From: Paenibacillus lutimineralis
Lineage (GTDB): Bacteria > Bacillota > Bacilli > Paenibacillales > Paenibacillaceae
Length of the DNA stretch: 64,000 nt
Assembly: GCF_003991425.1 (NCBI RefSeq)
Contig: NZ_CP034346.1
Span: forward strand, 719,501-783,500
Direction of reading: 5' to 3'
Shown: piece by piece, positions 1 through 64,000 of the stretch
Position numbering within the stretch: the stretch's first letter is position 1
Layout: each line of letters begins with the position of its first letter
Notes under the pieces: model-generated
Seen by the model: only the letters and a program-made list of their open reading frames with translations
What the model was told of the DNA's origin: nothing
The model's database searches: none
Program-made: the position numbers and the translations under genes

Positions 1-242
1 CGGTCATCGCGGCCTCGGACGGCCAGGTCTACGTGAACGTGACCGGCCATCCCGGCATGGCGACTGGGGGCTCCGGTGATGTACTCACCGGAATCATCGC
101 CGCCATGCTCGCCCAAGGGCTGGACGCCGTGCAGGCATCGGCGTTCGGCGCCTACCTGCACGGCCTGGCCGGTGAACAGGCTGCGGCCGCACGGAGCAAC
201 CCGGCTTCGCTGCTCGCCGGGGATATCATAGAAGCGTTGTAG
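1..242 (+). CDS. NAD(P)H-hydrate dehydratase, C-terminal end (partial)
   Basis: The reading frame is open from the left edge of the window and stops with TAG at 240-242, so only the last 80 or so residues are seen. They contain [13 protein letters not shown], the glycine-rich ATP/ADP-binding and catalytic segment of the YjeF C-terminal (carbohydrate-kinase-like) domain. Enzymes of this family use ATP or ADP to dehydrate damaged NAD(P)H hydrates back to NAD(P)H in the cytoplasm. Whether the complete protein also carries the N-terminal epimerase domain cannot be seen. This stretch is visibly richer in G and C than the DNA that follows. Confidence 0.9.
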
Positions 243-400
243 GGCGCCGATCTTTTAACAATTGGAATGTGAAGCCTACGTTCATAAATGAGGATTTGAT
301 GTAGGTTTCTATTTTTGGCCTGGATGTAAATTGACTTTCCATTTTATTATTGATAGCATCGAAGTGAATTACAGCGGTTTAGTCGGAATTGACTAAAAGT

Positions 401-435
401 GGGTTCAAAAATTTTTTTGAACCTGCCTCTAAATA
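401..435. repeat. End-to-end remnant of the GTTCAAAAAG repeat family
   Basis: A short inverted repeat, GGTTCAAAAA facing TTTTTTTGAACC, is followed by GCCTCTAAATA. The right part resembles the right end of the MITE-like family seen in fuller form at 13466-13643 (TTTTTGAAC, two bases, GCCTCT). I read it as a copy reduced to its two ends. It could equally act as a weak hairpin terminator between the dehydratase and the flavin reductase gene. Confidence 0.4.
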
Positions 436-473
436 AGCTTGTCTACTTATAGATAATAAGGAGAGGATCCAGC

Positions 474-1025
474 ATGGCTAAGGTAACTATAATTAACGGA
501 ACTCCTACACCAGGTTCCCGTCTGACAGCAATCATTGCATTAGCGGAGGAGTTGCTGGTGAAGGAAGGCTTCGAAGTGAAGCATGTGAATGTCGGCGAGC
601 TTCCGCCAGATGATCTGATTCATACGAAATTCGAGAGCGAGCATATTGTAAAGGCCAATGGGCTTGTTGCCGAGGCGGACGCGATTATCGTAGCTAGTCC
701 GGTTTACAAGGCTTCCTATACAGGCGTGCTTAAGACGTTCCTGGATTTGATTCCAGAAAGAGGCCTGACTGGCAAGGTAATTTTGCCTATGTTTATGGGT
801 GGAACGATTGCTCATCTGTTGGCGATCGATTATGCACTCAAACCGGTCTTGTCGGTGCTCGGGGCACGTCATATTCTTGCTGGCGTATACGCCGCGGATG
901 CGAATGTATCTCGTACAGAGCAAGGCGGATTTACCATTAGTGACGAACTTGTTGATAGGTTGAGAGACAATATCAAGGAGCTGGCGACAGAGACAAGACG
1001 TCGGATCAAGTATTCAGCTTCATAA
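474..1025 (+). CDS. SsuE/flavodoxin-fold NAD(P)H-dependent FMN reductase
   Basis: The 183-residue product is the full length of the SsuE-type flavin reductases. It begins VTIINGTPTPGSRL, the first strand and phosphate-binding loop of the flavodoxin fold, and carries SPVYKASYTGVLKTFLD around residues 75-91, the conserved flavin-contacting segment. Family members reduce free FMN with NAD(P)H, usually to feed an alkanesulfonate or other two-component monooxygenase. No such partner lies next to it, so the acceptor is unknown. The start is supported by AAGGAGAGGATCCAGC before the ATG. It is a single-gene unit ending at a strong shared terminator. Confidence 0.85.
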   Translation: MAKVTIINGTPTPGSRLTAIIALAEELLVKEGFEVKHVNVGELPPDDLIHTKFESEHIVKANGLVAEADAIIVASPVYKASYTGVLKTFLDLIPERGLTGKVILPMFMGGTIAHLLAIDYALKPVLSVLGARHILAGVYAADANVSRTEQGGFTISDELVDRLRDNIKELATETRRRIKYSAS

Positions 1026-1041
1026 TAATGCAGTTAAACAA

Positions 1042-1086
1042 AATAAGCTCTGAGTCGTTCCGTAAGGATTGACTCAGAGCTTTATT
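1042..1086. terminator. Bidirectional rho-independent terminator
   Basis: AAGCTCTGAGTC pairs with GACTCAGAGCTT across a 14-base loop, with A-rich and T-rich flanks on the two sides. It lies between two convergent genes, the flavin reductase and the 609-residue anchored protein, and can end both transcripts. Confidence 0.85.
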
Positions 1087-1134
1087 TGTTGAAGAGATTA
1101 TGGCCATGATGGCATCATCTAATCATGTCTTGCG

Positions 1135-2964
1135 CTATTGTTGAATCGTGTCAACCTCGACAACGGGAATGATGATTTGAATGATACCAGAAAGCCTTGA
1201 GAGAAGCTCATTCGTCGATCCGTCAGATTGTTCTTTCAGTACTTCCGCGATCAGTTCAATGAATTGCTGATCAATATTGAGTGCTGCGTTCTGCTCGGAG
1301 CGTCCCGTTACCGTTACATTTGCACCGGTGGGTAGAGAGAAATCACCTCGTAGAAGAACTAAGCTATTGCTGCCTGTGACAAGCGTTTCACCTGAAACAG
1401 AGTAAATCACAGTACCAGTGAATCGTACAAGAGTGTCAGGATACTGGCTAATCTTGTCGGCGGAAATATCAAGGATTTCCTGCTTAATGCCTGCGAACTG
1501 GTAACGGTCATCTGCACGAACGAAAATCGCTGTTTGTCCTTCACCATCGCCAACCGGATTAACCGCATAAATCGTATTGTCTGGCTGTATTGTCAGGCTA
1601 TCAGCCTCGATCGAGTATAGTTGGGCTATTTTATCCTCACGTACCTCAAAGGCATCATAACGTGCTTTTCTTGCCTCTGATGCTGTCTCGATTATAATAA
1701 CGGGATTATGGCCTGTACTCAGAATCGGATCGATAGATAAAGTACGGATTTGATCCTGCGAAGGCAGGTCATGATTTGTTAGAACCTGAACACTTTCCTC
1801 TGCATTCATCCGGCCAAAGTACAGCTGATTGTTCTGGCCGGTTGCCACCACATATGCTCTAGATCCGAATTTATCCCGTCCATCTACAACATGATTATAG
1901 CTACTTCCATCTGTTAGAGCAGGAAGAAGTCTTACTGGCTCAGCAATGGTCCAAGCCAGCTCTGTGGCGCTGATTTCCAACTTTGTATCCTGATAATGGC
2001 CAATGGCCGTGTATAGATCGATTGCTTCTTGGTAATTGCCATTCGCTACACTTTTCTTGGCGTTACGCATTAACTCATCCATTTTACCCTTAGCATAGGT
2101 GAGCAGTCTGGATTCTGAATGGACGGAGCTTGCAAATGATGTATACTGCCGCGAATGGATGGCGAATGCCGTGTAGTCGCTTTTGTCCCAGTCGCTGTTT
2201 AATAGCGCCTCCATTAAGTTATCTACATTGGAAATGACCCAAGGTCCATCAAACTTCACGGATTTATATTCTGCAAGCATGGAGGCAGCATTATCGAGCA
2301 TAGGCTCAATGAGACCTTGAGCAACCATCCGTGTCAGCTTAGTATCATCATATTTTTGGAAGGTAGCATTTAACTCATTAAGCCATTCCTGCTCTGTACC
2401 GAATAGATGGGCAGGGATCCTCAGCAGATTCTTTTTAAAGGATTCATCATTATAGCTCGAGCTGGTTAGATTTTGCTCCATTTGCTCTAGAAACAACGTT
2501 CTGAAATTTTTGAAATAGCCGGTGAAGGCTTGTGAAATGTTGAAATTATTAGACATCTGACGGTAATAGTCACTGTAAGGCTCCTCTGGAGCCAAATAAT
2601 GACTTCGTACCTGCTGAAGTTTTGCATATGCATCCATAAGGAGGTCGAAATCCTGTTTGCGATTTGCTCTAGAAGCTTGGTCAGTAATGTTCTCCAAGTC
2701 TCTTTTCATGGCAGTGATAGGAGCCAACTCCTCTAGTCGGGAGGAAATGAGCTCTTCTTTGTAACGAATCATCCGATTGCTTTGAGCCTTTTGATACCAG
2801 TCCACTGCTTCTACGAAGAGCTTCTCATGGAATAAGCGTTCGGCAGTCTGCAAAGCGTTAAGCTTTTGGGATATTCCAATCCCCTTGTAGACTAACAGAG
2901 GAATCGTCATTATACATAAAAAAATGAGCAGATGATGCAGGGTTAACCATTTTTTTAACGTCAT
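1135..2964 (-). CDS. Membrane-anchored protein with TPR-like repeats and a beta-rich C-terminus, tubulin/VWA cluster
   Basis: The 609-residue product has one N-terminal membrane segment (about residues 10-28, after a lysine-containing start), so most of it should lie outside the cell. Residues about 30-330 are helical, with TPR-like stretches such as LFVEAVDWYQKA and GNYQEAIDLYTAIGHYQDT. The last 270 residues are rich in beta strands and may form a propeller or sandwich. I do not recognise a named family and assign no enzyme activity. It is the last gene of a three-gene minus-strand operon: its ATG overlaps the preceding stop by ATGA. The operon diverges from the VWA/tubulin-like operon, which suggests one shared structure. 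Inferred role: extracytoplasmic scaffold or sensor. Confidence 0.75.
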   Translation of the reverse strand: MTLKKWLTLHHLLIFLCIMTIPLLVYKGIGISQKLNALQTAERLFHEKLFVEAVDWYQKAQSNRMIRYKEELISSRLEELAPITAMKRDLENITDQASRANRKQDFDLLMDAYAKLQQVRSHYLAPEEPYSDYYRQMSNNFNISQAFTGYFKNFRTLFLEQMEQNLTSSSYNDESFKKNLLRIPAHLFGTEQEWLNELNATFQKYDDTKLTRMVAQGLIEPMLDNAASMLAEYKSVKFDGPWVISNVDNLMEALLNSDWDKSDYTAFAIHSRQYTSFASSVHSESRLLTYAKGKMDELMRNAKKSVANGNYQEAIDLYTAIGHYQDTKLEISATELAWTIAEPVRLLPALTDGSSYNHVVDGRDKFGSRAYVVATGQNNQLYFGRMNAEESVQVLTNHDLPSQDQIRTLSIDPILSTGHNPVIIIETASEARKARYDAFEVREDKIAQLYSIEADSLTIQPDNTIYAVNPVGDGEGQTAIFVRADDRYQFAGIKQEILDISADKISQYPDTLVRFTGTVIYSVSGETLVTGSNSLVLLRGDFSLPTGANVTVTGRSEQNAALNIDQQFIELIAEVLKEQSDGSTNELLSRLSGIIQIIIPVVEVDTIQQ

Positions 2965-3908
2965 ATTATAGTAGACCTCGGCTTAATTTGTTGAAAGTCA
3001 GCGTCCCACTGATACTTTTCCTCATAGATTCGGGCTGTCTCGGCCGTGAGATTTCCCCAGTCAAGATTGGGGGACTCAGCGAGCATTCGGTATAATCTGA
3101 GAAAACGATCCTTGGGGAGCTTACGGGCATACCTGGCAATGAAGTCCGAATAGGCTAGAACGTAGCGTTTCAACCTAACGGCGGCTCCGGCAACTCCTGC
3201 CAGTATTTCTTCCCCTCGCTCCAAAGCCAGAAATTGCTGTTCATACTTTATAACATATTGGAATGTCTTATCTTTAATGAGTTCTCTCTTGATTTTAGCG
3301 AGCTCGCCAATATACTCGGCAAGATCAGAATCGAAGTCTTTTAGCAGAAGGGGCATCAGTTCCAGCTCCATATCCTTCCTTAGTACGAAGGATTGTAAAA
3401 GTATAAGCTGCAGCTTACGGATATGATCGTTATGAATGAGGGTCGCAATGTCCCGCATCATTTCATAGGAGCGGCCTTCTTCTCCATGTGCGACCGCGGC
3501 CTCAAGATTCCTCACCAGCCCTGCAGTGATTTTGTCACGATCAACCTCGATCAGCTTGCTCATTTCGATCGAGATGCGGCTTTCGAGAGCAGTGCGTTGC
3601 ACGAAATAGAGCAGCCCAAACAGGATAATGCCTGATGCGAGAGAAATGGCCATAAGCTGAAAGGTTTGGCTGAACAGAATTGCTAACAGCGTGAGAAAAG
3701 ACGCTAGCAGCAGGTCATTATACTGAGCTCGCTTGGCGGCATGACGTGCTTTGTCGAGAACCGGGCGTAGACCGGATTTGCCGCAAACGGTGCAATTTTC
3801 CTCCTGGAGCGCGGTATAATTCTGGCAATATTTACAGCATCTTAACTTTTCGTAGGCATATTTCGTTTTTAATGGAGGGTGTAAAATAACTGTTTTTTTC
3901 TTGTTCAT
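2961..3908 (-). CDS. Zinc-ribbon protein with two membrane segments, tubulin/VWA cluster
   Basis: This 315-residue protein starts with a four-cysteine zinc ribbon (C25-x2-C28 and C39-x2-C42, with an extra C24). Two adjacent membrane segments follow at about residues 66-106, then a long helical, charged C-terminal half that should be cytoplasmic. No named family was recognised. The ATG overlaps the stop of the 49-residue membrane peptide upstream, and its own stop overlaps the start of the 609-residue anchored protein, so the three are likely translated in a coupled way. The zinc ribbon recalls the split ribbon of the cluster's GTPase at 14351-15607. Inferred role: membrane adaptor. Confidence 0.75.
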   Translation of the reverse strand: MNKKKTVILHPPLKTKYAYEKLRCCKYCQNYTALQEENCTVCGKSGLRPVLDKARHAAKRAQYNDLLLASFLTLLAILFSQTFQLMAISLASGIILFGLLYFVQRTALESRISIEMSKLIEVDRDKITAGLVRNLEAAVAHGEEGRSYEMMRDIATLIHNDHIRKLQLILLQSFVLRKDMELELMPLLLKDFDSDLAEYIGELAKIKRELIKDKTFQYVIKYEQQFLALERGEEILAGVAGAAVRLKRYVLAYSDFIARYARKLPKDRFLRLYRMLAESPNLDWGNLTAETARIYEEKYQWDADFQQIKPRSTII

Positions 3909-4054
3909 AGCTCTCTCTCTTCATTGTTGATTAATTTTAGCAGTTTTCTGTCGAGCTCTGCCGGAGCAATGACTTGCTTCCTACGAGAGTAATATATAAA
4001 GGACTTAATAATGACAAATAGAAACAATAGAATGAGACATGCGTATGTAACCAT
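3905..4054 (-). CDS. 49-residue single-pass membrane protein, first gene of the minus-strand operon
   Basis: A short frame begins with ATG at 4054 and ends with TGA at 3905-3907. It reads MVTYACLILLFLFVIIKSF, then a positively charged YYSRRK and a polar helical tail ending LINNEEREL. One membrane segment (about residues 3-21) followed by a basic patch predicts the tail in the cytoplasm. AAAGGAAG six or seven bases before the ATG is a good ribosome-binding site. The stop overlaps the next start as ATGA, the coupling also used by the next two genes, which is strong support that it is real. No homologue is recognised. Confidence 0.75.
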   Translation of the reverse strand: MVTYACLILLFLFVIIKSFIYYSRRKQVIAPAELDRKLLKLINNEEREL

Positions 4055-4306
4055 ATGTAGCTTCCTTTCGTAATTAATGTTGAGGGTGATGATTCTATTT
4101 TGGAAATGTCAAAAAAATAGATGCATATTTTGGTAGATTATGGCGGTGTAGTCTTGTTTTATCTTAACGTTTTCTTAAGTATTATCTATTATCATAGTAT
4201 AGTATATATTTGGAACTACTCCTAATTTCATATGTACATCGCTGGATCATGAAAAAGGTCATAGTAGATTCGTATTTATTCTATTTCAAATTAAAGGAGC
4301 AATATT

Positions 4307-6124
4307 ATGCAGCATTGTTATAGACAATCTATACGTATATTGACGGTTATGATGGTCTTTTGGTTACTGGTAGGCTCTGTTGGCACCCCTATTTATGGAG
4401 CCTCGGCAGCCGCAAAGGGAGCTCAGACTCAGCAGACTTCATTAATCGATGCTGTGCTCGTTGTCGATGTAAGTAACTCGATGAAGACCAGCGACACGAA
4501 TAAAGTCGGAAATGAAGCGATGAAGATGTTCATCGACATGCTGTCCGCTCAAGGCGACAAGGTAGGGATAGTAGCATATACGGACAAAGTGCAGAGGGAG
4601 AAGGCATTGCTGAAGATTCAGTCTCCAGCTGATAAGCAGGATCTAAAAGATTTCATCGATGGATTAGATCGAGGACCCTACACAGATATTGCGGTAGGCG
4701 TTCGCGAGGCGGTTAAGGTGCTGCAAAACGGAGCTGAACCGGGGCATGAGCCGATGATCGTTCTGTTAGCAGACGGCAACAATGATTTCAACAAGAGCTC
4801 GGGACGGACGCAAAGCGAGTCTGACAAGGAGCTTGGCGAGGCCGTCGCTGAGGCTAAGGCGGCAGGCATTCCGATCTATACGATCGGTTTGAATGCAGAC
4901 GGCAAGCTGAATAAGGCGCCACTTACGGATCTAGCCCAGCAGACGGGCGCTAAGTCGTTCTCTACCAGCTCGGCGAATGATCTTCCACAAATACTTAGTG
5001 AGATATTTGCCAGCCATCTGAAGCTCAAAATCGTACCTATACAAAGCATGACGGGCAACGGAAGCTTCCAGGAAGTGACGGTTAACGTTCCGAATGCGAA
5101 CGTGCTTGAAGCCAATATTTCGATTATGTCAGCTAATCCTGTCACGGCGGAGCTGGTTAACCCGTCCGGTGATAAAGTGGCTATACCTTCGGATGAAGTT
5201 ATTTTGTCCAAGTCGAAAAGTTATTCTCTGATTAAGCTGCTAACTCCAGTCGAGGGGGATTGGAAGCTGAGGGTTAAAGGGGCAGCCAAGGACAAAATCG
5301 ATATTAATCTGGTATTTAATTACGATCTTGAGCTCGAGATGGACCCCATTGCATCGAAGAGCTATCAACGCGGTGATGATGTGAAAATCGGAGCGTATCT
5401 TACAAGCAATGGGCAGAAGCTGCAAAATGACGAGCTGTATACGAATATGAGCGCTGTTCTCATCGTTAAGGATATCGACAGCGGCAAGACCGAAGAAGTC
5501 AAGCTTAACAATACGGGGGACAAATTCGAAGGCACATTTAGCTTTTCCGAAGCCCATGAATACGAACTGAAGGTTCGCGCAGAGGAAAAAAGCTTCTACA
5601 GGGAATCCGCTCCTGTAACACTGAGTGCCAAAGGCAAAGCAGGTGCTACACCAGTACCAGCCCAGCCTAATCCGACGACAGTGGAAGAAGAGAAGCCGTT
5701 CCCTTGGCTAATCGTTGTTATATCAGCGGTAGGTTTGGCCGTAGTTGCAGCGGGTGCTTATTTTATCGCATCGTCAGTTAAGAAAGCGAACCGCGGATTC
5801 GTAGGCCAGATTGTCATCGAGATTCGCGATGAGAACACGAATGAGAGATCCTTCCCGCAGTATAAGAAGCTTACCTCGTTCAAAGGCAAGTTCAATCTCC
5901 ATCAACTGCTGCAACTGGCACCCGAGCTGAAGGAAACGGAGAAAATTGTATTTACTCCGGCTAAGGGAGATCGCATCACGCTGCGCAATGCCTCAGCTGC
6001 ACCGATCGAGAAATCGGGTCGGGCTGTGGATGCCTCCGCAGGACTTGAGCTTAAGAGCGGGGATCGAGTGACATTGCCACTACAACATATCGATAAGACG
6101 ATTTTCATAGAGTACCTGGTGTAA
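4307..6124 (+). CDS. Secreted, membrane-anchored von Willebrand factor A protein
   Basis: This 605-residue protein has a signal peptide (about residues 1-35, ending near GASAAAKG). A VWA domain follows with an intact metal-binding (MIDAS) motif: DVSNS at 54-58, a threonine in GPYTDIAVG and the aspartate of LLADGNND. Beta-sandwich-like repeats fill the middle. One membrane segment lies at about 466-488, and a basic C-terminal domain of about 115 residues should be cytoplasmic. VWA domains with intact MIDAS bind a ligand through a divalent metal. It opens the plus-strand operon. AAAGGAGCAATATT precedes the ATG. The ligand is unknown; a role in sensing or adhesion outside the membrane, linked to the GTPases inside, is inference. 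Confidence 0.85.
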   Translation: MQHCYRQSIRILTVMMVFWLLVGSVGTPIYGASAAAKGAQTQQTSLIDAVLVVDVSNSMKTSDTNKVGNEAMKMFIDMLSAQGDKVGIVAYTDKVQREKALLKIQSPADKQDLKDFIDGLDRGPYTDIAVGVREAVKVLQNGAEPGHEPMIVLLADGNNDFNKSSGRTQSESDKELGEAVAEAKAAGIPIYTIGLNADGKLNKAPLTDLAQQTGAKSFSTSSANDLPQILSEIFASHLKLKIVPIQSMTGNGSFQEVTVNVPNANVLEANISIMSANPVTAELVNPSGDKVAIPSDEVILSKSKSYSLIKLLTPVEGDWKLRVKGAAKDKIDINLVFNYDLELEMDPIASKSYQRGDDVKIGAYLTSNGQKLQNDELYTNMSAVLIVKDIDSGKTEEVKLNNTGDKFEGTFSFSEAHEYELKVRAEEKSFYRESAPVTLSAKGKAGATPVPAQPNPTTVEEEKPFPWLIVVISAVGLAVVAAGAYFIASSVKKANRGFVGQIVIEIRDENTNERSFPQYKKLTSFKGKFNLHQLLQLAPELKETEKIVFTPAKGDRITLRNASAAPIEKSGRAVDASAGLELKSGDRVTLPLQHIDKTIFIEYLV

Positions 6125-6276
6125 TCGCTTTTGATCACGTAGTGAATCAGGAAGTAACTCGGCATCGAATCTTGAACTCAACCGGGATTTCCGGTGCTCA
6201 CGTACCCAAAACGTACGCTTCGCTCCTCAATCCCTAGTTTCATTCAACCTTCTCGGTGCTGAAAACCGACTTTTTT
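6125..6276. repeat. MITE-like element, long form, with eroded ends
   Basis: From TCGCTTTTGATCACG to GAAAACCGACTTTTTT this segment matches the body of the element at 13466-13643 almost base for base, but lacks the outer GAGGTTGTTCAAAAAG and TTTGAAC ends. Its left edge abuts the stop codon of the VWA gene. The body contains its own palindromic section around CGTACCCAAAACGTACG. It fills the gap between the VWA gene and the tubulin-like gene without breaking either. Confidence 0.8.
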
Positions 6277-6300
6277 ATCCAATGAATGGAGGAAACTTAA

Positions 6301-9300
6301 ATGAAGCCGATCGTTAGAGAACATATTCAGCAATTGGATGTATCGCTTGGCGGAGGTATTGTCAGCGATAAAATTCGGGTGGATACGATTGATAATCCAA
6401 TCCTTATTATTGGTCTTGGCGGAACCGGGATTGACGCCTTGCTTCGCCTGAAGTATCAAATTAACCGCAGATTCAAGCTGCCTGAGGATCCATTGTCCAA
6501 GAAGAAACGCGATAAGCCGGACAATGTGGAGTTTCTCGCTTTTGAGACCAACGAGCAGGATCGCAGTAAAAGGTACAAAGGAATCGGGCTCGATCCGATC
6601 AATGAATTTGTACTGCTGTCCAACCCGGAAATTGGCGGTCTACTGCAAAACCGCAGTATTCTAGAGCCGTACATTACAGACTGGCTGTCACCCGAGCTGA
6701 GTATTACCGATGGGATGAACGGTGCGGCAGGTGTGCGTCAGGCGGGGCGGCTGCTTCTTTTCACGAAGATTAATCAAGTCGTGCAGGCCATCGATAAGAA
6801 AATCAAGACCTTATCAGTAGGTACGAACAAGAAGCTGATGGTATTTCTACTTACTGGCTTGTCCGGCGGCACAGGCAGCGGCTGCTTCCTGGATATCGCC
6901 TATATTGTACGCGGAATTATTGAACGTGATCACGGTTCGGCAGGTATTGACCGCGTGAATACTCTCGGTTATTTGTTCACCCCGGATATCAATCTGTCCA
7001 ATAAGAGTCTAAGCGAGCATACGCGCGAGTACATTAAGAAAAATGGTTATGCCGCGTTGAAAGAGCTGGATTACTGGATGAACGTAGATAGTCGTGGTGA
7101 GAGGTTCAATCAGCAATACGGCAACATTTTGACAGTCAACTCGCCGTTGCCTCCTTTTAATCTATGTCATTTGATATCGGCAACCAATACAGAGGGCAAG
7201 CTGCTGGAGAACGCTTATGATTACTGTATGAACGTCACTGCGGAGAACATTACCAACTTCATGGCGAGTGAAGAGAAGCAATCTGGCGAAGAATTTGCTA
7301 TTCACGATTATATAAGTAATATCCGTACGAATATCGCACAAATGAACAAGGCTTACCCGGCTAACTATGAATACAACATTATTGGGGCCTCTTCGGCTGT
7401 GCTGCCGATCGAGGAAATGACGACTTACTTGGCCTATCGTCTGTTTGACAAGATGGACAAAATGTTCCAGCAATCGCCGACGCAGGAGGAAGTAGAGAAA
7501 TTTGCCCGTAAGATGGGCGTTGACCTCGATAGTATAGTTAAAGCGTTTGAATCTCGCGTACCCGACCCGCTTCCGGGTTATGAGAACAGTGAGCGGTTGA
7601 GCTATGCCAATGTTGTGAAGTCTCAAGTCGTGAATATGGACACGGAGCTGGAGCAAACCTTCCTCGCTCGGGCGAGAGAGGAATATATCAAAGCGAAGAA
7701 GCAGCTTCCAGGGGAATTCCTCGAGAAGTTCAGCGACCAGATTCGTCGTCTGTTTTTGCATCCGGAGCAAGGGCCGTTTTATGTATCGCGGCTGCTTTTC
7801 ACGGAGAAGGGCTTCTGTTTGCTGAAAATGCTGCTCTCCTATATCGAGGCATTGCGTGAGAATTTAGTGCGTATTCCTCGCGATATCGAGGCTGCGCAGG
7901 ATCAAGCGGATGATAAGCTAGGCGATGCCAAGAGTGCATTTGTGTCCAAGGAGAAGAAGAAGAACGCTTATATTGAAGCAAAAATAAATGAATACTGGCT
8001 CCACGCAGATGTTGAGCGTACAGAGCAAATGATTGAGTTCTATGAGGATCTGTATGATTTGCTGAATCGGGAGAATAACCGCATTTATAGTGTATTCACA
8101 GAAATATTAAATGCACTTAGCTCGATCTTCTCCAAGAACGGGGACATTCTGACGAGCGGTGACGAGCAGGTGGACCATAAGGGTAATAAAACCTACTACT
8201 GGAACATCGTGAGCGTACCCGACATTTCAAAGGTTGTCAGTGGCATTATGGATCAGAAGGATGTCGATGACCTGATCCGTGATTTCGCTACGGAATTGCT
8301 GGATCACTCCGATCAATGGGTGAAGGAGCAGGAAATTGATATTGTGAGCTCCATTTCTACTTTCCTCTCCGATAAGTTCGGTGATCTTATTACGAAGTCA
8401 ATGGAGGATTTCCTAGTCATTAAATATGGCCAGGATGAGCCGATCGAGAAGTTTGTTGAGCGTCAAATTGCTAGCAAGCTGGATGAGGAAGCTGTTCCGG
8501 TATTCCATTTGTCGAATAGTACAGGTAATTTGCATTTCCCTTCTTGGGGATTTGTATCTGTTCCAGTGCAGGCGCCGAGCATCCTGAAGGGGATTCGCAA
8601 CTATCAGAACAATGCGGTCGGAAAGTCCCATTTCACGGTCAAAGAGAGCGAAGTGAAGAACCGTATATTCTGGTTGAATACACGTAACGGGGTGCCATTG
8701 TTCGTGTACACGCCGCTCAAAGTATATGAGGAGAGCTATGAACGGACGATTTTGGATAAGGAAGGAATCGGTCGTCACCTCGTACAAACAGAGAAGAATA
8801 ACTGGACTTACCTGCCTTCGCCAATCCCTGAGAGATCCTGGGGCGAGACTTATTCCAATTCACGGGTACAGAGCTATAATGCTCGTGTGCGCGAGGAGTT
8901 CGCCAAATCGCTTCAGTTAAAGGTAATTGTGGAGAAGGATGCGGATCAAAATACGAGCAGCCGTTATTCTGTAAGGTTAACGAAGCCGTTCTCTTTGCAA
9001 GATAAACTGGCAGCGTATGATATGCGTCTAGAAGCTCCAAAGCCAAATCTAGGCGAGGTGAAACGCTGTGCTCTTGAGCTGAAGCAGCTGCTTGCTGAGG
9101 GACTTCCACAAGAAGGCGTTAAAGATATATTCGGAAGCATCAATGAAGAGATGGCCAAAGAGAATTTGATTCGCTCGCCAAAACTGATTACCCGCATGCG
9201 GCAGGAGATCGCAAAGTATGAGGAAATCGCGGCGATGGCAGCGAAGCTGGATGCAGTGCTGGCGCAGCATCAGGATGAGGAGAAGTGGCTTGATCAGTTC

Positions 9301-9690
9301 ATCGAGGCGATGTATACGATGACGATTACGAAGAAGGGCGCGCTGTATGTCTACGATCGTGATCCGGAAGAAGAAGCTTGGGAGCCATTTGCTAACCTGA
9401 TGAAGAGCCAAAATTATGTGGAATACGAAGTGTTTACACATTTTAGAGGCTTGGATGAGAAGAACCATAGCGTATTGATGCGCAAAGCGTCACGCCGGGC
9501 CACGGAGCTAACGGCTTCGGAGGATATCGAGCCGTTACTTCAGACGATGGGTGAGCTTGCAGATCGATTCCGTGAGGGGCGGGACTCGCTGGAATACGAG
9601 AAGGTTGAACTGGCAAACGGTGAGGATATGTATCAGTTCTACAAGCAGATAACAACTAAACTGAACGATATCCGCAGAAGGTTGAAATAA
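6301..9690 (+). CDS. Tubulin/FtsZ-like GTPase, large multidomain (Tubulin_2 type)
   Basis: The N-terminal third of this 1129-residue protein has the tubulin/FtsZ GTPase signatures. ILIIGLGGTGIDALLRL carries the first glycine loop (G38-G43), NVEFLAFETN follows as a core strand, and GLSGGTGSG at 186-194 is the tubulin signature loop that holds the phosphates. It then runs FNLCHLISATNTEG near residue 285. The remaining 800 residues are mostly helical, with coiled-coil-like charged stretches. This is far longer than FtsZ (about 380) and fits the tubulin-like proteins found with VWA and GTPase partners in bacteria. AATGGAGGAAACTTA precedes the ATG. Its stop overlaps the next start as TAATG. Filament formation is plausible but unproven. 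Confidence 0.85.
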   Translation: MKPIVREHIQQLDVSLGGGIVSDKIRVDTIDNPILIIGLGGTGIDALLRLKYQINRRFKLPEDPLSKKKRDKPDNVEFLAFETNEQDRSKRYKGIGLDPINEFVLLSNPEIGGLLQNRSILEPYITDWLSPELSITDGMNGAAGVRQAGRLLLFTKINQVVQAIDKKIKTLSVGTNKKLMVFLLTGLSGGTGSGCFLDIAYIVRGIIERDHGSAGIDRVNTLGYLFTPDINLSNKSLSEHTREYIKKNGYAALKELDYWMNVDSRGERFNQQYGNILTVNSPLPPFNLCHLISATNTEGKLLENAYDYCMNVTAENITNFMASEEKQSGEEFAIHDYISNIRTNIAQMNKAYPANYEYNIIGASSAVLPIEEMTTYLAYRLFDKMDKMFQQSPTQEEVEKFARKMGVDLDSIVKAFESRVPDPLPGYENSERLSYANVVKSQVVNMDTELEQTFLARAREEYIKAKKQLPGEFLEKFSDQIRRLFLHPEQGPFYVSRLLFTEKGFCLLKMLLSYIEALRENLVRIPRDIEAAQDQADDKLGDAKSAFVSKEKKKNAYIEAKINEYWLHADVERTEQMIEFYEDLYDLLNRENNRIYSVFTEILNALSSIFSKNGDILTSGDEQVDHKGNKTYYWNIVSVPDISKVVSGIMDQKDVDDLIRDFATELLDHSDQWVKEQEIDIVSSISTFLSDKFGDLITKSMEDFLVIKYGQDEPIEKFVERQIASKLDEEAVPVFHLSNSTGNLHFPSWGFVSVPVQAPSILKGIRNYQNNAVGKSHFTVKESEVKNRIFWLNTRNGVPLFVYTPLKVYEESYERTILDKEGIGRHLVQTEKNNWTYLPSPIPERSWGETYSNSRVQSYNARVREEFAKSLQLKVIVEKDADQNTSSRYSVRLTKPFSLQDKLAAYDMRLEAPKPNLGEVKRCALELKQLLAEGLPQEGVKDIFGSINEEMAKENLIRSPKLITRMRQEIAKYEEIAAMAAKLDAVLAQHQDEEKWLDQFIEAMYTMTITKKGALYVYDRDPEEEAWEPFANLMKSQNYVEYEVFTHFRGLDEKNHSVLMRKASRRATELTASEDIEPLLQTMGELADRFREGRDSLEYEKVELANGEDMYQFYKQITTKLNDIRRRLK

Positions 9691-12062
9691 TGGTTAGACA
9701 GAAGCTGGAGCAATTCGCCGTAGAATACGACCGGTCCGAAGAACGCCTTACCGGCAGAGGCGATGACCAGAGCAGCATTCATTACCCCGCTGTGTTTCTG
9801 TTTATCGGTGACAAGAGCCGTGAGGCGATTGAACCGATCATGCAGATGAATGAGAAGAGATGGGAGAATAGCGAGGGATTGATCTATCTCCACGCAGGCT
9901 CCGTGGAGGAGTCTGCTGCTGCTCGGGTGTTGGAGTACCGTATTCCAGTTACGGTACAAGAGGGCTCGATTTCGCCTACCTCACGCCGTGATATGTATCG
10001 GCAATTCTATGAACAAGTGCAAGGTTTGCCGGAGCTTAACCGAATTCTGAGAAAGGCTAGTGGAGCTCTGGCGGAGTATGGGAGACTGTACCCGTCCTTT
10101 GACCGGGTTCGTCTTTCTATCATTACGCGGGTCGATGACCCGCTTAATGTGTTTGTTCCGGAAATATCGCTTCTGGCAGAAGCAATATTCCGTCAGTCGT
10201 TCAAGGCAGTACAGATGGATTTGTATGCATTGATTAGCGAACGGGAAGGGGCTGAAGCTTTCGGATACAGCAGCTCGCTCGGCGTTGCGTTTCTGCGTGA
10301 GCTGAGTCTAATGCAGCAATCGGATTATACATTCAGCGCCCCCCTTCATGTGACAGAGGATGGACTTTCGATCCCAGTTACGCACCCGCCTTCTCCGTTA
10401 TTTGACCTTGTCTACATGATGTCCGATCGGGATGAGCGGGGATTCGCTTCACTGGGTGGCTTGCAAACCTGCTACGAGGCGATTTCTCATATTAGTCTGC
10501 TCAAGAACAGACAGCAGAAGGAGCCGTTGTTCCATGCGAATAATGAGGTTTATAACAACACCTCATTCAAAAATAACATTATGACGGAATCCGGACGGCA
10601 AGGCTTTGTATCTGCTGGATTGTCCAAAGTAAAACGTCCGAATCAGTCGATTGCGCTTGCGGTACTGCATCACTTCTACAGAGGCTTATTGGCACGGATG
10701 AAGCGAGAGCCTGATTTATCTACTACAGAGAAGCTGGCCTTTTTTGGAGTGGATGGAACGGCACTGGATCGGGCTGCTGGAGAGATGATTCCTACAGAGG
10801 AACGCCTTAGCGAAATGCATGGCCTTATGACGAATGACATCAGTTATGCCGCCGTTCGCAAGTTGTCGTTGAAAGAAGCCGAGGAGGCTTTATTTGGCGG
10901 CGGTGGAGAGGCGTTCTTCCGCGGTAATTTCCAGGATGAAGCGGCACGTCTTCTGAAGGAGTTCAAGGCTGGCGAGTGGATCGATAGGGCGATCAAGCGA
11001 TCGCTGACCGATTATCCTGATGTTGAGGTATACTGTCTGGCCGCCTGGACAGCGGATGAGGGGCTAAATGGTTCCGTTGGAATTATGGCTCCGCTTCGCT
11101 CCGCTCGCAGGGAAGCGGAAATGCGGCTGGCATCGGCGAGGGCCGAGCTGGATCAGTTCCGCCAGGGGCGCGTGGAAGAGCAGTCGTTCCCACGTGTTCC
11201 GCTGATGGATCGGCATAACCTACGCAGCTTGATCCGCTACCTATTCGACCAGGTCTATTCGCGGAGAAGAGAGATATTGCTGCTGGAGATGAGACTGAAG
11301 CTGATTATGAAGTTTGAAGAAGCCATTCAGCAATTGAATGGCCGGTACCTTGTCGTGATCGGTCAGCTTGAGACGCTGGAGCAATTGCTGCGTGATACAG
11401 CGCTGAGCAGTATTGAGACTGCAGATGATTATATTGGACAGAACATCATGGAGTACTATGAGCGCACTACTGCTGACATTATGGAGCAGTGGGAAAGTAA
11501 ACGGGGACAGTATGCGTTTTTCACAGAGAGCACAATGGGAGATTCGAGGTGTCTGCTTGAGAAAGGTATAGAGGGGTTGGCGGATAAGCTCATCGAGGTT
11601 TGCCGCAAGACCATTTTAACGTCACCGATGTTCTCACGCACGTTCGAGGAAGAACTGCTACAGCGGGCCAATGTGACTGTCGAATACGGCAACAAAACCG
11701 TACTTACCAAGGAAGAGCTGTTCAAGAAGCTCTACCGCATTCTCGAGGATAATGCCGCGATTCAGCTTCGGCTATACGATTACACCCAGGAGCATCGTTA
11801 TGAGGAAAAGTATGTGTTCGGCGATTACACGAGCGAGTTCGTACAGCATATTTTCCGAGCGGATGAAACGTCAAGAATTTATAAGCTCGGTTGTGTCCAT
11901 GAGAAACGAAGCAGCGGTGTAGAGAAGTTGAATCTCATGGGTGGCTTCCATCCGGAAGACCTGATGTATTACGTGAATGGGAAAGTATATTACGAAACTT
12001 ATTTGCAGAACGGGTATGAATTTCACGGGATTGAGAAGTCAAAGCTGCCAGAGTTCAGTTGA
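9690..12062 (+). CDS. Probable degenerate tubulin-like partner of the preceding GTPase
   Basis: No named family is obvious for this 790-residue protein, but hydrophobic strands match the tubulin-like protein upstream at the same spacing. AVFLFIGDKSREAIEPI sits near residue 34, where the upstream protein has ILIIGLGGTGIDALL. VRLSIITRVDDPLNVFVPE near residue 140 sits where the signature loop should be. FDLVYMMSDRDERG near residue 236 aligns with FNLCHLISATNTEG. Both glycine loops are lost, so GTP binding is unlikely. The C-terminal half is helical and charged. The start codon overlaps the previous stop by one base. Inference: a non-hydrolysing subunit pairing with the active GTPase. Confidence 0.6.
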   Translation: MVRQKLEQFAVEYDRSEERLTGRGDDQSSIHYPAVFLFIGDKSREAIEPIMQMNEKRWENSEGLIYLHAGSVEESAAARVLEYRIPVTVQEGSISPTSRRDMYRQFYEQVQGLPELNRILRKASGALAEYGRLYPSFDRVRLSIITRVDDPLNVFVPEISLLAEAIFRQSFKAVQMDLYALISEREGAEAFGYSSSLGVAFLRELSLMQQSDYTFSAPLHVTEDGLSIPVTHPPSPLFDLVYMMSDRDERGFASLGGLQTCYEAISHISLLKNRQQKEPLFHANNEVYNNTSFKNNIMTESGRQGFVSAGLSKVKRPNQSIALAVLHHFYRGLLARMKREPDLSTTEKLAFFGVDGTALDRAAGEMIPTEERLSEMHGLMTNDISYAAVRKLSLKEAEEALFGGGGEAFFRGNFQDEAARLLKEFKAGEWIDRAIKRSLTDYPDVEVYCLAAWTADEGLNGSVGIMAPLRSARREAEMRLASARAELDQFRQGRVEEQSFPRVPLMDRHNLRSLIRYLFDQVYSRRREILLLEMRLKLIMKFEEAIQQLNGRYLVVIGQLETLEQLLRDTALSSIETADDYIGQNIMEYYERTTADIMEQWESKRGQYAFFTESTMGDSRCLLEKGIEGLADKLIEVCRKTILTSPMFSRTFEEELLQRANVTVEYGNKTVLTKEELFKKLYRILEDNAAIQLRLYDYTQEHRYEEKYVFGDYTSEFVQHIFRADETSRIYKLGCVHEKRSSGVEKLNLMGGFHPEDLMYYVNGKVYYETYLQNGYEFHGIEKSKLPEFS

Positions 12063-12068
12063 CTCTAA

Positions 12069-12121
12069 GGGGTTGTTCAAAAGGTCCGCTTTTGATAAGA
12101 AAACCGAACCTTTGAACATGC
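12069..12121. repeat. MITE-like element, internally deleted copy
   Basis: GGTTGTTCAAAAGGTCCGC and TTTTGAT, the left end of the family, are joined directly to GAAAACCGAACC and TTTGAACATGC, its right end. The central hundred bases found at 13466-13643 are missing. It lies between the degenerate tubulin-like gene and the second VWA gene. Confidence 0.75.
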
Positions 12122-12171
12122 AATTTTAAAGACCGTAATGTACAAAAAAGATGTAGGGAGGAAGTGCACGA

Positions 12172-13464
12172 ATGCAGCGTAAAATAAACTGGCTTCTGGT
12201 GCTATTCAGTCTTATTGGCGGAGCAGTTGGGGCTGTAATCGGAGAACTGCTGCTTAACCAGCTAGAAGGCAGGCTGCCCTGGATCGTCATCATTGGACTT
12301 TACTTCGGCATACTTGCCCTGTCCGTAGGATTATTCTGTTTAATCGCGGAAATGGTCTCCCCCCGTCTTAACGGGACGTCATGGAGACAACGTTATGTCG
12401 GTACTTCATGGAAGCTGCTTGTACCGGCGACGCTAGTTATGCTCCTGCTCGCAGGAACCGCCTTGGAATTTTTATATGAGTTGAATGTAGGTCGGGCGAA
12501 ATCGGTAGACGATATCGTCTTAATGATTGATAATTCCGGGAGTATGCTGGAGACAGATCCTGATGATCGCCGTTATGAAGCGGCCAAATCATTGATCGGG
12601 CAATTGGATAGTAACAAACAGGTCGCAGTCATTGTATTCAATAACCAGTCTGAACTCATCCAGCCCTTTGTTCATGTAAGTGATCAGGATGTGAAGAATC
12701 AAGTATATGCAGCGATTGATGCGCTCGAGCCAACCAATGCAGGCACAGATATCGGCGATGCGCTCTTATCATCGATGAAGCAGATCAAAGGGCAACCCAG
12801 TACTAGGGGGGCTATGGCGATCCTATTATCGGACGGTGTAAGCGAAGTCAATACGGCAAGAGTGCTGGCTGACTACCGGGATAGAGGCGTATCCGTTAAT
12901 ACCATCGGTCTTGGCCTTAGCTCAGCTAACGGTAATATTGAGGGTGTGGATCTGCTCAAGGAAATTGCCACAAAGACAGGTGGAAAGTATTATGATGTGG
13001 CGGATGCGTCCAATCTTTCTTTTGTTTTCCAGACCATATACGACAACAACCTGAATGAACGTACTCTGGTTACGGAACGTACCGGACCAATGAAGGACAG
13101 CACTTATTATATGATCCTAAGAATCATATTTGTACTTGGGTTAGGCGCGCTAATTGGCTTGTCGCTCGGAATGATGTTCGATAACCGTCATTTGGCTAAA
13201 AGTTTTACGATCGGCGGTTCTGTATCCGGGCTGCTTGCAGGGTTGCTATTGGAGTTTGGCTTAAGTGGAGGTACATTAGCTGACGCGTTGATCCGGCTGT
13301 TGGCCTGCCTTGTTCTTGCTTCAGTGATGACGATGTTCACGCTTGCCGTCCCTATGCCGGCGAATGGTGTCCGAACGGTTATGCGTCGCAGGGGAGCAAC
13401 ACTTCAGGACGGCAAGACAGGATTCCAAGAGCCCGTCAGAGATCGGCGCAATAGAGGATTCTAG
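12172..13464 (+). CDS. Multispanning membrane protein with an extracytoplasmic VWA domain
   Basis: This 430-residue protein has three N-terminal membrane segments (about residues 7-28, 37-58 and 83-100). A VWA domain (about 115-290) follows with an intact MIDAS: DNSGS at 120-124, a threonine in NAGTDIGDALL, and the aspartate of AILLSDGVSE. Three more membrane segments (about 313-390) precede a basic tail. A basic N-terminus and an odd number of spans place the VWA domain outside and the tail inside. GGGAGGAAGTGCACGA precedes the ATG. It is the second VWA protein in the cluster and has a different topology from the first, so the two may form one extracytoplasmic complex; that is inference. Confidence 0.85.
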   Translation: MQRKINWLLVLFSLIGGAVGAVIGELLLNQLEGRLPWIVIIGLYFGILALSVGLFCLIAEMVSPRLNGTSWRQRYVGTSWKLLVPATLVMLLLAGTALEFLYELNVGRAKSVDDIVLMIDNSGSMLETDPDDRRYEAAKSLIGQLDSNKQVAVIVFNNQSELIQPFVHVSDQDVKNQVYAAIDALEPTNAGTDIGDALLSSMKQIKGQPSTRGAMAILLSDGVSEVNTARVLADYRDRGVSVNTIGLGLSSANGNIEGVDLLKEIATKTGGKYYDVADASNLSFVFQTIYDNNLNERTLVTERTGPMKDSTYYMILRIIFVLGLGALIGLSLGMMFDNRHLAKSFTIGGSVSGLLAGLLLEFGLSGGTLADALIRLLACLVLASVMTMFTLAVPMPANGVRTVMRRRGATLQDGKTGFQEPVRDRRNRGF

Positions 13465-13465
13465 A

Positions 13466-13643
13466 AGAGGTTGTTCAAAAAGTCCGCTTTTGATCACGAA
13501 GCAAATCAGGAAGTAATTCGACATCGAATCTTGAATTCAGCCGGGCCTTCCGGTGCTCACGTACCCAAAACGTACGCTCCGCTCCTCAGGCCCTAGCTTC
13601 ATTCAACCTTCTCGGTGCTGAAAACCGACCTTTTTGAACACGC
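13466..13643. repeat. MITE-like element, full-length copy
   Basis: The most complete copy of the family in the window. It starts GAGGTTGTTCAAAAAGTCCG and ends CCGACCTTTTTGAACACGC, so the ends form an inverted repeat (GTTCAAAAAGTC against GACCTTTTTGAAC). It carries no gene of its own. The long copy at 6125-6276, the deleted copies at 12069-12121 and 43569-43643, and end fragments elsewhere belong with it. Confidence 0.85.
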
Positions 13644-13667
13644 ATTAAAGTGTAAGGGGGCATAGCA

Positions 13668-14321
13668 ATGCGATTTATTGAGGCAGAGGAAGGCTTGCCG
13701 CTCATAACACAGCTTAGTTACAAGATCGATGAGGATCGCTGCAGGCTATTGTGGCAATGGCCTGATGGAATACAAGCGGTGTATATCTATAAAGGGTCTT
13801 CAGATCGAGAGCAGCAGGGGGAAGCCGACTATGGCTATCCTCCCTCTGTTGCAGGTCTAAAGCTGTATACCCGTGAAGAATATAAAGCGGCTGGAGGCTA
13901 TATTGACCGGATAGATACGATTGGCTTGGCGGCTTATACGGTCTATGCCTGTCTGATGGATGACGGGGACAAACGCTTGGTCTATCAGCCTGATGGGCAG
14001 AATACCGTCCAATTCAGTACGGGCCGAGCCAAGATCCGCTACTCTATCACTCATAAGAGCATTTTGCTTCGCAAATACAAGACGGTGCAGATATCTGTGC
14101 TGGCTGAAGTAGATATTCCAAAAGAAGCGCTTTGTTATGTGAAGAAGCAGGGCAATTATCCGGTAAGTATAGATGACGGAACAGTATATCCTTTTCTGAG
14201 AGATTTCCCTTCAGGCAGGAGTACACTGCCCGCGATCGAGGTCGGAAAGAACGATTATGTAAGGCTGTTCTTTACGGATGGCCCTAAGTATGGAAGGTTA
14301 TACGAGCTGATTCCAGAGTAA
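13668..14321 (+). CDS. Hypothetical beta-rich protein of the tubulin/GTPase cluster
   Basis: This 217-residue cytoplasmic protein has no signal peptide, no membrane segment and no recognised family. It is rich in predicted beta strands. The first half contains CRLLWQWPDGIQAVYIYK, which has the look of a fibronectin-type or other immunoglobulin-like sandwich. The second half (from about residue 118, TGRAKIRYSI) looks like another sandwich. AAGGGGGCATAGCA precedes the ATG. It lies 29 bases upstream of the zinc-ribbon GTPase and should be co-translated with it, so a role as adaptor or regulator of that GTPase is the simplest inference. Confidence 0.7.
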   Translation: MRFIEAEEGLPLITQLSYKIDEDRCRLLWQWPDGIQAVYIYKGSSDREQQGEADYGYPPSVAGLKLYTREEYKAAGGYIDRIDTIGLAAYTVYACLMDDGDKRLVYQPDGQNTVQFSTGRAKIRYSITHKSILLRKYKTVQISVLAEVDIPKEALCYVKKQGNYPVSIDDGTVYPFLRDFPSGRSTLPAIEVGKNDYVRLFFTDGPKYGRLYELIPE

Positions 14322-14350
14322 ACATACTGTGAAATGAGGAGGAATGGGAG

Positions 14351-15607
14351 ATGGGTCTGTTCGATTTGTTTAAAAGGAAACCCCAGGCCGAAGAGCGGCC
14401 TTTATTTTATGATATTGTATGTCCCTATTGTTTCAGTAAATTCGAAATGGACGAGGTAGTGTTCAGGGCGACGCATTATCGTGAGGATGATGAGGATTAT
14501 GCTCTTGGCGAGGACGAGGCTCTGAACAAATACAGGGAGAGATTTGGTCTCGATACCGTCTATGATATGGAAGCTATTTTGCGTCCTCAGGACGTTCCAG
14601 AAGAGCATCTCATTTATTCGGATCATGTTCTGATCGGATTGAATGATCGTTATGGGGAAGTGACAAGACACAGGTTGTGTCCGCATTGTCATAATGAGCT
14701 GCCAGTAACTGCGGGGAAAGTGCCTAGTAATATCATTTCGATCATTGGGGCTTCTCAGGTGGGGAAATCCGTCTACATGACTTCATTGATTCATACCCTG
14801 CAGAACACGACGGCGGATCATTTTGATGCGGCTTGTATGCCACTTAATGCTGAAATCAGCCGCAAATTCCGGACCTTATACGAAGAACCGTTGTTTGAGC
14901 GTGGCGATTTGCTGGCATCGACCCAGAAGGAGAAAATGCAGGAGCCGTTTATTTTCCAGTTTGTATTCAAGGATGAATCGAAGCCGCCACTAACGCTCGT
15001 TTTCTTTGATGTTGCGGGTGAAGGCATGGTCGATCAGGATTATCTTGGATTACAGGGTCAGCATATCAAGAATTCTTCAGGTCTACTGTTCATGGTCGAT
15101 CCACTTCAAATTCGCTCGATTCGGGAGAAAATACGCATCAATGTTGGAGATAAACCGGGCGAATGGGTATCGCAATATGATGAGCCACGTGATGTAGTGT
15201 TGACGATGTTCGGTGATTTCATCGCTTATGAGGATCAAGGGAAGACGGATATACCGACTGCGGTAGTGCTAACGAAGAGTGATATGCTTCATGTCTTGAA
15301 GGATGAAGAGGGAGAGTATATCAAGTCCAATAGCAATATTTTTAATAATGCAGTGCATCGTAAACATTTTAATATTACTGAATTCGAGAATATCGATGGC
15401 GAAATTCGCCGTTTTATTGAAAAAGTGGATCGGCCATTTAAAGGTACGATGGATGTCTATTTCAAGGATACAGGGTACTTTGCAGTATCTGCGCTCGGTA
15501 GCAATCCTATTGATCAGAAGCTGCAAAATGTCGTCCAGCCTATACGCGTGGATGAACCGTTCATTTGGCTGATGTATAAATTGAATTACATTGAGGGGAG
15601 AGAGTGA
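14351..15607 (+). CDS. Zinc-ribbon P-loop GTPase (DO-GTPase-like)
   Basis: All nucleotide-binding motifs of a TRAFAC-type GTPase are visible in this 418-residue protein: GASQVGKS at 133-140 (Walker A), DVAG at 220-223 (the DxxG switch) and TKSD at 308-311 (guanine specificity). The GTPase domain is preceded by a split zinc ribbon whose two CPxC pairs, C24/C27 and C110/C113, are separated by an 80-residue acidic insert. The combination fits the DO-GTPases predicted to work with GAP1-type partners. GAGGAGGAATGGGAG precedes the ATG. Its last codon overlaps the start of the GAP1-like gene (GTGA), the tightest coupling in the operon. Expected to be a cytoplasmic molecular switch; its signal is unknown. 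Confidence 0.8.
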   Translation: MGLFDLFKRKPQAEERPLFYDIVCPYCFSKFEMDEVVFRATHYREDDEDYALGEDEALNKYRERFGLDTVYDMEAILRPQDVPEEHLIYSDHVLIGLNDRYGEVTRHRLCPHCHNELPVTAGKVPSNIISIIGASQVGKSVYMTSLIHTLQNTTADHFDAACMPLNAEISRKFRTLYEEPLFERGDLLASTQKEKMQEPFIFQFVFKDESKPPLTLVFFDVAGEGMVDQDYLGLQGQHIKNSSGLLFMVDPLQIRSIREKIRINVGDKPGEWVSQYDEPRDVVLTMFGDFIAYEDQGKTDIPTAVVLTKSDMLHVLKDEEGEYIKSNSNIFNNAVHRKHFNITEFENIDGEIRRFIEKVDRPFKGTMDVYFKDTGYFAVSALGSNPIDQKLQNVVQPIRVDEPFIWLMYKLNYIEGRE

Positions 15608-18600
15608 CCGTGAGGCAAGCTTCTCCCACAATGATTCAGCAGCAATTGTATACAAGAGAGCGGAGCGGTATATTTCGCGGAACGGAAGGATTTGATACTG
15701 TCGCGGTATCGGACGGATTGGATGCGGTGTTCATTAAGAAACAGCTCCATCCGTTCTGTGGCTATGATGCTCCTGCAGAGCTGGCCTCCCGAGGAGAGAA
15801 GGAAATAAGCAGTTATCCGCCGGCGATTCATCTATTCCATACCGAGGGCGGAGAGACGGTGCTGGGGCGGAGCATTTATCAACCCGTAGATTTTACCGGT
15901 CTGCGCAGTGCGTTCCTGACGCATAACTACGTAATTCCATCAGCGCGGCTGGATGAGATCGTGACCCATTACGGTAATTATCTTAATGCCGATTATGCGG
16001 AGAAATATTACACGGAAATCGGTCGGCAGCTCCCGGAACTGGATGACATACCGCAGAAATCGCAGAACCAGCAACATGTGCAGAACAGCCCGACAGGTCT
16101 GACAGCTGAGAAGCTTCTTAAGGAGATAAAGCTGGACGAGAAGAGCTTTAAACAGTTGCTATTCGCTGTCATGACTGCAGTTGGAGAAGGCAGAAAAAAG
16201 GTATATGTTGCCCTTGATGTTCCGGCAGAGCAGATTTCGCAATATTCTGTAGCGCTGCTTAAAGTACTATTCGCCTGTCTGCCATTCGAACTGCGCCGCC
16301 GCTTCGGATTTATCACCTATGCCAAGGAGCCGCAAAGCCGAAAGTTTATACATCTGCAATTCGTGGAGCGCGGTAGTCTGCGTCCTAATGACCGAGAAAT
16401 TGAAAAGGAATATGTATTCGACCTCGCTTCAGGACGATTACCGCAGGATGAGGTAGATGAAGGCAAACAGCCTTATCTTGATTTTGTCTGGAATGCGATC
16501 GGTGAGCTTGGGGTCTTGGAGAACTTCCATCGCTTTGCTGATGAGATGTTGTCAGGGATGGATCCCCAACGCCGGGCTTTATTATCTAGCTATCATGAGC
16601 TGTGCGTGTTCTATCAAATTGAATCGGAACGTTGGGATTTGTATGAAAAACATAAAATAACCGTGCTGCGGGGGTTGCTAAGTTATTTGGAACCCCACGG
16701 TGCCCTGGATTCCAGAATTCGGCTAAATGATATATTTCTAGCTGCTTTTGACCGGGAATTTGATAGCATCAAGCAAGGAAGTATTGTAGAGCTGGCGATA
16801 GTGGAATGCTTCAGGGATTATTATCGGCTGGAAAGCCGGAGTTATGGCCCCAAGCTTGTTAATTATTTGATTCATGCAGTTAATAATTCATTGACTGAAG
16901 GCAGAACCGAGCTCGCCTATTCATTGTACGCTTTGATAGAGAGTCAGTCGGAGCTGAGTAAAGCCTTTTTTGGTACGGTCTTGAAGCTTGGCGAGCTGTC
17001 TAACCGGTTGTTCGATCCCTACATTCAGAACAAGCTTGCGGAGACGCAAGGTTCAAAGGAAGTTCTGAATGTGGTGCATAGCTGGGCGATCGCTCATCCA
17101 GGCTTGTTACAGAGTGCTTCCTTCAAGGAAATAGCTGTTGCAGGTCTAACGGACAAGCTGCGCAAGGAACAGCGATTACTATCTTCTGTCCATATGACGG
17201 TAGATAGTATCCGTAAATGGGCAAGAACGCCTCTTCCTGATAGCGGAATGACTGTGGCGGATTCGGAGCTGGCGGAGCTTCTCTCGCTTTCTGCCAAGCG
17301 TCTGCTGCTTGATGAACTGGAACTGGACAAGCTGACCCAGGATCAGGTGACAACCGCAGCGTTTTTAGGTGAAGCAGATGCCTTTGCCGGCCTGCAGCTT
17401 GACAGTAAGCAGCGTAGTCATGCGGAGATGCTGCGAACGTTATACGAATGGTTTGCGCAGCGTGAGCCAACGGAGGATGTTTTCCGTCTATTGTCTTCTG
17501 AGGAACTGGATCGGATCCAGAAGCTCGGGCGTAAATGGCTTCAATCCAGTATCGAAGTGGAGCAGTTTGGAAAGATCGTACTGGCATTCTGCCAAGACTC
17601 GGCAGTCGGGATTATTGATTACAATCAAGTCATGGATTATTTACAGCGGCATGCCAAGGACAAGGAGAAGATTTACGAATTTATGCTCTGGTCGCAAGGA
17701 AATTCTTACTTTGTTCATGCTCGGGGGCTTGCTCCCGGTTATTCTGCGGCAATACTAGCATACTTTAAAAAGCATGATAAGGATGCGTTTAAGAGCAGAG
17801 ACTATCGGACCCGTTACTTCGATAAAGCGGGAGCACCGCTTGCGAAGGTATTCGCCGATGCGCGTCTCACGCTGTCTTCGCCACTCAAGCGATTTCTTGT
17901 TCAGAACGGGAAAAAGGTGAGAATGACCACTCTTATTGTGGCTTTGGGTCTTGTTGTGGCAGTTGGCTTTCTATTCATCTTGCAGCAGCAAGGGATGCTT
18001 GGTGCAAAGGCGCCCGTTGAAGCCACTCCGCCACCTACACAGGATTCTGGGGTGCTTGTATATGCCGAGAATGTTAAAGGCAGCGACGGAACCGAGACAA
18101 CTTCGCTTGTATTTCTGTTTAAGGGGGAGGAGCAGTGCAAGGTCTTTGATCCCTCAAATCTGATGATAGAGTCACAGGGCCAGTCTGCTCAGCAGTTTAA
18201 GAATTTGAAATATGACTCGAATTGTGTGGTAGCGGACGCTGGAACGGAAGATTCGGAAGCGACAGATCCAGGCGGCGAAGTTGATGGAACAGATGGAAAA
18301 GATGGAACAGAAGGAATCGATGGAACAATAAAGGATACAGAAGAAATAGATAAGGCAAAGGGTAATAATACAGGCGAAAATGGGGCAGCAAGTGGGAAGG
18401 AAACAGGGAAAGAAGACACAGCGCAATCCGGTTCCCAAAAAACGAAAACGGGTGGAAACGATGCGTCTAATGCTACTAACTCAACCAACTCGACTAACCC
18501 GACTAATGGAACCAAGGGAACTAATGGAACCAGTGAAGACAGTGGAAACAATGGAAGCAATGGGAAAAATCCAGCGGATGCAACTACAACTAACGCAACT

Positions 18601-18876
18601 AATGGGACCAATCTGCCTGATGCGGGCAATTCTAATGTAACAGATCCGGCGGATGCATCTAACCCTAACGGGCTTGACGATACTTCTAAGCCCGGTGAGA
18701 CTGCCGGTACGGATGACGGTGAGACGAAGGATTCCGCGTATACATTCCGGATTGTAGTCTCATTAGGCATGAAGCTGGATATATCGGCAGGGAGCGTGAT
18801 TAAGCTAGGGGAACAACAGTATACGGTTATTACCCGCGAAGAGGCAGAATCAGGTAGCAATTTAGTCAGCCCTTAG
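15604..18876 (+). CDS. GAP1-like GTPase-associated membrane protein with an Asn/Thr/Gly-rich linker
   Basis: The N-terminus of this 1090-residue protein (about residues 8-130, IQQQLYTRERSGIFRGTEGF onward) resembles the GAP1-N2 domain of predicted GTPase-associated proteins. A long helical middle follows. One membrane segment lies at about 775-797. The outside tail holds a low-complexity stretch (about residues 880-1040) of repeated DGT, TNxTN and NGT units. A small beta domain (YTFRIVVSLGMKLDI) closes the protein. It starts with GTG, overlapping the GTPase stop, so the two proteins are probably partners. The many Asn-x-Thr units form an extended linker. A direct effect on GTP turnover is inferred from family naming only. 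Confidence 0.7.
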   Translation: MTVRQASPTMIQQQLYTRERSGIFRGTEGFDTVAVSDGLDAVFIKKQLHPFCGYDAPAELASRGEKEISSYPPAIHLFHTEGGETVLGRSIYQPVDFTGLRSAFLTHNYVIPSARLDEIVTHYGNYLNADYAEKYYTEIGRQLPELDDIPQKSQNQQHVQNSPTGLTAEKLLKEIKLDEKSFKQLLFAVMTAVGEGRKKVYVALDVPAEQISQYSVALLKVLFACLPFELRRRFGFITYAKEPQSRKFIHLQFVERGSLRPNDREIEKEYVFDLASGRLPQDEVDEGKQPYLDFVWNAIGELGVLENFHRFADEMLSGMDPQRRALLSSYHELCVFYQIESERWDLYEKHKITVLRGLLSYLEPHGALDSRIRLNDIFLAAFDREFDSIKQGSIVELAIVECFRDYYRLESRSYGPKLVNYLIHAVNNSLTEGRTELAYSLYALIESQSELSKAFFGTVLKLGELSNRLFDPYIQNKLAETQGSKEVLNVVHSWAIAHPGLLQSASFKEIAVAGLTDKLRKEQRLLSSVHMTVDSIRKWARTPLPDSGMTVADSELAELLSLSAKRLLLDELELDKLTQDQVTTAAFLGEADAFAGLQLDSKQRSHAEMLRTLYEWFAQREPTEDVFRLLSSEELDRIQKLGRKWLQSSIEVEQFGKIVLAFCQDSAVGIIDYNQVMDYLQRHAKDKEKIYEFMLWSQGNSYFVHARGLAPGYSAAILAYFKKHDKDAFKSRDYRTRYFDKAGAPLAKVFADARLTLSSPLKRFLVQNGKKVRMTTLIVALGLVVAVGFLFILQQQGMLGAKAPVEATPPPTQDSGVLVYAENVKGSDGTETTSLVFLFKGEEQCKVFDPSNLMIESQGQSAQQFKNLKYDSNCVVADAGTEDSEATDPGGEVDGTDGKDGTEGIDGTIKDTEEIDKAKGNNTGENGAASGKETGKEDTAQSGSQKTKTGGNDASNATNSTNSTNPTNGTKGTNGTSEDSGNNGSNGKNPADATTTNATNGTNLPDAGNSNVTDPADASNPNGLDDTSKPGETAGTDDGETKDSAYTFRIVVSLGMKLDISAGSVIKLGEQQYTVITREEAESGSNLVSP

Positions 18877-18917
18877 GGGCTACGCCCGAGCCGATGCCGA
18901 AATTTTGCGTTGACGAC

Positions 18918-19106
18918 CTCTAACGAAACTACAGATCGTTATTTCCTCCAAAACAGCAGTAAATAAACCTAACGAAACACCATATCGTTAATCGAGGGAA
19001 TTTCCGCCTTTAAACCCCAAAATGGCTTAAATAGCGTTACCTAGTTTCGTTACATTTTTTAGTGCCCCTTATTGGCCTAAATAGCGATACCACGTTTCGT
19101 TAGAGA
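18918..19106. repeat. Head-to-head cluster of the 23-bp TAACGAAAC repeat (cluster A, 4 units)
   Basis: The 360-base gap after the GAP1-like gene holds four copies of the unit TAACGAAAC-N5-AWCGYTATT. Two (18921 and 18971) read forward and two (near 19031 and 19081) read in reverse, so the cluster as a whole is a large inverted repeat bounded by CTCTAACGAAAC and GTTTCGTTAGAG. Some units also contain a perfect TAACGA-N9-TCGTTA palindrome. Nothing else was recognised in the gap apart from the ribosome-binding site of the next gene. Confidence 0.85.
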
Positions 19107-19238
19107 TTGCTTAAAAAGCCTCTATGCAGCATTAGTTTTGTTTAACCTGGAAAATAGGCGTCTGCCCCCAGTATAGGATTGTGTTCCATCCTTGAGCAAT
19201 GATACACTGATTCTAACTTACAAATAGGGGGATTTAGG

Positions 19239-19835
19239 GTGAAGCAGAAATTGGTGTTTTTTGTAGGGGTCGCCGGGACCGGCAAGACAACAGTTGCTAG
19301 AAAATTGGCGAAGCGTATTCAGGCTGCTTTTCTGGATCGCGACACGGTCGGCGGACGTTTTGTAGAGAAAATGCTTGAGATGAACGGTCTGGACGTGAAC
19401 GACCGCGACTCTGAATTCTATAAGAAGCATCTCCGTGACTTGGAATATGACACAACGAAAGATATTTGCATTGAGAATCTCGCCGCAGGGCAGAACGTAT
19501 TTATGATCTCTCCTTTCACAGCAGAATTGAAAAATAAAGCATGGATTGAAGAGGTTCTTGCCGCAGCCGGATTAAGCAAGCAGGAGGTAGACGTCAAAGT
19601 GATCGCCGTTACCTTGGGCGACATGGAGACACAAAGAAAACGCATCGAGCAAAGGCAAACCGAGCGTGACAACTGGAAGCTGGAGCATTGGGACGATTTC
19701 AAACAGCGTGTTCAATTTGTTCCTGAAGTAAACTGGGACATCCCTGCTTCATCGGTCCTTGTCTTTGATAACAGTGGAGATCTCACTAACGAGAAGGTCG
19801 AGAGCGTGTATCAATTTGTGATGAATGAATCATAA
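19239..19835 (+). CDS. Small P-loop kinase-like ATPase
   Basis: This 198-residue protein starts with GVAGTGKTTVARKLAKR, a textbook Walker A loop near residue 10. It has AFLDRDTVGG as a likely substrate or metal site and a basic lid with RKRIEQRQTERD. The size and layout fit the shikimate/gluconate/nucleoside-kinase superfamily often annotated as AAA-family ATPase. Phosphorylation of a small metabolite is likely, but the substrate cannot be read. It starts with GTG; AGGGGG seven bases upstream decides the start. It stands alone between a repeat cluster and a terminator. Confidence 0.75.
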   Translation: MKQKLVFFVGVAGTGKTTVARKLAKRIQAAFLDRDTVGGRFVEKMLEMNGLDVNDRDSEFYKKHLRDLEYDTTKDICIENLAAGQNVFMISPFTAELKNKAWIEEVLAAAGLSKQEVDVKVIAVTLGDMETQRKRIEQRQTERDNWKLEHWDDFKQRVQFVPEVNWDIPASSVLVFDNSGDLTNEKVESVYQFVMNES

Positions 19836-19869
19836 GCACGAAGCTGATAAAATAGATAGACAGGACGGA

Positions 19870-19900
19870 GAAGGGCAAGGGATTGCCCTTCTTTCTTTTT
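19870..19900 (+). terminator. Rho-independent terminator
   Basis: GAAGGGCAA pairs with TTGCCCTTC, followed by TTTCTTTTT. It ends the kinase transcript. The remaining 270 bases up to the response regulator gene hold no gene I can support. Confidence 0.9.
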
Positions 19901-20170
19901 GCAGCAGTATCTACGTAGATAGTAAAGTCGTACAGCATTGAGCTGATCCGAATGCTTCCAGCTCGAAATGTAGAAATAAGTCCTTCCAGAGTAGAATTGA
20001 TACCTTTCGAAGCTGTTGTTCGTTCTATAGAATATGGCTGTAATAGGGGTTGAAGCTTGTTATAGAAACCGAAATTGACAGCGGTTGCATAATGACGAGC
20101 CTACTAGAATTATAAAGTCTAGCCAGGACGATGAAGTACACCGGATCAATGGAGAACAGGGGGATCTGCT

Positions 20171-21376
20171 ATGAAGATTATTATTGCGGATGATGAGCGA
20201 CTAGCCAGAGCTAACGTTAGAAGCATGCTCGAAGAGTTGGAGCTTCCTCTGCAGATTGTAGGAGAAGCGAAGGACGGGGCAGAGCTTGTTGAGCTCATTG
20301 CAATGGATCAGCCTGACATTGTCTTTGTAGATATTAGGATGCCAGTGATGGATGGATTCAAGGCAATTCGGAATGCAGTATGTTATGAATATATTCAATG
20401 GGTTATTATTTCCGGCTATTCCGACTTCTCCTATGCTCAGCAAGCAATTAAATTGCAGGTAGCGGACTATTTGCTGAAGCCGGTTGATCCGGACTCCCTG
20501 GGAAAATGCCTGAACAGCTTGCTGGAGAAGCAGCGAAAGAAAACGGCCATATTAAACCGGGAACTTGAGCGGCAGATCATGTCTGTCCTCTATCTCTCAC
20601 GCTCAGAGGATGAGCTGAACGATGCTTCGCAGAGCATTCATAGGAATTATTCCGCTTATGTGTTGAAAGTAGATGATCATCTGCCTCCCCATGAGAGCCA
20701 CCAGCGATTTCAGGGGATGATGGATGAAATCGATAAGCTTGAGGGCGATTGGGAGCTGTCCATGAATGTGCGGAGAGCGATTTTAATTATGCCCTCGGGC
20801 GAAGCGGTTGTTATTTTTGCGTTGCAAGAGGCAAATACGCAAATGCTTCATAAACTCATTCAGAAATTTACGTTGGAGATGGAGCGAGTTGCAGAGCATC
20901 ACCGCAGACCAGGCTTCTTAGTCCATATCGAACGGCTGGCACATTCCATTTCTTTCAAAGATTTGGTTCAGAGGCTCCGTCTCGCCCAGGACAAGGCGGA
21001 AGAGCAGCTTGGCGCTGTGCTGTCCGCAGAAGACCAAGGCCCGCCAGACCTTATTCAACGGACAGTGCAGTATATCGATCGCTGGTACACCGAGGATATC
21101 GGCATCGGCCAGATTGCCAATGAGCTGGGGGTGACCCCCAATTATCTCAGCTCGCTGTTCCACCGTAAGCAAGGAGTCACGTTTATGAAATATTTAACGT
21201 CAACTCGGATGAATAAAGCCAAGGAAATTCTGCAGGATGATCCGCAAATTCGCATTAGTCAAGTGGCGCAGCAAGTAGGTTATTATAGTACCCGACATTT
21301 CACGCGTCTGTTCGTTGAGTACTATCAGTGTTACCCCTCGGAGCTGAGGGACCAGTCCCAACAGACGAAGTCTTAA
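20171..21376 (+). CDS. YesN-type response regulator with AraC DNA-binding domain
   Basis: This 401-residue protein has a receiver domain at about 1-120: acidic pocket DDE at 7-9, phosphoacceptor D54 in FVDIRMPVMDG, and K in LLKPVD near 103. A linker of about 170 residues follows, then a C-terminal AraC/XylS double helix-turn-helix (IANELGVTPNYLSSLFHRK and IRISQVAQQVGYYSTRHFTR). It should activate or repress the neighbouring sugar ABC transporter when phosphorylated by the kinase encoded opposite. The gene ends inside the 3' end of the kinase gene on the other strand (77-base overlap), an unusual layout, since these pairs are normally in one operon. Confidence 0.95.
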   Translation: MKIIIADDERLARANVRSMLEELELPLQIVGEAKDGAELVELIAMDQPDIVFVDIRMPVMDGFKAIRNAVCYEYIQWVIISGYSDFSYAQQAIKLQVADYLLKPVDPDSLGKCLNSLLEKQRKKTAILNRELERQIMSVLYLSRSEDELNDASQSIHRNYSAYVLKVDDHLPPHESHQRFQGMMDEIDKLEGDWELSMNVRRAILIMPSGEAVVIFALQEANTQMLHKLIQKFTLEMERVAEHHRRPGFLVHIERLAHSISFKDLVQRLRLAQDKAEEQLGAVLSAEDQGPPDLIQRTVQYIDRWYTEDIGIGQIANELGVTPNYLSSLFHRKQGVTFMKYLTSTRMNKAKEILQDDPQIRISQVAQQVGYYSTRHFTRLFVEYYQCYPSELRDQSQQTKS

Positions 21377-23081
21377 TATGGATAGTCACTTCAGTACCAA
21401 TATCAAGTATGCTGTTGACGGTCATGTCGGACTGGGGATAGGCCATTTCCAGCCGTTCCCTGACATTCGCAATGCCTATTTGCTCATTCTGCCGGAGCTG
21501 TTCCAGATTAAAGCCAGCCCCCGTGTCCGTAATCCGAATCCATATATTCTCCTCAATGAATTCGGCTCTGACCGTAATACGACATGCCCGATTTGCTCCC
21601 TCCACGCCATGAATGATGCAGTTTTCCACTAGTGGTTGCAGCAGCAGCTTTGGTATTCGAAAATCTGAGATTCTATCGTCAAGATACAGATCGGAGACGA
21701 GCCGTTCTTCGAAGCGCAGCTGCTGAATTTCGATGTAACGCTGAAGGAACAGAAATTCGTTCCCCAGCGTATCAAAGTCATTTTTGCTTAAGGTATAGCG
21801 CATCATGCCGCTCAGGGACAATATGGCCTTCTCCAATGTCTTGCTCTCTCCGGCCCGGTTCAGCGCGATGAAGCCGTTCAGAGTGTTGTAGAGGAAGTGG
21901 GGCTGAATCTGGGACTGAAGAGCCCTGTACTCTGCGTTGCGCTTGGCCAGTCCCGTCTTGTACTCACGAATGATCGTATCATTAAGCTGCGATATCATTT
22001 TATTCAGGCGGCTGCCGAGGTAGGCGATCTCATCCTGTCCTTTTATATTCACACTCTCGTTCATGGAGCCGCGCTGGACCTTACGCATCACTGAACCCAT
22101 TTGCAGGATAGGCTTGACGATTTTGATCGACAGATAGATATAGAACAGAGCTGTCAATATCAGGCCGGCGCAGGTCATGATGATGGAGATTAACCGCAGA
22201 TTTCTCATTTTGGACGTAATCTCGCGTTGCGACAATAGAACGTTGACTCTCCATTCCGAAGAGGGGATCGTCTTTGAAATGGTCGTATATTGGCTCCCAT
22301 GACTCTCAATCCGTTCGTTGCCTGATATGATCTGTTCCTGGGCTTCAGCAGTCAGAGGAGCGCTAGAATAGATTAAATGGCTGTGGCCATCGAAGATCGT
22401 AACGATGGAACTAACATCGAAGGATACATCGCTGACGATGCTGTCGAAGATATCCGTATCCGCATCGGCCATAATGACCGCCAGAGGCTTCTGCGTATCA
22501 GGATCTTTCAGCAGCCTGGCTACCGAGAATACCAGCTTATCCGGAGAATTCCGCAAATAATCTCGTCTATGCGGGCTGATCATGGCAGCTTTTCCGTTCT
22601 TGAGCACGGTTTGCTTATACCAATCCTGAGAGCTATAACGGTAATCGGGAATAGGTTCGGCTACTTCATGATGATCTGTTGCATACACGGTATTATCAGC
22701 GGTAATCAGAATGGTTCCAAGAATATCTTTGCGTGTGTTCTGGAACATAGTCATCTGCATCTCATGCAATGTGCGATCGGCTACCAGTTTATTGTAAACA
22801 CTTACATTTCTTTGATCGGACAAGGCTTTCAGCTTCAAGGAGGTTAAGACATCATTTTGGAGAAACGGCGTAATCGTCAAACGTTCCAGTTCGTCCATAT
22901 AGGTCTCGATACTGCGTGTAATCGCGGTTAAGGTCCCCTCCATAAGGGCTTTTTTGTCTTTCTCCATCACACTTTGAAAGTATACGGGATATAGAATTCC
23001 TAGGATCAGGACGGGAATTACAATCGTAATCAGCAATAACAGTGTTAGCTTAGTCCGGACAGATGTATAGAAATATTTCAA
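21300..23081 (-). CDS. YesM-type sensor histidine kinase
   Basis: This 593-residue kinase has an N-terminal membrane segment (about 13-33), a large extracytoplasmic sensor, a second membrane segment near 298-318 and a HAMP linker. The His_kinase box LQSQIQPHFLYNTLNGFIAL carries the phospho-accepting histidine, and the ATPase domain includes LLLQPLVENCIIHG and TDTGAGF. The start is TTG at 23081, chosen because GGGG lies nine bases upstream. About the last 22 residues (SSVGTGPSAPRGN and following) are encoded by DNA that is also the 3' end of the response regulator gene. Signal: probably an oligosaccharide bound by the adjacent lipoprotein. Confidence 0.95.
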   Translation of the reverse strand: MKYFYTSVRTKLTLLLLITIVIPVLILGILYPVYFQSVMEKDKKALMEGTLTAITRSIETYMDELERLTITPFLQNDVLTSLKLKALSDQRNVSVYNKLVADRTLHEMQMTMFQNTRKDILGTILITADNTVYATDHHEVAEPIPDYRYSSQDWYKQTVLKNGKAAMISPHRRDYLRNSPDKLVFSVARLLKDPDTQKPLAVIMADADTDIFDSIVSDVSFDVSSIVTIFDGHSHLIYSSAPLTAEAQEQIISGNERIESHGSQYTTISKTIPSSEWRVNVLLSQREITSKMRNLRLISIIMTCAGLILTALFYIYLSIKIVKPILQMGSVMRKVQRGSMNESVNIKGQDEIAYLGSRLNKMISQLNDTIIREYKTGLAKRNAEYRALQSQIQPHFLYNTLNGFIALNRAGESKTLEKAILSLSGMMRYTLSKNDFDTLGNEFLFLQRYIEIQQLRFEERLVSDLYLDDRISDFRIPKLLLQPLVENCIIHGVEGANRACRITVRAEFIEENIWIRITDTGAGFNLEQLRQNEQIGIANVRERLEMAYPQSDMTVNSILDIGTEVTIHIKTSSVGTGPSAPRGNTDSTQRTDA

Positions 23082-23310
23082 TCTTTTCAGCCCCTTTTGC
23101 CGCTAATCTCTCTAGCTCACATTGTCACTGCTCATCCCTTCGTTGGCAATATGTAAGCAAAAAAGTGTAGAAATGGACGCCTCCATTCGTAGATTTGTAG
23201 CAGTGTGTAGAAATTGGCGCTGAGGATCGTAGTTCTGTGTCATTTGGAAGCGTCTTCAGCGATGCTATATTAAATTTGTAAAGAACAACTAAAACCATGG
23301 GAGGGTCAAT

Positions 23311-24609
23311 ATGAATCGATCGAAATGGCTGATGTTATGCGTGGCTATGCTGGTATTATTGTCTGCATGTGGCGGGGGAGCGAATGAGGGGAAAGGGAGT
23401 ACGGATGAGCCGACCGCCTCGCCCAAATCTTCATCAGGCAAGGAAGTACGGATTACGGTGTCCACCAATGTGATCGGGGAGCAAGCCAAGGTGCTGGAAC
23501 AAATCACAGACGATTTCATGAGGGATAATCCTTTGATCCAAGTTGACTTCAGCGCCCCAGGCAAAGAATATGAGAACACGATGAAAGTCAAAATGGCCTC
23601 CAATGATATGCCGGATGTATTTGCAACCCATGGTTGGGCCAAGGCTCGTTATGGTGAGTTCCTGCTGGACCTGTCGGGTGAGAGCTGGGCATCGAATGTG
23701 AATGCAGCGATCAAGCCGCTTGTCAGCGATGAATCTGGCAAATTATATGTGCTGCCGATGGATCAGGACAAAGCTGGCCCGGTATTCAATGTCACAGTGC
23801 TTGAGAAGTATGGCGTCGAAGTGCCGGCAACCTATGAAGAATTCCTAGCTGCATGTGAGACGATCAAAGCGAAGAGCAACGGCGAAGTTATGCCGATCCA
23901 TATGGGGGGCGCGGATTCCTGGCCGATCGGGCAATATTTTGATTTCTTTGCAACACCGCTTCTGATTAGCTCCTCTTCCCAAAGTTACGGAGATCAGCTT
24001 CTGGACGGCTCCTTTGACTGGACGAATTTCGAGGCATTGCCGCAAATGTTCAAGGATCTTCAGGCGAAGGGATTTCTGAATAAGGATGTATTGACTGCAA
24101 AGTACAGCGATTCTGCAAAAGCTTTTGCCGAGGGTAAGGCTGCATTTGGGATCTATAGCCCGTCCTTTATCGAAGAAGCACAGAAGATTAACCCAGAATT
24201 GAAGGCCGGACTGATGCCGATACCTTCGGTGGTTGAAGGGGATACGCCTACGTTTGCAGGTGGGGAGAAGACGACTTGGGGGATTTGGAAGGATTCTAAA
24301 AATATCGAGGCCGCGAAGAAATACGTGGAATATTTCGCTAAACCCGAGAATGTAGCCCTGGTAGCGAAGTCCAATCAATTGCCTCCAGGCCTGGATGGCG
24401 CAGAGATGGATGCAGGGCAGTTGACCGAATACTACGAGCAATACAAAGATATCCGCGTGCTTGCGTTCTTTGACCGCGAGTACATTCCGAACGGCATGTG
24501 GGATGTGATGTGCAAGAATGGCCAGGATCTGTTGGCTGACGGGATTGATGCCAAGGGTTATACAGCGAATATGAAGCAGGAATATGAGCGGTTAAGAGCA
24601 GCAAATTAA
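23311..24609 (+). CDS. Sugar ABC transporter substrate-binding lipoprotein
   Basis: This 432-residue family-1 extracellular solute-binding protein has a lipobox LLSAC with the lipidated cysteine at residue 20, then a flexible Ser/Gly/Thr linker. The mature domain has the usual fold signatures, such as DVFATHGWAK and AGGEKTTWGIWKDSK. It should capture an oligosaccharide on the outer face of the membrane and deliver it to the two permeases downstream. GGGAGGGTCAAT precedes the ATG. The gene diverges from the sensor kinase gene, so both are probably controlled from the 230-base region between them. Confidence 0.95.
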   Translation: MNRSKWLMLCVAMLVLLSACGGGANEGKGSTDEPTASPKSSSGKEVRITVSTNVIGEQAKVLEQITDDFMRDNPLIQVDFSAPGKEYENTMKVKMASNDMPDVFATHGWAKARYGEFLLDLSGESWASNVNAAIKPLVSDESGKLYVLPMDQDKAGPVFNVTVLEKYGVEVPATYEEFLAACETIKAKSNGEVMPIHMGGADSWPIGQYFDFFATPLLISSSSQSYGDQLLDGSFDWTNFEALPQMFKDLQAKGFLNKDVLTAKYSDSAKAFAEGKAAFGIYSPSFIEEAQKINPELKAGLMPIPSVVEGDTPTFAGGEKTTWGIWKDSKNIEAAKKYVEYFAKPENVALVAKSNQLPPGLDGAEMDAGQLTEYYEQYKDIRVLAFFDREYIPNGMWDVMCKNGQDLLADGIDAKGYTANMKQEYERLRAAN

Positions 24610-24618
24610 GATGGTTAC

Positions 24619-24666
24619 GGGGGCAGATCGAATAAGCCATATAGGCCGGCTGCCCTCTTCTTCTTT
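24619..24666 (+). terminator. Attenuator-like hairpin between binding protein and permeases
   Basis: GGGCAG pairs with CTGCCC and is followed by TCTTCTTCTTTT. A partial terminator here would give more binding protein than permease, as is common in such operons. Confidence 0.6.
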
Positions 24667-24681
24667 TAACGGGGTGATGAG

Positions 24682-25560
24682 ATGAACAGACTGATGCAGT
24701 CCAAAGGATTAATCAACTTAATGTACGTTCCTGCAATTGTGTTGTTCGCACTATTTATCTTCTATCCGTTTATTCAAGGGATTCGTGTATCATTTACGGA
24801 TTGGAACGGATATTCGCAGACTTACAATTGGGTCGGATTCGATAAGTATAACACGATGCTCCATGACAGGAATGTATGGATAACGGTCAAAAATACGTTG
24901 ATATACGGATTCGGCAGCACTTTTTTTCAAAATATATTAGGCTTGGCTTACGCGCTATTCCTAGATTCAAAGATCCGCGGCAAAGGCTTGGTCCGCACGA
25001 TCGTCTATCTGCCTGTTATTATCAGTCCGCTGATTATGGGCTATATCTGGTATTTCTTCTTCCAATACGATGGCGGTGCGGTGAATGATGCGATCGGCCT
25101 GTTGGGAATTGAAGCGGTAGATTGGCTGTCGAAGGGACCTACGGCCGTATGGCTGATCACTTTGGTCAATACCTATCAATATATGGGGACTGCGATGATC
25201 ATCTATCTTGCTGGCCTGCAATCGATTCCGAAAGATTATTATGAGGCGGCTGCCATTGACGGAGCGAGTGGAATTAAGAAATTCAAGCATGTGACTCTAC
25301 CTCTGCTGATGCCTTCAATTACGATCAATATCCTGATTAACATTATTGGCGGACTGAAGCTGTTCGACGTCATTGTGGCGATGACGAACGGCGGACCTGG
25401 ATATGCTTCCTCGTCGATCTCGACGATGATGTATAATCTGTACTTTGCAAGACAGGATGCGGGCTATGCCGCAGCGCTCGGGAATACGATGTTCCTGATG
25501 ATTGCCCTCATCAGTCTACTGGCTCTGTTCTACTTGAAGAGAAAAGAGGTGAAAATGTAG
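24682..25560 (+). CDS. Sugar ABC transporter permease, MalF-like
   Basis: This 292-residue membrane protein has about six spans and the EAA loop [20 protein letters not shown], the cytoplasmic contact site for the ATPase. The N-terminus [21 protein letters not shown] and FTDWNG are typical of MalF/LacF-like sugar permeases. GGGGTGATGAG precedes the ATG. Its stop codon TAG provides the first base of the next start (GTG), so the two permeases are coupled. No ATPase gene is in the locus; a general MsmX-type ATPase elsewhere probably serves it. Confidence 0.95.
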
Positions 25561-26378
25561 TGAAGAATGTGCTTCAATGGCCCAAATATGCCGTCCTGCT
25601 CCTCATTGCCGTCGTTCATATTATCCCTTTCTATATTCTAATAAATATGTCATTTAAGCTGCCTACCGAGACGAGTTCCAAATGGAGATTCCCGGTAGAT
25701 GCATCCTGGGACAATTTCGTGAACGCTTGGCAGGAGGCGAACTTGCTACGGGCCATATTTAACAATGTCTTCATTACAGTAAGCGCGGTGGCTTTGGTTG
25801 TCATCGTTGGCGCGCTAGCCTCTTATCCGCTGGCACGTCATCAGACCAGATTCAATATGTTCATCTATACGGTGAGCGTATCCTGCCTAATCGTGCCGGC
25901 ATTGACGATCCTTGTCCCACTTTATAAGTTTATTGTGGATCTTGGTGGTATAAATACCTATTGGGCGGCTATCTTAACGCAGGTGACGTTCGCTCTTCCT
26001 ATGACGATATTCTTATATACAGGTTTTATCAATACCGTTCCTCGGGAACTGGATGAGGCGGGCTTAATCGATGGAAGCAGCCGGATGGGCATCTTCTTTC
26101 GTATTATTCTCCCGCTATTAAAACCGATAACAGCCACCGTTATTATTATAATGGGGGTTCAAATATGGAATGACTATCAATTCTCGATCTTCTTCCTGCA
26201 AAAGGTGCAGGTACAGACAATTCCTGTTGCGCTATCGCAGTTTATCTCTCAATTCTCCAATCAGTTGAACTGGGTAGCAGCGGGGTGCCTGATCGGGATG
26301 ATGCCGATGGCCATAGTCTATCTCTGTTTACAAAAATACTTTATTAAAGGTATGGCTGACGGAGCTGTCAAAGGATAG
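25560..26378 (+). CDS. Sugar ABC transporter permease, MalG-like
   Basis: This 272-residue membrane protein has the MalG-type EAA loop ELDEAGLIDGSSRMGIFFRI and six predicted spans. It begins with GTG overlapping the stop of the partner permease. It forms the heterodimeric membrane channel with that partner. The transcript ends at the hairpin just downstream. Confidence 0.95.
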   Translation: MKNVLQWPKYAVLLLIAVVHIIPFYILINMSFKLPTETSSKWRFPVDASWDNFVNAWQEANLLRAIFNNVFITVSAVALVVIVGALASYPLARHQTRFNMFIYTVSVSCLIVPALTILVPLYKFIVDLGGINTYWAAILTQVTFALPMTIFLYTGFINTVPRELDEAGLIDGSSRMGIFFRIILPLLKPITATVIIIMGVQIWNDYQFSIFFLQKVQVQTIPVALSQFISQFSNQLNWVAAGCLIGMMPMAIVYLCLQKYFIKGMADGAVKG

Positions 26379-26392
26379 TAGAATGACAAATC

Positions 26393-26434
26393 AGGCTCTA
26401 AAACGGTGTGATGCCGATTTAGAGCCTTTTGATT
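26393..26434 (+). terminator. Rho-independent terminator
   Basis: AGGCTCTAAA pairs with TTTAGAGCC, followed by TTTTGATTTC. It ends the permease operon; the reverse strand could serve the convergent lipoprotein gene. Confidence 0.85.
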
Positions 26435-26479
26435 TCTTTTGATTCGGTAATATCAAGCTGTGATTTCTATGGAATCCTG

Positions 26480-27823
26480 TTACTTCCTCTTTTCCAGATC
26501 CAACCGCTCCTGCAGCTCCTTCTGCATCGCCTCAAGCACCTCATCTACCGGTACATTCTCCTTAACAATGGTGACGAGCGCCTGGTTCATGGAATCATAG
26601 ACTTGGCCTTGAAATTCTGGGGAGACCTTGATTTTATCGAGGATGCCCCAGCCCGAGTCGCCGCTGGCATACGGCTTTAGCATGGTGAAGGGTTCAGCCG
26701 GCATACCGCCGATCTCGGTGATTCCTTCATTTCGAATCGGCAGGCTGAGACCATAACCGGATATGAAAGTTTTGGCCATTTCAGGGCTGCACATATGCGA
26801 TAGTAGTTCCCAAGCGATTCGCTTATTGGGGGAATCCGCATTGATGCCATACATATTATCAAAACTCATAAATGGGGATACTTCTGGGTTGGTAGGATTG
26901 ATCGGCATCGTGACAAGGCCAACCTTGAAGCTGGAGTCACCTTGCAGTGTCTTGACTGAAGTTGCATGGGAGATGGTCATGGCTGATTGCCGCTTCGCGA
27001 ACTTCGTGTCATTTACGCTTATACTTTCAACAGTTCCGTCTGCCATATAGAAACCTTTAGCTTTGATCGTATCGGTCACTACGCTATACGCTTCCTTCCA
27101 GGCATCGGAATCGAACAGCAGCTTCTCCCCACCGTTGTCAATAATACGCAGCTCTTTCGTCTGTGCTACATTCATCAGAATATCCATCGGATTTGAGAAG
27201 AGGGTCGATATTCCGTACAGCGGGTTTTGCTCTGTACTAAGCTGTCCGAACCGGGAAGCTAGTAGGAACAGTTCCTCCCATGTCATTTGATTACGAGGCG
27301 GTTCTATGCCGTGCTCCTTGAATAGATCCTCGTTATAGTAAATCGCACTGACATTGTAAGTAGGGGATAACGCGTAAATTTGACCATCACCTAATTGTCT
27401 GAAGAAATCCATGGTCAGATTCGGGATGCCTGTAGTATCGAATTGCTCTTGCTTCATCACCGCATCTAATTGGAGCAACTTTCCCTTGTCCACCAGGGGA
27501 GCAACCTGCTCCGCATCAAGCAGGATCAGATCGGGATTCTCTTTCTCAATGAAGCTGATCAGCTTATCGCCCGGATTGTCCTCCGGTGACCGATCCCTCA
27601 GCAAATCCATGCCGACTACTTCGATGTCGATGTCCGGATACTTCGCGGCAAAAAGATCGCCGAATTTCTGTTGGAATGTTTGTTCATGATAGGCCATGAC
27701 CTTAATCTTGCCCTTACCGTCCTTTGGCATGGCGGGCAGAATGGATTTCTTGCCGCTGCAGCCAGAGAGCAGCACGATTATAAACAATACTGTGATGCAT
27801 TTCTGTAAATACCTTGTCTGCAC
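26480..27823 (-). CDS. Second extracellular solute-binding lipoprotein
   Basis: This solute-binding protein of family 1 is about 447 residues long. The lipobox LLSGC places the lipidated cysteine near residue 22. A frame open to GTG at 27832 exists, but GGAGG overlaps that codon, so the GTG at 27823, eight bases after GGAGG, is the likelier start. The mature part has the usual solute-binding features (KIKVMAYHEQTF, YALSPTYNVSAIYYN). It stands convergent to the permease operon and may be an alternative receptor for the same permeases or belong to a lost transporter. Confidence 0.9.
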   Translation of the reverse strand: MQTRYLQKCITVLFIIVLLSGCSGKKSILPAMPKDGKGKIKVMAYHEQTFQQKFGDLFAAKYPDIDIEVVGMDLLRDRSPEDNPGDKLISFIEKENPDLILLDAEQVAPLVDKGKLLQLDAVMKQEQFDTTGIPNLTMDFFRQLGDGQIYALSPTYNVSAIYYNEDLFKEHGIEPPRNQMTWEELFLLASRFGQLSTEQNPLYGISTLFSNPMDILMNVAQTKELRIIDNGGEKLLFDSDAWKEAYSVVTDTIKAKGFYMADGTVESISVNDTKFAKRQSAMTISHATSVKTLQGDSSFKVGLVTMPINPTNPEVSPFMSFDNMYGINADSPNKRIAWELLSHMCSPEMAKTFISGYGLSLPIRNEGITEIGGMPAEPFTMLKPYASGDSGWGILDKIKVSPEFQGQVYDSMNQALVTIVKENVPVDEVLEAMQKELQERLDLEKRK

Positions 27824-28127
27824 TTGTAACACCTCCGGTTATTCACTGGAATGGCAGGCATGTTTTTTCTGTGATGTATGCTTGTACAATCGGTGTTGTA
27901 TTCTTAGATATTTTTATGTACACAATTTCCTGCACTAGATAAAAGTTTACTTATTATTTTCTTTGGTCTCAACAGATATTTCTTATGGTTATCAACGATT
28001 TGCGACACTTTACAATCATCCTCCAACGAACAGAGGAGAACGGGCCTTTTGGGAAGACAGAATGGAGTTCATTTCGTCTTTTAGGGATGCCGTTGAAATG
28101 GATTGTCTGCTTTGCCACGTTAAAGGG

Positions 28128-28157
28128 CTTACACTTCACTTTTATGTGTTCTATAAT
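28128..28157 (+). promoter_or_regulatory. Candidate promoter for the ABC exporter operon
   Basis: CTTACA and a perfect TATAAT are separated by 18 bases, about 160 bases upstream of the first exporter gene. The stretch 27824-28317 otherwise shows no gene I can support; short open frames there lack ribosome-binding sites. Small hairpins (GGACA facing TGTCC near 28185-28204) may belong to a leader. Confidence 0.4.
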
Positions 28158-28317
28158 TAAAAAGCATGGTTCATCCGTTTTACAGGACAGTTGGGGAGTT
28201 GTCCGATTCTAAACAAGGGCCCGAAATCAGAAGCAAACGAACTTTTCCCTAGGACAATGATGCAAATATCAATGAAAGGCGGGTTGTCCCGGGCCCTGTG
28301 GCGGGAGGCTCAGCATA

Positions 28318-30054
28318 ATGGTCTTTTCTTTTATGAAAAAGTATTGGATAGCCGCGACAGCGGCCTTCTGTATGATGCTGCTTGAGCTCTCGGTAGAGCT
28401 GGTGCAGCCGCTCATCATCTCCAAGATTATCGATGATGGCATTGCACAACGGCAGTTATCGGTTGCCTGGACGTGGGGAGCCGTACTTGTGGGAAGCGCG
28501 TTTATTGCCTTTGCGGGTGGGATTGCGAGCTCCTTCTTTGCATCGCATGCCAGTCAGGGCTTCGGCTATGACCTAAGGGACAAACTGTATGAGAAGGTAG
28601 AAGGATTCTCCTACTCTGTATTCAATCGATTTGCGACATCCTCGCTGATTACACGGCTGACCGGCGATATTACTCAACTGCAGGATATGCTGTTCATGAG
28701 CCTGCGATTTGCCAGTCGGGTGCCGCTAGTCGTATTAGGCAGCATGGTGATGGCGCTCATCGTTCATGCACAGTTAGGAATCTTCCTGACGGTACTGATT
28801 CCGGTCCTGATCGTGTTCGTGTACTGGATGATTAAGCGGATCTCGGTTCAATTCCGAGCGGTACAACAGCGGTTGGATGGATTGAATGGAGTCATTCAAG
28901 AGAACCTGCTGGGGATGCGCTTGATTCGTGTATTTGTACGCCGCAATCATGAGATTAACCGATTTGACCAGCGCAGCAAAGAACTGATGGACGGAACGGT
29001 TCGCGCACTTAGATCGGCCGAGACGACGATGCCGTTCATTCTGTTCGTTATGAATCTGGGGATTCTTGCCGTACTGTGGTTCGGCAGAATAGATATTGCC
29101 GCTGGCAGCGCTTCTGTAGGGCAGGTAGTGGCCGTAGTCAATTATTCCTTGCGGACTATCGGTGCACTTTCAGCATTGTCATGGATCATGACCTCGTACT
29201 CGCGGGCGGCAGCGTCGGCACAACGGGTAAATGAAGTGCTGTTGACAGAGGATGATTCTGAGGAGACGCATACGTATCAGACGAATAAGCCTAATTTGGA
29301 AGGAAGAGTTGAATTTAGTACAGTCAGCTTCCGCTATCCAGATAGCGAGATGAACGCACTGGAGAACATATCGTTCCAGATAGAACCGGGTCAGCGGGTA
29401 GCTATTATGGGAGCGACAGGTTCAGGGAAATCATCGCTCGTTCAATTAATTCCTCGTTTATATGAACCTTCGAATGGGATAATCGAAATCGATGGGATCG
29501 ATATTGCTGACATCGATAGCTCGCGTTTGCGCGGCTCTATTGGCTATGTCCCACAGGAGATCATGCTGTTCTCTGGAACGGTAAGGGAGAACATCGCCTG
29601 GGGGCGGGAGGATGCCTCATTGGAAGAGATTGAGGAAGCGGCGAAGCAAGCGCAAATTCACGATACGATCAAGTCCCTGACTCATGGGTATGGCACCATG
29701 ATCGGTCAGCGTGGGGTTAATCTGTCTGGTGGGCAGAAGCAGCGACTATCGATTGCCCGGGCTCTGGTACGCAGACCGTCGATTCTTATTCTTGATGATA
29801 GCACCAGTGCCTTGGATATGCGGACAGAAGCCGCTTTGATGCAAGCGTTGAACAGCTTCTCCTGCACGACATTTCTTATTACACAGAAGATCAGCTCGAC
29901 GGTATCTGCAGACTTGATTCTGTTGTTGGATGAAGGCAGGCTGATCGCCAGTGGAACACATGATCAACTGATGACCGAGTCGTCGCTTTATCGAAGGATT
30001 GTTGAATCCCAGCATAGAGAGGGGGAAGAGATGCATGTTCAAAGAACTTGTTGA
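28318..30054 (+). CDS. ABC exporter half-transporter with degenerate ATP site (YfiB/BmrC-like)
   Basis: This 578-residue protein joins a six-span transmembrane domain to an ABC ATPase: Walker A GATGSGKS, signature LSGGQKQR and Walker B ILILDDSTSALD. The catalytic glutamate after Walker B is aspartate and the H-loop histidine is glutamine (ITQKISST). That is the standard signature of the inactive half of heterodimeric exporters such as BmrC/BmrD. GGGAGG nine bases upstream sets the start. The partner gene follows with overlap. Substrate unknown; drugs or lipids are typical. Confidence 0.92.
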   Translation: MVFSFMKKYWIAATAAFCMMLLELSVELVQPLIISKIIDDGIAQRQLSVAWTWGAVLVGSAFIAFAGGIASSFFASHASQGFGYDLRDKLYEKVEGFSYSVFNRFATSSLITRLTGDITQLQDMLFMSLRFASRVPLVVLGSMVMALIVHAQLGIFLTVLIPVLIVFVYWMIKRISVQFRAVQQRLDGLNGVIQENLLGMRLIRVFVRRNHEINRFDQRSKELMDGTVRALRSAETTMPFILFVMNLGILAVLWFGRIDIAAGSASVGQVVAVVNYSLRTIGALSALSWIMTSYSRAAASAQRVNEVLLTEDDSEETHTYQTNKPNLEGRVEFSTVSFRYPDSEMNALENISFQIEPGQRVAIMGATGSGKSSLVQLIPRLYEPSNGIIEIDGIDIADIDSSRLRGSIGYVPQEIMLFSGTVRENIAWGREDASLEEIEEAAKQAQIHDTIKSLTHGYGTMIGQRGVNLSGGQKQRLSIARALVRRPSILILDDSTSALDMRTEAALMQALNSFSCTTFLITQKISSTVSADLILLLDEGRLIASGTHDQLMTESSLYRRIVESQHREGEEMHVQRTC

Positions 30055-31882
30055 GCCTTTTCGTCATCCGTATCCCAAATCGGTAATCCAGCAGCAGGGT
30101 GACTCGGGCCGCAAGAAGAGAGCCAAGGCTAAGGATTGGTCCGGTACACTCGGCCGACTCTGGAGCTATCTGGCACAGAGAAAGGCGAAGCTGACCCTGG
30201 TGCTGGTGATGGTTGTATTCAGCTCGGCGCTCGCCTTATTGGGGCCTTATCTACTTGGTACCGCGATCGATAACTATCTGCAGGGAAGCGGAGGCAAGCC
30301 ATGGGCCTGGTTCCTGCTTGGTCTCGGTCTCATCTATGCCGGCTCTTCCTTAACCTCCTGGCTACAGAACATCTGGATGATCGAGGTGGCGCAGGAGACC
30401 GTATATCGAATGAGGTCGGATTTATTCGCTAAGCTGCATGCACTGCCGATTTCTTTCTACAGTAAAAGACAGCAGGGCGAAATTATGAGCCGCGTGACGA
30501 ATGATATCGAAAATGTCAGCTCTACTTTGAACAGTTCAGCGATTCAAATCTTCTCCAGCGTGCTGACGCTGACCGGAACAATTGTGGTGATGTTGTATCT
30601 AAGTCCGATCCTGACTTTGCTTACTTTTATTGTCGTTCCTCTAATGGTGTTCGGCATGAGGTGGATCACCCGACGGACGGGACCGCTCTATAAGCAGCGT
30701 CAGAAGGACTTGGGCAATCTGAACGGATATATTGAGGAGACATTGTCCGGGCAGCGAATGATCAAGGCCTTCTCCCAAGAGGAGAGGGTGCTGCGGGAAT
30801 TCCGGGCGCGCAATGCTGCGATCCGCAGATCCAGCTTCTGGGCTCAGACGATCTCCGGCTTCATCCCGAAACTGATGAACTTTCTTAACAATTTTAGCTT
30901 CGCTTTGGTCGCCGGAATCGGCGGTGTACTGGCTATTTACGGTCAGGTAACGGTCGGGGTCATTATCGTCTTCGTCGAGTATGCACGACAATTTACACGT
31001 CCGCTTAACGATCTGGCCAACCAATGGAACACGCTGCTGTCGGCGATCGCCGGGGCGGAGCGGGTGTTTGAAGTGATGGACGAGGATGAGGAGGCCTCGG
31101 ATGAGAATGGCGTACAGCCGATTGATCAGGTCACCGGCAAGGTCTCCTTCTCGCATGTCTATTTCTCATATGAGAGTAATGGAGATACCTTGGAGGATAT
31201 TAGCTTCACAGCAGAACCAGGGGAAATGATCGCTCTTGTCGGGCCGACTGGGGCCGGGAAGACGACCCTGATCCAGCTTCTGTCACGCTTCTATGAGCAT
31301 GGTCGGGGAACGATTGCGATTGATGATCGGGATATTGCAGCGATTCGGCGTGACAGCTTACGCTCCTATATGGCGTTCGTCCTGCAGGACTCGTTCCTGT
31401 TCCAGGGCACGATCCGCGATAATATCGCATTCGGACGTCTTGATGCCAGCGATGTGGAGATTGAAGAAGCCGCGAGACTGGCCAATGCCCATTCATTTAT
31501 TACGCGTCTGCCGCAGGGATATGATCAGATACTTGGTCTCGGCGGGGATGGGATCAGCCAAGGCCAGAAGCAGCTGCTTGCCATCGCCCGTGCGATGCTG
31601 GCTAATCCGGCGATTCTCGTGTTGGATGAGGCGACCAGCAGCATTGATACCGTAACTGAGTTGAAGATCCAGGAAGGTCTGCAGAGGTTAATGAAAGGGA
31701 GAACAAGCTTTGTGATCGCCCATCGCTTGAATACGATTCGTCAGGCTGATAAAATTCTCGTCCTGAAGGAAGGACAGCTGATTGAGCAGGGGAATCATAC
31801 GACTTTGCTGGAACAAGGCGGTTTTTACAGCGAGCTGTACTATGGTCATTTTCAAGAGCAGGATGAAGAGAACGGAGGTTAG
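30035..31882 (+). CDS. ABC exporter half-transporter with canonical ATP site (YfiC/BmrD-like)
   Basis: This is the active partner of the previous gene, about 615 residues. The longer open frame begins at 29999, but ATG at 30035 has GAGGGGGAAGAG at the proper distance and gives the usual start MFKELVEPF. An extended N-terminal tail precedes the membrane domain. The ATPase has GPTGAGKT, the signature variant ISQGQKQ and a proper catalytic glutamate in ILVLDEATSSID, with histidine in IAHRLNT. It overlaps the previous gene by 20 bases, so the two subunits should be made together. Confidence 0.93.
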   Translation: MFKELVEPFRHPYPKSVIQQQGDSGRKKRAKAKDWSGTLGRLWSYLAQRKAKLTLVLVMVVFSSALALLGPYLLGTAIDNYLQGSGGKPWAWFLLGLGLIYAGSSLTSWLQNIWMIEVAQETVYRMRSDLFAKLHALPISFYSKRQQGEIMSRVTNDIENVSSTLNSSAIQIFSSVLTLTGTIVVMLYLSPILTLLTFIVVPLMVFGMRWITRRTGPLYKQRQKDLGNLNGYIEETLSGQRMIKAFSQEERVLREFRARNAAIRRSSFWAQTISGFIPKLMNFLNNFSFALVAGIGGVLAIYGQVTVGVIIVFVEYARQFTRPLNDLANQWNTLLSAIAGAERVFEVMDEDEEASDENGVQPIDQVTGKVSFSHVYFSYESNGDTLEDISFTAEPGEMIALVGPTGAGKTTLIQLLSRFYEHGRGTIAIDDRDIAAIRRDSLRSYMAFVLQDSFLFQGTIRDNIAFGRLDASDVEIEEAARLANAHSFITRLPQGYDQILGLGGDGISQGQKQLLAIARAMLANPAILVLDEATSSIDTVTELKIQEGLQRLMKGRTSFVIAHRLNTIRQADKILVLKEGQLIEQGNHTTLLEQGGFYSELYYGHFQEQDEENGG

Positions 31883-31889
31883 AAGGTAA

Positions 31890-32651
31890 ATGAGCATCTA
31901 TGATAGAGGGGCCTATTTACGCAGTATGACACTGCTCCGGGAAGAGGTGCCATCCTTTGGGCGGTACCCCTTTCACTTGCCTGTGGTGGCTGCTATGGAA
32001 CGGCTAGATTTCCACCCGAAGGTGACCTACATCATTGGCGAGAACGGGATGGGAAAATCGACGCTGCTGGAGGCGTTGGCGGTTGCGCTTGGCTTCAATG
32101 CCGAGGGAGGTACGCTTAATTTCAACTTCTCGACAGCAGAGACGCATTCGGAGTTGTACCGATACTTACGCCCAGTGCGCGGAGCACAGCGGGCCAGGGA
32201 CGGATTCTTCTTTCGGGCAGAGAGCTATTATAATCTGGCGACGCAGATCGATGCGCTTGATCGTGAGCCAGGCTTCACTCCTCCGATTATCAATTCCTAT
32301 GGAGGAAAATCGCTGCATATGATGTCGCATGGTGAATCCTTCTTTGCTACATTTATGAACCGGTTTGGCGGCAGGGGACTTTATATTTTGGACGAGCCGG
32401 AGGCGGCGCTGTCCCCATACCGACAGATGGCGATGCTCTCGCGGATTCATGAGCTGGTGGAACAGCATTCCCAGTTCATTATTTCCACGCATTCTCCCAT
32501 TCTGATGGCTTATCCGGACAGCAAGATTTATCAATTAACGTCTGAAGGCATGCAGGAAGTTGCGCTTGAAGAGACCGACCATTATGTCATCATGAAGGAG
32601 TTCTTGAACAACCGTGAACGGATGCTGGGTGAATTGTTCAGTGCGGAGTAG
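31890..32651 (+). CDS. AAA-family (ABC/SMC-like) predicted ATPase
   Basis: This 253-residue soluble protein has IIGENGMGKST (Walker A), SHGES (signature), LYILDEPEAALS (Walker B) and FIISTHSPIL (switch histidine). This is the compact AAA_21-type ATPase seen in many bacteria as a stand-alone protein. It follows the exporter gene by seven bases and is probably cotranscribed, but no physical link to the exporter is known. Role not assigned; no nuclease or toxin partner is adjacent. Confidence 0.85.
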   Translation: MSIYDRGAYLRSMTLLREEVPSFGRYPFHLPVVAAMERLDFHPKVTYIIGENGMGKSTLLEALAVALGFNAEGGTLNFNFSTAETHSELYRYLRPVRGAQRARDGFFFRAESYYNLATQIDALDREPGFTPPIINSYGGKSLHMMSHGESFFATFMNRFGGRGLYILDEPEAALSPYRQMAMLSRIHELVEQHSQFIISTHSPILMAYPDSKIYQLTSEGMQEVALEETDHYVIMKEFLNNRERMLGELFSAE

Positions 32652-32654
32652 GGA

Positions 32655-33563
32655 TTAGCCTAGACCATTTGCTTTCAATCGCTTTGCATCTTCCACAAGC
32701 TGCTGTACAAATCGTTCGATGGCCATCGAGGGGGCATGATCCTTCGTCTGGATGACGGAGAAATCCCGTGCGAACTTGATTCCTTTCAAGGGGATGCTTC
32801 GCAATGCTCCCGATTCAAGCTCCTTGCGGACAACCCAGCGCGACAGAATCGCGATGCCAAGTCCAGCGGCGACGGCCTCCTTAACGCCCTGACTGCTGTT
32901 GAATACATATGTACGCTGAACCTCGAGCTTATGCTCTTGCAGAAAAAGATCGCTGAACGCCCTTGTACCGGACCCGCTCTCACGCAAGATCCAGTTCATA
33001 TGTTGGAGCCTACGGACATCGGCCTGCCGTATAGCGCAAAGCGGATGATCAGGGGCGGTAACAAGCAGCATCTCATCCTTCATATAGGGTGTAATCACCA
33101 GATCCTCTCCGGTTACATTTCCCTCGACCAATCCCAGATTGATCTCCTTCTTACGAACCTTCTGAACAATCTCCCAAGTGTTACCGATCGTCACCTGCAG
33201 CTCAACCTGCGGGTATTGGGCGACGAATTCCGCAAGGAGGCGTGGAAGAAGATACTCGCCGATCGTGAAGCTGGCTCCGACATGGATCGCCCCGGTTACA
33301 GTATCCTGCAGCAGTTGAATATCCCGCCTCGCTTCATCGTATAGATCCAGAATTCTTTTAGCCTTCTCGTATAAAATATATCCAGCCTCAGTCAGCTTCA
33401 CCTGCTTTGGGGAACGATGCATCAGCTTGGCGCCGAGCTCGTTCTCCAGATTGCGAATATGCAGACTAACGCCGGGTTGGGACAAATTCAAGAGCTCGGC
33501 GGCACGCGAGAAATTTTTCTGTTCAGACACAGTCACGAAAACTTTCAAATTCTCAACTATCAT
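32655..33563 (-). CDS. LysR-family transcriptional regulator
   Basis: This 302-residue regulator has an N-terminal winged helix-turn-helix (FSRAAELLNLSQPGVSLHIRNLE) and a LysR substrate domain. It diverges from a YeiH-type membrane protein gene, the arrangement seen for CysL/YeiE-like regulators. AAAGGAGAG nine bases before the ATG supports the start. A good palindrome in the gap between the two genes (33650-33670) is its likely binding site. Confidence 0.93.
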   Translation of the reverse strand: MIVENLKVFVTVSEQKNFSRAAELLNLSQPGVSLHIRNLENELGAKLMHRSPKQVKLTEAGYILYEKAKRILDLYDEARRDIQLLQDTVTGAIHVGASFTIGEYLLPRLLAEFVAQYPQVELQVTIGNTWEIVQKVRKKEINLGLVEGNVTGEDLVITPYMKDEMLLVTAPDHPLCAIRQADVRRLQHMNWILRESGSGTRAFSDLFLQEHKLEVQRTYVFNSSQGVKEAVAAGLGIAILSRWVVRKELESGALRSIPLKGIKFARDFSVIQTKDHAPSMAIERFVQQLVEDAKRLKANGLG

Positions 33564-33649
33564 TCGTTAGTCTCTCCTTTGCTAGCTACTCTCATTGTAC
33601 CCTGCCCCTGAATCGCTCAACAACCTGTTTTCCATCTTAGAGCAGAACA

Positions 33650-33670
33650 ATCATAAGTATTTCTCATGAT
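33650..33670. promoter_or_regulatory. Candidate LysR operator
   Basis: ATCATAAG, a five-base spacer TATTT and CTCATGAT form an interrupted palindrome of the length typical for LysR recognition (T-N11-A type). It lies 87 bases upstream of the regulator start and 100 bases upstream of yeiH. Confidence 0.5.
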
Positions 33671-33769
33671 CAAGATAGCAGATCTTTATTTCCGCTTTGC
33701 CGCAGACCGCCGTATAGTTGTAACCGTAACTACACACAGATTTTTTTACAACGGTGGGGAAGTGAGAAG

Positions 33770-34810
33770 ATGGGGCAGAATTATATTCATTTGTGGAGGC
33801 AAAATAAAAAATTCGGCTTCGCCGAAGGAATTATCATTACGCTAATACTGGCCATTCTCGCTAAATTTATAGCGGGTTTTCCGTTCTTAAGCATCATGGG
33901 TCAGCTTGTAATCGCCATATTGCTAGGTATCGCATGGCGGGCAATATTTGGTGTGCCGTCAGAAGCGGCGCCAGGGATTAACTTCTCAAGCAAGAAGCTG
34001 CTGCGCTACGGCATTATTCTACTCGGCATGAGGCTGAATCTGCTTGATATTATCCACGCCGGACCGAAGGTACTGGCGATTGCAGTAATTAATATTGTAT
34101 TTGCCATATTTGTGGTGTATGGGCTGACCAAGTTATTCAAGGTTGATCAACGGCTTGGTATTCTGACCGCCTGCGGCACCGCTATTTGCGGAGCGGCTGC
34201 TGTAGTGGCCATCGCCCCGCAGATCAAAGCGAATGATGATGAGACAGCGGTTGGTGCTGCCACGATTGCTATTCTAGGTACTGTGTTCACCTTGGCTTAT
34301 ACGCTATTGTATCCCGTGTTAGGTTTGACAGCAGCAGGATATGGCATTTTCTCGGGAGCTACACTCCACGAAATCGCCCATGTTATCGCTGCGGCAGCAC
34401 CAGGCGGCAAAGAAGCGGTTGATCTGGCCGTCATCGTCAAGCTGACACGTGTGGCTTTGCTTGTACCGGTCGCGATTATTATTGGCATTTGGGCGGGCAG
34501 AACCGAGCGCAGAAACAACCCAGATGCAGCAAAGACTAGCTGGCGCGATATTCCGATTCCATGGTTCATTCTCGGCTTCCTGCTGATGAGTGGCGTCAAT
34601 ACGTTGGGCATCATTCCTGCGGTAGTGACGGACCAACTGATCATTGCAGCTTACTTGCTGATTGCGATGGCTATGGCAGCGCTAGGCTTAAACGTCGATA
34701 TTGCCACCTTCCGCAGAATGGGGCTCAAATCTTTTGCCGCCGGATTTATCGGTTCAGTTCTTCTGACAGGCCTCGGTTTCGGTCTGGTGCATTGGTTCGG
34801 ACTAGCGTAA
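33770..34810 (+). CDS. yeiH: YeiH-family putative sulfate/anion exporter
   Basis: This 346-residue protein has about ten membrane spans, matching the UPF0324/PSE family. GMRLNLLDI, CGTAICGAAAVVAIAP and SGATLHEIAHVIAAA are family hallmarks. Family members are annotated as putative sulfate exporters; the direction and substrate are not well established. GGTGGGGAAGTGAGAAG precedes the ATG. The adjacent divergent LysR gene is expected to control it. A terminator follows at 35045. Confidence 0.9.
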   Translation: MGQNYIHLWRQNKKFGFAEGIIITLILAILAKFIAGFPFLSIMGQLVIAILLGIAWRAIFGVPSEAAPGINFSSKKLLRYGIILLGMRLNLLDIIHAGPKVLAIAVINIVFAIFVVYGLTKLFKVDQRLGILTACGTAICGAAAVVAIAPQIKANDDETAVGAATIAILGTVFTLAYTLLYPVLGLTAAGYGIFSGATLHEIAHVIAAAAPGGKEAVDLAVIVKLTRVALLVPVAIIIGIWAGRTERRNNPDAAKTSWRDIPIPWFILGFLLMSGVNTLGIIPAVVTDQLIIAAYLLIAMAMAALGLNVDIATFRRMGLKSFAAGFIGSVLLTGLGFGLVHWFGLA

Positions 34811-34877
34811 GGAGAATGGGGGTCAGTTGAGTCCAGTAGAAACCCAATTGAAACCCAGTTGGCGTCCCTTTATGAAA

Positions 34878-35017
34878 CTCTAACGAAACTACGGATCGTT
34901 ATTGGAGAGAAAGATAGGCTGTAAGCGGCAATTTTAGCTCAATAGCGTTACCCAGTTTCGTTACAATTTTCAACAGCTCTATTTGGCCTAAATAACGATA
35001 CCCAGTTTCGTTAGAGA
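34878..35017. repeat. TAACGAAAC repeat cluster B (3 units)
   Basis: One forward unit (34881) and two reverse units (near 34944 and 34991) of TAACGAAAC-N5-AWCGYTATT form a head-to-head cluster bounded by CTCTAACGAAAC and GTTTCGTTAGAG, as in cluster A. It fills the gap after yeiH. Confidence 0.85.
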
Positions 35018-35044
35018 TTGAGCTGTATAATATTTGTTTCCGGA

Positions 35045-35070
35045 TAGCCTGCAAATGTGCAGGCTTTTTG
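35045..35070 (+). terminator. Rho-independent terminator after yeiH
   Basis: AGCCTGC, loop AAATGT, GCAGGCT and then TTTTG. The rest of the gap to 35260 shows no supported gene. Confidence 0.85.
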
Positions 35071-35259
35071 CTTTATTCATGGAAACCGAATCAATGAGGA
35101 GCAACGCCTGAGTTTGATGGAACTCCCAAGCAGCTTAACCATTTGTGATATGAAAAACTGTATAATATAAAGATGAGAGTTTTATATTTTCGCTGCACGC
35201 TTGGAGAGACTAGAGGCTTGAGAGATGGATATGCCGGTTGTTAGGAGAGGAGATAGCAG

Positions 35260-35955
35260 ATGAGTGAGGCAATCAACTGGAAGCGTGGAGCTGTAGGCCG
35301 TAAATTTGTAGCATCCTATAGCGGCGGCAAGGACAGCACCTTGGCTTTATATAAAGCAATGCAGACAGGGCAAGCGATCGGACTTATTATGATGCTGGAG
35401 GAAGAAGGGAAACGCTCCAGGTCACATGGCATGCCTCCTGAAGTGATTCAAGCTCAAGCCGAATCTATAGGATTGCCGGTACTTACTGCAGCTACAAGCT
35501 GGGAAGACTACGAGCATAATTTCATGCAGCTATTGGCGGAAGCCAAGCTTCAAGGAGCCGAGGTGTTGGTAACCGGAGATCTGGATGTGCCTGTCCAAGA
35601 CTGCTGGCATGATCGGGTGACGAGAAATGCCGGATTGGGGCTCGGCATGCCGTTATGGGAGAAGAATCACCGTGAGGCCGTAGAAGAATTCATCAATCTG
35701 GGCTTTGCTACGATGCTGGTTACTGTGAATTTGGAGCTAGGCATGAGCGAAGATGACCTGGGGCGTATTCTGACACAGGAGTATGTGGACGAATTGGTGG
35801 CCAGGGGCATTGACCCCTGCGGCGAAGGCGGCGAGTTTCATACTACGGTTATAGATGGCCCGATCTTCAAGCATCCGCTCCCCATTCGGAAATGCGAGAT
35901 CTTGAGGGATGGCAAGTATGCCTTTTTGCCATTGGAGCTAGAGTGGGAGTCTTAA
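35260..35955 (+). CDS. Dph6-like ATP-pyrophosphatase (diphthine-ammonia ligase family)
   Basis: This 231-residue protein of the adenine-nucleotide alpha-hydrolase fold has the PP-loop SYSGGKDSTLAL near residue 20, EVLVTGDL in the middle and GIDPCGEGGEFHT near the C-terminus, all hallmarks of the Dph6/MJ0570 family. In eukaryotes the family amidates diphthine; bacteria lack diphthamide, so its bacterial substrate is unknown. GGAGAGGAGATAGCAG precedes the ATG. Confidence 0.9.
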   Translation: MSEAINWKRGAVGRKFVASYSGGKDSTLALYKAMQTGQAIGLIMMLEEEGKRSRSHGMPPEVIQAQAESIGLPVLTAATSWEDYEHNFMQLLAEAKLQGAEVLVTGDLDVPVQDCWHDRVTRNAGLGLGMPLWEKNHREAVEEFINLGFATMLVTVNLELGMSEDDLGRILTQEYVDELVARGIDPCGEGGEFHTTVIDGPIFKHPLPIRKCEILRDGKYAFLPLELEWES

Positions 35956-35961
35956 GACAGC

Positions 35962-35984
35962 AAAAAAACCTTGCGATAACAAGG
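35962..35984 (-). terminator. Terminator for the tRNA-Arg transcript
   Basis: On the minus strand CCTTG, loop TTATCG, CAAGG is followed by seven T. It lies 13 bases beyond the tRNA 3' end. Confidence 0.8.
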
Positions 35985-35996
35985 TCTTAATGATAG

Positions 35997-36074
35997 TGGC
36001 GCGCCACGGCGGGATTCGAACCCGCGACGCACAGTTTAGGAAACTGTCGCTCTATCCTGCTGAGCTACGGGCGC
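35997..36074 (-). tRNA. tRNA-Arg (anticodon CCU)
   Basis: The minus strand folds as a tRNA. Acceptor GCGCCCG, D arm GCTC...GAGC, anticodon stem ACAGT/ACTGT with loop TTCCTAA (anticodon CCU), T arm GCGGG-TTCGAAT-CCCGC, discriminator G and an encoded CCA (35997-35999). The 3' acceptor strand reads CGTGGCGC, one base longer than its partner, leaving a bulged U inside an otherwise perfect stem. Confidence 0.92.
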
Positions 36075-36186
36075 TTATGAATTTGTGAATTTACATGTCA
36101 TGAAAAATCGACATAAAGATATTATAAAATAATAATCGTAAAAAGTGAATCCGAAAATACAAATTAGCTGCAAAGGAGATGGTGTT

Positions 36187-37062
36187 ATGAGTAAAATCGC
36201 AATTACTGGTGTTACAGGACAGCTCGGAGAAATGACGGCCCGCCATTTGTTGGAGCTTAACGTGTCTGCTGGAGATATCATTGCTGTAGTTCGTAACCTG
36301 GAGAAAGCCAAACCGTTGGCTGATCTAGGCCTTCAGATTCGCTATGGAGATTATGAAGATGAAGCCTCCATGCTTGCGGCCTTTGAAAATGTGGATAAGC
36401 TGCTTTTCATCTCGAGTCCATCCCTGGATAACACGCATCGCATTGCCCAGCATGCTCGGGTCGTTGAAGCAGCGAGAGATGCAAAGGTAGGCCATATCGC
36501 TTATACCAGTCTTGCATTTCCAGAGAAGTCCGCGTTGGGACTGGAGAATCTTCATCTTGCGACAGAATATGCGATTAGAACGACGGGGATTCCTTATACT
36601 TTTCTGCGCAACGGATTTTACATGGATATTCTTGTAAATCCTAGCTTGCATGGAGTGATCAAATCCGGCGAGTTTGTATCTGCTTCAGCAGGAGCCAAAG
36701 TGAACTATGTGACCCGAAATGATCTAGCCTTGGCCGCGGCCATTGTATTGACCGGTTCAGGACATGAATGCCAAACTTATGAACTGGCGCATCCGCATCC
36801 TTTTACGTATGATGAGTTCGTGCAAATTCTGTCCGAGGTGTCTGGCAAACCAGTTAAGCATGCGGATCTAAGCTCTGAACAGGCCTATGAACGCCTGGTG
36901 GCAACCGGGATACCGGAAGCAGCGGCGGCGTTTATGACACAGGCTATTTATCCGGCTATTGCCGCGGGGCAATTCAGTTTCGCATCCGAGGATTTGGTCA
37001 AGCTGATCGGGAATCGGTTCACATCGGTGAAGGCAGCATTGGAGCAGTTTTTGGGAAAATAG
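36187..37062 (+). CDS. NmrA-like NAD(P)H-binding oxidoreductase (QorB-like SDR)
   Basis: This protein is about 291 residues from ATG at 36187. An in-frame ATG at 36145 exists, but AAAGGAGATGGTGTT directly before 36187 decides the start. ITGVTGQLGEMTARHLL is the dinucleotide-binding loop (TGxxGxxG) of atypical short-chain dehydrogenases. AYTSLAFPEK and YTFLRNGFYMD fit QorB/NmrA-type quinone reductases and redox sensors. Substrate unknown. It is monocistronic and ends at a shared terminator. Confidence 0.9.
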   Translation: MSKIAITGVTGQLGEMTARHLLELNVSAGDIIAVVRNLEKAKPLADLGLQIRYGDYEDEASMLAAFENVDKLLFISSPSLDNTHRIAQHARVVEAARDAKVGHIAYTSLAFPEKSALGLENLHLATEYAIRTTGIPYTFLRNGFYMDILVNPSLHGVIKSGEFVSASAGAKVNYVTRNDLALAAAIVLTGSGHECQTYELAHPHPFTYDEFVQILSEVSGKPVKHADLSSEQAYERLVATGIPEAAAAFMTQAIYPAIAAGQFSFASEDLVKLIGNRFTSVKAALEQFLGK

Positions 37063-37092
37063 GGATTTGGAGAAATATAATTTTAAATAGTG

Positions 37093-37141
37093 AAAAGGCA
37101 CTGAAGTGATCGGGATTTCCCGGTACCTCGGTGCCTTTTTT
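37093..37141. terminator. Bidirectional terminator
   Basis: AAAAGGCAC pairs with GTGCCTTTTTT, with an inner CGGGA/TCCCG hairpin. It separates the convergent oxidoreductase and nrdB genes. Confidence 0.88.
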
Positions 37142-37154
37142 TATTGTTCAAATC

Positions 37155-38192
37155 TTACAGATCATCGAATCCGTTGTCGTCGCCGACTTTGCCGTAGTTG
37201 CGGGATTTGGCTTCGAAGAAGTCCGTCTTCGTTGCATTGAGCGCTTCGTCGGAGAACGGCTTGATCCAAGGCATGCAGTTAACGTCAACGCCGTCGTACG
37301 CTTTGTCCAGTCCCATCAACTTAAGGCGTTTGTTGGCGATGTATTTGATGTAATCGGACAATTCGTTCAGATCGATGCCTCGTACCTGCTTGAGCGTATA
37401 ATGTGCCCAGTTTGTCTCCAGCTCAACCGCACGGTTGATCGTACGATTGACGTAGTCCATATTTTCCGGCGTATTCAGTTCCGGATAGTCGATGAGCAAC
37501 TGCTTGAACACTTCGGCGAAGAAGTAGCAGTGCTGATTCTCATCACGTTGGATATAGGAGATCATCTGACTGGTCCCCATCATCTTCTGATCGCGAGCCA
37601 GGTTATAGAAGAAGGCAAAGGTACTGTAGAAGAAAATGCCTTCCAGAATCAAGTCGGCTACCAGCGCCTCAAAGAATGTCTGAGGTGTCTGTTCGTTACG
37701 GAAGTTCTGGTAGATCTCGGAGATGAACGTATTACGTTCAAGCAGTACCGGATCATGCTTCCAATATTCAAAAATCTCCTTCTGCTCCTGATCGGATACG
37801 AGAGAGGATAGTACATAGGAATAGGATTGGTTATGCACAACCTCCTGCTGGGCGATGACCGCAGCGATCGCTTCCAGAGAGGAATCGGTTAAATAGCGCT
37901 TCACATCGCCAACGAACATCGTCTGCATCGAATCAAGCACGGCTAAGAGGCCGATGTTGATCTTGAAGGTGCGCTGTTCCTCAGGCTCAAGCAGCGGGAA
38001 CTGCTGGGCATCCTTGCTCATCGGGATTTCATCGGCAATCCAGTAGTTAAGCAGCAGCACTTTGTACAGCTTATACATATGCGGCATACGGATATCGTCC
38101 CAGTTCACAATGCCGGAGCATTCGCCATTAATGATACGGGTTGATTTATTGGGAGCCTTAGTGTTAAAGATCTCCTGTAATTGCAATGTCAT
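37155..38192 (-). CDS. nrdB: Ribonucleotide reductase class Ia, small (radical) subunit
   Basis: This 345-residue subunit houses the di-iron site and stable tyrosyl radical that start deoxyribonucleotide synthesis. The metal ligands are visible: aspartate in VLDSMQ, E-x2-H in EVVHNQSYSY, E in LEGIFFY, and E-x2-H in RDENQHC. The radical tyrosine lies seven residues after the first E, as in E. coli R2. It is the last gene of the nrdD-nrdG-nrdA-nrdB series, 56 bases after nrdA. GGGGATGGACTCAA precedes the ATG. Confidence 0.95.
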   Translation of the reverse strand: MTLQLQEIFNTKAPNKSTRIINGECSGIVNWDDIRMPHMYKLYKVLLLNYWIADEIPMSKDAQQFPLLEPEEQRTFKINIGLLAVLDSMQTMFVGDVKRYLTDSSLEAIAAVIAQQEVVHNQSYSYVLSSLVSDQEQKEIFEYWKHDPVLLERNTFISEIYQNFRNEQTPQTFFEALVADLILEGIFFYSTFAFFYNLARDQKMMGTSQMISYIQRDENQHCYFFAEVFKQLLIDYPELNTPENMDYVNRTINRAVELETNWAHYTLKQVRGIDLNELSDYIKYIANKRLKLMGLDKAYDGVDVNCMPWIKPFSDEALNATKTDFFEAKSRNYGKVGDDNGFDDL

Positions 38193-38248
38193 TTGAGTCC
38201 ATCCCCTAATATTAATAATCTACTAAGCTATCAGTGTCAAAAATAGGA

Positions 38249-40582
38249 TTATGATGCGCAGGATTCGCACTCTTCAATCGTTAATGCACGGCTGCGGACA
38301 TAATAAGTCGTCTTGATGCCAGCCTTCCAGGCATGCAGATGCAGATCCAGGAATTCGGTTGCTTTGATGTCCGGGCGTACATACAGGTTGAAGCTTTGCG
38401 CCTGGTCGATATGGCGTTGACGGGCGCTGGCCATATTGATGGACCAGTGCTGATCGATCATGAACGCCGTCTTGTAGTACCAGATCGTCTTCTCGGATAG
38501 GTCCGGAGCAGGGTTCGCGACTTTATAAGTTGTCTTCTCTTCATAGGAGAGAAGTTCATAGAGCGGATCGATGCTGGCGGTAGAGCCGGCGATGATCGAG
38601 GTCGATCCGTTCGGCGCGATGGCGAACATCCAGGCGTTGCGTACGCCGTTCTCATGGACTTGCCCCATCAGCTCTTTCCATTGCTCTGTTGTTACGAATT
38701 TGCCTTCACGCGAACCGTCGACATAGCCACGGGAAGTGAAGTAATGTCCGGTATCCCAGTCCGAGCCTGTGAACTTCGGATAGCGGCCTTTTTCAATAGC
38801 CAGTTCCATACTTGATCTGATCAGCAGGAAGTTGATCTTCTCGTATAGAGCGTCGTTATATTGTACAGCCTCCTCGGATTCCCAGCGAATGCCCTCAAGT
38901 GCGAGCAGGTGGTGCAGCCCGAAGGTACCAAGCCCGATAGCGCGGTATTGGCTGTTGGTATATTGTGCTTGAAGCACCTCGATATTGTTAATGTCAATTA
39001 CGTTGTCCAGCATGCGCGTCTGAATCGGTACGAGACGATCCAGGACTCCGGCAGGTACAGCACGTGCCAGGTGGATCGAGTTCAGGTTGCAGACGACGAA
39101 ATCGCCAGGGATTTTGGAGATCACGATCCGGGTCTGTCCATCTTTGGTCACGAGCTCCTCCTGCTCAACCACTGTTGGCGATTGATTTTGCATAATTTCC
39201 GTACATAGGTTGGAGGAATAGACCATACCGTGGTTACGGTTCGGGTTCGCACGGTTGACGGTATCGCGATAGAACATGTAAGGCGTTCCTGTCTCAAGCT
39301 GCGACTTCATAATCCGCTTCATAATGTCGATGGCCGGCATTGTGATACGGGACAGGGTAGGGTGATCCACAGCCTCTTGATATTTCTCGCGGAATTCGCC
39401 CTTGCCAACTTCCTCATCATAGAAATCTTCCAAGCCAAGTGGACGTCCGTTTGCGTCCTTCCAACCCATCGTCTTCTTCACTTCATGTGGGCAGAACAGG
39501 TTCCACTCACCCCGTGCTTCGACGGCCTCCATGAATAAGTCAGGCAGACATATGCCATGGAAAATATCATGCGCACGCATCCGCTCATCCCCGTTGTTGA
39601 GTTTCAGGTCGAGGAAGGAGAGGATATCTTTATGGAATACGTCAAGGTAGACGGCGATTGCTCCTTTGCGTGTACCAAGCTGATCTACGCTGACCGCGGT
39701 GTTGTTAAGCTGACGAATCCAAGGGATGACGCCAGAGCTCGTATTCTTATGGCCACGGATATCTGATCCACGAGCCCGGACTTTGCCGAGGTAGACACCG
39801 ATTCCGCCGCCCATTTTGCTGAGGCGAGCTACATCGGTATTGGAGTCGAAGATCCCTTCGAGGGAATCGTCAACCGTATCGATGAAGCAGCTGGAGAGCT
39901 GTCCGGCTACCTTCTTGCCGGCGTTGGACATCGTTGGCGTTGCCGCAGTCATGTAAATATTGCTCATTGCCCAGTAGGCTTCTTTGACGAGTTCCATCCG
40001 TTTCTCTGTGGGTTCTTTATGCATCAAGTACATCGCAATTACCATGTAGCGTTCTTGTGGCAGCTCCATGGTCCGGCCTTCAAAGTCATTAGCCAGATAA
40101 CGCTCGGATAGCGTAAGCAGCCCGATATAATCGAACAGTAAATCGCAGGATGGGTCAATCACCTCTCCAAGCTCATCAATTTGTTCCTTCGTATAATACT
40201 CTAGCAATTCTTCACGATAGATACCGCTCTTGCATAGGTCGGAGATCAGATGATAGAACGAACCGTAGGGCTGATCCGGATAAGATTTATAGCGGCGGTT
40301 CACGGCGGCCTTCTTATATAGGGATGTCAGCAGGGCGCGGGCAGCGGCAAATTTCCACTCCGGCTCTTCCTTGGTCACGAGCTCAAGCGCAGACATCGTG
40401 AACGCGCTGCTAATCTCTTCTCCAGTAACGACATCGCGTCTTAATTTAGATTGCACACCGCGCAGCAGGCGCTCCTTATCGATTTTGTTCAATTCCTCCA
40501 GAATACGGTCGGCGTAGATGCCCAGGCGTTCGCTGTCGAACGCCAACTGGCGGTTATTAGGTTTGGTTACGAATGATGGCAT
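38249..40582 (-). CDS. nrdA: Ribonucleotide reductase class Ia, large (catalytic) subunit
   Basis: This protein is about 777 residues from ATG at 40582. The frame is open further upstream, but GCGAGG before 40582 and the family-like start MPSFVTKPNNRQLAFD decide the start. It carries the catalytic cysteine regions (QLSSCFID, NLCTEI), the loop ARLSKMGGGIG and the C-terminal redox pair ECESC used for re-reduction. It reduces ribonucleoside diphosphates with the NrdB radical. The N-terminal ATP cone looks short. A 201-base leader with a terminator-like hairpin separates it from nrdG. Confidence 0.95.
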   Translation of the reverse strand: MPSFVTKPNNRQLAFDSERLGIYADRILEELNKIDKERLLRGVQSKLRRDVVTGEEISSAFTMSALELVTKEEPEWKFAAARALLTSLYKKAAVNRRYKSYPDQPYGSFYHLISDLCKSGIYREELLEYYTKEQIDELGEVIDPSCDLLFDYIGLLTLSERYLANDFEGRTMELPQERYMVIAMYLMHKEPTEKRMELVKEAYWAMSNIYMTAATPTMSNAGKKVAGQLSSCFIDTVDDSLEGIFDSNTDVARLSKMGGGIGVYLGKVRARGSDIRGHKNTSSGVIPWIRQLNNTAVSVDQLGTRKGAIAVYLDVFHKDILSFLDLKLNNGDERMRAHDIFHGICLPDLFMEAVEARGEWNLFCPHEVKKTMGWKDANGRPLGLEDFYDEEVGKGEFREKYQEAVDHPTLSRITMPAIDIMKRIMKSQLETGTPYMFYRDTVNRANPNRNHGMVYSSNLCTEIMQNQSPTVVEQEELVTKDGQTRIVISKIPGDFVVCNLNSIHLARAVPAGVLDRLVPIQTRMLDNVIDINNIEVLQAQYTNSQYRAIGLGTFGLHHLLALEGIRWESEEAVQYNDALYEKINFLLIRSSMELAIEKGRYPKFTGSDWDTGHYFTSRGYVDGSREGKFVTTEQWKELMGQVHENGVRNAWMFAIAPNGSTSIIAGSTASIDPLYELLSYEEKTTYKVANPAPDLSEKTIWYYKTAFMIDQHWSINMASARQRHIDQAQSFNLYVRPDIKATEFLDLHLHAWKAGIKTTYYVRSRALTIEECESCAS

Positions 40583-40675
40583 GGAATATCCTCGCTTTCG
40601 TGATATAAGGTCAAGCAGCAGCCGAAGCTGTGCGAAGCTACAAAACTTGTTATTTAAAATTGTAAATAAATAGCG

Positions 40676-40708
40676 AAAAAAAGGGGCGCAGATGAAGTAT
40701 GTCGCGCC
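40676..40708 (-). terminator. Terminator or attenuator in the nrdG-nrdA leader
   Basis: On the minus strand GGCGC, a 14-base loop and GCGCC are followed by CC and eight T. It stands about 95 bases before the nrdA start. A TATAAT near 40762-40768 on the same strand could start a separate nrdAB transcript, in which case this hairpin would attenuate it. Confidence 0.65.
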
Positions 40709-40783
40709 GGTTAAGTATATATTTCGCCAATGTTCACTGTGAGAAACATCACAGATTATCAATTATACAAGAAACGAGGTTGG

Positions 40784-41302
40784 CTAGAAAGAGTACAAGG
40801 GTTCCCAATCTATAACTTTTTGGGCTGCCAAGCTCTCTGAAATCCTTATAATTCGCTGGTTAGAGCTGCCTCGATAGAGCAGGGAGGGGTCTCTTAAATT
40901 TTTTATAAATCTCCCATCGACAAGAACATCGCAGCGTTCCAGCAGGCCAAATTCCGGTGTCCCCGGCATGGCCAACAGTTCTTCAAATGTATATCCAGTA
41001 TATATCCAGATCGGAACCGGACCAGCTTCCTGGCGCAGTAGATCAATGAAATCGTTGACCTCTTCGGCAGAGAAAAATGGATCGCCGCCAAGAATAGAGA
41101 CCCCGCTTAATAGAGGGTTATTCTTAATATCCAAGATAATCTCTGCCTGCCGTTCTTCTGTAAATAGCTCTCCATATTTGAAGTTCCACGTTGCCGGACT
41201 GAAACAGCCCGGACAACGATGGCGGCATCCGCTGATGAAGATAGAGGCGCGCAGGCCTTCGCCTTCATTTATAGATTCCGGGTAGTAACCGCAAATGTTC
41301 AT
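40784..41302 (-). CDS. nrdG: Anaerobic ribonucleotide reductase activase (radical SAM)
   Basis: This 172-residue radical-SAM enzyme has the iron-sulfur cluster motif CRHRCPGC near residues 26-33 and GGDPFF for SAM contact. It makes the glycyl radical on NrdD under anaerobic conditions. Its ATG overlaps the nrdD stop (ATGA), so the two are translated together. Confidence 0.95.
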   Translation of the reverse strand: MNICGYYPESINEGEGLRASIFISGCRHRCPGCFSPATWNFKYGELFTEERQAEIILDIKNNPLLSGVSILGGDPFFSAEEVNDFIDLLRQEAGPVPIWIYTGYTFEELLAMPGTPEFGLLERCDVLVDGRFIKNLRDPSLLYRGSSNQRIIRISESLAAQKVIDWEPLYSF

Positions 41303-43275
41303 ATCCCGTGCTTCACCCGATCGCGGACCTCTGCCTGCTTAGCGGCGTTGAAGCGTGTCTGATAGTCTCCTGTTAAGTAGCCCGTAACCCTGCGCAGGCG
41401 ACGGATATGCACATCATTCTCATGCTGGCCGCAGGATGGGCAGGTAGCTCCGATAATCCCTTCATAGCCGCAGGACGTGCAGCGGTCAATCGGATGGTTA
41501 ATGCTGAAATAGCTAACTTGCTTGGACAGCGCAAATTTTACAATGTTGATGAATGCAGCCGGATTGTTGCGGGCATTCCCATCTAGCTCGATATAAGAGA
41601 TAGCGCCCGCGTTGCAAAGATCATGGAACGGTGCTTCAAGCTCAATCTTCTTCGCTGCACTTATGGTATAGTACACCGGAATATGGAATGAATTTGTATA
41701 GTATTCACGGTCTACGATTTCAGACACCTTGCCGTATACAGCACGGTCACGCTTGGTGAATTTGCCAGACAGCCCTTCGGCAGGGGTTGCGAACAGAGTA
41801 ATATTTAGATTGTGGCGCTTACTCTGCTCGTCGCAATATTTACGCATATAAGAGATCAGGTCATAAGCCTTGCGATATACTTCCTCATCTTCGCCATGGT
41901 GCTTGCCGTACAGTGCTTTCATGCATTCCGCCAGCCCGATGAATCCGATAGACAGGCTGCCGTGCTTGAGCAGGTCCCCAACCTGATCGTCAGGGGAGAG
42001 ATGTTCGCCACCTTCCCAGACGCCTTCGCGCATCATGAAGTCGGAAGCTTTGGCCTTCTGGCGGGACTGAATCTCGAAGCGATGCAGTAAGCCGTCAGTC
42101 GCGATGTCCATATAATGCTTCAGCTCGCGGTAGAAGCCGCGCTCATCGGCTTCTCTACGCCGTCCTAGCGCGATACCATGCTCCAGTCCGAGCTTGACGA
42201 GGTTAATCGTGTTAAAGGACAGATTCCCTTTACCGGACAGATGGTTGCGTCCGAAGCGATCGCTTAATACGCGAGTACGACATCCCATGGTTGCGAATTC
42301 TGTATCCGGATTGGCCGGATCATAGTATTGCAGGTTCAGAGGCGCATCCAGGTTAGCGAAGTTTGGATACAGTCGTTTGGCTGAGCACTCCGCAGCCATC
42401 AGGAATAGATGGTAGTTCGGATCTTCCTTCTCTTGGTTGACACCTTGCTTACATTTGAAGATTTGGATCGGGAAGACCGGTGTCTCACCGCTGCCCAGAC
42501 CGCGCATCGTCGCCTTCAGTAGGGATTGGATGACCAATTGTCCCTCTGGAGATGTGCAAGTGCCATAGTTGATGCTGGTGAACGGGATTTGCCCGCCGGC
42601 CCGGCTCGACATCGTATTCAAGTTATGAATCAGGCTCTCAGCAGCCTGTAAAGTTTCTGATTCGGTCTCTTTGGAGGCATATTTGAAAGTTCTTGGATAT
42701 TGCTCCTGAAGGTCGCTACGACCCATGGAGATCTCACCCAAGTCCGCCGCTTCGTCTCCTTCTTCGAAGTAATCAAGCCCTTTGCGGAAGTACTTCACGA
42801 ACGATTTACTTACATAAGGGGCCAGATCGTAATCCAGCTTATTGGCTGAGACGCCGCCGTATTGGGCATTTTGCTGGGATTGGAAAATGATCGCCACCAG
42901 CGCCATAGCTGTCATGATCGAATTAGGTGGACGGACGCTGCCATTGCCGGTGTTGAAGCCCCCGGCGAGCAGTTTATCAAATGGGATGAAGATGCAGTTC
43001 GTCGTGCCGATGGCATATTGATCCAGGTCATGTACATAGACGATATTGTCCTGAATAGCTTGTACCAGATGGTTAGGCATCACAAAGTGATTCGCATACC
43101 ATTTGGCATACTCACTGCCAAATTTGCTCATTTTGCCGGAGAAGCTCTCGCCGTTCAGGTTTGCATTCTCGCGCAGTGCATCAAGGTTGGAGCTGGCAAC
43201 GATTTCTTCCCCTAAATGAATCACCTCATCCAGCATTTGCTCCTGATCCGTATAAATTCGATTTAATAAAGCCAT
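41299..43275 (-). CDS. nrdD: Anaerobic (class III) ribonucleotide reductase
   Basis: This 658-residue catalytic subunit reduces ribonucleoside triphosphates without oxygen. Near the C-terminus lie the zinc site CTSCGY...CPSCGQ and the glycyl-radical loop RRVTGYL. SSRAGGQIPFTSINYGTC carries catalytic cysteines. It is shorter than E. coli NrdD (about 710) and seems to lack a full ATP cone. GAGGGGAGCACTTAGTT precedes the ATG. It follows the B12 riboswitch and terminator, so it should be off when cobalamin is plentiful. Confidence 0.95.
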   Translation of the reverse strand: MALLNRIYTDQEQMLDEVIHLGEEIVASSNLDALRENANLNGESFSGKMSKFGSEYAKWYANHFVMPNHLVQAIQDNIVYVHDLDQYAIGTTNCIFIPFDKLLAGGFNTGNGSVRPPNSIMTAMALVAIIFQSQQNAQYGGVSANKLDYDLAPYVSKSFVKYFRKGLDYFEEGDEAADLGEISMGRSDLQEQYPRTFKYASKETESETLQAAESLIHNLNTMSSRAGGQIPFTSINYGTCTSPEGQLVIQSLLKATMRGLGSGETPVFPIQIFKCKQGVNQEKEDPNYHLFLMAAECSAKRLYPNFANLDAPLNLQYYDPANPDTEFATMGCRTRVLSDRFGRNHLSGKGNLSFNTINLVKLGLEHGIALGRRREADERGFYRELKHYMDIATDGLLHRFEIQSRQKAKASDFMMREGVWEGGEHLSPDDQVGDLLKHGSLSIGFIGLAECMKALYGKHHGEDEEVYRKAYDLISYMRKYCDEQSKRHNLNITLFATPAEGLSGKFTKRDRAVYGKVSEIVDREYYTNSFHIPVYYTISAAKKIELEAPFHDLCNAGAISYIELDGNARNNPAAFINIVKFALSKQVSYFSINHPIDRCTSCGYEGIIGATCPSCGQHENDVHIRRLRRVTGYLTGDYQTRFNAAKQAEVRDRVKHGI

Positions 43276-43317
43276 AACTAAGTGCTCCCCTCTAATTACT
43301 AGACATTATAGACATAT

Positions 43318-43354
43318 AAAAAGCATTTCCAACCTGCCTCAAGGTCGAAAATGC
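43318..43354 (-). terminator. Riboswitch-controlled terminator before nrdD
   Basis: Read on the minus strand, GCATTTTCGACCT and AGGTTGGAAATGC form an imperfect stem followed by TTTTT. It lies between the cobalamin riboswitch and nrdD, where an expression platform is expected. Confidence 0.8.
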
Positions 43355-43469
43355 CCGATTGCGCTCAATCAAACACAGTACTCCTGTGTTCCGATAGTGT
43401 ATAGCTGAAATAGTATGTAGCAGCTGCAAACGGACACCTGCCTGATTCCTCGCAGGTCATTAGCGGTGT

Positions 43470-43753
43470 CATTGAAACAGGCAGGTCTCCTGGCTTCCGG
43501 GTCATTCAGCGGCGCCTTCCCGCAGGCTTATTTACCCGCAGTGGCATGATGCCGACGAATCGCTTATAGAGGTTGTTCAAAAAGTTCGCTTTTGATCTCG
43601 AAGTAAATCCTGAAAACCGACCTTTTTGAACACTCACTTATAGAGGTTGTTAAGCCTCTCAAGCTTCCGGTCACAGTGGCGGGACCGCAGCGGATTTGCA
43701 CCGCGCTTCCCTTTTAAGATCCGGTAGTGTAAAATGCTCCGAACCACCTGTTC
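43470..43753 (-). promoter_or_regulatory. Cobalamin (adenosylcobalamin-type) riboswitch
   Basis: The minus strand carries the conserved core in order. First come AACAGG of the closing stem and GGGAAGCGCGGTGCAAATCC. GCTGCGGTCCCGCCACTGTGA follows in two parts, and then the B12 box AGCCAGGAGACCTGCC and CCTGTTT, which closes the stem. The region between the ACTGTGA part and the B12 box, normally variable, is enlarged by a 74-base mobile repeat (43569-43643). Downstream are a terminator and nrdD. Expected action: bound cobalamin favours termination and shuts off nrdDG. Confidence 0.93.
43569..43643. repeat. MITE-like element, short copy, inside the riboswitch
   Basis: GAGGTTGTTCAAAAAGTTCG followed by CTTTTGATC joins GAAAACCGACCTTTTTGAAC, the same left and right ends as at 12069-12121. 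The 15-base word CTTATAGAGGTTGTT occurs at both borders (43563 and 43637), 74 bases apart, as expected for a duplicated target or a shared end. Confidence 0.85.
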
Positions 43754-43779
43754 ATACTATATTTGGTTGTCTGGAATTG

Positions 43780-43808
43780 ATCATAGCCCAATATATTGTG
43801 TTTGTAAA
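43780..43808 (-). promoter_or_regulatory. nrdDG promoter with overlapping NrdR-box-like site
   Basis: On the minus strand TTTACA and TATGAT are separated by 17 bases and lie about 30 bases before the riboswitch. The spacer contains ACACAATATATTG, a close match to the left and centre of the NrdR box (acaCwAtATaTwGtgt). NrdR is the ATP/dATP-sensing repressor of reductase genes. A clear second box at the usual spacing was not found. Confidence 0.65.
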
Positions 43809-43981
43809 CAGGTCATATGGGGGATTTAAGAGTGAAAATTAACTGAAAAACAGTAGAAAGCAGACGTGATGCGGCGAGTCAGGGCCGAAAAAAAAATGTG
43901 AACTTTTATGGACCACACAGATGCTTAAATTGGATAGCAATTGGAGAGTAGGGGGAGATTCGGCTGGCAACTAGTAAACCG

Positions 43982-44170
43982 TCTCTAACGAAACGTGATA
44001 ACGTTATTAGGATGAAAAGGGGCTAGTAAAGATTGTAACGAAACGGGGTATCGCTATTTAACCAAAATAGAGGATCTCAGCATGAACTTAGCTCAAATAA
44101 CGATATGTAGTTTCGTTAGATTTAATTTGCTCTTGTGTTCGCGGCAATAGCGTTCTGTAGTTTCGTTAGA
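43982..44170. repeat. TAACGAAAC repeat cluster C (4 units)
   Basis: Two forward units (43986 and near 44036) and two reverse units (near 44097 and 44149) of TAACGAAAC-N5-AWCGYTATT lie head to head between the nrd promoter and the gene at 44265. The layout matches cluster A. Confidence 0.85.
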
Positions 44171-44264
44171 AATATCTGAGCAGATCAAGTGATTCTGAGT
44201 TTGAATTCCACCTTATGTTATGGTTAGAATAGAATTAATATGGAATGGAAAGGAAGTCTTGAAG

Positions 44265-44564
44265 ATGGCAATTGTAGAAGTGACGGTCATTCCGGTAGGA
44301 ACGGGGAGCACAAGTCTTAGCTCTTATGTAGCCGAGTTGCAGCGAGTGTTGGAGAAGCAGGCAGGTATTACATATACGCTGACATCCATGAGCACGATTA
44401 TAGAGGGCCAGCTTGACGATATATTCACGGCAATTCGGGCCATTCATGAAGCGCCATTCCAATCTGGGGCTATGCGGGTATCGACCTCGATCAAGATCGA
44501 TGATCGCCGCGATAAAGAGAGCTCCTCCGAGCAGAAGCTGCGTTCCGTTCGTGAGAAGCTTTAG
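44265..44564 (+). CDS. MTH1187/YqgV-family thiamine-binding-like protein
   Basis: This protein is about 99 residues from ATG at 44265, where GGAAAGGAAGTCTTGAAG gives a site. The upstream in-frame ATG at 44220 has none. VEVTVIPVGTGSTSLSSYVAE and a ferredoxin-like beta-alpha-beta pattern fit the UPF0045 family, whose members bind thiamine or hydroxymethylpyrimidine in structures. Its cellular role is not settled. It is followed by tRNA-Thr. Confidence 0.85.
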   Translation: MAIVEVTVIPVGTGSTSLSSYVAELQRVLEKQAGITYTLTSMSTIIEGQLDDIFTAIRAIHEAPFQSGAMRVSTSIKIDDRRDKESSSEQKLRSVREKL

Positions 44565-44642
44565 AGTAATGACTATACTTTTTGCTTGCATTTTTCTGAA
44601 AAAGCGTTATAATATTTTTTGTTTCTATTTATAAGTGATTAT

Positions 44643-44715
44643 GCTGATGTAGCTCAGTAGGTAGAGCAACGCACTCGTAATGCGTAGGTCGGTGGTTCGA
44701 ATCCTCTCATCAGCA
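44643..44715 (+). tRNA. tRNA-Thr (anticodon CGU)
   Basis: Acceptor GCTGATG pairs with CATCAGC. The D arm is GCTC...GAGC, the anticodon stem ACGCA/TGCGT encloses loop CTCGTAA (anticodon CGU), and the T loop is TTCGAAT. The T stem GGTGG/CCTCT has a U-U mismatch and a G-U pair. CCA is not encoded. Confidence 0.93.
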
Positions 44716-44735
44716 TCCTTATTTATTTAAGCGTG

Positions 44736-44772
44736 GCGCGGCTTCCGAGCTTTTCGGGGGCCGTGCTTTTTT
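44736..44772 (+). terminator. Terminator after tRNA-Thr
   Basis: GCGCGGCTTCCGA and TCGGGGGCCGTGC form a GC-rich stem, followed by TTTTTT. Confidence 0.85.
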
Positions 44773-44912
44773 GCAAAAAGAGCAGTTCATCTACCATTCA
44801 TCTACCCTTTATTTGAGTAAAGTGATGTTTTTGCTATTGCGGGCTTATTGAAACTCGTTGCTATTATACATAAGATAATTGAAAGAAGAAGTATTTTTCT
44901 AGGAGGTTAGAA

Positions 44913-45476
44913 ATGAAGAAATTTATGGCTGGTGTTGTCGTTGGAGTACTCCTCTTCGGGCTTGCATTTGTTCTCTCCAGCTCCATCAGGTCTCGAATGA
45001 ATGTGCAAAAGGGGATTTATAGCATCAAAAAAATTGACGGCTCCTTGGTATCGGAGGGCGCTGTGATAGGTGGGATTGTCTATGCACCAGTTAGAGCGAT
45101 GGCTGCTGCAGTCGGAGCTCCGTTAACTGTGGAGGGTAAGACGATCTTCGTAGGTGAACCGGCCATCTCGCAGAGCCAAACGGAAGCCAAAGTGTTAAGC
45201 AAGGAGGTGCTTGAATGGACTAATCGGATTAATCATTTACGTGGTGTAATCAATAAATGCGAAGTTAACATAGAGGTGAAAAAGGGAGAAATGACTACCT
45301 TAGTTGCGAAAATTAAGGAGGAGAAGGCGTCGAAACAAAAATCGCCTGATCGTCTCAAGATGCTCGAAGCAGATATCAAGGAGAGCAATAATTACATAAT
45401 GGAGCTTCAGAAGGATATCACCACAGCAGAGGGGGAAATATTGAAGCTGCAAAAGAAAATAGACGCAAGTCAGTAG
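44913..45476 (+). CDS. Membrane-anchored stalk-domain protein with coiled coil
   Basis: This 187-residue protein has an N-terminal membrane anchor or uncleaved signal (about residues 5-24). A short segment YAPVRAMAAAVGAPLTVEGK follows that resembles the copper amine oxidase N-terminal (stalk) repeat common on Paenibacillus surface proteins. A charged helical region (about 95-187) is predicted as coiled coil. CTAGGAGGTTAGAA precedes the ATG. No enzyme activity is suggested; a surface or wall-linked role is inferred. Confidence 0.8.
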   Translation: MKKFMAGVVVGVLLFGLAFVLSSSIRSRMNVQKGIYSIKKIDGSLVSEGAVIGGIVYAPVRAMAAAVGAPLTVEGKTIFVGEPAISQSQTEAKVLSKEVLEWTNRINHLRGVINKCEVNIEVKKGEMTTLVAKIKEEKASKQKSPDRLKMLEADIKESNNYIMELQKDITTAEGEILKLQKKIDASQ

Positions 45477-45656
45477 GTTATTAAATAAGCAAGCCAACCA
45501 CTGCTCTTTGAAGCGGCATGTGTACGTGGAGTCGTGTATTAGCACGGCTCCTTACTATTTCTATCATAAGAATATGCCATATCACGAAGTAACATAAACG
45601 GATTGACTAACGTTAGAGATATATAAATAAGAATAACGCTTTGCCTGGGAGGTCTT

Positions 45657-46079
45657 ATGATCAAGTGTCTAAAACTGAACGGTGTGAGCGCTTTATATGG
45701 ACTTCATTTTTCACTGCAAATTGAACTGATGTTGGAGCCTTATCGGCTTGCGAGAGTAACAGGCATCGAATTGGGACAGATGAATACAATTATCGGTTGG
45801 GCGATGCTAGTGATCTTAATTGTTGTTTCATTCCTGATGTACTGTCTGACGAATCTCTCATTGGGTAGCGGGGGAGTGAAGTTTTGGACATCAATACTAT
45901 GGCTGCCGTATGCTGTGGTGTTTATGTATGTGATTACGAGTCTGTTCCTGATTACGGATCGAGGGGAGACCCCGCCACCTGTGATGGGATTGTTAGTCAT
46001 ATTAGCTACGCTGCTCTATCCTCTGTATATCCTATTTCTTAATTTCCTTACTTACATACGCAATGAAACTGATAATTAG
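45657..46079 (+). CDS. Hypothetical membrane protein, three spans
   Basis: The 140-residue product has three predicted membrane segments (about residues 42-62, 74-100 and 108-132) and a short N-terminal soluble part. No family was recognised. GGGAGGTCTT precedes the ATG at short spacing. It stands alone; the 180 bases upstream show no other gene. Confidence 0.65.
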   Translation: MIKCLKLNGVSALYGLHFSLQIELMLEPYRLARVTGIELGQMNTIIGWAMLVILIVVSFLMYCLTNLSLGSGGVKFWTSILWLPYAVVFMYVITSLFLITDRGETPPPVMGLLVILATLLYPLYILFLNFLTYIRNETDN

Positions 46080-46148
46080 AGAAAGTACTTGCGAGGAAAT
46101 CAGCTTACTGCAGGACAGATGATGATCGTAGCCAAAGCTCTAATGGGC

Positions 46149-46180
46149 AGCCCCTTCAATTCGTGAAGGGGCTAATTTAC
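46149..46180 (+). terminator. Hairpin terminator
   Basis: AGCCCCTTCA pairs with TGAAGGGGCT, followed by AATTT. The T-run is short, so efficiency may be modest. Confidence 0.6.
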
Positions 46181-46255
46181 TGAGTTTCAATGATCCTCTT
46201 GAAGCGGACTCTGGTCTTGGCTCACGATGGAAGGGGAATGAAAGGCAGATAAATA

Positions 46256-46291
46256 TAAAATTCCCGGCAGTATAGAAGTACCGCCGGGATA
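46256..46291 (-). terminator. Terminator for the ApbE/FmnB gene
   Basis: On the minus strand TCCCGGCGGTA and TACTGCCGGGA are followed by ATTTTATATTT. Confidence 0.75.
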
Positions 46292-46330
46292 GTGTATAAT
46301 CAGATAGTGGCTTGAAGTAAGCTATTTGGT

Positions 46331-47413
46331 TTAGTTAGCGTACGTGTAGCTATCATTTGTCTTGTTCAATAGCTTTTTAAATCCGGGTGAAGCATACAGC
46401 TTCTTGTCTTTGGTAATGAACAGAACCTCAGTGTTGGGAATGCTCTCGGCAAACTTCAGTCCTTTTTCTACGCCCATGAGAACAAGCGCAGTGTCCATCG
46501 TGTCAGCATCGGTCGAGCGGTCGGTAATGATCGTAACGCTGCTGATGTTATTATCGACAGGGTAGCCTGTCTTGGGATCAAGGATATGCGGATACATTTT
46601 GCCGTCTTCGATGAAATAACGCTCGTATATCCCTGCGGTAACGACAGTCTTATCATTCACAGGAACGGTGCCAATTGGTTTACCGCGCTCCTGATCGGGA
46701 TCCTGGATGCCGATACTCCAATCTTTGCCGCCAGGCTTCTGCCCCATGGCAAAAATGTTGCCGCCTAGGTCGATAATCGCACTATGGAAGCCTTGATCCG
46801 CCAAATAGTCGTAAACGCGGTCAGCGGCATAGCCTTTACCATAGGAACCGAGGTCGATGTCCATACCTTTTTCCGTCAGGTACAGCTCATGCTTGGCTTC
46901 ATTCAGCTCCAGCTTATGGTAGTCGCACAGCTTCTGCATGGCAGCGATATCTTCGGGAGCAGGGACATGGGCGCCTTCATGGCCGATATTCCACAGGCCG
47001 ACAAGCCTGCCGATCGTTGGGTCCAGCAATCCTTCCGAACGCTTGGCATAATCGACAGCATAGGCGACAAGATCGTAAGTTTCCTTGGACACTTGGACTG
47101 GAGCAATACCAGCATTCGCGTTAACCTTGTATATTTCGCTGTTCTCGTTATTTCTGCTGATCTGATAATCGATCTGTTTCAGCAGTACACCGATTTCATC
47201 GAGATTTTTCTTGGTAGCCCGATTATCATAAATCTTGATATTTACTACTGTATCAAAGATAAAATAGGTTTCCTTCATAGGTTCAACGGTTTTATCTTGT
47301 GTCTCGCTGCTGGAACCGGGAGCTGAGCTATTTCCCGAATTTCCACAGCCAGCTAGCAGGGAACCGGCGAGAGACATCGTTACCAGTAAAATAGCGGCTT
47401 TCTTCATATTCAT
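46331..47413 (-). CDS. FAD:protein FMN transferase lipoprotein (ApbE/FmnB-like)
   Basis: This protein is about 360 residues from ATG at 47413, where AAGAGGTTAATCCG supports the start. The lipobox LLAGC puts the lipidated cysteine at residue 23, so the enzyme works outside the cell. YFIFDTVVNIKIYD near the front and DADTMDTALVLMG near the end are ApbE signatures. ApbE enzymes split FAD and attach FMN to threonine or serine of target proteins. In Listeria the FmnB homologue flavinylates the electron-transfer lipoprotein PplA. Here the gene diverges from EetA/EetB-like genes, which supports the same pathway. Confidence 0.92.
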   Translation of the reverse strand: MNMKKAAILLVTMSLAGSLLAGCGNSGNSSAPGSSSETQDKTVEPMKETYFIFDTVVNIKIYDNRATKKNLDEIGVLLKQIDYQISRNNENSEIYKVNANAGIAPVQVSKETYDLVAYAVDYAKRSEGLLDPTIGRLVGLWNIGHEGAHVPAPEDIAAMQKLCDYHKLELNEAKHELYLTEKGMDIDLGSYGKGYAADRVYDYLADQGFHSAIIDLGGNIFAMGQKPGGKDWSIGIQDPDQERGKPIGTVPVNDKTVVTAGIYERYFIEDGKMYPHILDPKTGYPVDNNISSVTIITDRSTDADTMDTALVLMGVEKGLKFAESIPNTEVLFITKDKKLYASPGFKKLLNKTNDSYTYAN

Positions 47414-47557
47414 CGGATTAACCTCTTTTCTGCCTGTCATTTATCGTCCTTGATTGTAGCAGAAATGGAACAGTACTAAAAGTACAAATTTTCACAATTA
47501 AAAAATATCTTCAATTTTAAATGATTATTTTGTGAAAAGACAAGGGAAGAGACATTT

Positions 47558-47591
47558 ATCACACTTCTGTGATGAAAGTTACATGTATAAT
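47558..47591 (+). promoter_or_regulatory. Palindrome and promoter upstream of eetA-like gene
   Basis: ATCACA-CTTC-TGTGAT is a perfect interrupted palindrome directly upstream of TATAAT (47586-47591). No good -35 box is present, so an activator or repressor at the palindrome is plausible. TTTTCACAA (near 47488) and TTGTGAAAA (near 47529) form a second, wider inverted repeat like split Rex half-sites in the same divergent region. Confidence 0.45.
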
Positions 47592-47643
47592 GAGTTCATC
47601 TAAGATTTATATTATCAAAAAATAAGGAAACAAGGAGTTGCAC

Positions 47644-48033
47644 ATGAAACGCGGAGATCTTCTGCTGATCGGATTAGTTGTAATTATTGCATTGGCCTTT
47701 ATTATTCCACGATGGTTCGATCGAGATGCAAGTGAAAAAAATCACAACGAACTTCGGACTGCTAAAATTACGGTGGATGGGAAATTATTTAAAGAGGTAA
47801 CTCTTACTCAAGAAGAGCAGACCATTGAAGTGGAAAATGAACATGGGCTTAATATTCTGAAAGTTCATGATTACGGTATTGAAATGTTTGATGCGGATTG
47901 CCCTGATAAAGTATGTCTTTCCTTCGGATTTGTGGATCGGACGGGAGGTACGATTATCTGTCTTCCGCATAAACTGATGGTCGAGATCGAAGGCCCATCA
48001 GAGGAGGATGGTATCGATGCAACGGTTAAATGA
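47644..48033 (+). CDS. NusG-domain-II membrane protein, EetA-like
   Basis: This protein is about 129 residues from ATG at 47644 (AAGGAGTTGCAC upstream). One N-terminal membrane segment (residues 6-22) is followed by an extracytoplasmic NusG-domain-II fold with DADCPDKVCLSFGF and TGGTIICLPHK. Proteins of this type sit next to Gx transporters and include EetA of the Listeria extracellular electron transfer locus. Its exact function there is not known. The 3' end overlaps the next gene by 17 bases. Confidence 0.85.
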   Translation: MKRGDLLLIGLVVIIALAFIIPRWFDRDASEKNHNELRTAKITVDGKLFKEVTLTQEEQTIEVENEHGLNILKVHDYGIEMFDADCPDKVCLSFGFVDRTGGTIICLPHKLMVEIEGPSEEDGIDATVK

Positions 48034-48562
48034 GCAGTCTAATATCGCGCTTAAAAGAACAGTGATCGTCGCTATCTTCGCTGCGGTGGCTGTCGTGTTA
48101 AGCATGGTTGAATCCTTGATTCCCCTCAATATGGGTGTACCTGGCGCTAAGCTGGGACTTGCAAATATTATGGTGTTGACCTGTCTCTATTTCTTACGAG
48201 CTCGGGATGCCATGATGATGGTGCTGCTTAAGACTTTGCTGACCGCCTTTATCTTCGGCACGTTCTCAAGCTTCTTATTTAGTATCATGGGGGCTTTGTT
48301 CAGCTTTGTGGCGATGTGGTTCCTATTACTGATTGGGCGCGATAAGCTTAGCTTCATCGGTATTAGCATCGTTGGCGGGATCGCCCATAATATCGGGCAG
48401 CTAACCGCTGCTTGTATTTATTTCAACACGACGAAAATATTCTACTATTTGCCGATGCTGCTGATTATGGGGGTACTTACAGGGATTGCAGTAGGTATTG
48501 CCGTTAGATATCTGGTTCCTTCCTTATCGAAGATGTCCTTGTTCGAAGGATTTCTAGCATAG
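48017..48562 (+). CDS. Gx transporter family membrane protein, EetB-like
   Basis: This protein is about 181 residues with five or six membrane spans. ATG at 48017 is preferred over 48008 because AGAGGAGG lies nine bases ahead of it. MVESLIPLNMGVPGAKLGLANI and GGIAHNIGQLTAA are hallmarks of the Gx transporter family, an S-component-like family often mislabelled heptaprenyl diphosphate synthase component I. It is followed by a complete ECF module, so it probably supplies the substrate-binding subunit. In Listeria EetB is of this type. Confidence 0.87.
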   Translation: MQRLNEQSNIALKRTVIVAIFAAVAVVLSMVESLIPLNMGVPGAKLGLANIMVLTCLYFLRARDAMMMVLLKTLLTAFIFGTFSSFLFSIMGALFSFVAMWFLLLIGRDKLSFIGISIVGGIAHNIGQLTAACIYFNTTKIFYYLPMLLIMGVLTGIAVGIAVRYLVPSLSKMSLFEGFLA

Positions 48563-48627
48563 CAGCTGTGGTCGGTCAGATGCTTGGCGCTGACTGCTAT
48601 GAGAAGGCTGAAAAGGAGAAGAGAGAA

Positions 48628-49467
48628 ATGGGAGACACAATACTGGCTTATGAATTGCAGCAGGTGTCCTTTGCCTATCATCCACAGCAGCAAATTCTGA
48701 ATGATATCGATCTGCGAATTGCAGCAGGAAGCTGGGTGACTCTGGTTGGAGCCAATGGCAGCGGGAAGTCGACTCTGGCGAAATTGCTTGGAGGGCTGCT
48801 GGCCGCAAACACTGGGAAGATTTATGTGGAAGGCACTGAGCTGAACCAGGATACGATTGTCCACATCAGGCCCAAAATAGGGATGGTATTCCAGAACCCG
48901 GATAATCAGTTTATCGGTGCGACGGTGGAGGAGGATATTGCCTTCGGCTTGGAGGGCCGTTGCTTGCCTCGAGAAAAAATGGTGGATCGAGTAAAACGTT
49001 ATGCCGAGAAGTTAGAGATCGGTCATCTGTTGTCCAAGCACCCCGCGGAACTGTCCGGAGGGCAGAAGCAACGGGTGGCCGTTGCTGCGATATTGGCAAT
49101 GGAACCGAGTATCGTTATCTTTGATGAAGCCTCTTCGATGCTGGATGAGAAGGCGCGTGGAGAGCTGCAGTCTATCATGAGAGAGATGAGTGCAAGTGGC
49201 GAATATACTATTATCTCTATAACACATGACGCGGAAGAGATACTGGCCTCTGATAGAGCGATCGTGCTGAAAGATGGCGGAGTCGCGGCGGATGTAAGAC
49301 CGATGGAACTGTTCGAAGATGAGGAACTATTAACTTCCTGTCGGCTGGTTGCCCCGTTTCGAGTTCGGCTGCTTCAGGAATTGAACAGACGGGGCATTAC
49401 GCTGGGGCCAGGCGATGACATCGAGGAGGTGAGCGAGCAGCTATGGCAATTCATTTCGAGCAAGTAA
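48628..49467 (+). CDS. ecfA1: ECF transporter ATPase 1
   Basis: This ABC ATPase is about 280 residues from ATG at 48628 (AAGGAGAAGAGAGAA upstream); an in-frame ATG at 48568 lacks a site. Walker A is GANGSGKS, the Q-loop GMVFQNPDNQ is the typical EcfA form, the signature is LSGGQKQR and Walker B is IVIFDEAS. With EcfA2 and EcfT it forms the energising module for vitamin or flavin uptake or export. It overlaps ecfA2 by 25 bases. Confidence 0.94.
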   Translation: MGDTILAYELQQVSFAYHPQQQILNDIDLRIAAGSWVTLVGANGSGKSTLAKLLGGLLAANTGKIYVEGTELNQDTIVHIRPKIGMVFQNPDNQFIGATVEEDIAFGLEGRCLPREKMVDRVKRYAEKLEIGHLLSKHPAELSGGQKQRVAVAAILAMEPSIVIFDEASSMLDEKARGELQSIMREMSASGEYTIISITHDAEEILASDRAIVLKDGGVAADVRPMELFEDEELLTSCRLVAPFRVRLLQELNRRGITLGPGDDIEEVSEQLWQFISSK

Positions 49468-50333
49468 GCTTTGCTTATGATGATCGTAGTCTATGGAGAC
49501 ATGGCGCGCTAGAGGATGTCAGTATCTCGATTGCGCCTGGCAGCTTCGTAGGCATAGCTGGTATTACGGGATCTGGCAAATCTACGCTGCTCCAGCATCT
49601 TAATGGAATCTTGAAGCCTACCGTTGGAAGAGTGAAAGTGCTAGATTTCACAATCGAGCCGGGAGATAAGGGACCGCTGCGTGAGCTGCGGAGGCGCGTA
49701 GGGCTTGTATTTCAATTCCCCGAACAGCAATTGTTCGAGGACACTGTCGAGAAGGATCTCTGCTTCGGACCGTTGAACTTCGGGGTTCCGCTAGAGGAAG
49801 CGAAGGCGCGGGCCAGCCGGGCACTAGCTCTATTAGGATTGGATGATTCGTTCCTGCCCCGAAACCCGTTCCATCTAAGTGGCGGGCAGATGCGCAAGGT
49901 GGCAATCGCCTCGATTCTTACGATGGAGCCCGATATTATTGCACTGGATGAGCCGACGGCCACACTTGACCCGCAGAGCAGGGCAGAGCTTGCACAGCTT
50001 CTCTCTAAGCTGCAGCGTGAAGAGGGCAAGACAGTCATCGTCGTTACGCATCGAATTGAAGAAATGCTGCCTTACGCGGATACCTGGATCGTTATGAAGG
50101 ACGGACGAACTATATTCCAGGGATCGCCGTCAGAGCTGGCTCGTGAGGAACATCGTCTATCAGAGGCGGGACTCGCTCTTCCAGAGTGTATTCGCCTCTG
50201 GAGCCGGATCGCTACAAGATTCGGTCTGCAGCATGAAAAGCCATGCTTCAGCGCTGAAGCGATCGCCGAGCGATTAGCTGGATTATATGGGGCTCATCCG
50301 CCACGGGGAGGAGGGGCTGACGATGCGGGATAA
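49443..50333 (+). CDS. ecfA2: ECF transporter ATPase 2
   Basis: This 296-residue ABC ATPase has Walker A GITGSGKS, Q-loop FQFPEQQLFE (the EcfA2 form), signature LSGGQMRK and Walker B IIALDEPTA. It starts inside ecfA1 and its end overlaps ecfT, so all three subunits are coupled. Confidence 0.94.
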   Translation: MAIHFEQVSFAYDDRSLWRHGALEDVSISIAPGSFVGIAGITGSGKSTLLQHLNGILKPTVGRVKVLDFTIEPGDKGPLRELRRRVGLVFQFPEQQLFEDTVEKDLCFGPLNFGVPLEEAKARASRALALLGLDDSFLPRNPFHLSGGQMRKVAIASILTMEPDIIALDEPTATLDPQSRAELAQLLSKLQREEGKTVIVVTHRIEEMLPYADTWIVMKDGRTIFQGSPSELAREEHRLSEAGLALPECIRLWSRIATRFGLQHEKPCFSAEAIAERLAGLYGAHPPRGGGADDAG

Positions 50334-51123
50334 GCTGTTATTCGGACGCTGCATCGATACCGGATCTTCGATCCACCAGCTTGATCCGCGGGCCAAGATT
50401 ACAGGAATGATTCTCTATCTGATCGCGATTGTCGCTGTTCATTCATGGTGGATGCTGTTGCTTACAGCGGTGTTCTCGCTGGCGTATATGCTGGCAACGC
50501 GGATTCCATTGAGGTATTTTGTGAAGGCCGCCAAGCCACTGTGGGTACTTATGGTTTTTATCTTTATCGTCCAGAGCATAACGATTGAAGGGGGAGCGGT
50601 CGTCTTGCGAATTGGCGGATGGGTGCTCTATACCGAAGGTCTGAAGAGTGGATTTATCGCTGCTGCGAGGATGGCCCTGTTGGTGTCCTTTACGGCAATT
50701 CTTACGTTTACAACGACGCCGGGCTTACTCAATCAGGGACTGGACGGTGTCTTGAAGCCGCTGCAGAAGATCGGCATCAAGACTCAGCGTCTAACACTGA
50801 TGATGAGCATTTCGCTGCGTTTCATACCGACCATTCTTGATGAGACGCACAAAATACTTAAAGCACAAGCGGCACGCGGTGCAGATATAAAAGAACTACC
50901 GTGGAAGGAGAAGGGGAAGCTGCTCTTATCCCTGCTCGTGCCGGTAACGGTCAGCGCCTTCCGACGGGCAGAGGAATTAGTACTATCGATGGAATCAAGA
51001 GGTTATATCGTCGGGGCACCCCGATCGGAATATCATCTGCTTACTTGGCGGGCCAAGGATACCTGGTTTGTCCTGAGCTATGTACTTCTGGTTGCGGTTG
51101 CGCTGACATATCGATTCATATAA
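50323..51123 (+). CDS. ecfT: ECF transporter transmembrane subunit
   Basis: This protein is about 266 residues from ATG at 50323, where GGGGAGGAGGGGCTGACG gives the site; the frame is open from 50287. Five or six spans and the paired basic coupling motifs (AQAARGAD and SMESRGY, each with an A/S-R-G core) that contact the two ATPases identify EcfT. This housekeeping-type module follows eetA/eetB-like genes here. Confidence 0.93.
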   Translation: MRDKLLFGRCIDTGSSIHQLDPRAKITGMILYLIAIVAVHSWWMLLLTAVFSLAYMLATRIPLRYFVKAAKPLWVLMVFIFIVQSITIEGGAVVLRIGGWVLYTEGLKSGFIAAARMALLVSFTAILTFTTTPGLLNQGLDGVLKPLQKIGIKTQRLTLMMSISLRFIPTILDETHKILKAQAARGADIKELPWKEKGKLLLSLLVPVTVSAFRRAEELVLSMESRGYIVGAPRSEYHLLTWRAKDTWFVLSYVLLVAVALTYRFI

Positions 51124-51135
51124 GAGGTTGTTCAA
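51123..51135. repeat. Left-end fragment of the MITE-like family
   Basis: AGAGGTTGTTCAA matches the outer left end of the element at 13466-13643 and then diverges. A right-end fragment lies beyond the next gene at 53236-53262. Confidence 0.45.
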
Positions 51136-51167
51136 TATAAACATATTTGGGCTGGAGGGGAAACATC

Positions 51168-53165
51168 ATGGCACGTTATTTTAATGGAAAAGAAGTTGAA
51201 CTACTCGCGCCAGTTGGTACATTCGAGATTTTCAAGGAAGTGATTCAAGCAAACTGCGATGCAGTATATTTCGGGGGACCCAGCTTGAACATGCGCCTGA
51301 TGCGCAAAGGTTATAATTTCACGCGGGAAGAGATCGTAGAGGCTGTCAAGATTGCACATTCATTAGGCAAAAAAGTGTACGTTACGGTGAATAACCTGCT
51401 GAATGAAAATGAGCTCGATGAGGCTCGCGATTATTTGCAATTCCTCGATAGTGCAGGTCCAGATGCTCTGATTGTTCAGGATTTTGCTATTCTGGAATTA
51501 ATCAAGGAGATGGATCTGTCGCTTACGGTCCATTCCTCGGTCATGATGAATGTGCACAATATCGAGATGGTAAAGGCACTGCAAGACATGGGAGTGACAC
51601 GAGTAGTTGCTTCTAGGGAGATGGATCTGCAGAACACTCGTTATCTACAAGCTGCAACGGGGATCGAGATCGAATATTTCGTTCATGGCGATATGTGTTC
51701 GGTGCATGGGGCTAACTGCTATTTCAGTTCAATGGTGTTCGGGATGAGCAGTAACCGCGGTAAATGCATGAAGCCATGCCGCTGGGATTATCGCATCAAG
51801 AAGGATGGATACGTCTATCCTGCCGAATACCCTTTGGCTGTGAAGGATATGTATATGTATGAGAACATCCCTGAACTGATTCATGGTGGAATTACCTCCT
51901 TCAAAATCGAAGGTCGCATGCGTGATACGGAATTCGTACTGATGCTGGTCAATGCTTACGGTGACGCGATTGATCGCTATATAGCTGATCCGATTGGGTT
52001 CGAACGGACACGGGAATCGAAGCTGCTCTTCGAGAATCGCAAACGGGATTTCTCTAAGGCATATGCCTTTGGCAGACCTGGATTATCGAATATTAACAAG
52101 CGTTATGAAGGAACAGGCAAGTTCTACAGTACGGGCAAAGTGTTCAGCACTCCAACTGCCGAGAGAGAGCTCAGCGAGAAGCGAGTAACAGATATCCGCG
52201 GTAAGCTTGCAGAGGTTCGTAAACCATCTAAGGCAGCTGCCGAAGTATCGGTTCATGTGAACAATGTGGCTCAGGCGAAGGCGGCTCTGGCAGCAGGTGC
52301 GGATCATATCTACTTGTCGGGTGATGTATTTGAACCGGATCATGCTTTTACTAGAGCGGAAATCAATGAATTGGCTGAGATCAAAGGCAAGGCGAAGATC
52401 TATCTCTGCTTGCCGCGTATGATGGATGAGCTGCAATTCGAAATGTATGAAGGATTAATCGCTGGCGAACGGTTGCCAATCGATGGCATTATGGTCACGA
52501 ATCTCGGCGCTATTCATAAGTTTGCGAACGCAGGATATCCATTGATCGGTGATTTCAATCTGAATGTCTATAATCGTATCTCGGCCGAGTTCTACCATCG
52601 GCATGGAGTAGAGCGTCTGACCGCATCGATGGAGCTGCCGCTGAACGATCTGGCCGCATTATTGGATCATACGGAACTGCCGATCGAGGCGATCGTGCAT
52701 GGTTCTCCAGCCATGATGTATATGGAACATGATCTGTACGAGAACACAGAGGTGTTCCAGCCAATCGGTGAAGAAGAGAACCATTTTGTAAGTAACAATA
52801 TTCTCGTCATGAAGACGGATAAGGGTGAGAATCCGGTATATCGTGATGTACACGGCCGTTGCCACCTGATGATGACCAAAGAGCTGAACCTGATGCCGGT
52901 TGTGCGCGAGCTGATTGAAGCAGGACTGTCTGTATTCCGGATCGAAGGAGCGACATACAAGCCAGAGCAATTGCAGCAGATTGTCAGTATATATAAAGCA
53001 GCCATTGCAAATCCAGATACCGCAGAAGAGCGCTTTGCCGAGATGAATCCAGTGTATGCTGGTTACACATTAGGAGCTCTGCAATTTGATGGTGGGGATA
53101 TTGGCAAGAGTCGCGGAATGGAAGACATGGACGCGGAAGTGAAGAAGGAGCCAGCTTCAGTATAG
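51168..53165 (+). CDS. U32 family peptidase-like protein (RNA hydroxylation type)
   Basis: This protein is about 665 residues from ATG at 51168 (GGAGGGGAAACATC upstream). The N-terminal U32 domain carries VELLAPVGTFE, TVHSSVMMN and the cysteine-rich signature HGDMCSVHGANCYFSS...GKCMKPC, which in U32 proteins holds an iron-sulfur cluster. The C-terminal half is the extension found in the long RlhA/TrhP-type members. Those enzymes hydroxylate RNA (23S rRNA or tRNA wobble uridine) with prephenate; protease activity is doubtful. Ends of the MITE-like repeat lie on both sides of the gene. Confidence 0.88.
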   Translation: MARYFNGKEVELLAPVGTFEIFKEVIQANCDAVYFGGPSLNMRLMRKGYNFTREEIVEAVKIAHSLGKKVYVTVNNLLNENELDEARDYLQFLDSAGPDALIVQDFAILELIKEMDLSLTVHSSVMMNVHNIEMVKALQDMGVTRVVASREMDLQNTRYLQAATGIEIEYFVHGDMCSVHGANCYFSSMVFGMSSNRGKCMKPCRWDYRIKKDGYVYPAEYPLAVKDMYMYENIPELIHGGITSFKIEGRMRDTEFVLMLVNAYGDAIDRYIADPIGFERTRESKLLFENRKRDFSKAYAFGRPGLSNINKRYEGTGKFYSTGKVFSTPTAERELSEKRVTDIRGKLAEVRKPSKAAAEVSVHVNNVAQAKAALAAGADHIYLSGDVFEPDHAFTRAEINELAEIKGKAKIYLCLPRMMDELQFEMYEGLIAGERLPIDGIMVTNLGAIHKFANAGYPLIGDFNLNVYNRISAEFYHRHGVERLTASMELPLNDLAALLDHTELPIEAIVHGSPAMMYMEHDLYENTEVFQPIGEEENHFVSNNILVMKTDKGENPVYRDVHGRCHLMMTKELNLMPVVRELIEAGLSVFRIEGATYKPEQLQQIVSIYKAAIANPDTAEERFAEMNPVYAGYTLGALQFDGGDIGKSRGMEDMDAEVKKEPASV

Positions 53166-53235
53166 GGAACCCGACTGAATTTATGAGAAATTTTTCACAA
53201 AATTCTTCAAAAATCCTTGCAGGGGCGTAACCCAA

Positions 53236-53262
53236 GGTGGACCTTTTGAACGCCTCTTATAG
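53236..53262. repeat. Right-end fragment of the MITE-like family
   Basis: GGTGGACCTTTTGAACGCCTC and TTATAG match the right terminal part of the family. It sits 35 bases before the aminotransferase start. Confidence 0.55.
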
Positions 53263-53296
53263 AAGTGAGAGATCAAATCGGAAGGGGTATGAAAGT

Positions 53297-54586
53297 ATGA
53301 ATCAATATATCGGACCAGAGGGTATTCTGGACAAACGCGGACAATATTTCTATCCTTGCACGGGCTATTTCTATCGCAATCCCCCGCAGATTGTCAAAGG
53401 CGAGATGCAATATCTATACGGACATGATGGCAAGCGATACACCGACTTCTTCGCTGGTGTATCGGTCTGTGCCAGCGGACACTGCAATCCTGAGATTGCA
53501 GCACGTACTGCTGAACAATTGAAGACACTGCAGCACACTTGTACGCTGTATTTGACCCAGCCGAATGTCGTTCTCGCGGAGCGGTTGTCTGAAGTGCTAC
53601 CTGGCCAGCTGCGCAGAACTTTCTTCGTAAACAGCGGCTCGGAGGCGAATGAAGGCGCGATGCTGCTGGCACGTCTCCATACCGGACGGAAGGGCTTCAT
53701 TGCATTGGAGCAGAGCTTGCACGGTCGTACGTATTTGACGATGAGTGTAACCGGACTGAGCATGTGGCGGGCTGATCCGCAATTAGCACAGCCAGGTGCA
53801 GAGGATGTAACTTTCATTCCTCGTCCTTATGAATATGGCGTTAGTCTCGACGAGGCGGCCCGGCGTTCCATCGACGCTTTGAAGGCTGTTCTAGCCGAGA
53901 AGGGAGATACGATCGCTGCTATGCTCGTAGAACCGATTCAAGGTAATGGCGGGATCATCATACCTCCAGACTGGTATTTCCCTGAAGTGAAGGCGCTGCT
54001 GGAGCAATATGGCGTGTTGATGATTGATGATGAAATTCAGACTGGGTTCGGCCGAACTGGAGAGATGTTCGCAATGAGCCGCTGGGGCGTTGTGCCGGAC
54101 ATTATTACAATGGCCAAAGCACTTGGTAGCGGCATCCCGATCGCGGCGTTTGCTTCTACAGATGAGATAGCCGCAAGCTTTACACGTCCGTCTGCCTCTA
54201 CGTTCGGTGGCAATCCAGTATCGTCTGTAACCGGTCTGGCTGTGCTTGATTACATCGAAGCCAATCATATGGCAGAGCATTCAGCTGAGCTAGGAGAACA
54301 GCTTCTAACGGGACTACAACAGCTCGCTGAGCAGTACGTAGACATGTCAGACGTACGCGGTGCCGGTCTCATGATCGGGGCTGAGTTATGTGCTTACGAT
54401 CCGGCGCGAGGTGCTATTCTAGTAGATGAGGTGCTTGAGGAAATGAAGGACCGCGGCTTCATTATCGGCAAGAATGGTGTTAGCCGCAACGTTCTGGCCT
54501 TCCAGCCACCGCTCGTTATTACAGCGCAGGATGTTGAAGAAATGCTTAACGCATTACGCTCTTCACTGCGAATCGTGTTGAGCTAG
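53297..54586 (+). CDS. Class III PLP-dependent aminotransferase
   Basis: This aminotransferase is about 429 residues from ATG at 53297 (GGAAGGGG ten bases ahead). FVNSGSEANEGAMLLAR binds the cofactor phosphate, LMIDDEIQTGFGRTG holds the aspartate that contacts the PLP pyridine, and ITMAKALGSG carries the Schiff-base lysine. SASTFGGNPVS follows as usual. The family transfers amino groups from omega-amino acids, ornithine or alanine to keto acids; the substrate cannot be read here. It is 76 bases upstream of the UbiA-like gene and may share its transcript. Confidence 0.92.
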   Translation: MNQYIGPEGILDKRGQYFYPCTGYFYRNPPQIVKGEMQYLYGHDGKRYTDFFAGVSVCASGHCNPEIAARTAEQLKTLQHTCTLYLTQPNVVLAERLSEVLPGQLRRTFFVNSGSEANEGAMLLARLHTGRKGFIALEQSLHGRTYLTMSVTGLSMWRADPQLAQPGAEDVTFIPRPYEYGVSLDEAARRSIDALKAVLAEKGDTIAAMLVEPIQGNGGIIIPPDWYFPEVKALLEQYGVLMIDDEIQTGFGRTGEMFAMSRWGVVPDIITMAKALGSGIPIAAFASTDEIAASFTRPSASTFGGNPVSSVTGLAVLDYIEANHMAEHSAELGEQLLTGLQQLAEQYVDMSDVRGAGLMIGAELCAYDPARGAILVDEVLEEMKDRGFIIGKNGVSRNVLAFQPPLVITAQDVEEMLNALRSSLRIVLS

Positions 54587-54662
54587 AGTCAAGAAATATT
54601 CCATTTCGAATCATCGCGCTCTTGTTAGTGCACGTTATGGAATATGAGGGGGAGTAAACATT

Positions 54663-55535
54663 ATGGAGTACGCCAGAAAAATCGGCTCGAAGATTAAATT
54701 GTATGGAGAACTGGTTATGTTCTCGCATACCCTGTTCTCGCTGCCGTTCGCAATCATCTCAATGATATGGGCCGCTGGAGGGCTTCCTTCCAGTCGTATC
54801 ATACTTTGGGGACTGATTGCATTAATAGCTGCCAGAAACGGGGCAAATGCCTTCAATCGTGTCGTAGACCGTGTCTTTGATGAGCAGAATCCGAGAACGG
54901 CGCATCGTCATCTGCCAAGAAAGCTGCTTGACGCCAAGGAAGTCCTGGTCTTCGTGGTTGTCAATTACGCCATTTTTATATTTTCTGCTGCAATGCTGAA
55001 TACACTTTGCTTTATTTTATCGCCAGTAGCTATCTTTCTGATCTCATCGTATTCATACACGAAGCGGTTTACTTTTCTCAGTCATCTGTACCTCGGCTTC
55101 TCAATCGCTTCAGCGCCAATCGGAGCCTGGTTTGCCGTTACCGGAAAGTTCGCCTTTACACCGTTCATTCTTGGTACGGTCGTGATGTTGTGGATCGCCG
55201 GGTTCGATATTATTTACGGCTCGCAGGATATCGATTTTGACCGCAACCATGGGCTCTGGTCCATTCCGAGCTTCTTCGGTCTGAAGAATGGGTTACGGAT
55301 TGCAGCTGGTCTCCATGCCATTATGGTGCTGCTGCTCATTACCTTGATCCCGATCCGTCATTTAGGTTGGCTATATATACTCGGGATTGTCATCGCGATC
55401 GCCCTGCTCATGGTAGAGCATAAGATCATTAAGCCGTCGAACCGGAAGCGGATGAATATCGCGTCTTATAACCTGAATCAGGTCATCAGTATGGCTATTC
55501 TGTTCTGTACGGTGGCTGACTTTTTCTTGCTGTAG
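54663..55535 (+). CDS. UbiA-family prenyltransferase (menaquinone-type)
   Basis: This 290-residue membrane protein has about eight spans. The two aspartate-rich motifs are present: N65-x3-D69-x3-D73 in NAFNRVVDRVFDEQ and the second in YGSQDIDFD. It joins a polyprenyl chain to an aromatic ring. The sequence looks most like UbiA/MqnP-type enzymes, used for menaquinone in organisms with the futalosine route. In the electron-transfer reading of this region it takes the place of DmkA, making demethylmenaquinone. GAGGGGGAGTAAACATT precedes the ATG. Confidence 0.88.
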   Translation: MEYARKIGSKIKLYGELVMFSHTLFSLPFAIISMIWAAGGLPSSRIILWGLIALIAARNGANAFNRVVDRVFDEQNPRTAHRHLPRKLLDAKEVLVFVVVNYAIFIFSAAMLNTLCFILSPVAIFLISSYSYTKRFTFLSHLYLGFSIASAPIGAWFAVTGKFAFTPFILGTVVMLWIAGFDIIYGSQDIDFDRNHGLWSIPSFFGLKNGLRIAAGLHAIMVLLLITLIPIRHLGWLYILGIVIAIALLMVEHKIIKPSNRKRMNIASYNLNQVISMAILFCTVADFFLL

Positions 55536-55804
55536 GGTGTATTGAGGGCAGCCGGGTGAAATGTTCTTACGATCGCTGTTGTTCACGGATTTCCTTGATT
55601 AAATAGAATCCAACGAGGTAGAAAATCCGTTCACATATTCTTTTAGTTCAACTTATGTAGGATGTAATTTAATTAAAAAGAAGCGGATCCTTAAGTATTT
55701 CTCGGTCGACTATTTTCTTTTTCTTTTTCTGGCTAAGTTGCCCGACTTTCGCAAAAGGGGCCCTTCAATCATCTATGATGACTTTTAGGACATCCCCTTG
55801 GTTG
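55536..55804. other. Gene-free stretch with a possible insertion-sequence end
   Basis: No gene is supported here. Read on the minus strand, GGGGATGTCCTAAAAGTCA (near 55782-55800) resembles the terminal repeats of several insertion sequences, which often start GGG(G)NTGTCCCAAAAGTC. GTTCACGGATTT and AAATCCGTTCAC near 55590-55640 form a loose inverted repeat. I see no transposase next to them. Confidence 0.25.
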
Positions 55805-55948
55805 TTAGGCAGGACCTATCGTTTTCCTGCTAAGTTCATCATTGAACTTGTTTTTTGTCTGAAGACGGTAATCGCTTGGTGTTAAGCCACAGATCCGGCG
55901 GAAACTTTGGGCGAAATAAGGGGTTGCAACGAATAGACCGGAAACGGT
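55805..55948 (-). pseudogene. AraC-type regulator, C-terminal remnant
   Basis: The minus strand encodes, without a start, TPYFAQSFRRICGLTPSDYR followed by about 20 residues and a TAA at 55805-55807. This is the end of the second helix-turn-helix of an AraC/XylS regulator (usual form YFSRxFKKxxGxTPSxYR). The rest of the gene is missing, so it is a decayed fragment. It lies directly beyond the terminator of the ywqB-ywqA operon. Confidence 0.75.
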
Positions 55949-55988
55949 AAAGAGCAGATCAAGGATAATCTCCTATGATCTGCTCTTT
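55949..55988 (-). terminator. Terminator for the ywqB-ywqA operon
   Basis: AAAGAGCAGATCA pairs perfectly with TGATCTGCTCTTT over a 14-base loop. The T-run is short but the stem is long. Confidence 0.75.
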
Positions 55989-56011
55989 GGCGTACGAGTC
56001 ATATGATGTCA

Positions 56012-58990
56012 TCAGACAAAATCACGACGTAATGTGAACAGGTCTTTGAGTGCTTCGGTCGATAATTCGGTGATCCAGTTTTCCGTGCTGGATATCACAT
56101 TGTCACTGAGCTGCTGTTTGTTCTCGAGCATCTCATCAATGCGCTCTTCAAGCGTACCAAGGGAGATGAACTTGTGTACCTGTACATCTTTGGTCTGACC
56201 CATCCGATAAGCGCGGTCGGTAGCCTGATTCTCCACAGCCGGATTCCACCAGCGGTCGAAGTGAAAGACATGATTCGCTGCCGTAAGATTAAGACCTACG
56301 CCTCCTGCTTTGATCGAGAGTATAAATACGCTGGGCTGTTCATCAGGCGGCAAGGTTTGAGATTGGAACTGATCAATCATCCGGTCACGTGCCGTTTTCG
56401 ACGTACTACCATTCAGGTAGAGCACAGGTTCTCCTAGCTCTTGCATAAGAACATGCTTCAGTATTTCTCCCATACCAATATACTGTGTAAAGATCAGGCA
56501 ACGCTCGCCTTCATCTCGCAGCTCTTTAACCATTTCGAGCAAGCGCTCCAGTTTGGACGAACGGTTGATTAACATCTCGGTTACTAAAGAGCTATCCTCT
56601 TGTTTTCCTTGTGAATCCGGTAAGAAATCCTTCGTTAACAGTACTGGATGATCGCAAAGTTGCTTTAGATGGGTGAGAGTCGCTAGAATAGCTCCTTTTC
56701 TTTCGATCCCCTTTAGCTCTTTCATTTTACTCATTAAGTTGTTAACGGTTTGATCATAGAGTGCACTTTGTTCACCTGTAAGCTGAATATAGGTTTTCAT
56801 TTCATTCTTGTCAGGCAAATCGAGCTGGATCGCGGGATCTTTCTTCTTACGGCGAAGCATAAATGGCTTCACTAATTTCTGAAGATTGATTGTGCGCTGC
56901 TCATCGTGATCTTTTTCAATCGCCTGAATGAACCGGGTATTAAACGCCCGTGCACTTCCCAAATAACCCGGGTTCATGAAGTCATAGAGAGACCACAGCT
57001 CTGAAAGCCGATTCTCTATCGGTGTTCCCGTAAGCACAATCCGATGTTTGGCTGGGAAGCTACGAACCGCAGTAGATTGCTTCGTTTGGGCATTTTTGAT
57101 GTTTTGGGCTTCGTCAAGACATAGTGAGTCCCATGTAAATTCCTTTAGTAGTTCTTGATCAAGTGTTGCGGTGGCATAGGAGGTTATGATGACATCCGCT
57201 TGCTTGATCTCCTCTTGAAATACCTCTTCGTTAGAGCGCCCACTACCATAATGGAGCATGACTCGAAGTGAAGGGGCAAATCGGTTTAATTCCTTCTGCC
57301 AGTTACCGAGTACCGAAGTAGGACAGATCAAGAGAGAAGGGACCCTTGTATCTCCATCGGTGCGGTTCTCTTGCAGGTGCAATAAATAAGCAATAAACTG
57401 TACCGTCTTACCAAGCCCCATGTCATCTGCAAGGCAGGCTCCTAGACCAAAGCGCCGCAAAAAGGCTAGCCAGGAATAACCATCATATTGATAAGTCCGT
57501 AGATCTGCTTGTAATTTACTTGGAACAGGGAGCTTTGGCCACTCCGTTTGTCGTCCAAGCTGGCTCATGAGTTCGATCAGATATTCATTGAGTTCCACCC
57601 CAAGCTGGATACGTTGCGAGGTTTCTTCTTCCTCTTCCTCTGGTTGGTCAGTTGATCGTCCGCTATAGGACGGATTGCTACTCTCCAATAGGTGGAGATG
57701 TAAAATATCCTGAAAGGATAATCCCTGTGAGCTATCCACGCCATCCATAGCTTGGCGAATTTGTGCCAGTAGTGCTGGATCAAGCGGGATCCATTGTCCT
57801 CTAAACTGAACTAAGCGTTCATTGCGAGCGACGAGCTCGGCAAACTCAGCTTCAGTAAGCTGAGTCTCACCAATAGCAATGCGCCAGTCGAATTGAATAA
57901 TAGAATTCAGCCCGAAAAATGAGTTGCCTTTGCTCCCTTGTTGATCATTGCTTCCTTCGTCCGCGCGAACCTTAGCTCGCAGCTTTGGCTTCTTGCGGCT
58001 AGCTGCTTCCCACCAGGCCGGAAGCAACACCTGCCAGCCTGCCTCAAGCAGACGGCGGCTGTCTACCGTTAAGAACTGCCAAGCCGCCTCATCGGACAGC
58101 GGCTTGCTGAGAACATCCTGTATGTGCCCGCCCCATTGCTCCCTGGGGAAACTTGCACGCAAATGCTCTAACCATCCAGCGGAACGCTCCTTAATATGAC
58201 TTGACCAAGAATCCGGCCATTGACCAGATACATGTCCATCTTCGGCAAGTCGAACTGACATAAGTACCGAGGGATCGAACTTATCCTGTAGTACCAGCTT
58301 AAGACGCCAAATGGGCTCTTCATCGTCTGGTTCCAGCAGTTGCAATAGGGGACGGAAGGGTGCAGTATCTGCTCTCCAGCCAATGGAAATAAGCCATGCT
58401 TGCTCATTTAAGCCTTGGACAGCACTATTCTTAGTAAATAGCATCGGATATTCGCTTCGTAAATCTGAAGCAGCTATTTCTGTTCCATAGTAGCGGTGTG
58501 AAACGGTAGATGAGAAAGCAGCGCTTAATCCATCGTAATCACTAGGAAGGCTGCTATCCATGTTCTCTAAAGCGAATTTAGTCTTAGCATTCAATGCTTT
58601 CTTGTCCCAAGTCCACTGTAGCTTTCCTTTCTGGAAAGCTGATAAGCTAGGAATAAATTTCTTCTCTTCAATGCATGTATTCAAAGCTGAGACAAGCTGA
58701 ATCAGTTGCGAGGCTTCCTCGTCCCATATCCATTCAATATGACTCAGTAGTTTACGGTCAGCCAAGAAGGGCAGGACGTATTCGGGTGGAAGAACAATAA
58801 CTTCAACCTCTTGGACCTGTTGAATCTCCAATTCAGTACCATAGAAAGAAGCTTCATGCCAGGCGAACAATCGTTGTTTCAAGTGCAATCCAGGTACATA
58901 ACTGTTACTCTGAGTTGATCCGTAAATAAGAGCATCTCCGTAAGCGCTGAGACTGATATGGACTGTGATGGCTTCTGTATTTTGGCTCAT
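56012..58990 (-). CDS. ywqA: SNF2-family helicase-like ATPase (YwqA-like)
   Basis: This 992-residue protein has an N-terminal region of about 450 residues found in bacterial SNF2-associated proteins. A SNF2 ATPase follows with LADDMGLGKT near 520 (Walker A) and LDEAQ near 624 (motif II). A helicase C domain has FILSIKAGGVGLNLTAA and ATDRAYRMGQ near 920 (motif VI). Such proteins translocate on double-stranded DNA or remodel protein-DNA complexes; bacterial roles include RNA polymerase recycling and DNA repair. Its start overlaps the stop of the SWIM protein gene by four bases. The pair is conserved in B. subtilis as ywqB-ywqA. Confidence 0.93.
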   Translation of the reverse strand: MSQNTEAITVHISLSAYGDALIYGSTQSNSYVPGLHLKQRLFAWHEASFYGTELEIQQVQEVEVIVLPPEYVLPFLADRKLLSHIEWIWDEEASQLIQLVSALNTCIEEKKFIPSLSAFQKGKLQWTWDKKALNAKTKFALENMDSSLPSDYDGLSAAFSSTVSHRYYGTEIAASDLRSEYPMLFTKNSAVQGLNEQAWLISIGWRADTAPFRPLLQLLEPDDEEPIWRLKLVLQDKFDPSVLMSVRLAEDGHVSGQWPDSWSSHIKERSAGWLEHLRASFPREQWGGHIQDVLSKPLSDEAAWQFLTVDSRRLLEAGWQVLLPAWWEAASRKKPKLRAKVRADEGSNDQQGSKGNSFFGLNSIIQFDWRIAIGETQLTEAEFAELVARNERLVQFRGQWIPLDPALLAQIRQAMDGVDSSQGLSFQDILHLHLLESSNPSYSGRSTDQPEEEEEETSQRIQLGVELNEYLIELMSQLGRQTEWPKLPVPSKLQADLRTYQYDGYSWLAFLRRFGLGACLADDMGLGKTVQFIAYLLHLQENRTDGDTRVPSLLICPTSVLGNWQKELNRFAPSLRVMLHYGSGRSNEEVFQEEIKQADVIITSYATATLDQELLKEFTWDSLCLDEAQNIKNAQTKQSTAVRSFPAKHRIVLTGTPIENRLSELWSLYDFMNPGYLGSARAFNTRFIQAIEKDHDEQRTINLQKLVKPFMLRRKKKDPAIQLDLPDKNEMKTYIQLTGEQSALYDQTVNNLMSKMKELKGIERKGAILATLTHLKQLCDHPVLLTKDFLPDSQGKQEDSSLVTEMLINRSSKLERLLEMVKELRDEGERCLIFTQYIGMGEILKHVLMQELGEPVLYLNGSTSKTARDRMIDQFQSQTLPPDEQPSVFILSIKAGGVGLNLTAANHVFHFDRWWNPAVENQATDRAYRMGQTKDVQVHKFISLGTLEERIDEMLENKQQLSDNVISSTENWITELSTEALKDLFTLRRDFV

Positions 58991-60633
58991 GATATCAGTT
59001 TCCCCTTTCGCAGCTCCTCTTGTAGTGCGCGTAGCCGACTATGGCGGATGGCGAATGCGGTGATGAACTGCTCCCAGCGTTCCTCTTGCTTCAGTCTCTT
59101 GTAGAGTTTGGACAATCTTTTCATTAGCTTAACGGCGGCTTTATAGCTAGCTCTATTCTTGAGCAGAATATATCTTTCAACAGCCTGATGATAAAAAGGC
59201 AGGAGCAGTTCTGGGGCATTTTTGTCTATAGGCTGCATCACGCTGACACGAAAATCTAAGGGTTCCTTGCCAATGCTTAGCTGATAATCCATCCATTGCT
59301 GCCATTTACAGTAGGTAAGTAAAGCTTCTTCATATATGTTCTTCGAATAAGGCAGCATATCGACAAGGTTGTTCCACAGATGCTGCTCAGCATCAGGAAA
59401 GTGTTGAATCACCTTGTCCCAACAAGCCACATACTCATTTAGATGCTCTTCCCGAAGACTACTTAACATCGGCCCGATGTTGATGAGCCAATCCTGCAGC
59501 CGAGGCCACTGTTCAGTTGAAGACAGGACATGTAAGAAATGAAGTAATCTCCCGGGGGGGATGATCGCTCCTTTGTTGGCCTGTTGCAGTAGTTCCCAAG
59601 CCGGCCCATCTTGAGCTAAATAGAAGTACATTTGGCATTGGGCTAACAACCAGGGAAGTTTGGAAAGTGTGGTGCCGAGTTCAGATTGAGCTGATTTTAA
59701 ATGTTCTAACTCTGTCGTATACAACGTCTCATTTTGCAAATTCGGGTGAATCCACTGCAACCAGAGCTGATCATAGATTTCAGAGAAGTATCGGAGATTC
59801 TTAGATTCCACCAACATGTGACTGCGTAAGTAATTTATTGTCTCTCTCATACGAGGCCACTGCTCAGGCTCAGCCGGAATCATAAGCGTGCTGTGTAATA
59901 TACGTTGAACTTCTTCGTGCATATCATCAGCGGCAACCTGTGTGTGATACCCGATGAAAATATCTCTATGAGTTCCTGAATTCTGTATGGGATGTACTAG
60001 TCTCTCAAGCACAAATAGGTGTGCATGAAGTTTAAATAGCTGCTCTACAACAGGTGAAAGCTGAGGCTGCAAGTTGTTGATTGAAGCCAAAGCATTCTTA
60101 GCATACCCTGCATTTGGGCTATTGAATCCAATTGGAGACACGCTCTGCTTAAATAATTCATGCCATTCTTTGATGCTCATAGAAGGTATCCGGCTGGCCT
60201 GCTCCCGCAATTTAGCTTGGGCTTCCTTGTTACGGTCTATGATCTGTGAGCTGGTAGCATGATGTGTTGAAGATTTCGTTGTCTGCTTAAACATCGCCGT
60301 TGAATTAGCATTAACGATGGCATGGACGGACCGCCCCTGTTGGCTGACGTAATTAAGCAGAACGGCAATCATATGTTTACAGTAGTTCGGAACAGGGCAT
60401 GTACAACGGCTTTCGGATAAGGAGTCCAGATTGAGCGTGACGCGGTATTTATCTTCATCATTACCTTCGACAAGGCCTTCAATTTGCTCGGGATTAGATA
60501 TTTTCACAGGCTGGACACGCTCTTGTTTAAAATATTGAAATCCACGCTTTATCGTAAGGTCATTGAAGCTTTCTCCGACCCTCTGAATGAGTATTTGCCA
60601 CTGTGTATCATCGAGTGTATATTTTAAGTTCAT
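58987..60633 (-). CDS. ywqB: SWIM zinc-finger protein (YwqB-like)
   Basis: This 548-residue protein has a SWIM finger near the N-terminus (C77-x-C79-x5-C85-x-H87 in CTCPVPNYCKH) followed by a long helical region. SWIM fingers bind DNA or protein and are often paired with SNF2 ATPases, as here. CCTAAGGAGAATAAT precedes the ATG. Confidence 0.9.
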   Translation of the reverse strand: MNLKYTLDDTQWQILIQRVGESFNDLTIKRGFQYFKQERVQPVKISNPEQIEGLVEGNDEDKYRVTLNLDSLSESRCTCPVPNYCKHMIAVLLNYVSQQGRSVHAIVNANSTAMFKQTTKSSTHHATSSQIIDRNKEAQAKLREQASRIPSMSIKEWHELFKQSVSPIGFNSPNAGYAKNALASINNLQPQLSPVVEQLFKLHAHLFVLERLVHPIQNSGTHRDIFIGYHTQVAADDMHEEVQRILHSTLMIPAEPEQWPRMRETINYLRSHMLVESKNLRYFSEIYDQLWLQWIHPNLQNETLYTTELEHLKSAQSELGTTLSKLPWLLAQCQMYFYLAQDGPAWELLQQANKGAIIPPGRLLHFLHVLSSTEQWPRLQDWLINIGPMLSSLREEHLNEYVACWDKVIQHFPDAEQHLWNNLVDMLPYSKNIYEEALLTYCKWQQWMDYQLSIGKEPLDFRVSVMQPIDKNAPELLLPFYHQAVERYILLKNRASYKAAVKLMKRLSKLYKRLKQEERWEQFITAFAIRHSRLRALQEELRKGKLIS

Positions 60634-60783
60634 ATTATTCTCCTAAGGGAGTGTCGTGTAAATATAGATATTATCTAATTTAACATATCTGAAGTACCTA
60701 AAGGAACGGAAGTCGGGGCATCCACTTCCAGGTCGAAATGAATTATGCTGTGCGGTAGTATCCTCGAATTTATATTTCCTGAT

Positions 60784-60906
60784 CTATTCTCTAACCGTGT
60801 ATGGACTAATACCTAGCTGTTTTGCTTCAAAGTTTGGATTGGATTTGTGCCCAAGGCACAACTGTACGACATGTAACTTCACTTCTAAAGAGGCGGGGCT
60901 TCTTTT
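60784..60906 (-). pseudogene. Transposase N-terminal remnant
   Basis: The minus strand reads SLEVKLHVVQLCLGHKSNPN, then FEAKQLGISPYTVRE and a stop (60784-60786). This resembles the N-terminal helix-turn-helix of IS3-type OrfA proteins (VKxYLxGxxSxxxxAKxxGIS). No start, no catalytic domain and no clear inverted repeats were found, so it is a short decayed fragment. Confidence 0.5.
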
Positions 60907-60913
60907 AACATTA

Positions 60914-60977
60914 GAAAAACTCCCATCATTGTAGCAGTAGAAGTTTTTGTTTTTCTACTGTCTACTATGATGGGAGC
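60914..60977 (-). terminator. Long-stem terminator after hepT
   Basis: On the minus strand CTCCCATCAT plus about 12 further bases pair with the mirrored arm ending ATGATGGGAG, followed by TTTTT. The stem has only a few mismatches over about 22 pairs. It ends the hepS-hepT transcript. Confidence 0.8.
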
Positions 60978-61039
60978 AGGAGCATATCAGTACTCAAGGA
61001 CCGCTTCTTTTTTATTTTTAATGGGGCGTTTGCCTGGGA

Positions 61040-62020
61040 TTAGCGATCCCGGCCGCCGAAGTAGTGAAGAAGTACTCGTAGATCCTTGTGAGCCGGATAT
61101 TCACTTAATTGATCGATTAGGGCCGCGGCTTCGTCGAGGTAGCGATTGCTTAGCTGCTCCGTCTTATCGAGCGCATCGGACTGCTGAATGGCTGTGATGA
61201 CGGGATCGATCAGGTGAGGCGGAGTATCCGTGGAGACATCTCTTATCATCGGAGCGAGAGCTTCGTTCTGAAGAGCGAACAACACGGGCAATGTAACCTG
61301 ACCATGCCGTAGATCGCTTCCAGCAGGCTTGCCTAGCTTCTCGGACGATTGAGTGAAGTCGAGAATATCATCGCGAATCTGGAATGAGATTCCGAGCTTC
61401 TCTCCGAAGCTGTAGAGCAGATCTGCGGTAACATCATCTGCTCCGGCAGCGAGAGCACCGATCCGAAGGCAGGCAGCCATAAGCTGGGCTGTCTTATTCT
61501 TCGACTTCTCAATGTATTCTTCGATAGTAACATCATAATCATATAAATGAGTTAATTGCTGATATTCACCTATGCATAGCTGAGTCGTAACTAAGGAGGA
61601 CAGGTCGTAAGCATAGCGCTCTCGTTCTGCGGAATATGTAGAGATTAACTCTACAACTCGCGCCGACATATAATTGCCAACATGCAGCGCCTCATTGACG
61701 CCAAGTGTAACGTGAAGTGCAGGCTGACCGCGCCTTAGCGGAGAATTATCAATGATATCATCGTGGATTAATGAAGCAGCATGAATGAATTCGGCTGCTG
61801 CTGCCAGCTGCCATATCTTACGCTTATCCTGAGGTTTGCCGAATCGGCTACCGACAATGACCATTAAAGGTCGAATTCGCTTGCCCCCGGAGCGGAGTTG
61901 GCCGATAATGCTCTGCGCTAGCATCGAGGAGCGTGGAACGTCACTGTCATATTTGACGATGTTCTGGATCTCACGGTCTACCGCCCGCAGCGAGATATCT
62001 AATGCCTCATCCAGCTTCAT
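61040..62020 (-). CDS. hepT: Heptaprenyl (polyprenyl) diphosphate synthase catalytic subunit
   Basis: This enzyme is about 326 residues from ATG at 62020 (GAGGAGAGGATCATC upstream); the frame is open for 19 more codons. GGKRIRP, the first aspartate-rich motif DDIID at 87-91 and the second IRDDILDF are all present. It extends farnesyl diphosphate with isopentenyl units to make the menaquinone side chain. It follows the HepS-like gene by 57 bases and lies downstream of an NDH-2 gene, matching DmkB in the extracellular electron transfer locus. Confidence 0.93.
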   Translation of the reverse strand: MKLDEALDISLRAVDREIQNIVKYDSDVPRSSMLAQSIIGQLRSGGKRIRPLMVIVGSRFGKPQDKRKIWQLAAAAEFIHAASLIHDDIIDNSPLRRGQPALHVTLGVNEALHVGNYMSARVVELISTYSAERERYAYDLSSLVTTQLCIGEYQQLTHLYDYDVTIEEYIEKSKNKTAQLMAACLRIGALAAGADDVTADLLYSFGEKLGISFQIRDDILDFTQSSEKLGKPAGSDLRHGQVTLPVLFALQNEALAPMIRDVSTDTPPHLIDPVITAIQQSDALDKTEQLSNRYLDEAAALIDQLSEYPAHKDLRVLLHYFGGRDR

Positions 62021-62077
62021 GATGATCCTCTCCTCTGAGTAAAAATACTTCTTGTCGTAGCAAGGAGGGCAACCCAA

Positions 62078-62527
62078 TTATATCGCTTGGATCGCTCTGG
62101 CACAATTCCCTTCGAGCTGCAGGAACCATTCCCAGCCTTCGATCAGCAGTGCATCTTTGGGATTTCCTTCTACATGTTTGATTTGAATCCGCTTAACAAT
62201 GGGGGCCAGATGGGAGAGGAGGTCAAACTCCTCCCATTTCAGGCATAATTGGACATACAGACTATATAGATAGTCGCCGTTCAGTACTTTGCGTGTTAGC
62301 ATCTCGCCAGTACAGCCGTCAGAGGCTGCATGGCTCTGAAGAGCGAACTTGATTGCGATGTAAATAGACAAGTGACGCTGCTTGCGGACAGGAGTGAGTT
62401 CGTACTGATCCAGAACTCTGACCATAGGCAGGATGTCTTCTTGTCGTAATTCGAGGCGAATGCCAGATTCGGGCGAAATTTCACCCTGCAACAAAAGACA
62501 AGCATCTTGAACGAGCTTCGTTTCCAT
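62078..62527 (-). CDS. Short HepS-like subunit of heptaprenyl diphosphate synthase
   Basis: This protein is about 149 residues from ATG at 62527 (TTAAGGAGTGTGTGCCCT upstream). RKVLNGDYLYSLYVQLCLKW resembles the HepS segment LAGDYFSGLYYQLL, and IAIKFALQSHAASDG resembles its ALxxHD region. HepS proteins are about 250 residues, so this is a trimmed form. HepS is the non-catalytic partner that HepT needs to set chain length, and the adjacent hepT gene supports the call. The usual menG gene between hepS and hepT is missing. Confidence 0.6.
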   Translation of the reverse strand: METKLVQDACLLLQGEISPESGIRLELRQEDILPMVRVLDQYELTPVRKQRHLSIYIAIKFALQSHAASDGCTGEMLTRKVLNGDYLYSLYVQLCLKWEEFDLLSHLAPIVKRIQIKHVEGNPKDALLIEGWEWFLQLEGNCARAIQAI

Positions 62528-62717
62528 AGGGCACACACTCCTTAAATAGCAGGTAAGATTGCAGGGAGCCTGACACCGACTTGGCATATTCCAACGTGTA
62601 ATGAAGAAATTATAACTGCAATATCATTATCATGTAAGTAAGCTAGACACTTAGATAGGAAATTATGCAAGGAAATGCCGTGATCAGTTATGGTAATCCA
62701 TTAGATAAAGTGATGTT

Positions 62718-62758
62718 AAAAATTAGAGTAATGTACGGCAGGCGCACATTACTCTAAT
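62718..62758 (-). terminator. Terminator after the NDH-2 gene
   Basis: ATTAGAGTAATGT pairs with ACATTACTCTAAT and on the minus strand is followed by TTTTT. Confidence 0.88.
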
Positions 62759-62793
62759 ACGAACTATTGCTTGCTATTGCTTATATAAGAAGA

Positions 62794-64000
62794 TCAGTCC
62801 GTATATAGATACCATCTACGAACGAGCGGGATCTTCTTCCACTGTTTCTTAAGCCATGGGAGAACATAGTAGTCCAGACCGAACATGCTGCCGGAACCAC
62901 CAATCAGGGCAACGCCTGCAGTCATGTACCATAGCATTTCTGTCGAAGCCATGCTGGAGGACCAGATCATAACACCCAGACCGACTGTGACTGCCGAAGA
63001 TACAGCAGTGAACAGGCCGAGGATGAGGCAAATGCCGATTCCGATTTCTGCAAAGACCATGAAGAACTGGAATACGGTAGCAAGTGCGGTATAACCGCCA
63101 TCCGAAGTGTAGAAGAAAATATCCATGGACCAGTTCACGATGGATTTGATGAAATCCGGTACTGGCAAAGCCGTAACTGCAGTTGAAGCACTCTCTACAG
63201 CAGATGCTGCGGATTGGGCATCAACGGTTTGCGTTACTGCGCCTGCTGCTTCACTCGCGGCAGATACTGCGTCGCCAGCTTTGGTGGAAGCAGGGATCAG
63301 GAAGATGTTGTTCGGATCCTTGAAGATCTTAGGTAGTTTGTCGAGACCTTCTTCCAGCCATTTGTAGCCTACGAAGATGCGCAGCGGCACGAGCCAGAAG
63401 TTCGGCGACCGCTTGGAGAAGTGTCCGCCTACGAAGCTTCTACGATTGTTCACATGGAAGAATTCGTGCATCATATAAGTCCATACTTTGTTAAAACCGC
63501 ATACGGTGAACAAATAGTACATATTGATCATGTGCTTGAAGAACATAGCTAGGAATCCACTAACCATGAACATCTTGTTAGGCATACCAACATTCGCTAC
63601 GCCGTAGCGGCTGCCGATACATACCATCGTACCGTGGAATCCAGGCTTATAGGATTTCTTCGGTTTGTTATGCACATCAGCATGAATGTTGTGAGCAACA
63701 ATTGGTGCTGCTTGCTCGGCATTCTCAACCATTTGTGGTACAGGGCGAGTTTCGCCTTCTGGAATATAGAAGATATTATCCCCAACGATGTAGACATTTT
63801 CATGATCTACACTTTGAAGCTTGTCGTTCGTAACGATCCGTTTACGGCCTTCTTGCTTCACATCAAGTTTGCCAACGAGTTCAGAGCCTTCAACACCTGC
63901 AGTCCATACAATGGTGTCTGCTTCAAGTTCTTTATCGCCCAGAACAACACTGGATGGTTTAACACCTGTGATCTTAGCACTTGTAACGATATCAACGTTC
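62794..64000 (-). CDS. Type II NADH dehydrogenase with membrane extension (Ndh2-like), 5' end missing
   Basis: The frame is open to the window edge, so the N-terminal FAD and NADH domains are mostly outside. Visible are ADTIVWTAGVEGSELVG and NVYIVGDN, the classical NDH-2 segments near the FAD site. After them come about 270 extra residues with several membrane spans (HMINMYYLFTVCGFNKVW, a DoxX-like four-span bundle and an Ala/Ser/Val-rich loop). Ordinary NDH-2 ends soon after the FAD segment. A C-terminal membrane domain is the feature that sets apart the Ndh2 of Listeria extracellular electron transfer, which passes electrons to demethylmenaquinone. Confidence 0.88.
   Translation of the reverse strand, partial: NVDIVTSAKITGVKPSSVVLGDKELEADTIVWTAGVEGSELVGKLDVKQEGRKRIVTNDKLQSVDHENVYIVGDNIFYIPEGETRPVPQMVENAEQAAPIVAHNIHADVHNKPKKSYKPGFHGTMVCIGSRYGVANVGMPNKMFMVSGFLAMFFKHMINMYYLFTVCGFNKVWTYMMHEFFHVNNRRSFVGGHFSKRSPNFWLVPLRIFVGYKWLEEGLDKLPKIFKDPNNIFLIPASTKAGDAVSAASEAAGAVTQTVDAQSAASAVESASTAVTALPVPDFIKSIVNWSMDIFFYTSDGGYTALATVFQFFMVFAEIGIGICLILGLFTAVSSAVTVGLGVMIWSSSMASTEMLWYMTAGVALIGGSGSMFGLDYYVLPWLKKQWKKIPLVRRWYLYTD

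Follow-up and report, generated by a model that had tools for sequence, protein, structure and literature searches.

Operons that combine tubulin, vWA and GTPase genes were described by Makarova and Koonin (2010; PMC2875224), who proposed a role in membrane remodelling. In the available sections of that paper, FtsZl1 is reported to be without recognisable T6-H7 elements, and a reviewer suggested transmembrane transport or signalling as an alternative. For GAP1-N2/DO-GTPase systems, the available text of Kaur et al. (2020) proposes a conflict role, on the grounds that variable components are coupled to a constant core, that some effectors are common to other conflict systems, and that the systems are biased towards multicellular taxa. 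Its section 29 describes a firmicute tubulin theme in which two tubulins and two vWA proteins occur together with a zinc-ribbon GTPase and a polar-tailed GAP1 protein. As far as these texts go, two computational papers give such gene sets different meanings, membrane remodelling versus conflict, and we found no experimental test of either in the literature searched.

In the present study, we analysed a cluster of Paenibacillus lutimineralis (GCF_003991425.1, NZ_CP034346.1, 719,501..783,500 of the forward strand), which occupies 1135..18876 of the window, that is, of the whole 64,000-nt stretch of DNA. A sequence-only reading had listed ten linked genes here as a candidate undescribed system. 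The ten genes were confirmed at the positions first given (Table 1); the word "undescribed" had to be dropped, since the theme of Kaur et al. and the operons of Makarova and Koonin, as presented in the available text, precede it. The ten genes look as if they encode a single ancient machine that spans the membrane and has a tubulin-like protein at its centre.

Table 1. Genes of the cluster, with positions in the window; membrane topology is hydropathy prediction.
Gene	Position	Strand	Features
tpr	1135..2964	-	Membrane anchor at the N-terminus, alpha-solenoid, beta domains at the C-terminus (one part propeller-like, one OB-like); optional member
znr	2961..3908	-	Zinc ribbon CxxC...CxxC, membrane hairpin of two helices, helical cytosolic domain (conserved)
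pep	3905..4054	-	Single-pass membrane peptide, 49 residues
vwa1	4307..6124	+	Signal peptide/anchor, extracellular VWA (metal site intact), single TM helix, conserved cytosolic tail of ~110 residues
tub1	6301..9690	+	FtsZl1/Tubulin_2 protein, intact GTP loops, then a further region of ~740 residues
tub2	9690..12062	+	Diverged tubulin-fold protein without GTP-binding loops (pseudo-tubulin); the model shows a long helix at 507-577
vwa2	12172..13464	+	Multi-TM, extracellular VWA, intact metal site
beta	13668..14321	+	Conserved soluble protein, 217 residues; no credible Pfam or PDB-sequence match
gtp	14351..15607	+	Zinc-ribbon DO-GTPase; P-loop, DxAGE and TKSD motifs
gap1	15604..18876	+	Domains GAP1-N2 and GAP1-M; single TM helix; extracellular tail polar and of low complexity

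Gene content and domain assignment

The genes formed two divergent transcription units, with znr in the divergent operon and gap1 at the end of the main operon. Judged by its domain profiles and the predicted tub2 fold, the cluster fits the tubulin theme that firmicute GAP1-N2/DO-GTPase systems show, with GAP1 N2 and M domains, a zinc-ribbon DO-GTPase, two tubulin-domain proteins, two vWA proteins and a highly polar C-terminal GAP1 extension. The gap1 protein scored 152.9 bits for GAP1-N2 and 104.2 bits for GAP1-M (cut-offs 24), and gtp scored 28.8 bits for DO-GTPase2, marginally above the cut-off of 27; this agrees with the earlier assignment of a DO-GTPase-type zinc-ribbon GTPase and a GAP1-like protein. 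In gtp, the CPxC pairs of the zinc ribbon were 100% conserved and the residues of the P-loop, DxAGE and TKSD motifs 82-100%. Each carrier genome gave one GAP1-N2 match.

The metal sites of vwa1 and vwa2, both already called intact, were 99-100% conserved, and the znr zinc ribbon 100%. The pep peptide was aligned in 110 sequences, window included, and its profile gave no match in the complete locus L081 or in four sister-family loci. The tpr structure model had a pLDDT of 88.8. Among the ten proteins, a Pfam-type domain search found no OmpA, transporter or kinase family, FNIII repeats were not detected, and there was no YtkA match at E<=1, a search that a diverged domain could escape.

On sequence evidence, tub1 is a member of the FtsZl1 (Tubulin_2) family, with an FtsZ-like domain at its N-terminus that carries a GGTG(S/T)G loop. 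In the locus alignments, the GTP loops were 97-100% conserved in tub1 and replaced in tub2, where a conserved TRVDDPLN occupies the place of the GGTG(S/T)G loop. The tub2 protein is classed as tubulin-fold only, not as FtsZl1. Sequence profiles alone did not connect tub1 with tub2 (probabilities 3.8 and 2.2), and Tubulin_2 matches at E up to 1 were obtained for 37 of the 47 tub2 alignment members, the window's own sequence not being among them. The tub2 structure model showed a predicted tubulin fold at a middling pLDDT of 74.8, and its poor C-terminal part falls inside the range aligned to tubulin. It also contained a 71-residue helix, which may correspond to the coiled coil that the theme of Kaur et al. 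gives its tubulin-domain proteins. The earlier claim of a second tubulin-like protein stands as far as the predicted fold goes, but both GTP loops have been lost. A separate FtsZ was found in 118/118 sampled family genomes, indicating that the cluster tubulin is not the division tubulin.

Co-occurrence and gene order

The genome counts came from an even sampling of genomes, which included the 118 family genomes and a single-genus site survey; 80 of 290 relatives were kept. Co-occurrence was assessed with one marker gene per operon, znr and gap1. Both markers (znr and GAP1-N2) were present in 55 of the 118 genomes and both were absent in 63. Independent occurrence of the operons, which would speak against a single system, was looked for, and one marker alone was found in 0/118. 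Both markers lay on one contig in 54 of the 55 carriers and on two contigs in G102.

Merging loci with identical tub1 left 114 distinct loci out of 133 that carry this gene. All ten genes were found in 56 of these and all but tpr in 52, whereas six were cut short or were without one small match; tpr was present in 58 overall, and 2 of the 52 loci counted without it end too near a contig or fetched-region edge to judge. A second vwa1 copy occurred in two loci. The order and strand of the genes present were invariant across the 114 loci, and the cluster was also present in 14 of the 15 sister-family loci read (15 of 38 carriers were taken in). A Paenibacillus polymyxa record (L110) carries it without tpr. 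The cluster remained linked across two families while its flanks differ between genera. By gene content and order, the ten genes are one gene unit, and the sequence-only view of the whole set as a single system is borne out by the invariant order and the 118/118 concordance.

Constraint, inheritance and genomic sites

Mean identity in the same 20 of the 55 carriers was 93.9% for tub1 residues 1-380 and 93.5% for the FtsZ core; in conservation, the tub1 GTPase core matches FtsZ. The same comparison gave 82% for the DO-GTPase, 69% for the vwa1 tail and 21% for the GAP1 outer tail, and tpr identity was 35%. The outer parts evolve fast. This is a point against an envelope machine, and a conflict system might show the same.

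Trees built with FastTree only from 40 of the 55 carriers (G000 and 39 others) recovered 6 of 7 genera as monophyletic for the cluster and 7 of 7 for rpoB, and 6 of the 33 well-supported cluster-tree splits conflicted with rpoB. Inheritance looks mostly vertical. Across 30 genomes of one genus, the block lay at one site in 8, and the same flanking genes were <0.5 kb apart in 15. Adjoining flanking genes had been read as empty sites; however, 9 of the 17 carriers there hold the block elsewhere, so that an empty site alone does not mean loss. Given the split conflicts and the differing sites within a genus, some horizontal transfer is possible. As 63 of 118 genomes are without the cluster, the family as a whole can do without it.

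Proposed model and alternatives

The FtsZ-level tub1 core, the single-copy GAP1-N2, an inheritance that looks mostly vertical and the fact that no effector exchange was seen tip the balance towards an envelope machine that is conserved. We give a probability of about one half to the cluster being the Paenibacillales form of a tubulin-type GAP1-N2/DO-GTPase system that works as one envelope-associated cytoskeletal machine. In such a machine, tub1 with tub2 would form a GTP-dependent polymer or lattice beneath the cytoplasmic membrane, with the vwa1 tail and the znr hairpin as anchors. Assembly would be set by the DO-GTPase/GAP1 pair as a switch, and the two outside metal-dependent VWA domains would gate that switch by binding a wall or surface ligand. 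Such a machine would more likely serve to shape, repair or remodel the envelope than to mount an immune response with swapped effectors. That a polymer forms is uncertain, given the missing T6-H7 elements of FtsZl1 (PMC2875224, available sections).

A conflict system of the kind that Kaur et al. propose, in which the DO-GTPase would be switched when infection is sensed and the infected cell would be contained or killed by tubulin polymers or membrane parts, appears rather doubtful. The grounds given in the available text of Kaur et al. favour it, and the fast evolution of the outer parts could reflect an arms race. However, component exchange, effector exchange and hypervariable components were not seen in the 114 sampled loci, where only tpr varied and vwa1 was doubled in two; the tub1 conservation, the single GAP1-N2 and the inheritance also argue against it. 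None of the ten proteins matched a PADLOC family at E 0.001. The defence-gene scan of the surroundings covered ten neighbours in this window of this genome. An SNF2-type helicase gene (56015-58990), ~37 kb downstream, matched the PADLOC models for ZorD (E 4e-144) and DpdE; the gene next to it matched the PADLOC candidate model PDC-S62 (E 6e-16). Yet the helicase match covers the general SNF2 region (Pfam SNF2-rel_dom, Helicase_C), the other neighbour matches are to ATPase-type models, and the nearer scanned genes gave such matches or none. A description of the window as free of defence genes was dropped in view of the strong ZorD/DpdE model matches.

We consider it unlikely that the cluster is an outside-in signalling or transport device with tub1/tub2 as a stable, non-polymerising scaffold. 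The loss of the tub2 GTP loops would suit such a device, as would the T6-H7 elements missing from FtsZl1 and the reviewer's transport or signalling alternative (both PMC2875224, available sections). Against this, the FtsZ-level conservation of its core suggests that tub1 has a surface of repeated self-contact, and the ten proteins include no transporter or kinase family. Still less probable is an integrin-like transmembrane coupler, in which tub1 and an obligate GTP-dead tub2 would form a mixed polymer, set by DO-GTPase/GAP1 and read out or gated by the outside VWA receptors. Two separate systems, one per operon, joined by chance in this genome, would agree with the divergent transcription units and with the absence of tpr at 50 of the 108 loci with a readable tpr place, but are refuted by the marker counts (both in 55 genomes, neither in 63, no discordant genome) and by the linkage kept in two families with differing flanks.

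Comparison with known systems

With the theme of Kaur et al., in its available text, the cluster shares a zinc-ribbon DO-GTPase adjoining GAP1-N2/M, two tubulins, a polar GAP1 C-terminal extension and two vWA proteins, one of them multi-TM with the vWA outside (hydropathy topology here). That theme has one vWA-YtkA fusion and an FNIII-repeat component, neither of which was detected here, and Kaur et al. stress hypervariability, whereas these loci showed no component exchange. The available text, as distinct from figures and source data, does not mention pep, znr or tpr, nor the tub2 GTP-loop loss and FtsZ-level constraint. Compared with FtsZ, TubZ, CetZ and tubulin, the likeness lies in the predicted fold of tub2 and the GTP signature of tub1, and the cluster tubulins differ by large helical additions. 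A GTP-loop-less tubulin constantly paired with an FtsZ-constrained tubulin would be unusual among bacterial cytoskeletons, and the linked VWA proteins would tie it to the cell surface. As in the FtsZl1 operons of PMC2875224 (available sections), an FtsZ-like domain with GGTG(S/T)G stands at the N-terminus, and a MIDAS-bearing vWA protein and a diverged GTPase are linked to it. The present cluster differs from these operons in having no OmpA or kinase family among its ten genes and in possessing a GAP1 partner as well as a further tubulin that lacks GTP loops.

Conservation of the ten-gene cluster as one unit

All ten genes that the sequence-only reading had placed between window positions 1135 and 18876 were found where it put them. 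The three minus-strand genes, tpr, znr and pep (TPR-like protein, zinc-ribbon adaptor and small membrane peptide), successively overlapped by 4 nt each. Seven genes lay on the plus strand, with overlaps of 1 nt between tub1 and tub2 (FtsZl1/Tubulin_2 protein and diverged tubulin fold) and 4 nt between gtp and gap1 (DO-GTPase and GAP1-N2 protein). Pfam confirmed tub1, gap1, vwa1 and vwa2, and the DO-GTPase match was marginal. Among the matches listed, the closest relatives of tub1 were Paenibacillus records, with identity up to 97%; the genome bearing the window is 6.5 Mb. Many of the listed tub2 (9690-12062) homologues are publicly named 'transcription initiation factor TFIID', a name at odds with both the Pfam hits and the predicted fold.

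GAP1-N2 was detected in 55 of the 118 sampled family (Paenibacillaceae) genomes, with one match per genome. The divergent-operon marker znr was confined to the same 55; thus, 63 genomes carried neither. Both markers lay on a single contig in 54 carriers and on two contigs in genome G102. We then compared 114 loci, each with a distinct tub1. The order and strand of the genes found were identical in every locus. All ten genes were present in 56 loci and all but tpr in 52, in 2 of which tpr cannot be judged. One further locus lacked only a pep hit, three were cut by a contig end, and two ended before znr, which in both genomes lay just beyond the stretch covered. A gene was split into two reading frames in 6/114 loci. 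These results supported the earlier proposal that the two operons form a single system. Separately, a tandem second vwa1 was observed in two loci (L049 and L050).

Distribution, insertion sites and inheritance

In the Paenibacillales sample, GAP1-N2 occurred in 102 of 198 genomes. The tubulin cluster was present in 14 of the 15 sister-family loci read (from 38 GAP1-N2 carriers); among these 14, one was cut by a contig end, four had no pep hit and one had no tpr. The fifteenth locus (L265, genome G610) showed a different GAP1-N2 arrangement that contained DO-GTPase-like genes and lacked the tubulin cluster. Across the phylum, 10 of 398 genomes had a GAP1-N2 match (9 above the cut-off), 7 of them in Paenibacillaceae. 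Loci were read for two of the other three, and both held DO-GTPase-like genes and no tubulin cluster, one stretch beginning near a contig end. A separate FtsZ was found in all 118 sampled family genomes.

Within the window's genus, 17 of 30 genomes carried GAP1-N2. In eight genomes it was enclosed by a pair of flanking genes separated by 17.6-19.5 kb. The flanking genes were less than 0.5 kb apart in 15 (six with GAP1-N2 elsewhere, nine without it) and 2.8-5.3 kb apart in three with GAP1-N2 elsewhere; four had neither a clear flank match nor GAP1-N2. The ten genes stood in order at the three filled sites read through, of eight, and in three genomes carrying them elsewhere. Flanks varied among genera, and the internal order was constant.

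FastTree trees of seven cluster proteins and of rpoB from 40 genomes had 24 of 37 splits in common. Of the 33 well-supported splits in the cluster tree, 6 were contradicted by rpoB splits that were themselves well supported. Multi-member genera were kept together in 6/7 cases by the cluster tree and 7/7 by the rpoB tree. Pairwise identities of the cluster proteins tracked rpoB only loosely (rank correlations 0.20-0.50). Over 20 genomes, mean pairwise identity was 93.9% for tub1 residues 1-380, 93.5% for FtsZ residues 1-310 and 91.3% for rpoB, compared with 82.0% for the DO-GTPase, 60.6% for vwa1, 50.0% for tub2, 42.8% for znr and 37.9% for gap1; full-length means were 81.2% for tub1 and 87.7% for FtsZ. 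These values showed a frozen cytosolic GTP-using core and drifting outer and adaptor parts.

Neighbourhood of the cluster

Additional features of the window
Feature	Window position	Remarks
SNF2-type helicase gene and neighbour matching candidate defence model PDC-S62	56015-60633	PADLOC/Pfam
Repeated intergenic element, ~180 bp	13465-13645, 6126-6276; remnant 12067-12096	in cluster spacers
TTAA-type direct repeat, 11-bp spacing	4164-4179	upstream of vwa1
Cobalamin riboswitch	43463-43766	85.7 bits

The PADLOC search of the ten cluster proteins gave no family match at E 0.001, the best among those listed (E up to 0.1) having E 0.015. Neighbours were scanned as ten window proteins by Pfam and ten, partly the same, by PADLOC. 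A kinase-like AAA protein, a two-component pair, a solute-binding protein and ABC transporters were encoded near the cluster. The helicase gene, 37 kb downstream, strongly matched ZorD (E 4e-144) and DpdE models. We did not class the scanned neighbourhood as a defence island, and we did not take it to disprove one. The intergenic repeat, with short inverted ends, looks MITE-like to us; it had at least 43 genome matches, with 40 of 353 first-look candidates scored. The TTAA-type repeat is of a type present in 40 of 111 intergenic stretches. The riboswitch lay directly upstream of minus-strand ribonucleotide reductase genes, one of NRDD type and one with Ribonuc_red_lgC.

Membrane topology and comparison with known systems

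Hydropathy indicated a signal/anchor and one TM helix in vwa1 (cytosolic tail 69% identical), TM helices on both sides of the VWA domain in vwa2, one TM helix followed by a polar tail in gap1, a two-helix hairpin in znr, one helix each in pep and tpr, and none in tub1, tub2, beta (the beta-rich adaptor) or gtp. This pattern agreed with the proposed scheme of outside VWA and TPR-like domains and inside GTPases. In Makarova and Koonin 2010 (PMC2875224), a reviewer raised the problem of contact between a cytosolic FtsZ-like protein and vWA proteins located outside; in this cluster, the vwa1 tail and znr might supply the link.

The cluster is a real, single and old system. The sequence-only reading had called it a candidate undescribed system, a claim that did not hold, as its outline already appears in two papers: section 29 of Kaur et al. 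2020 reads the same firmicute gene set as a conflict system, and Makarova and Koonin 2010 read FtsZl1 operons as membrane remodelling. A 2023 evolution paper sets the FtsZl1 family aside, and a 2024 PSP paper mentions that some psp operons include a DO-GTPase, predicted to act in membrane stress. No experimental work on this system was found in the titles and abstract openings searched, mainly of openly available papers. New here are the constant divergent operon, a second tubulin without GTP loops, the FtsZ-level constraint of tub1 and a cassette-like yet mostly vertical inheritance. These findings tilt the balance between an envelope machine and a conflict system without settling it.
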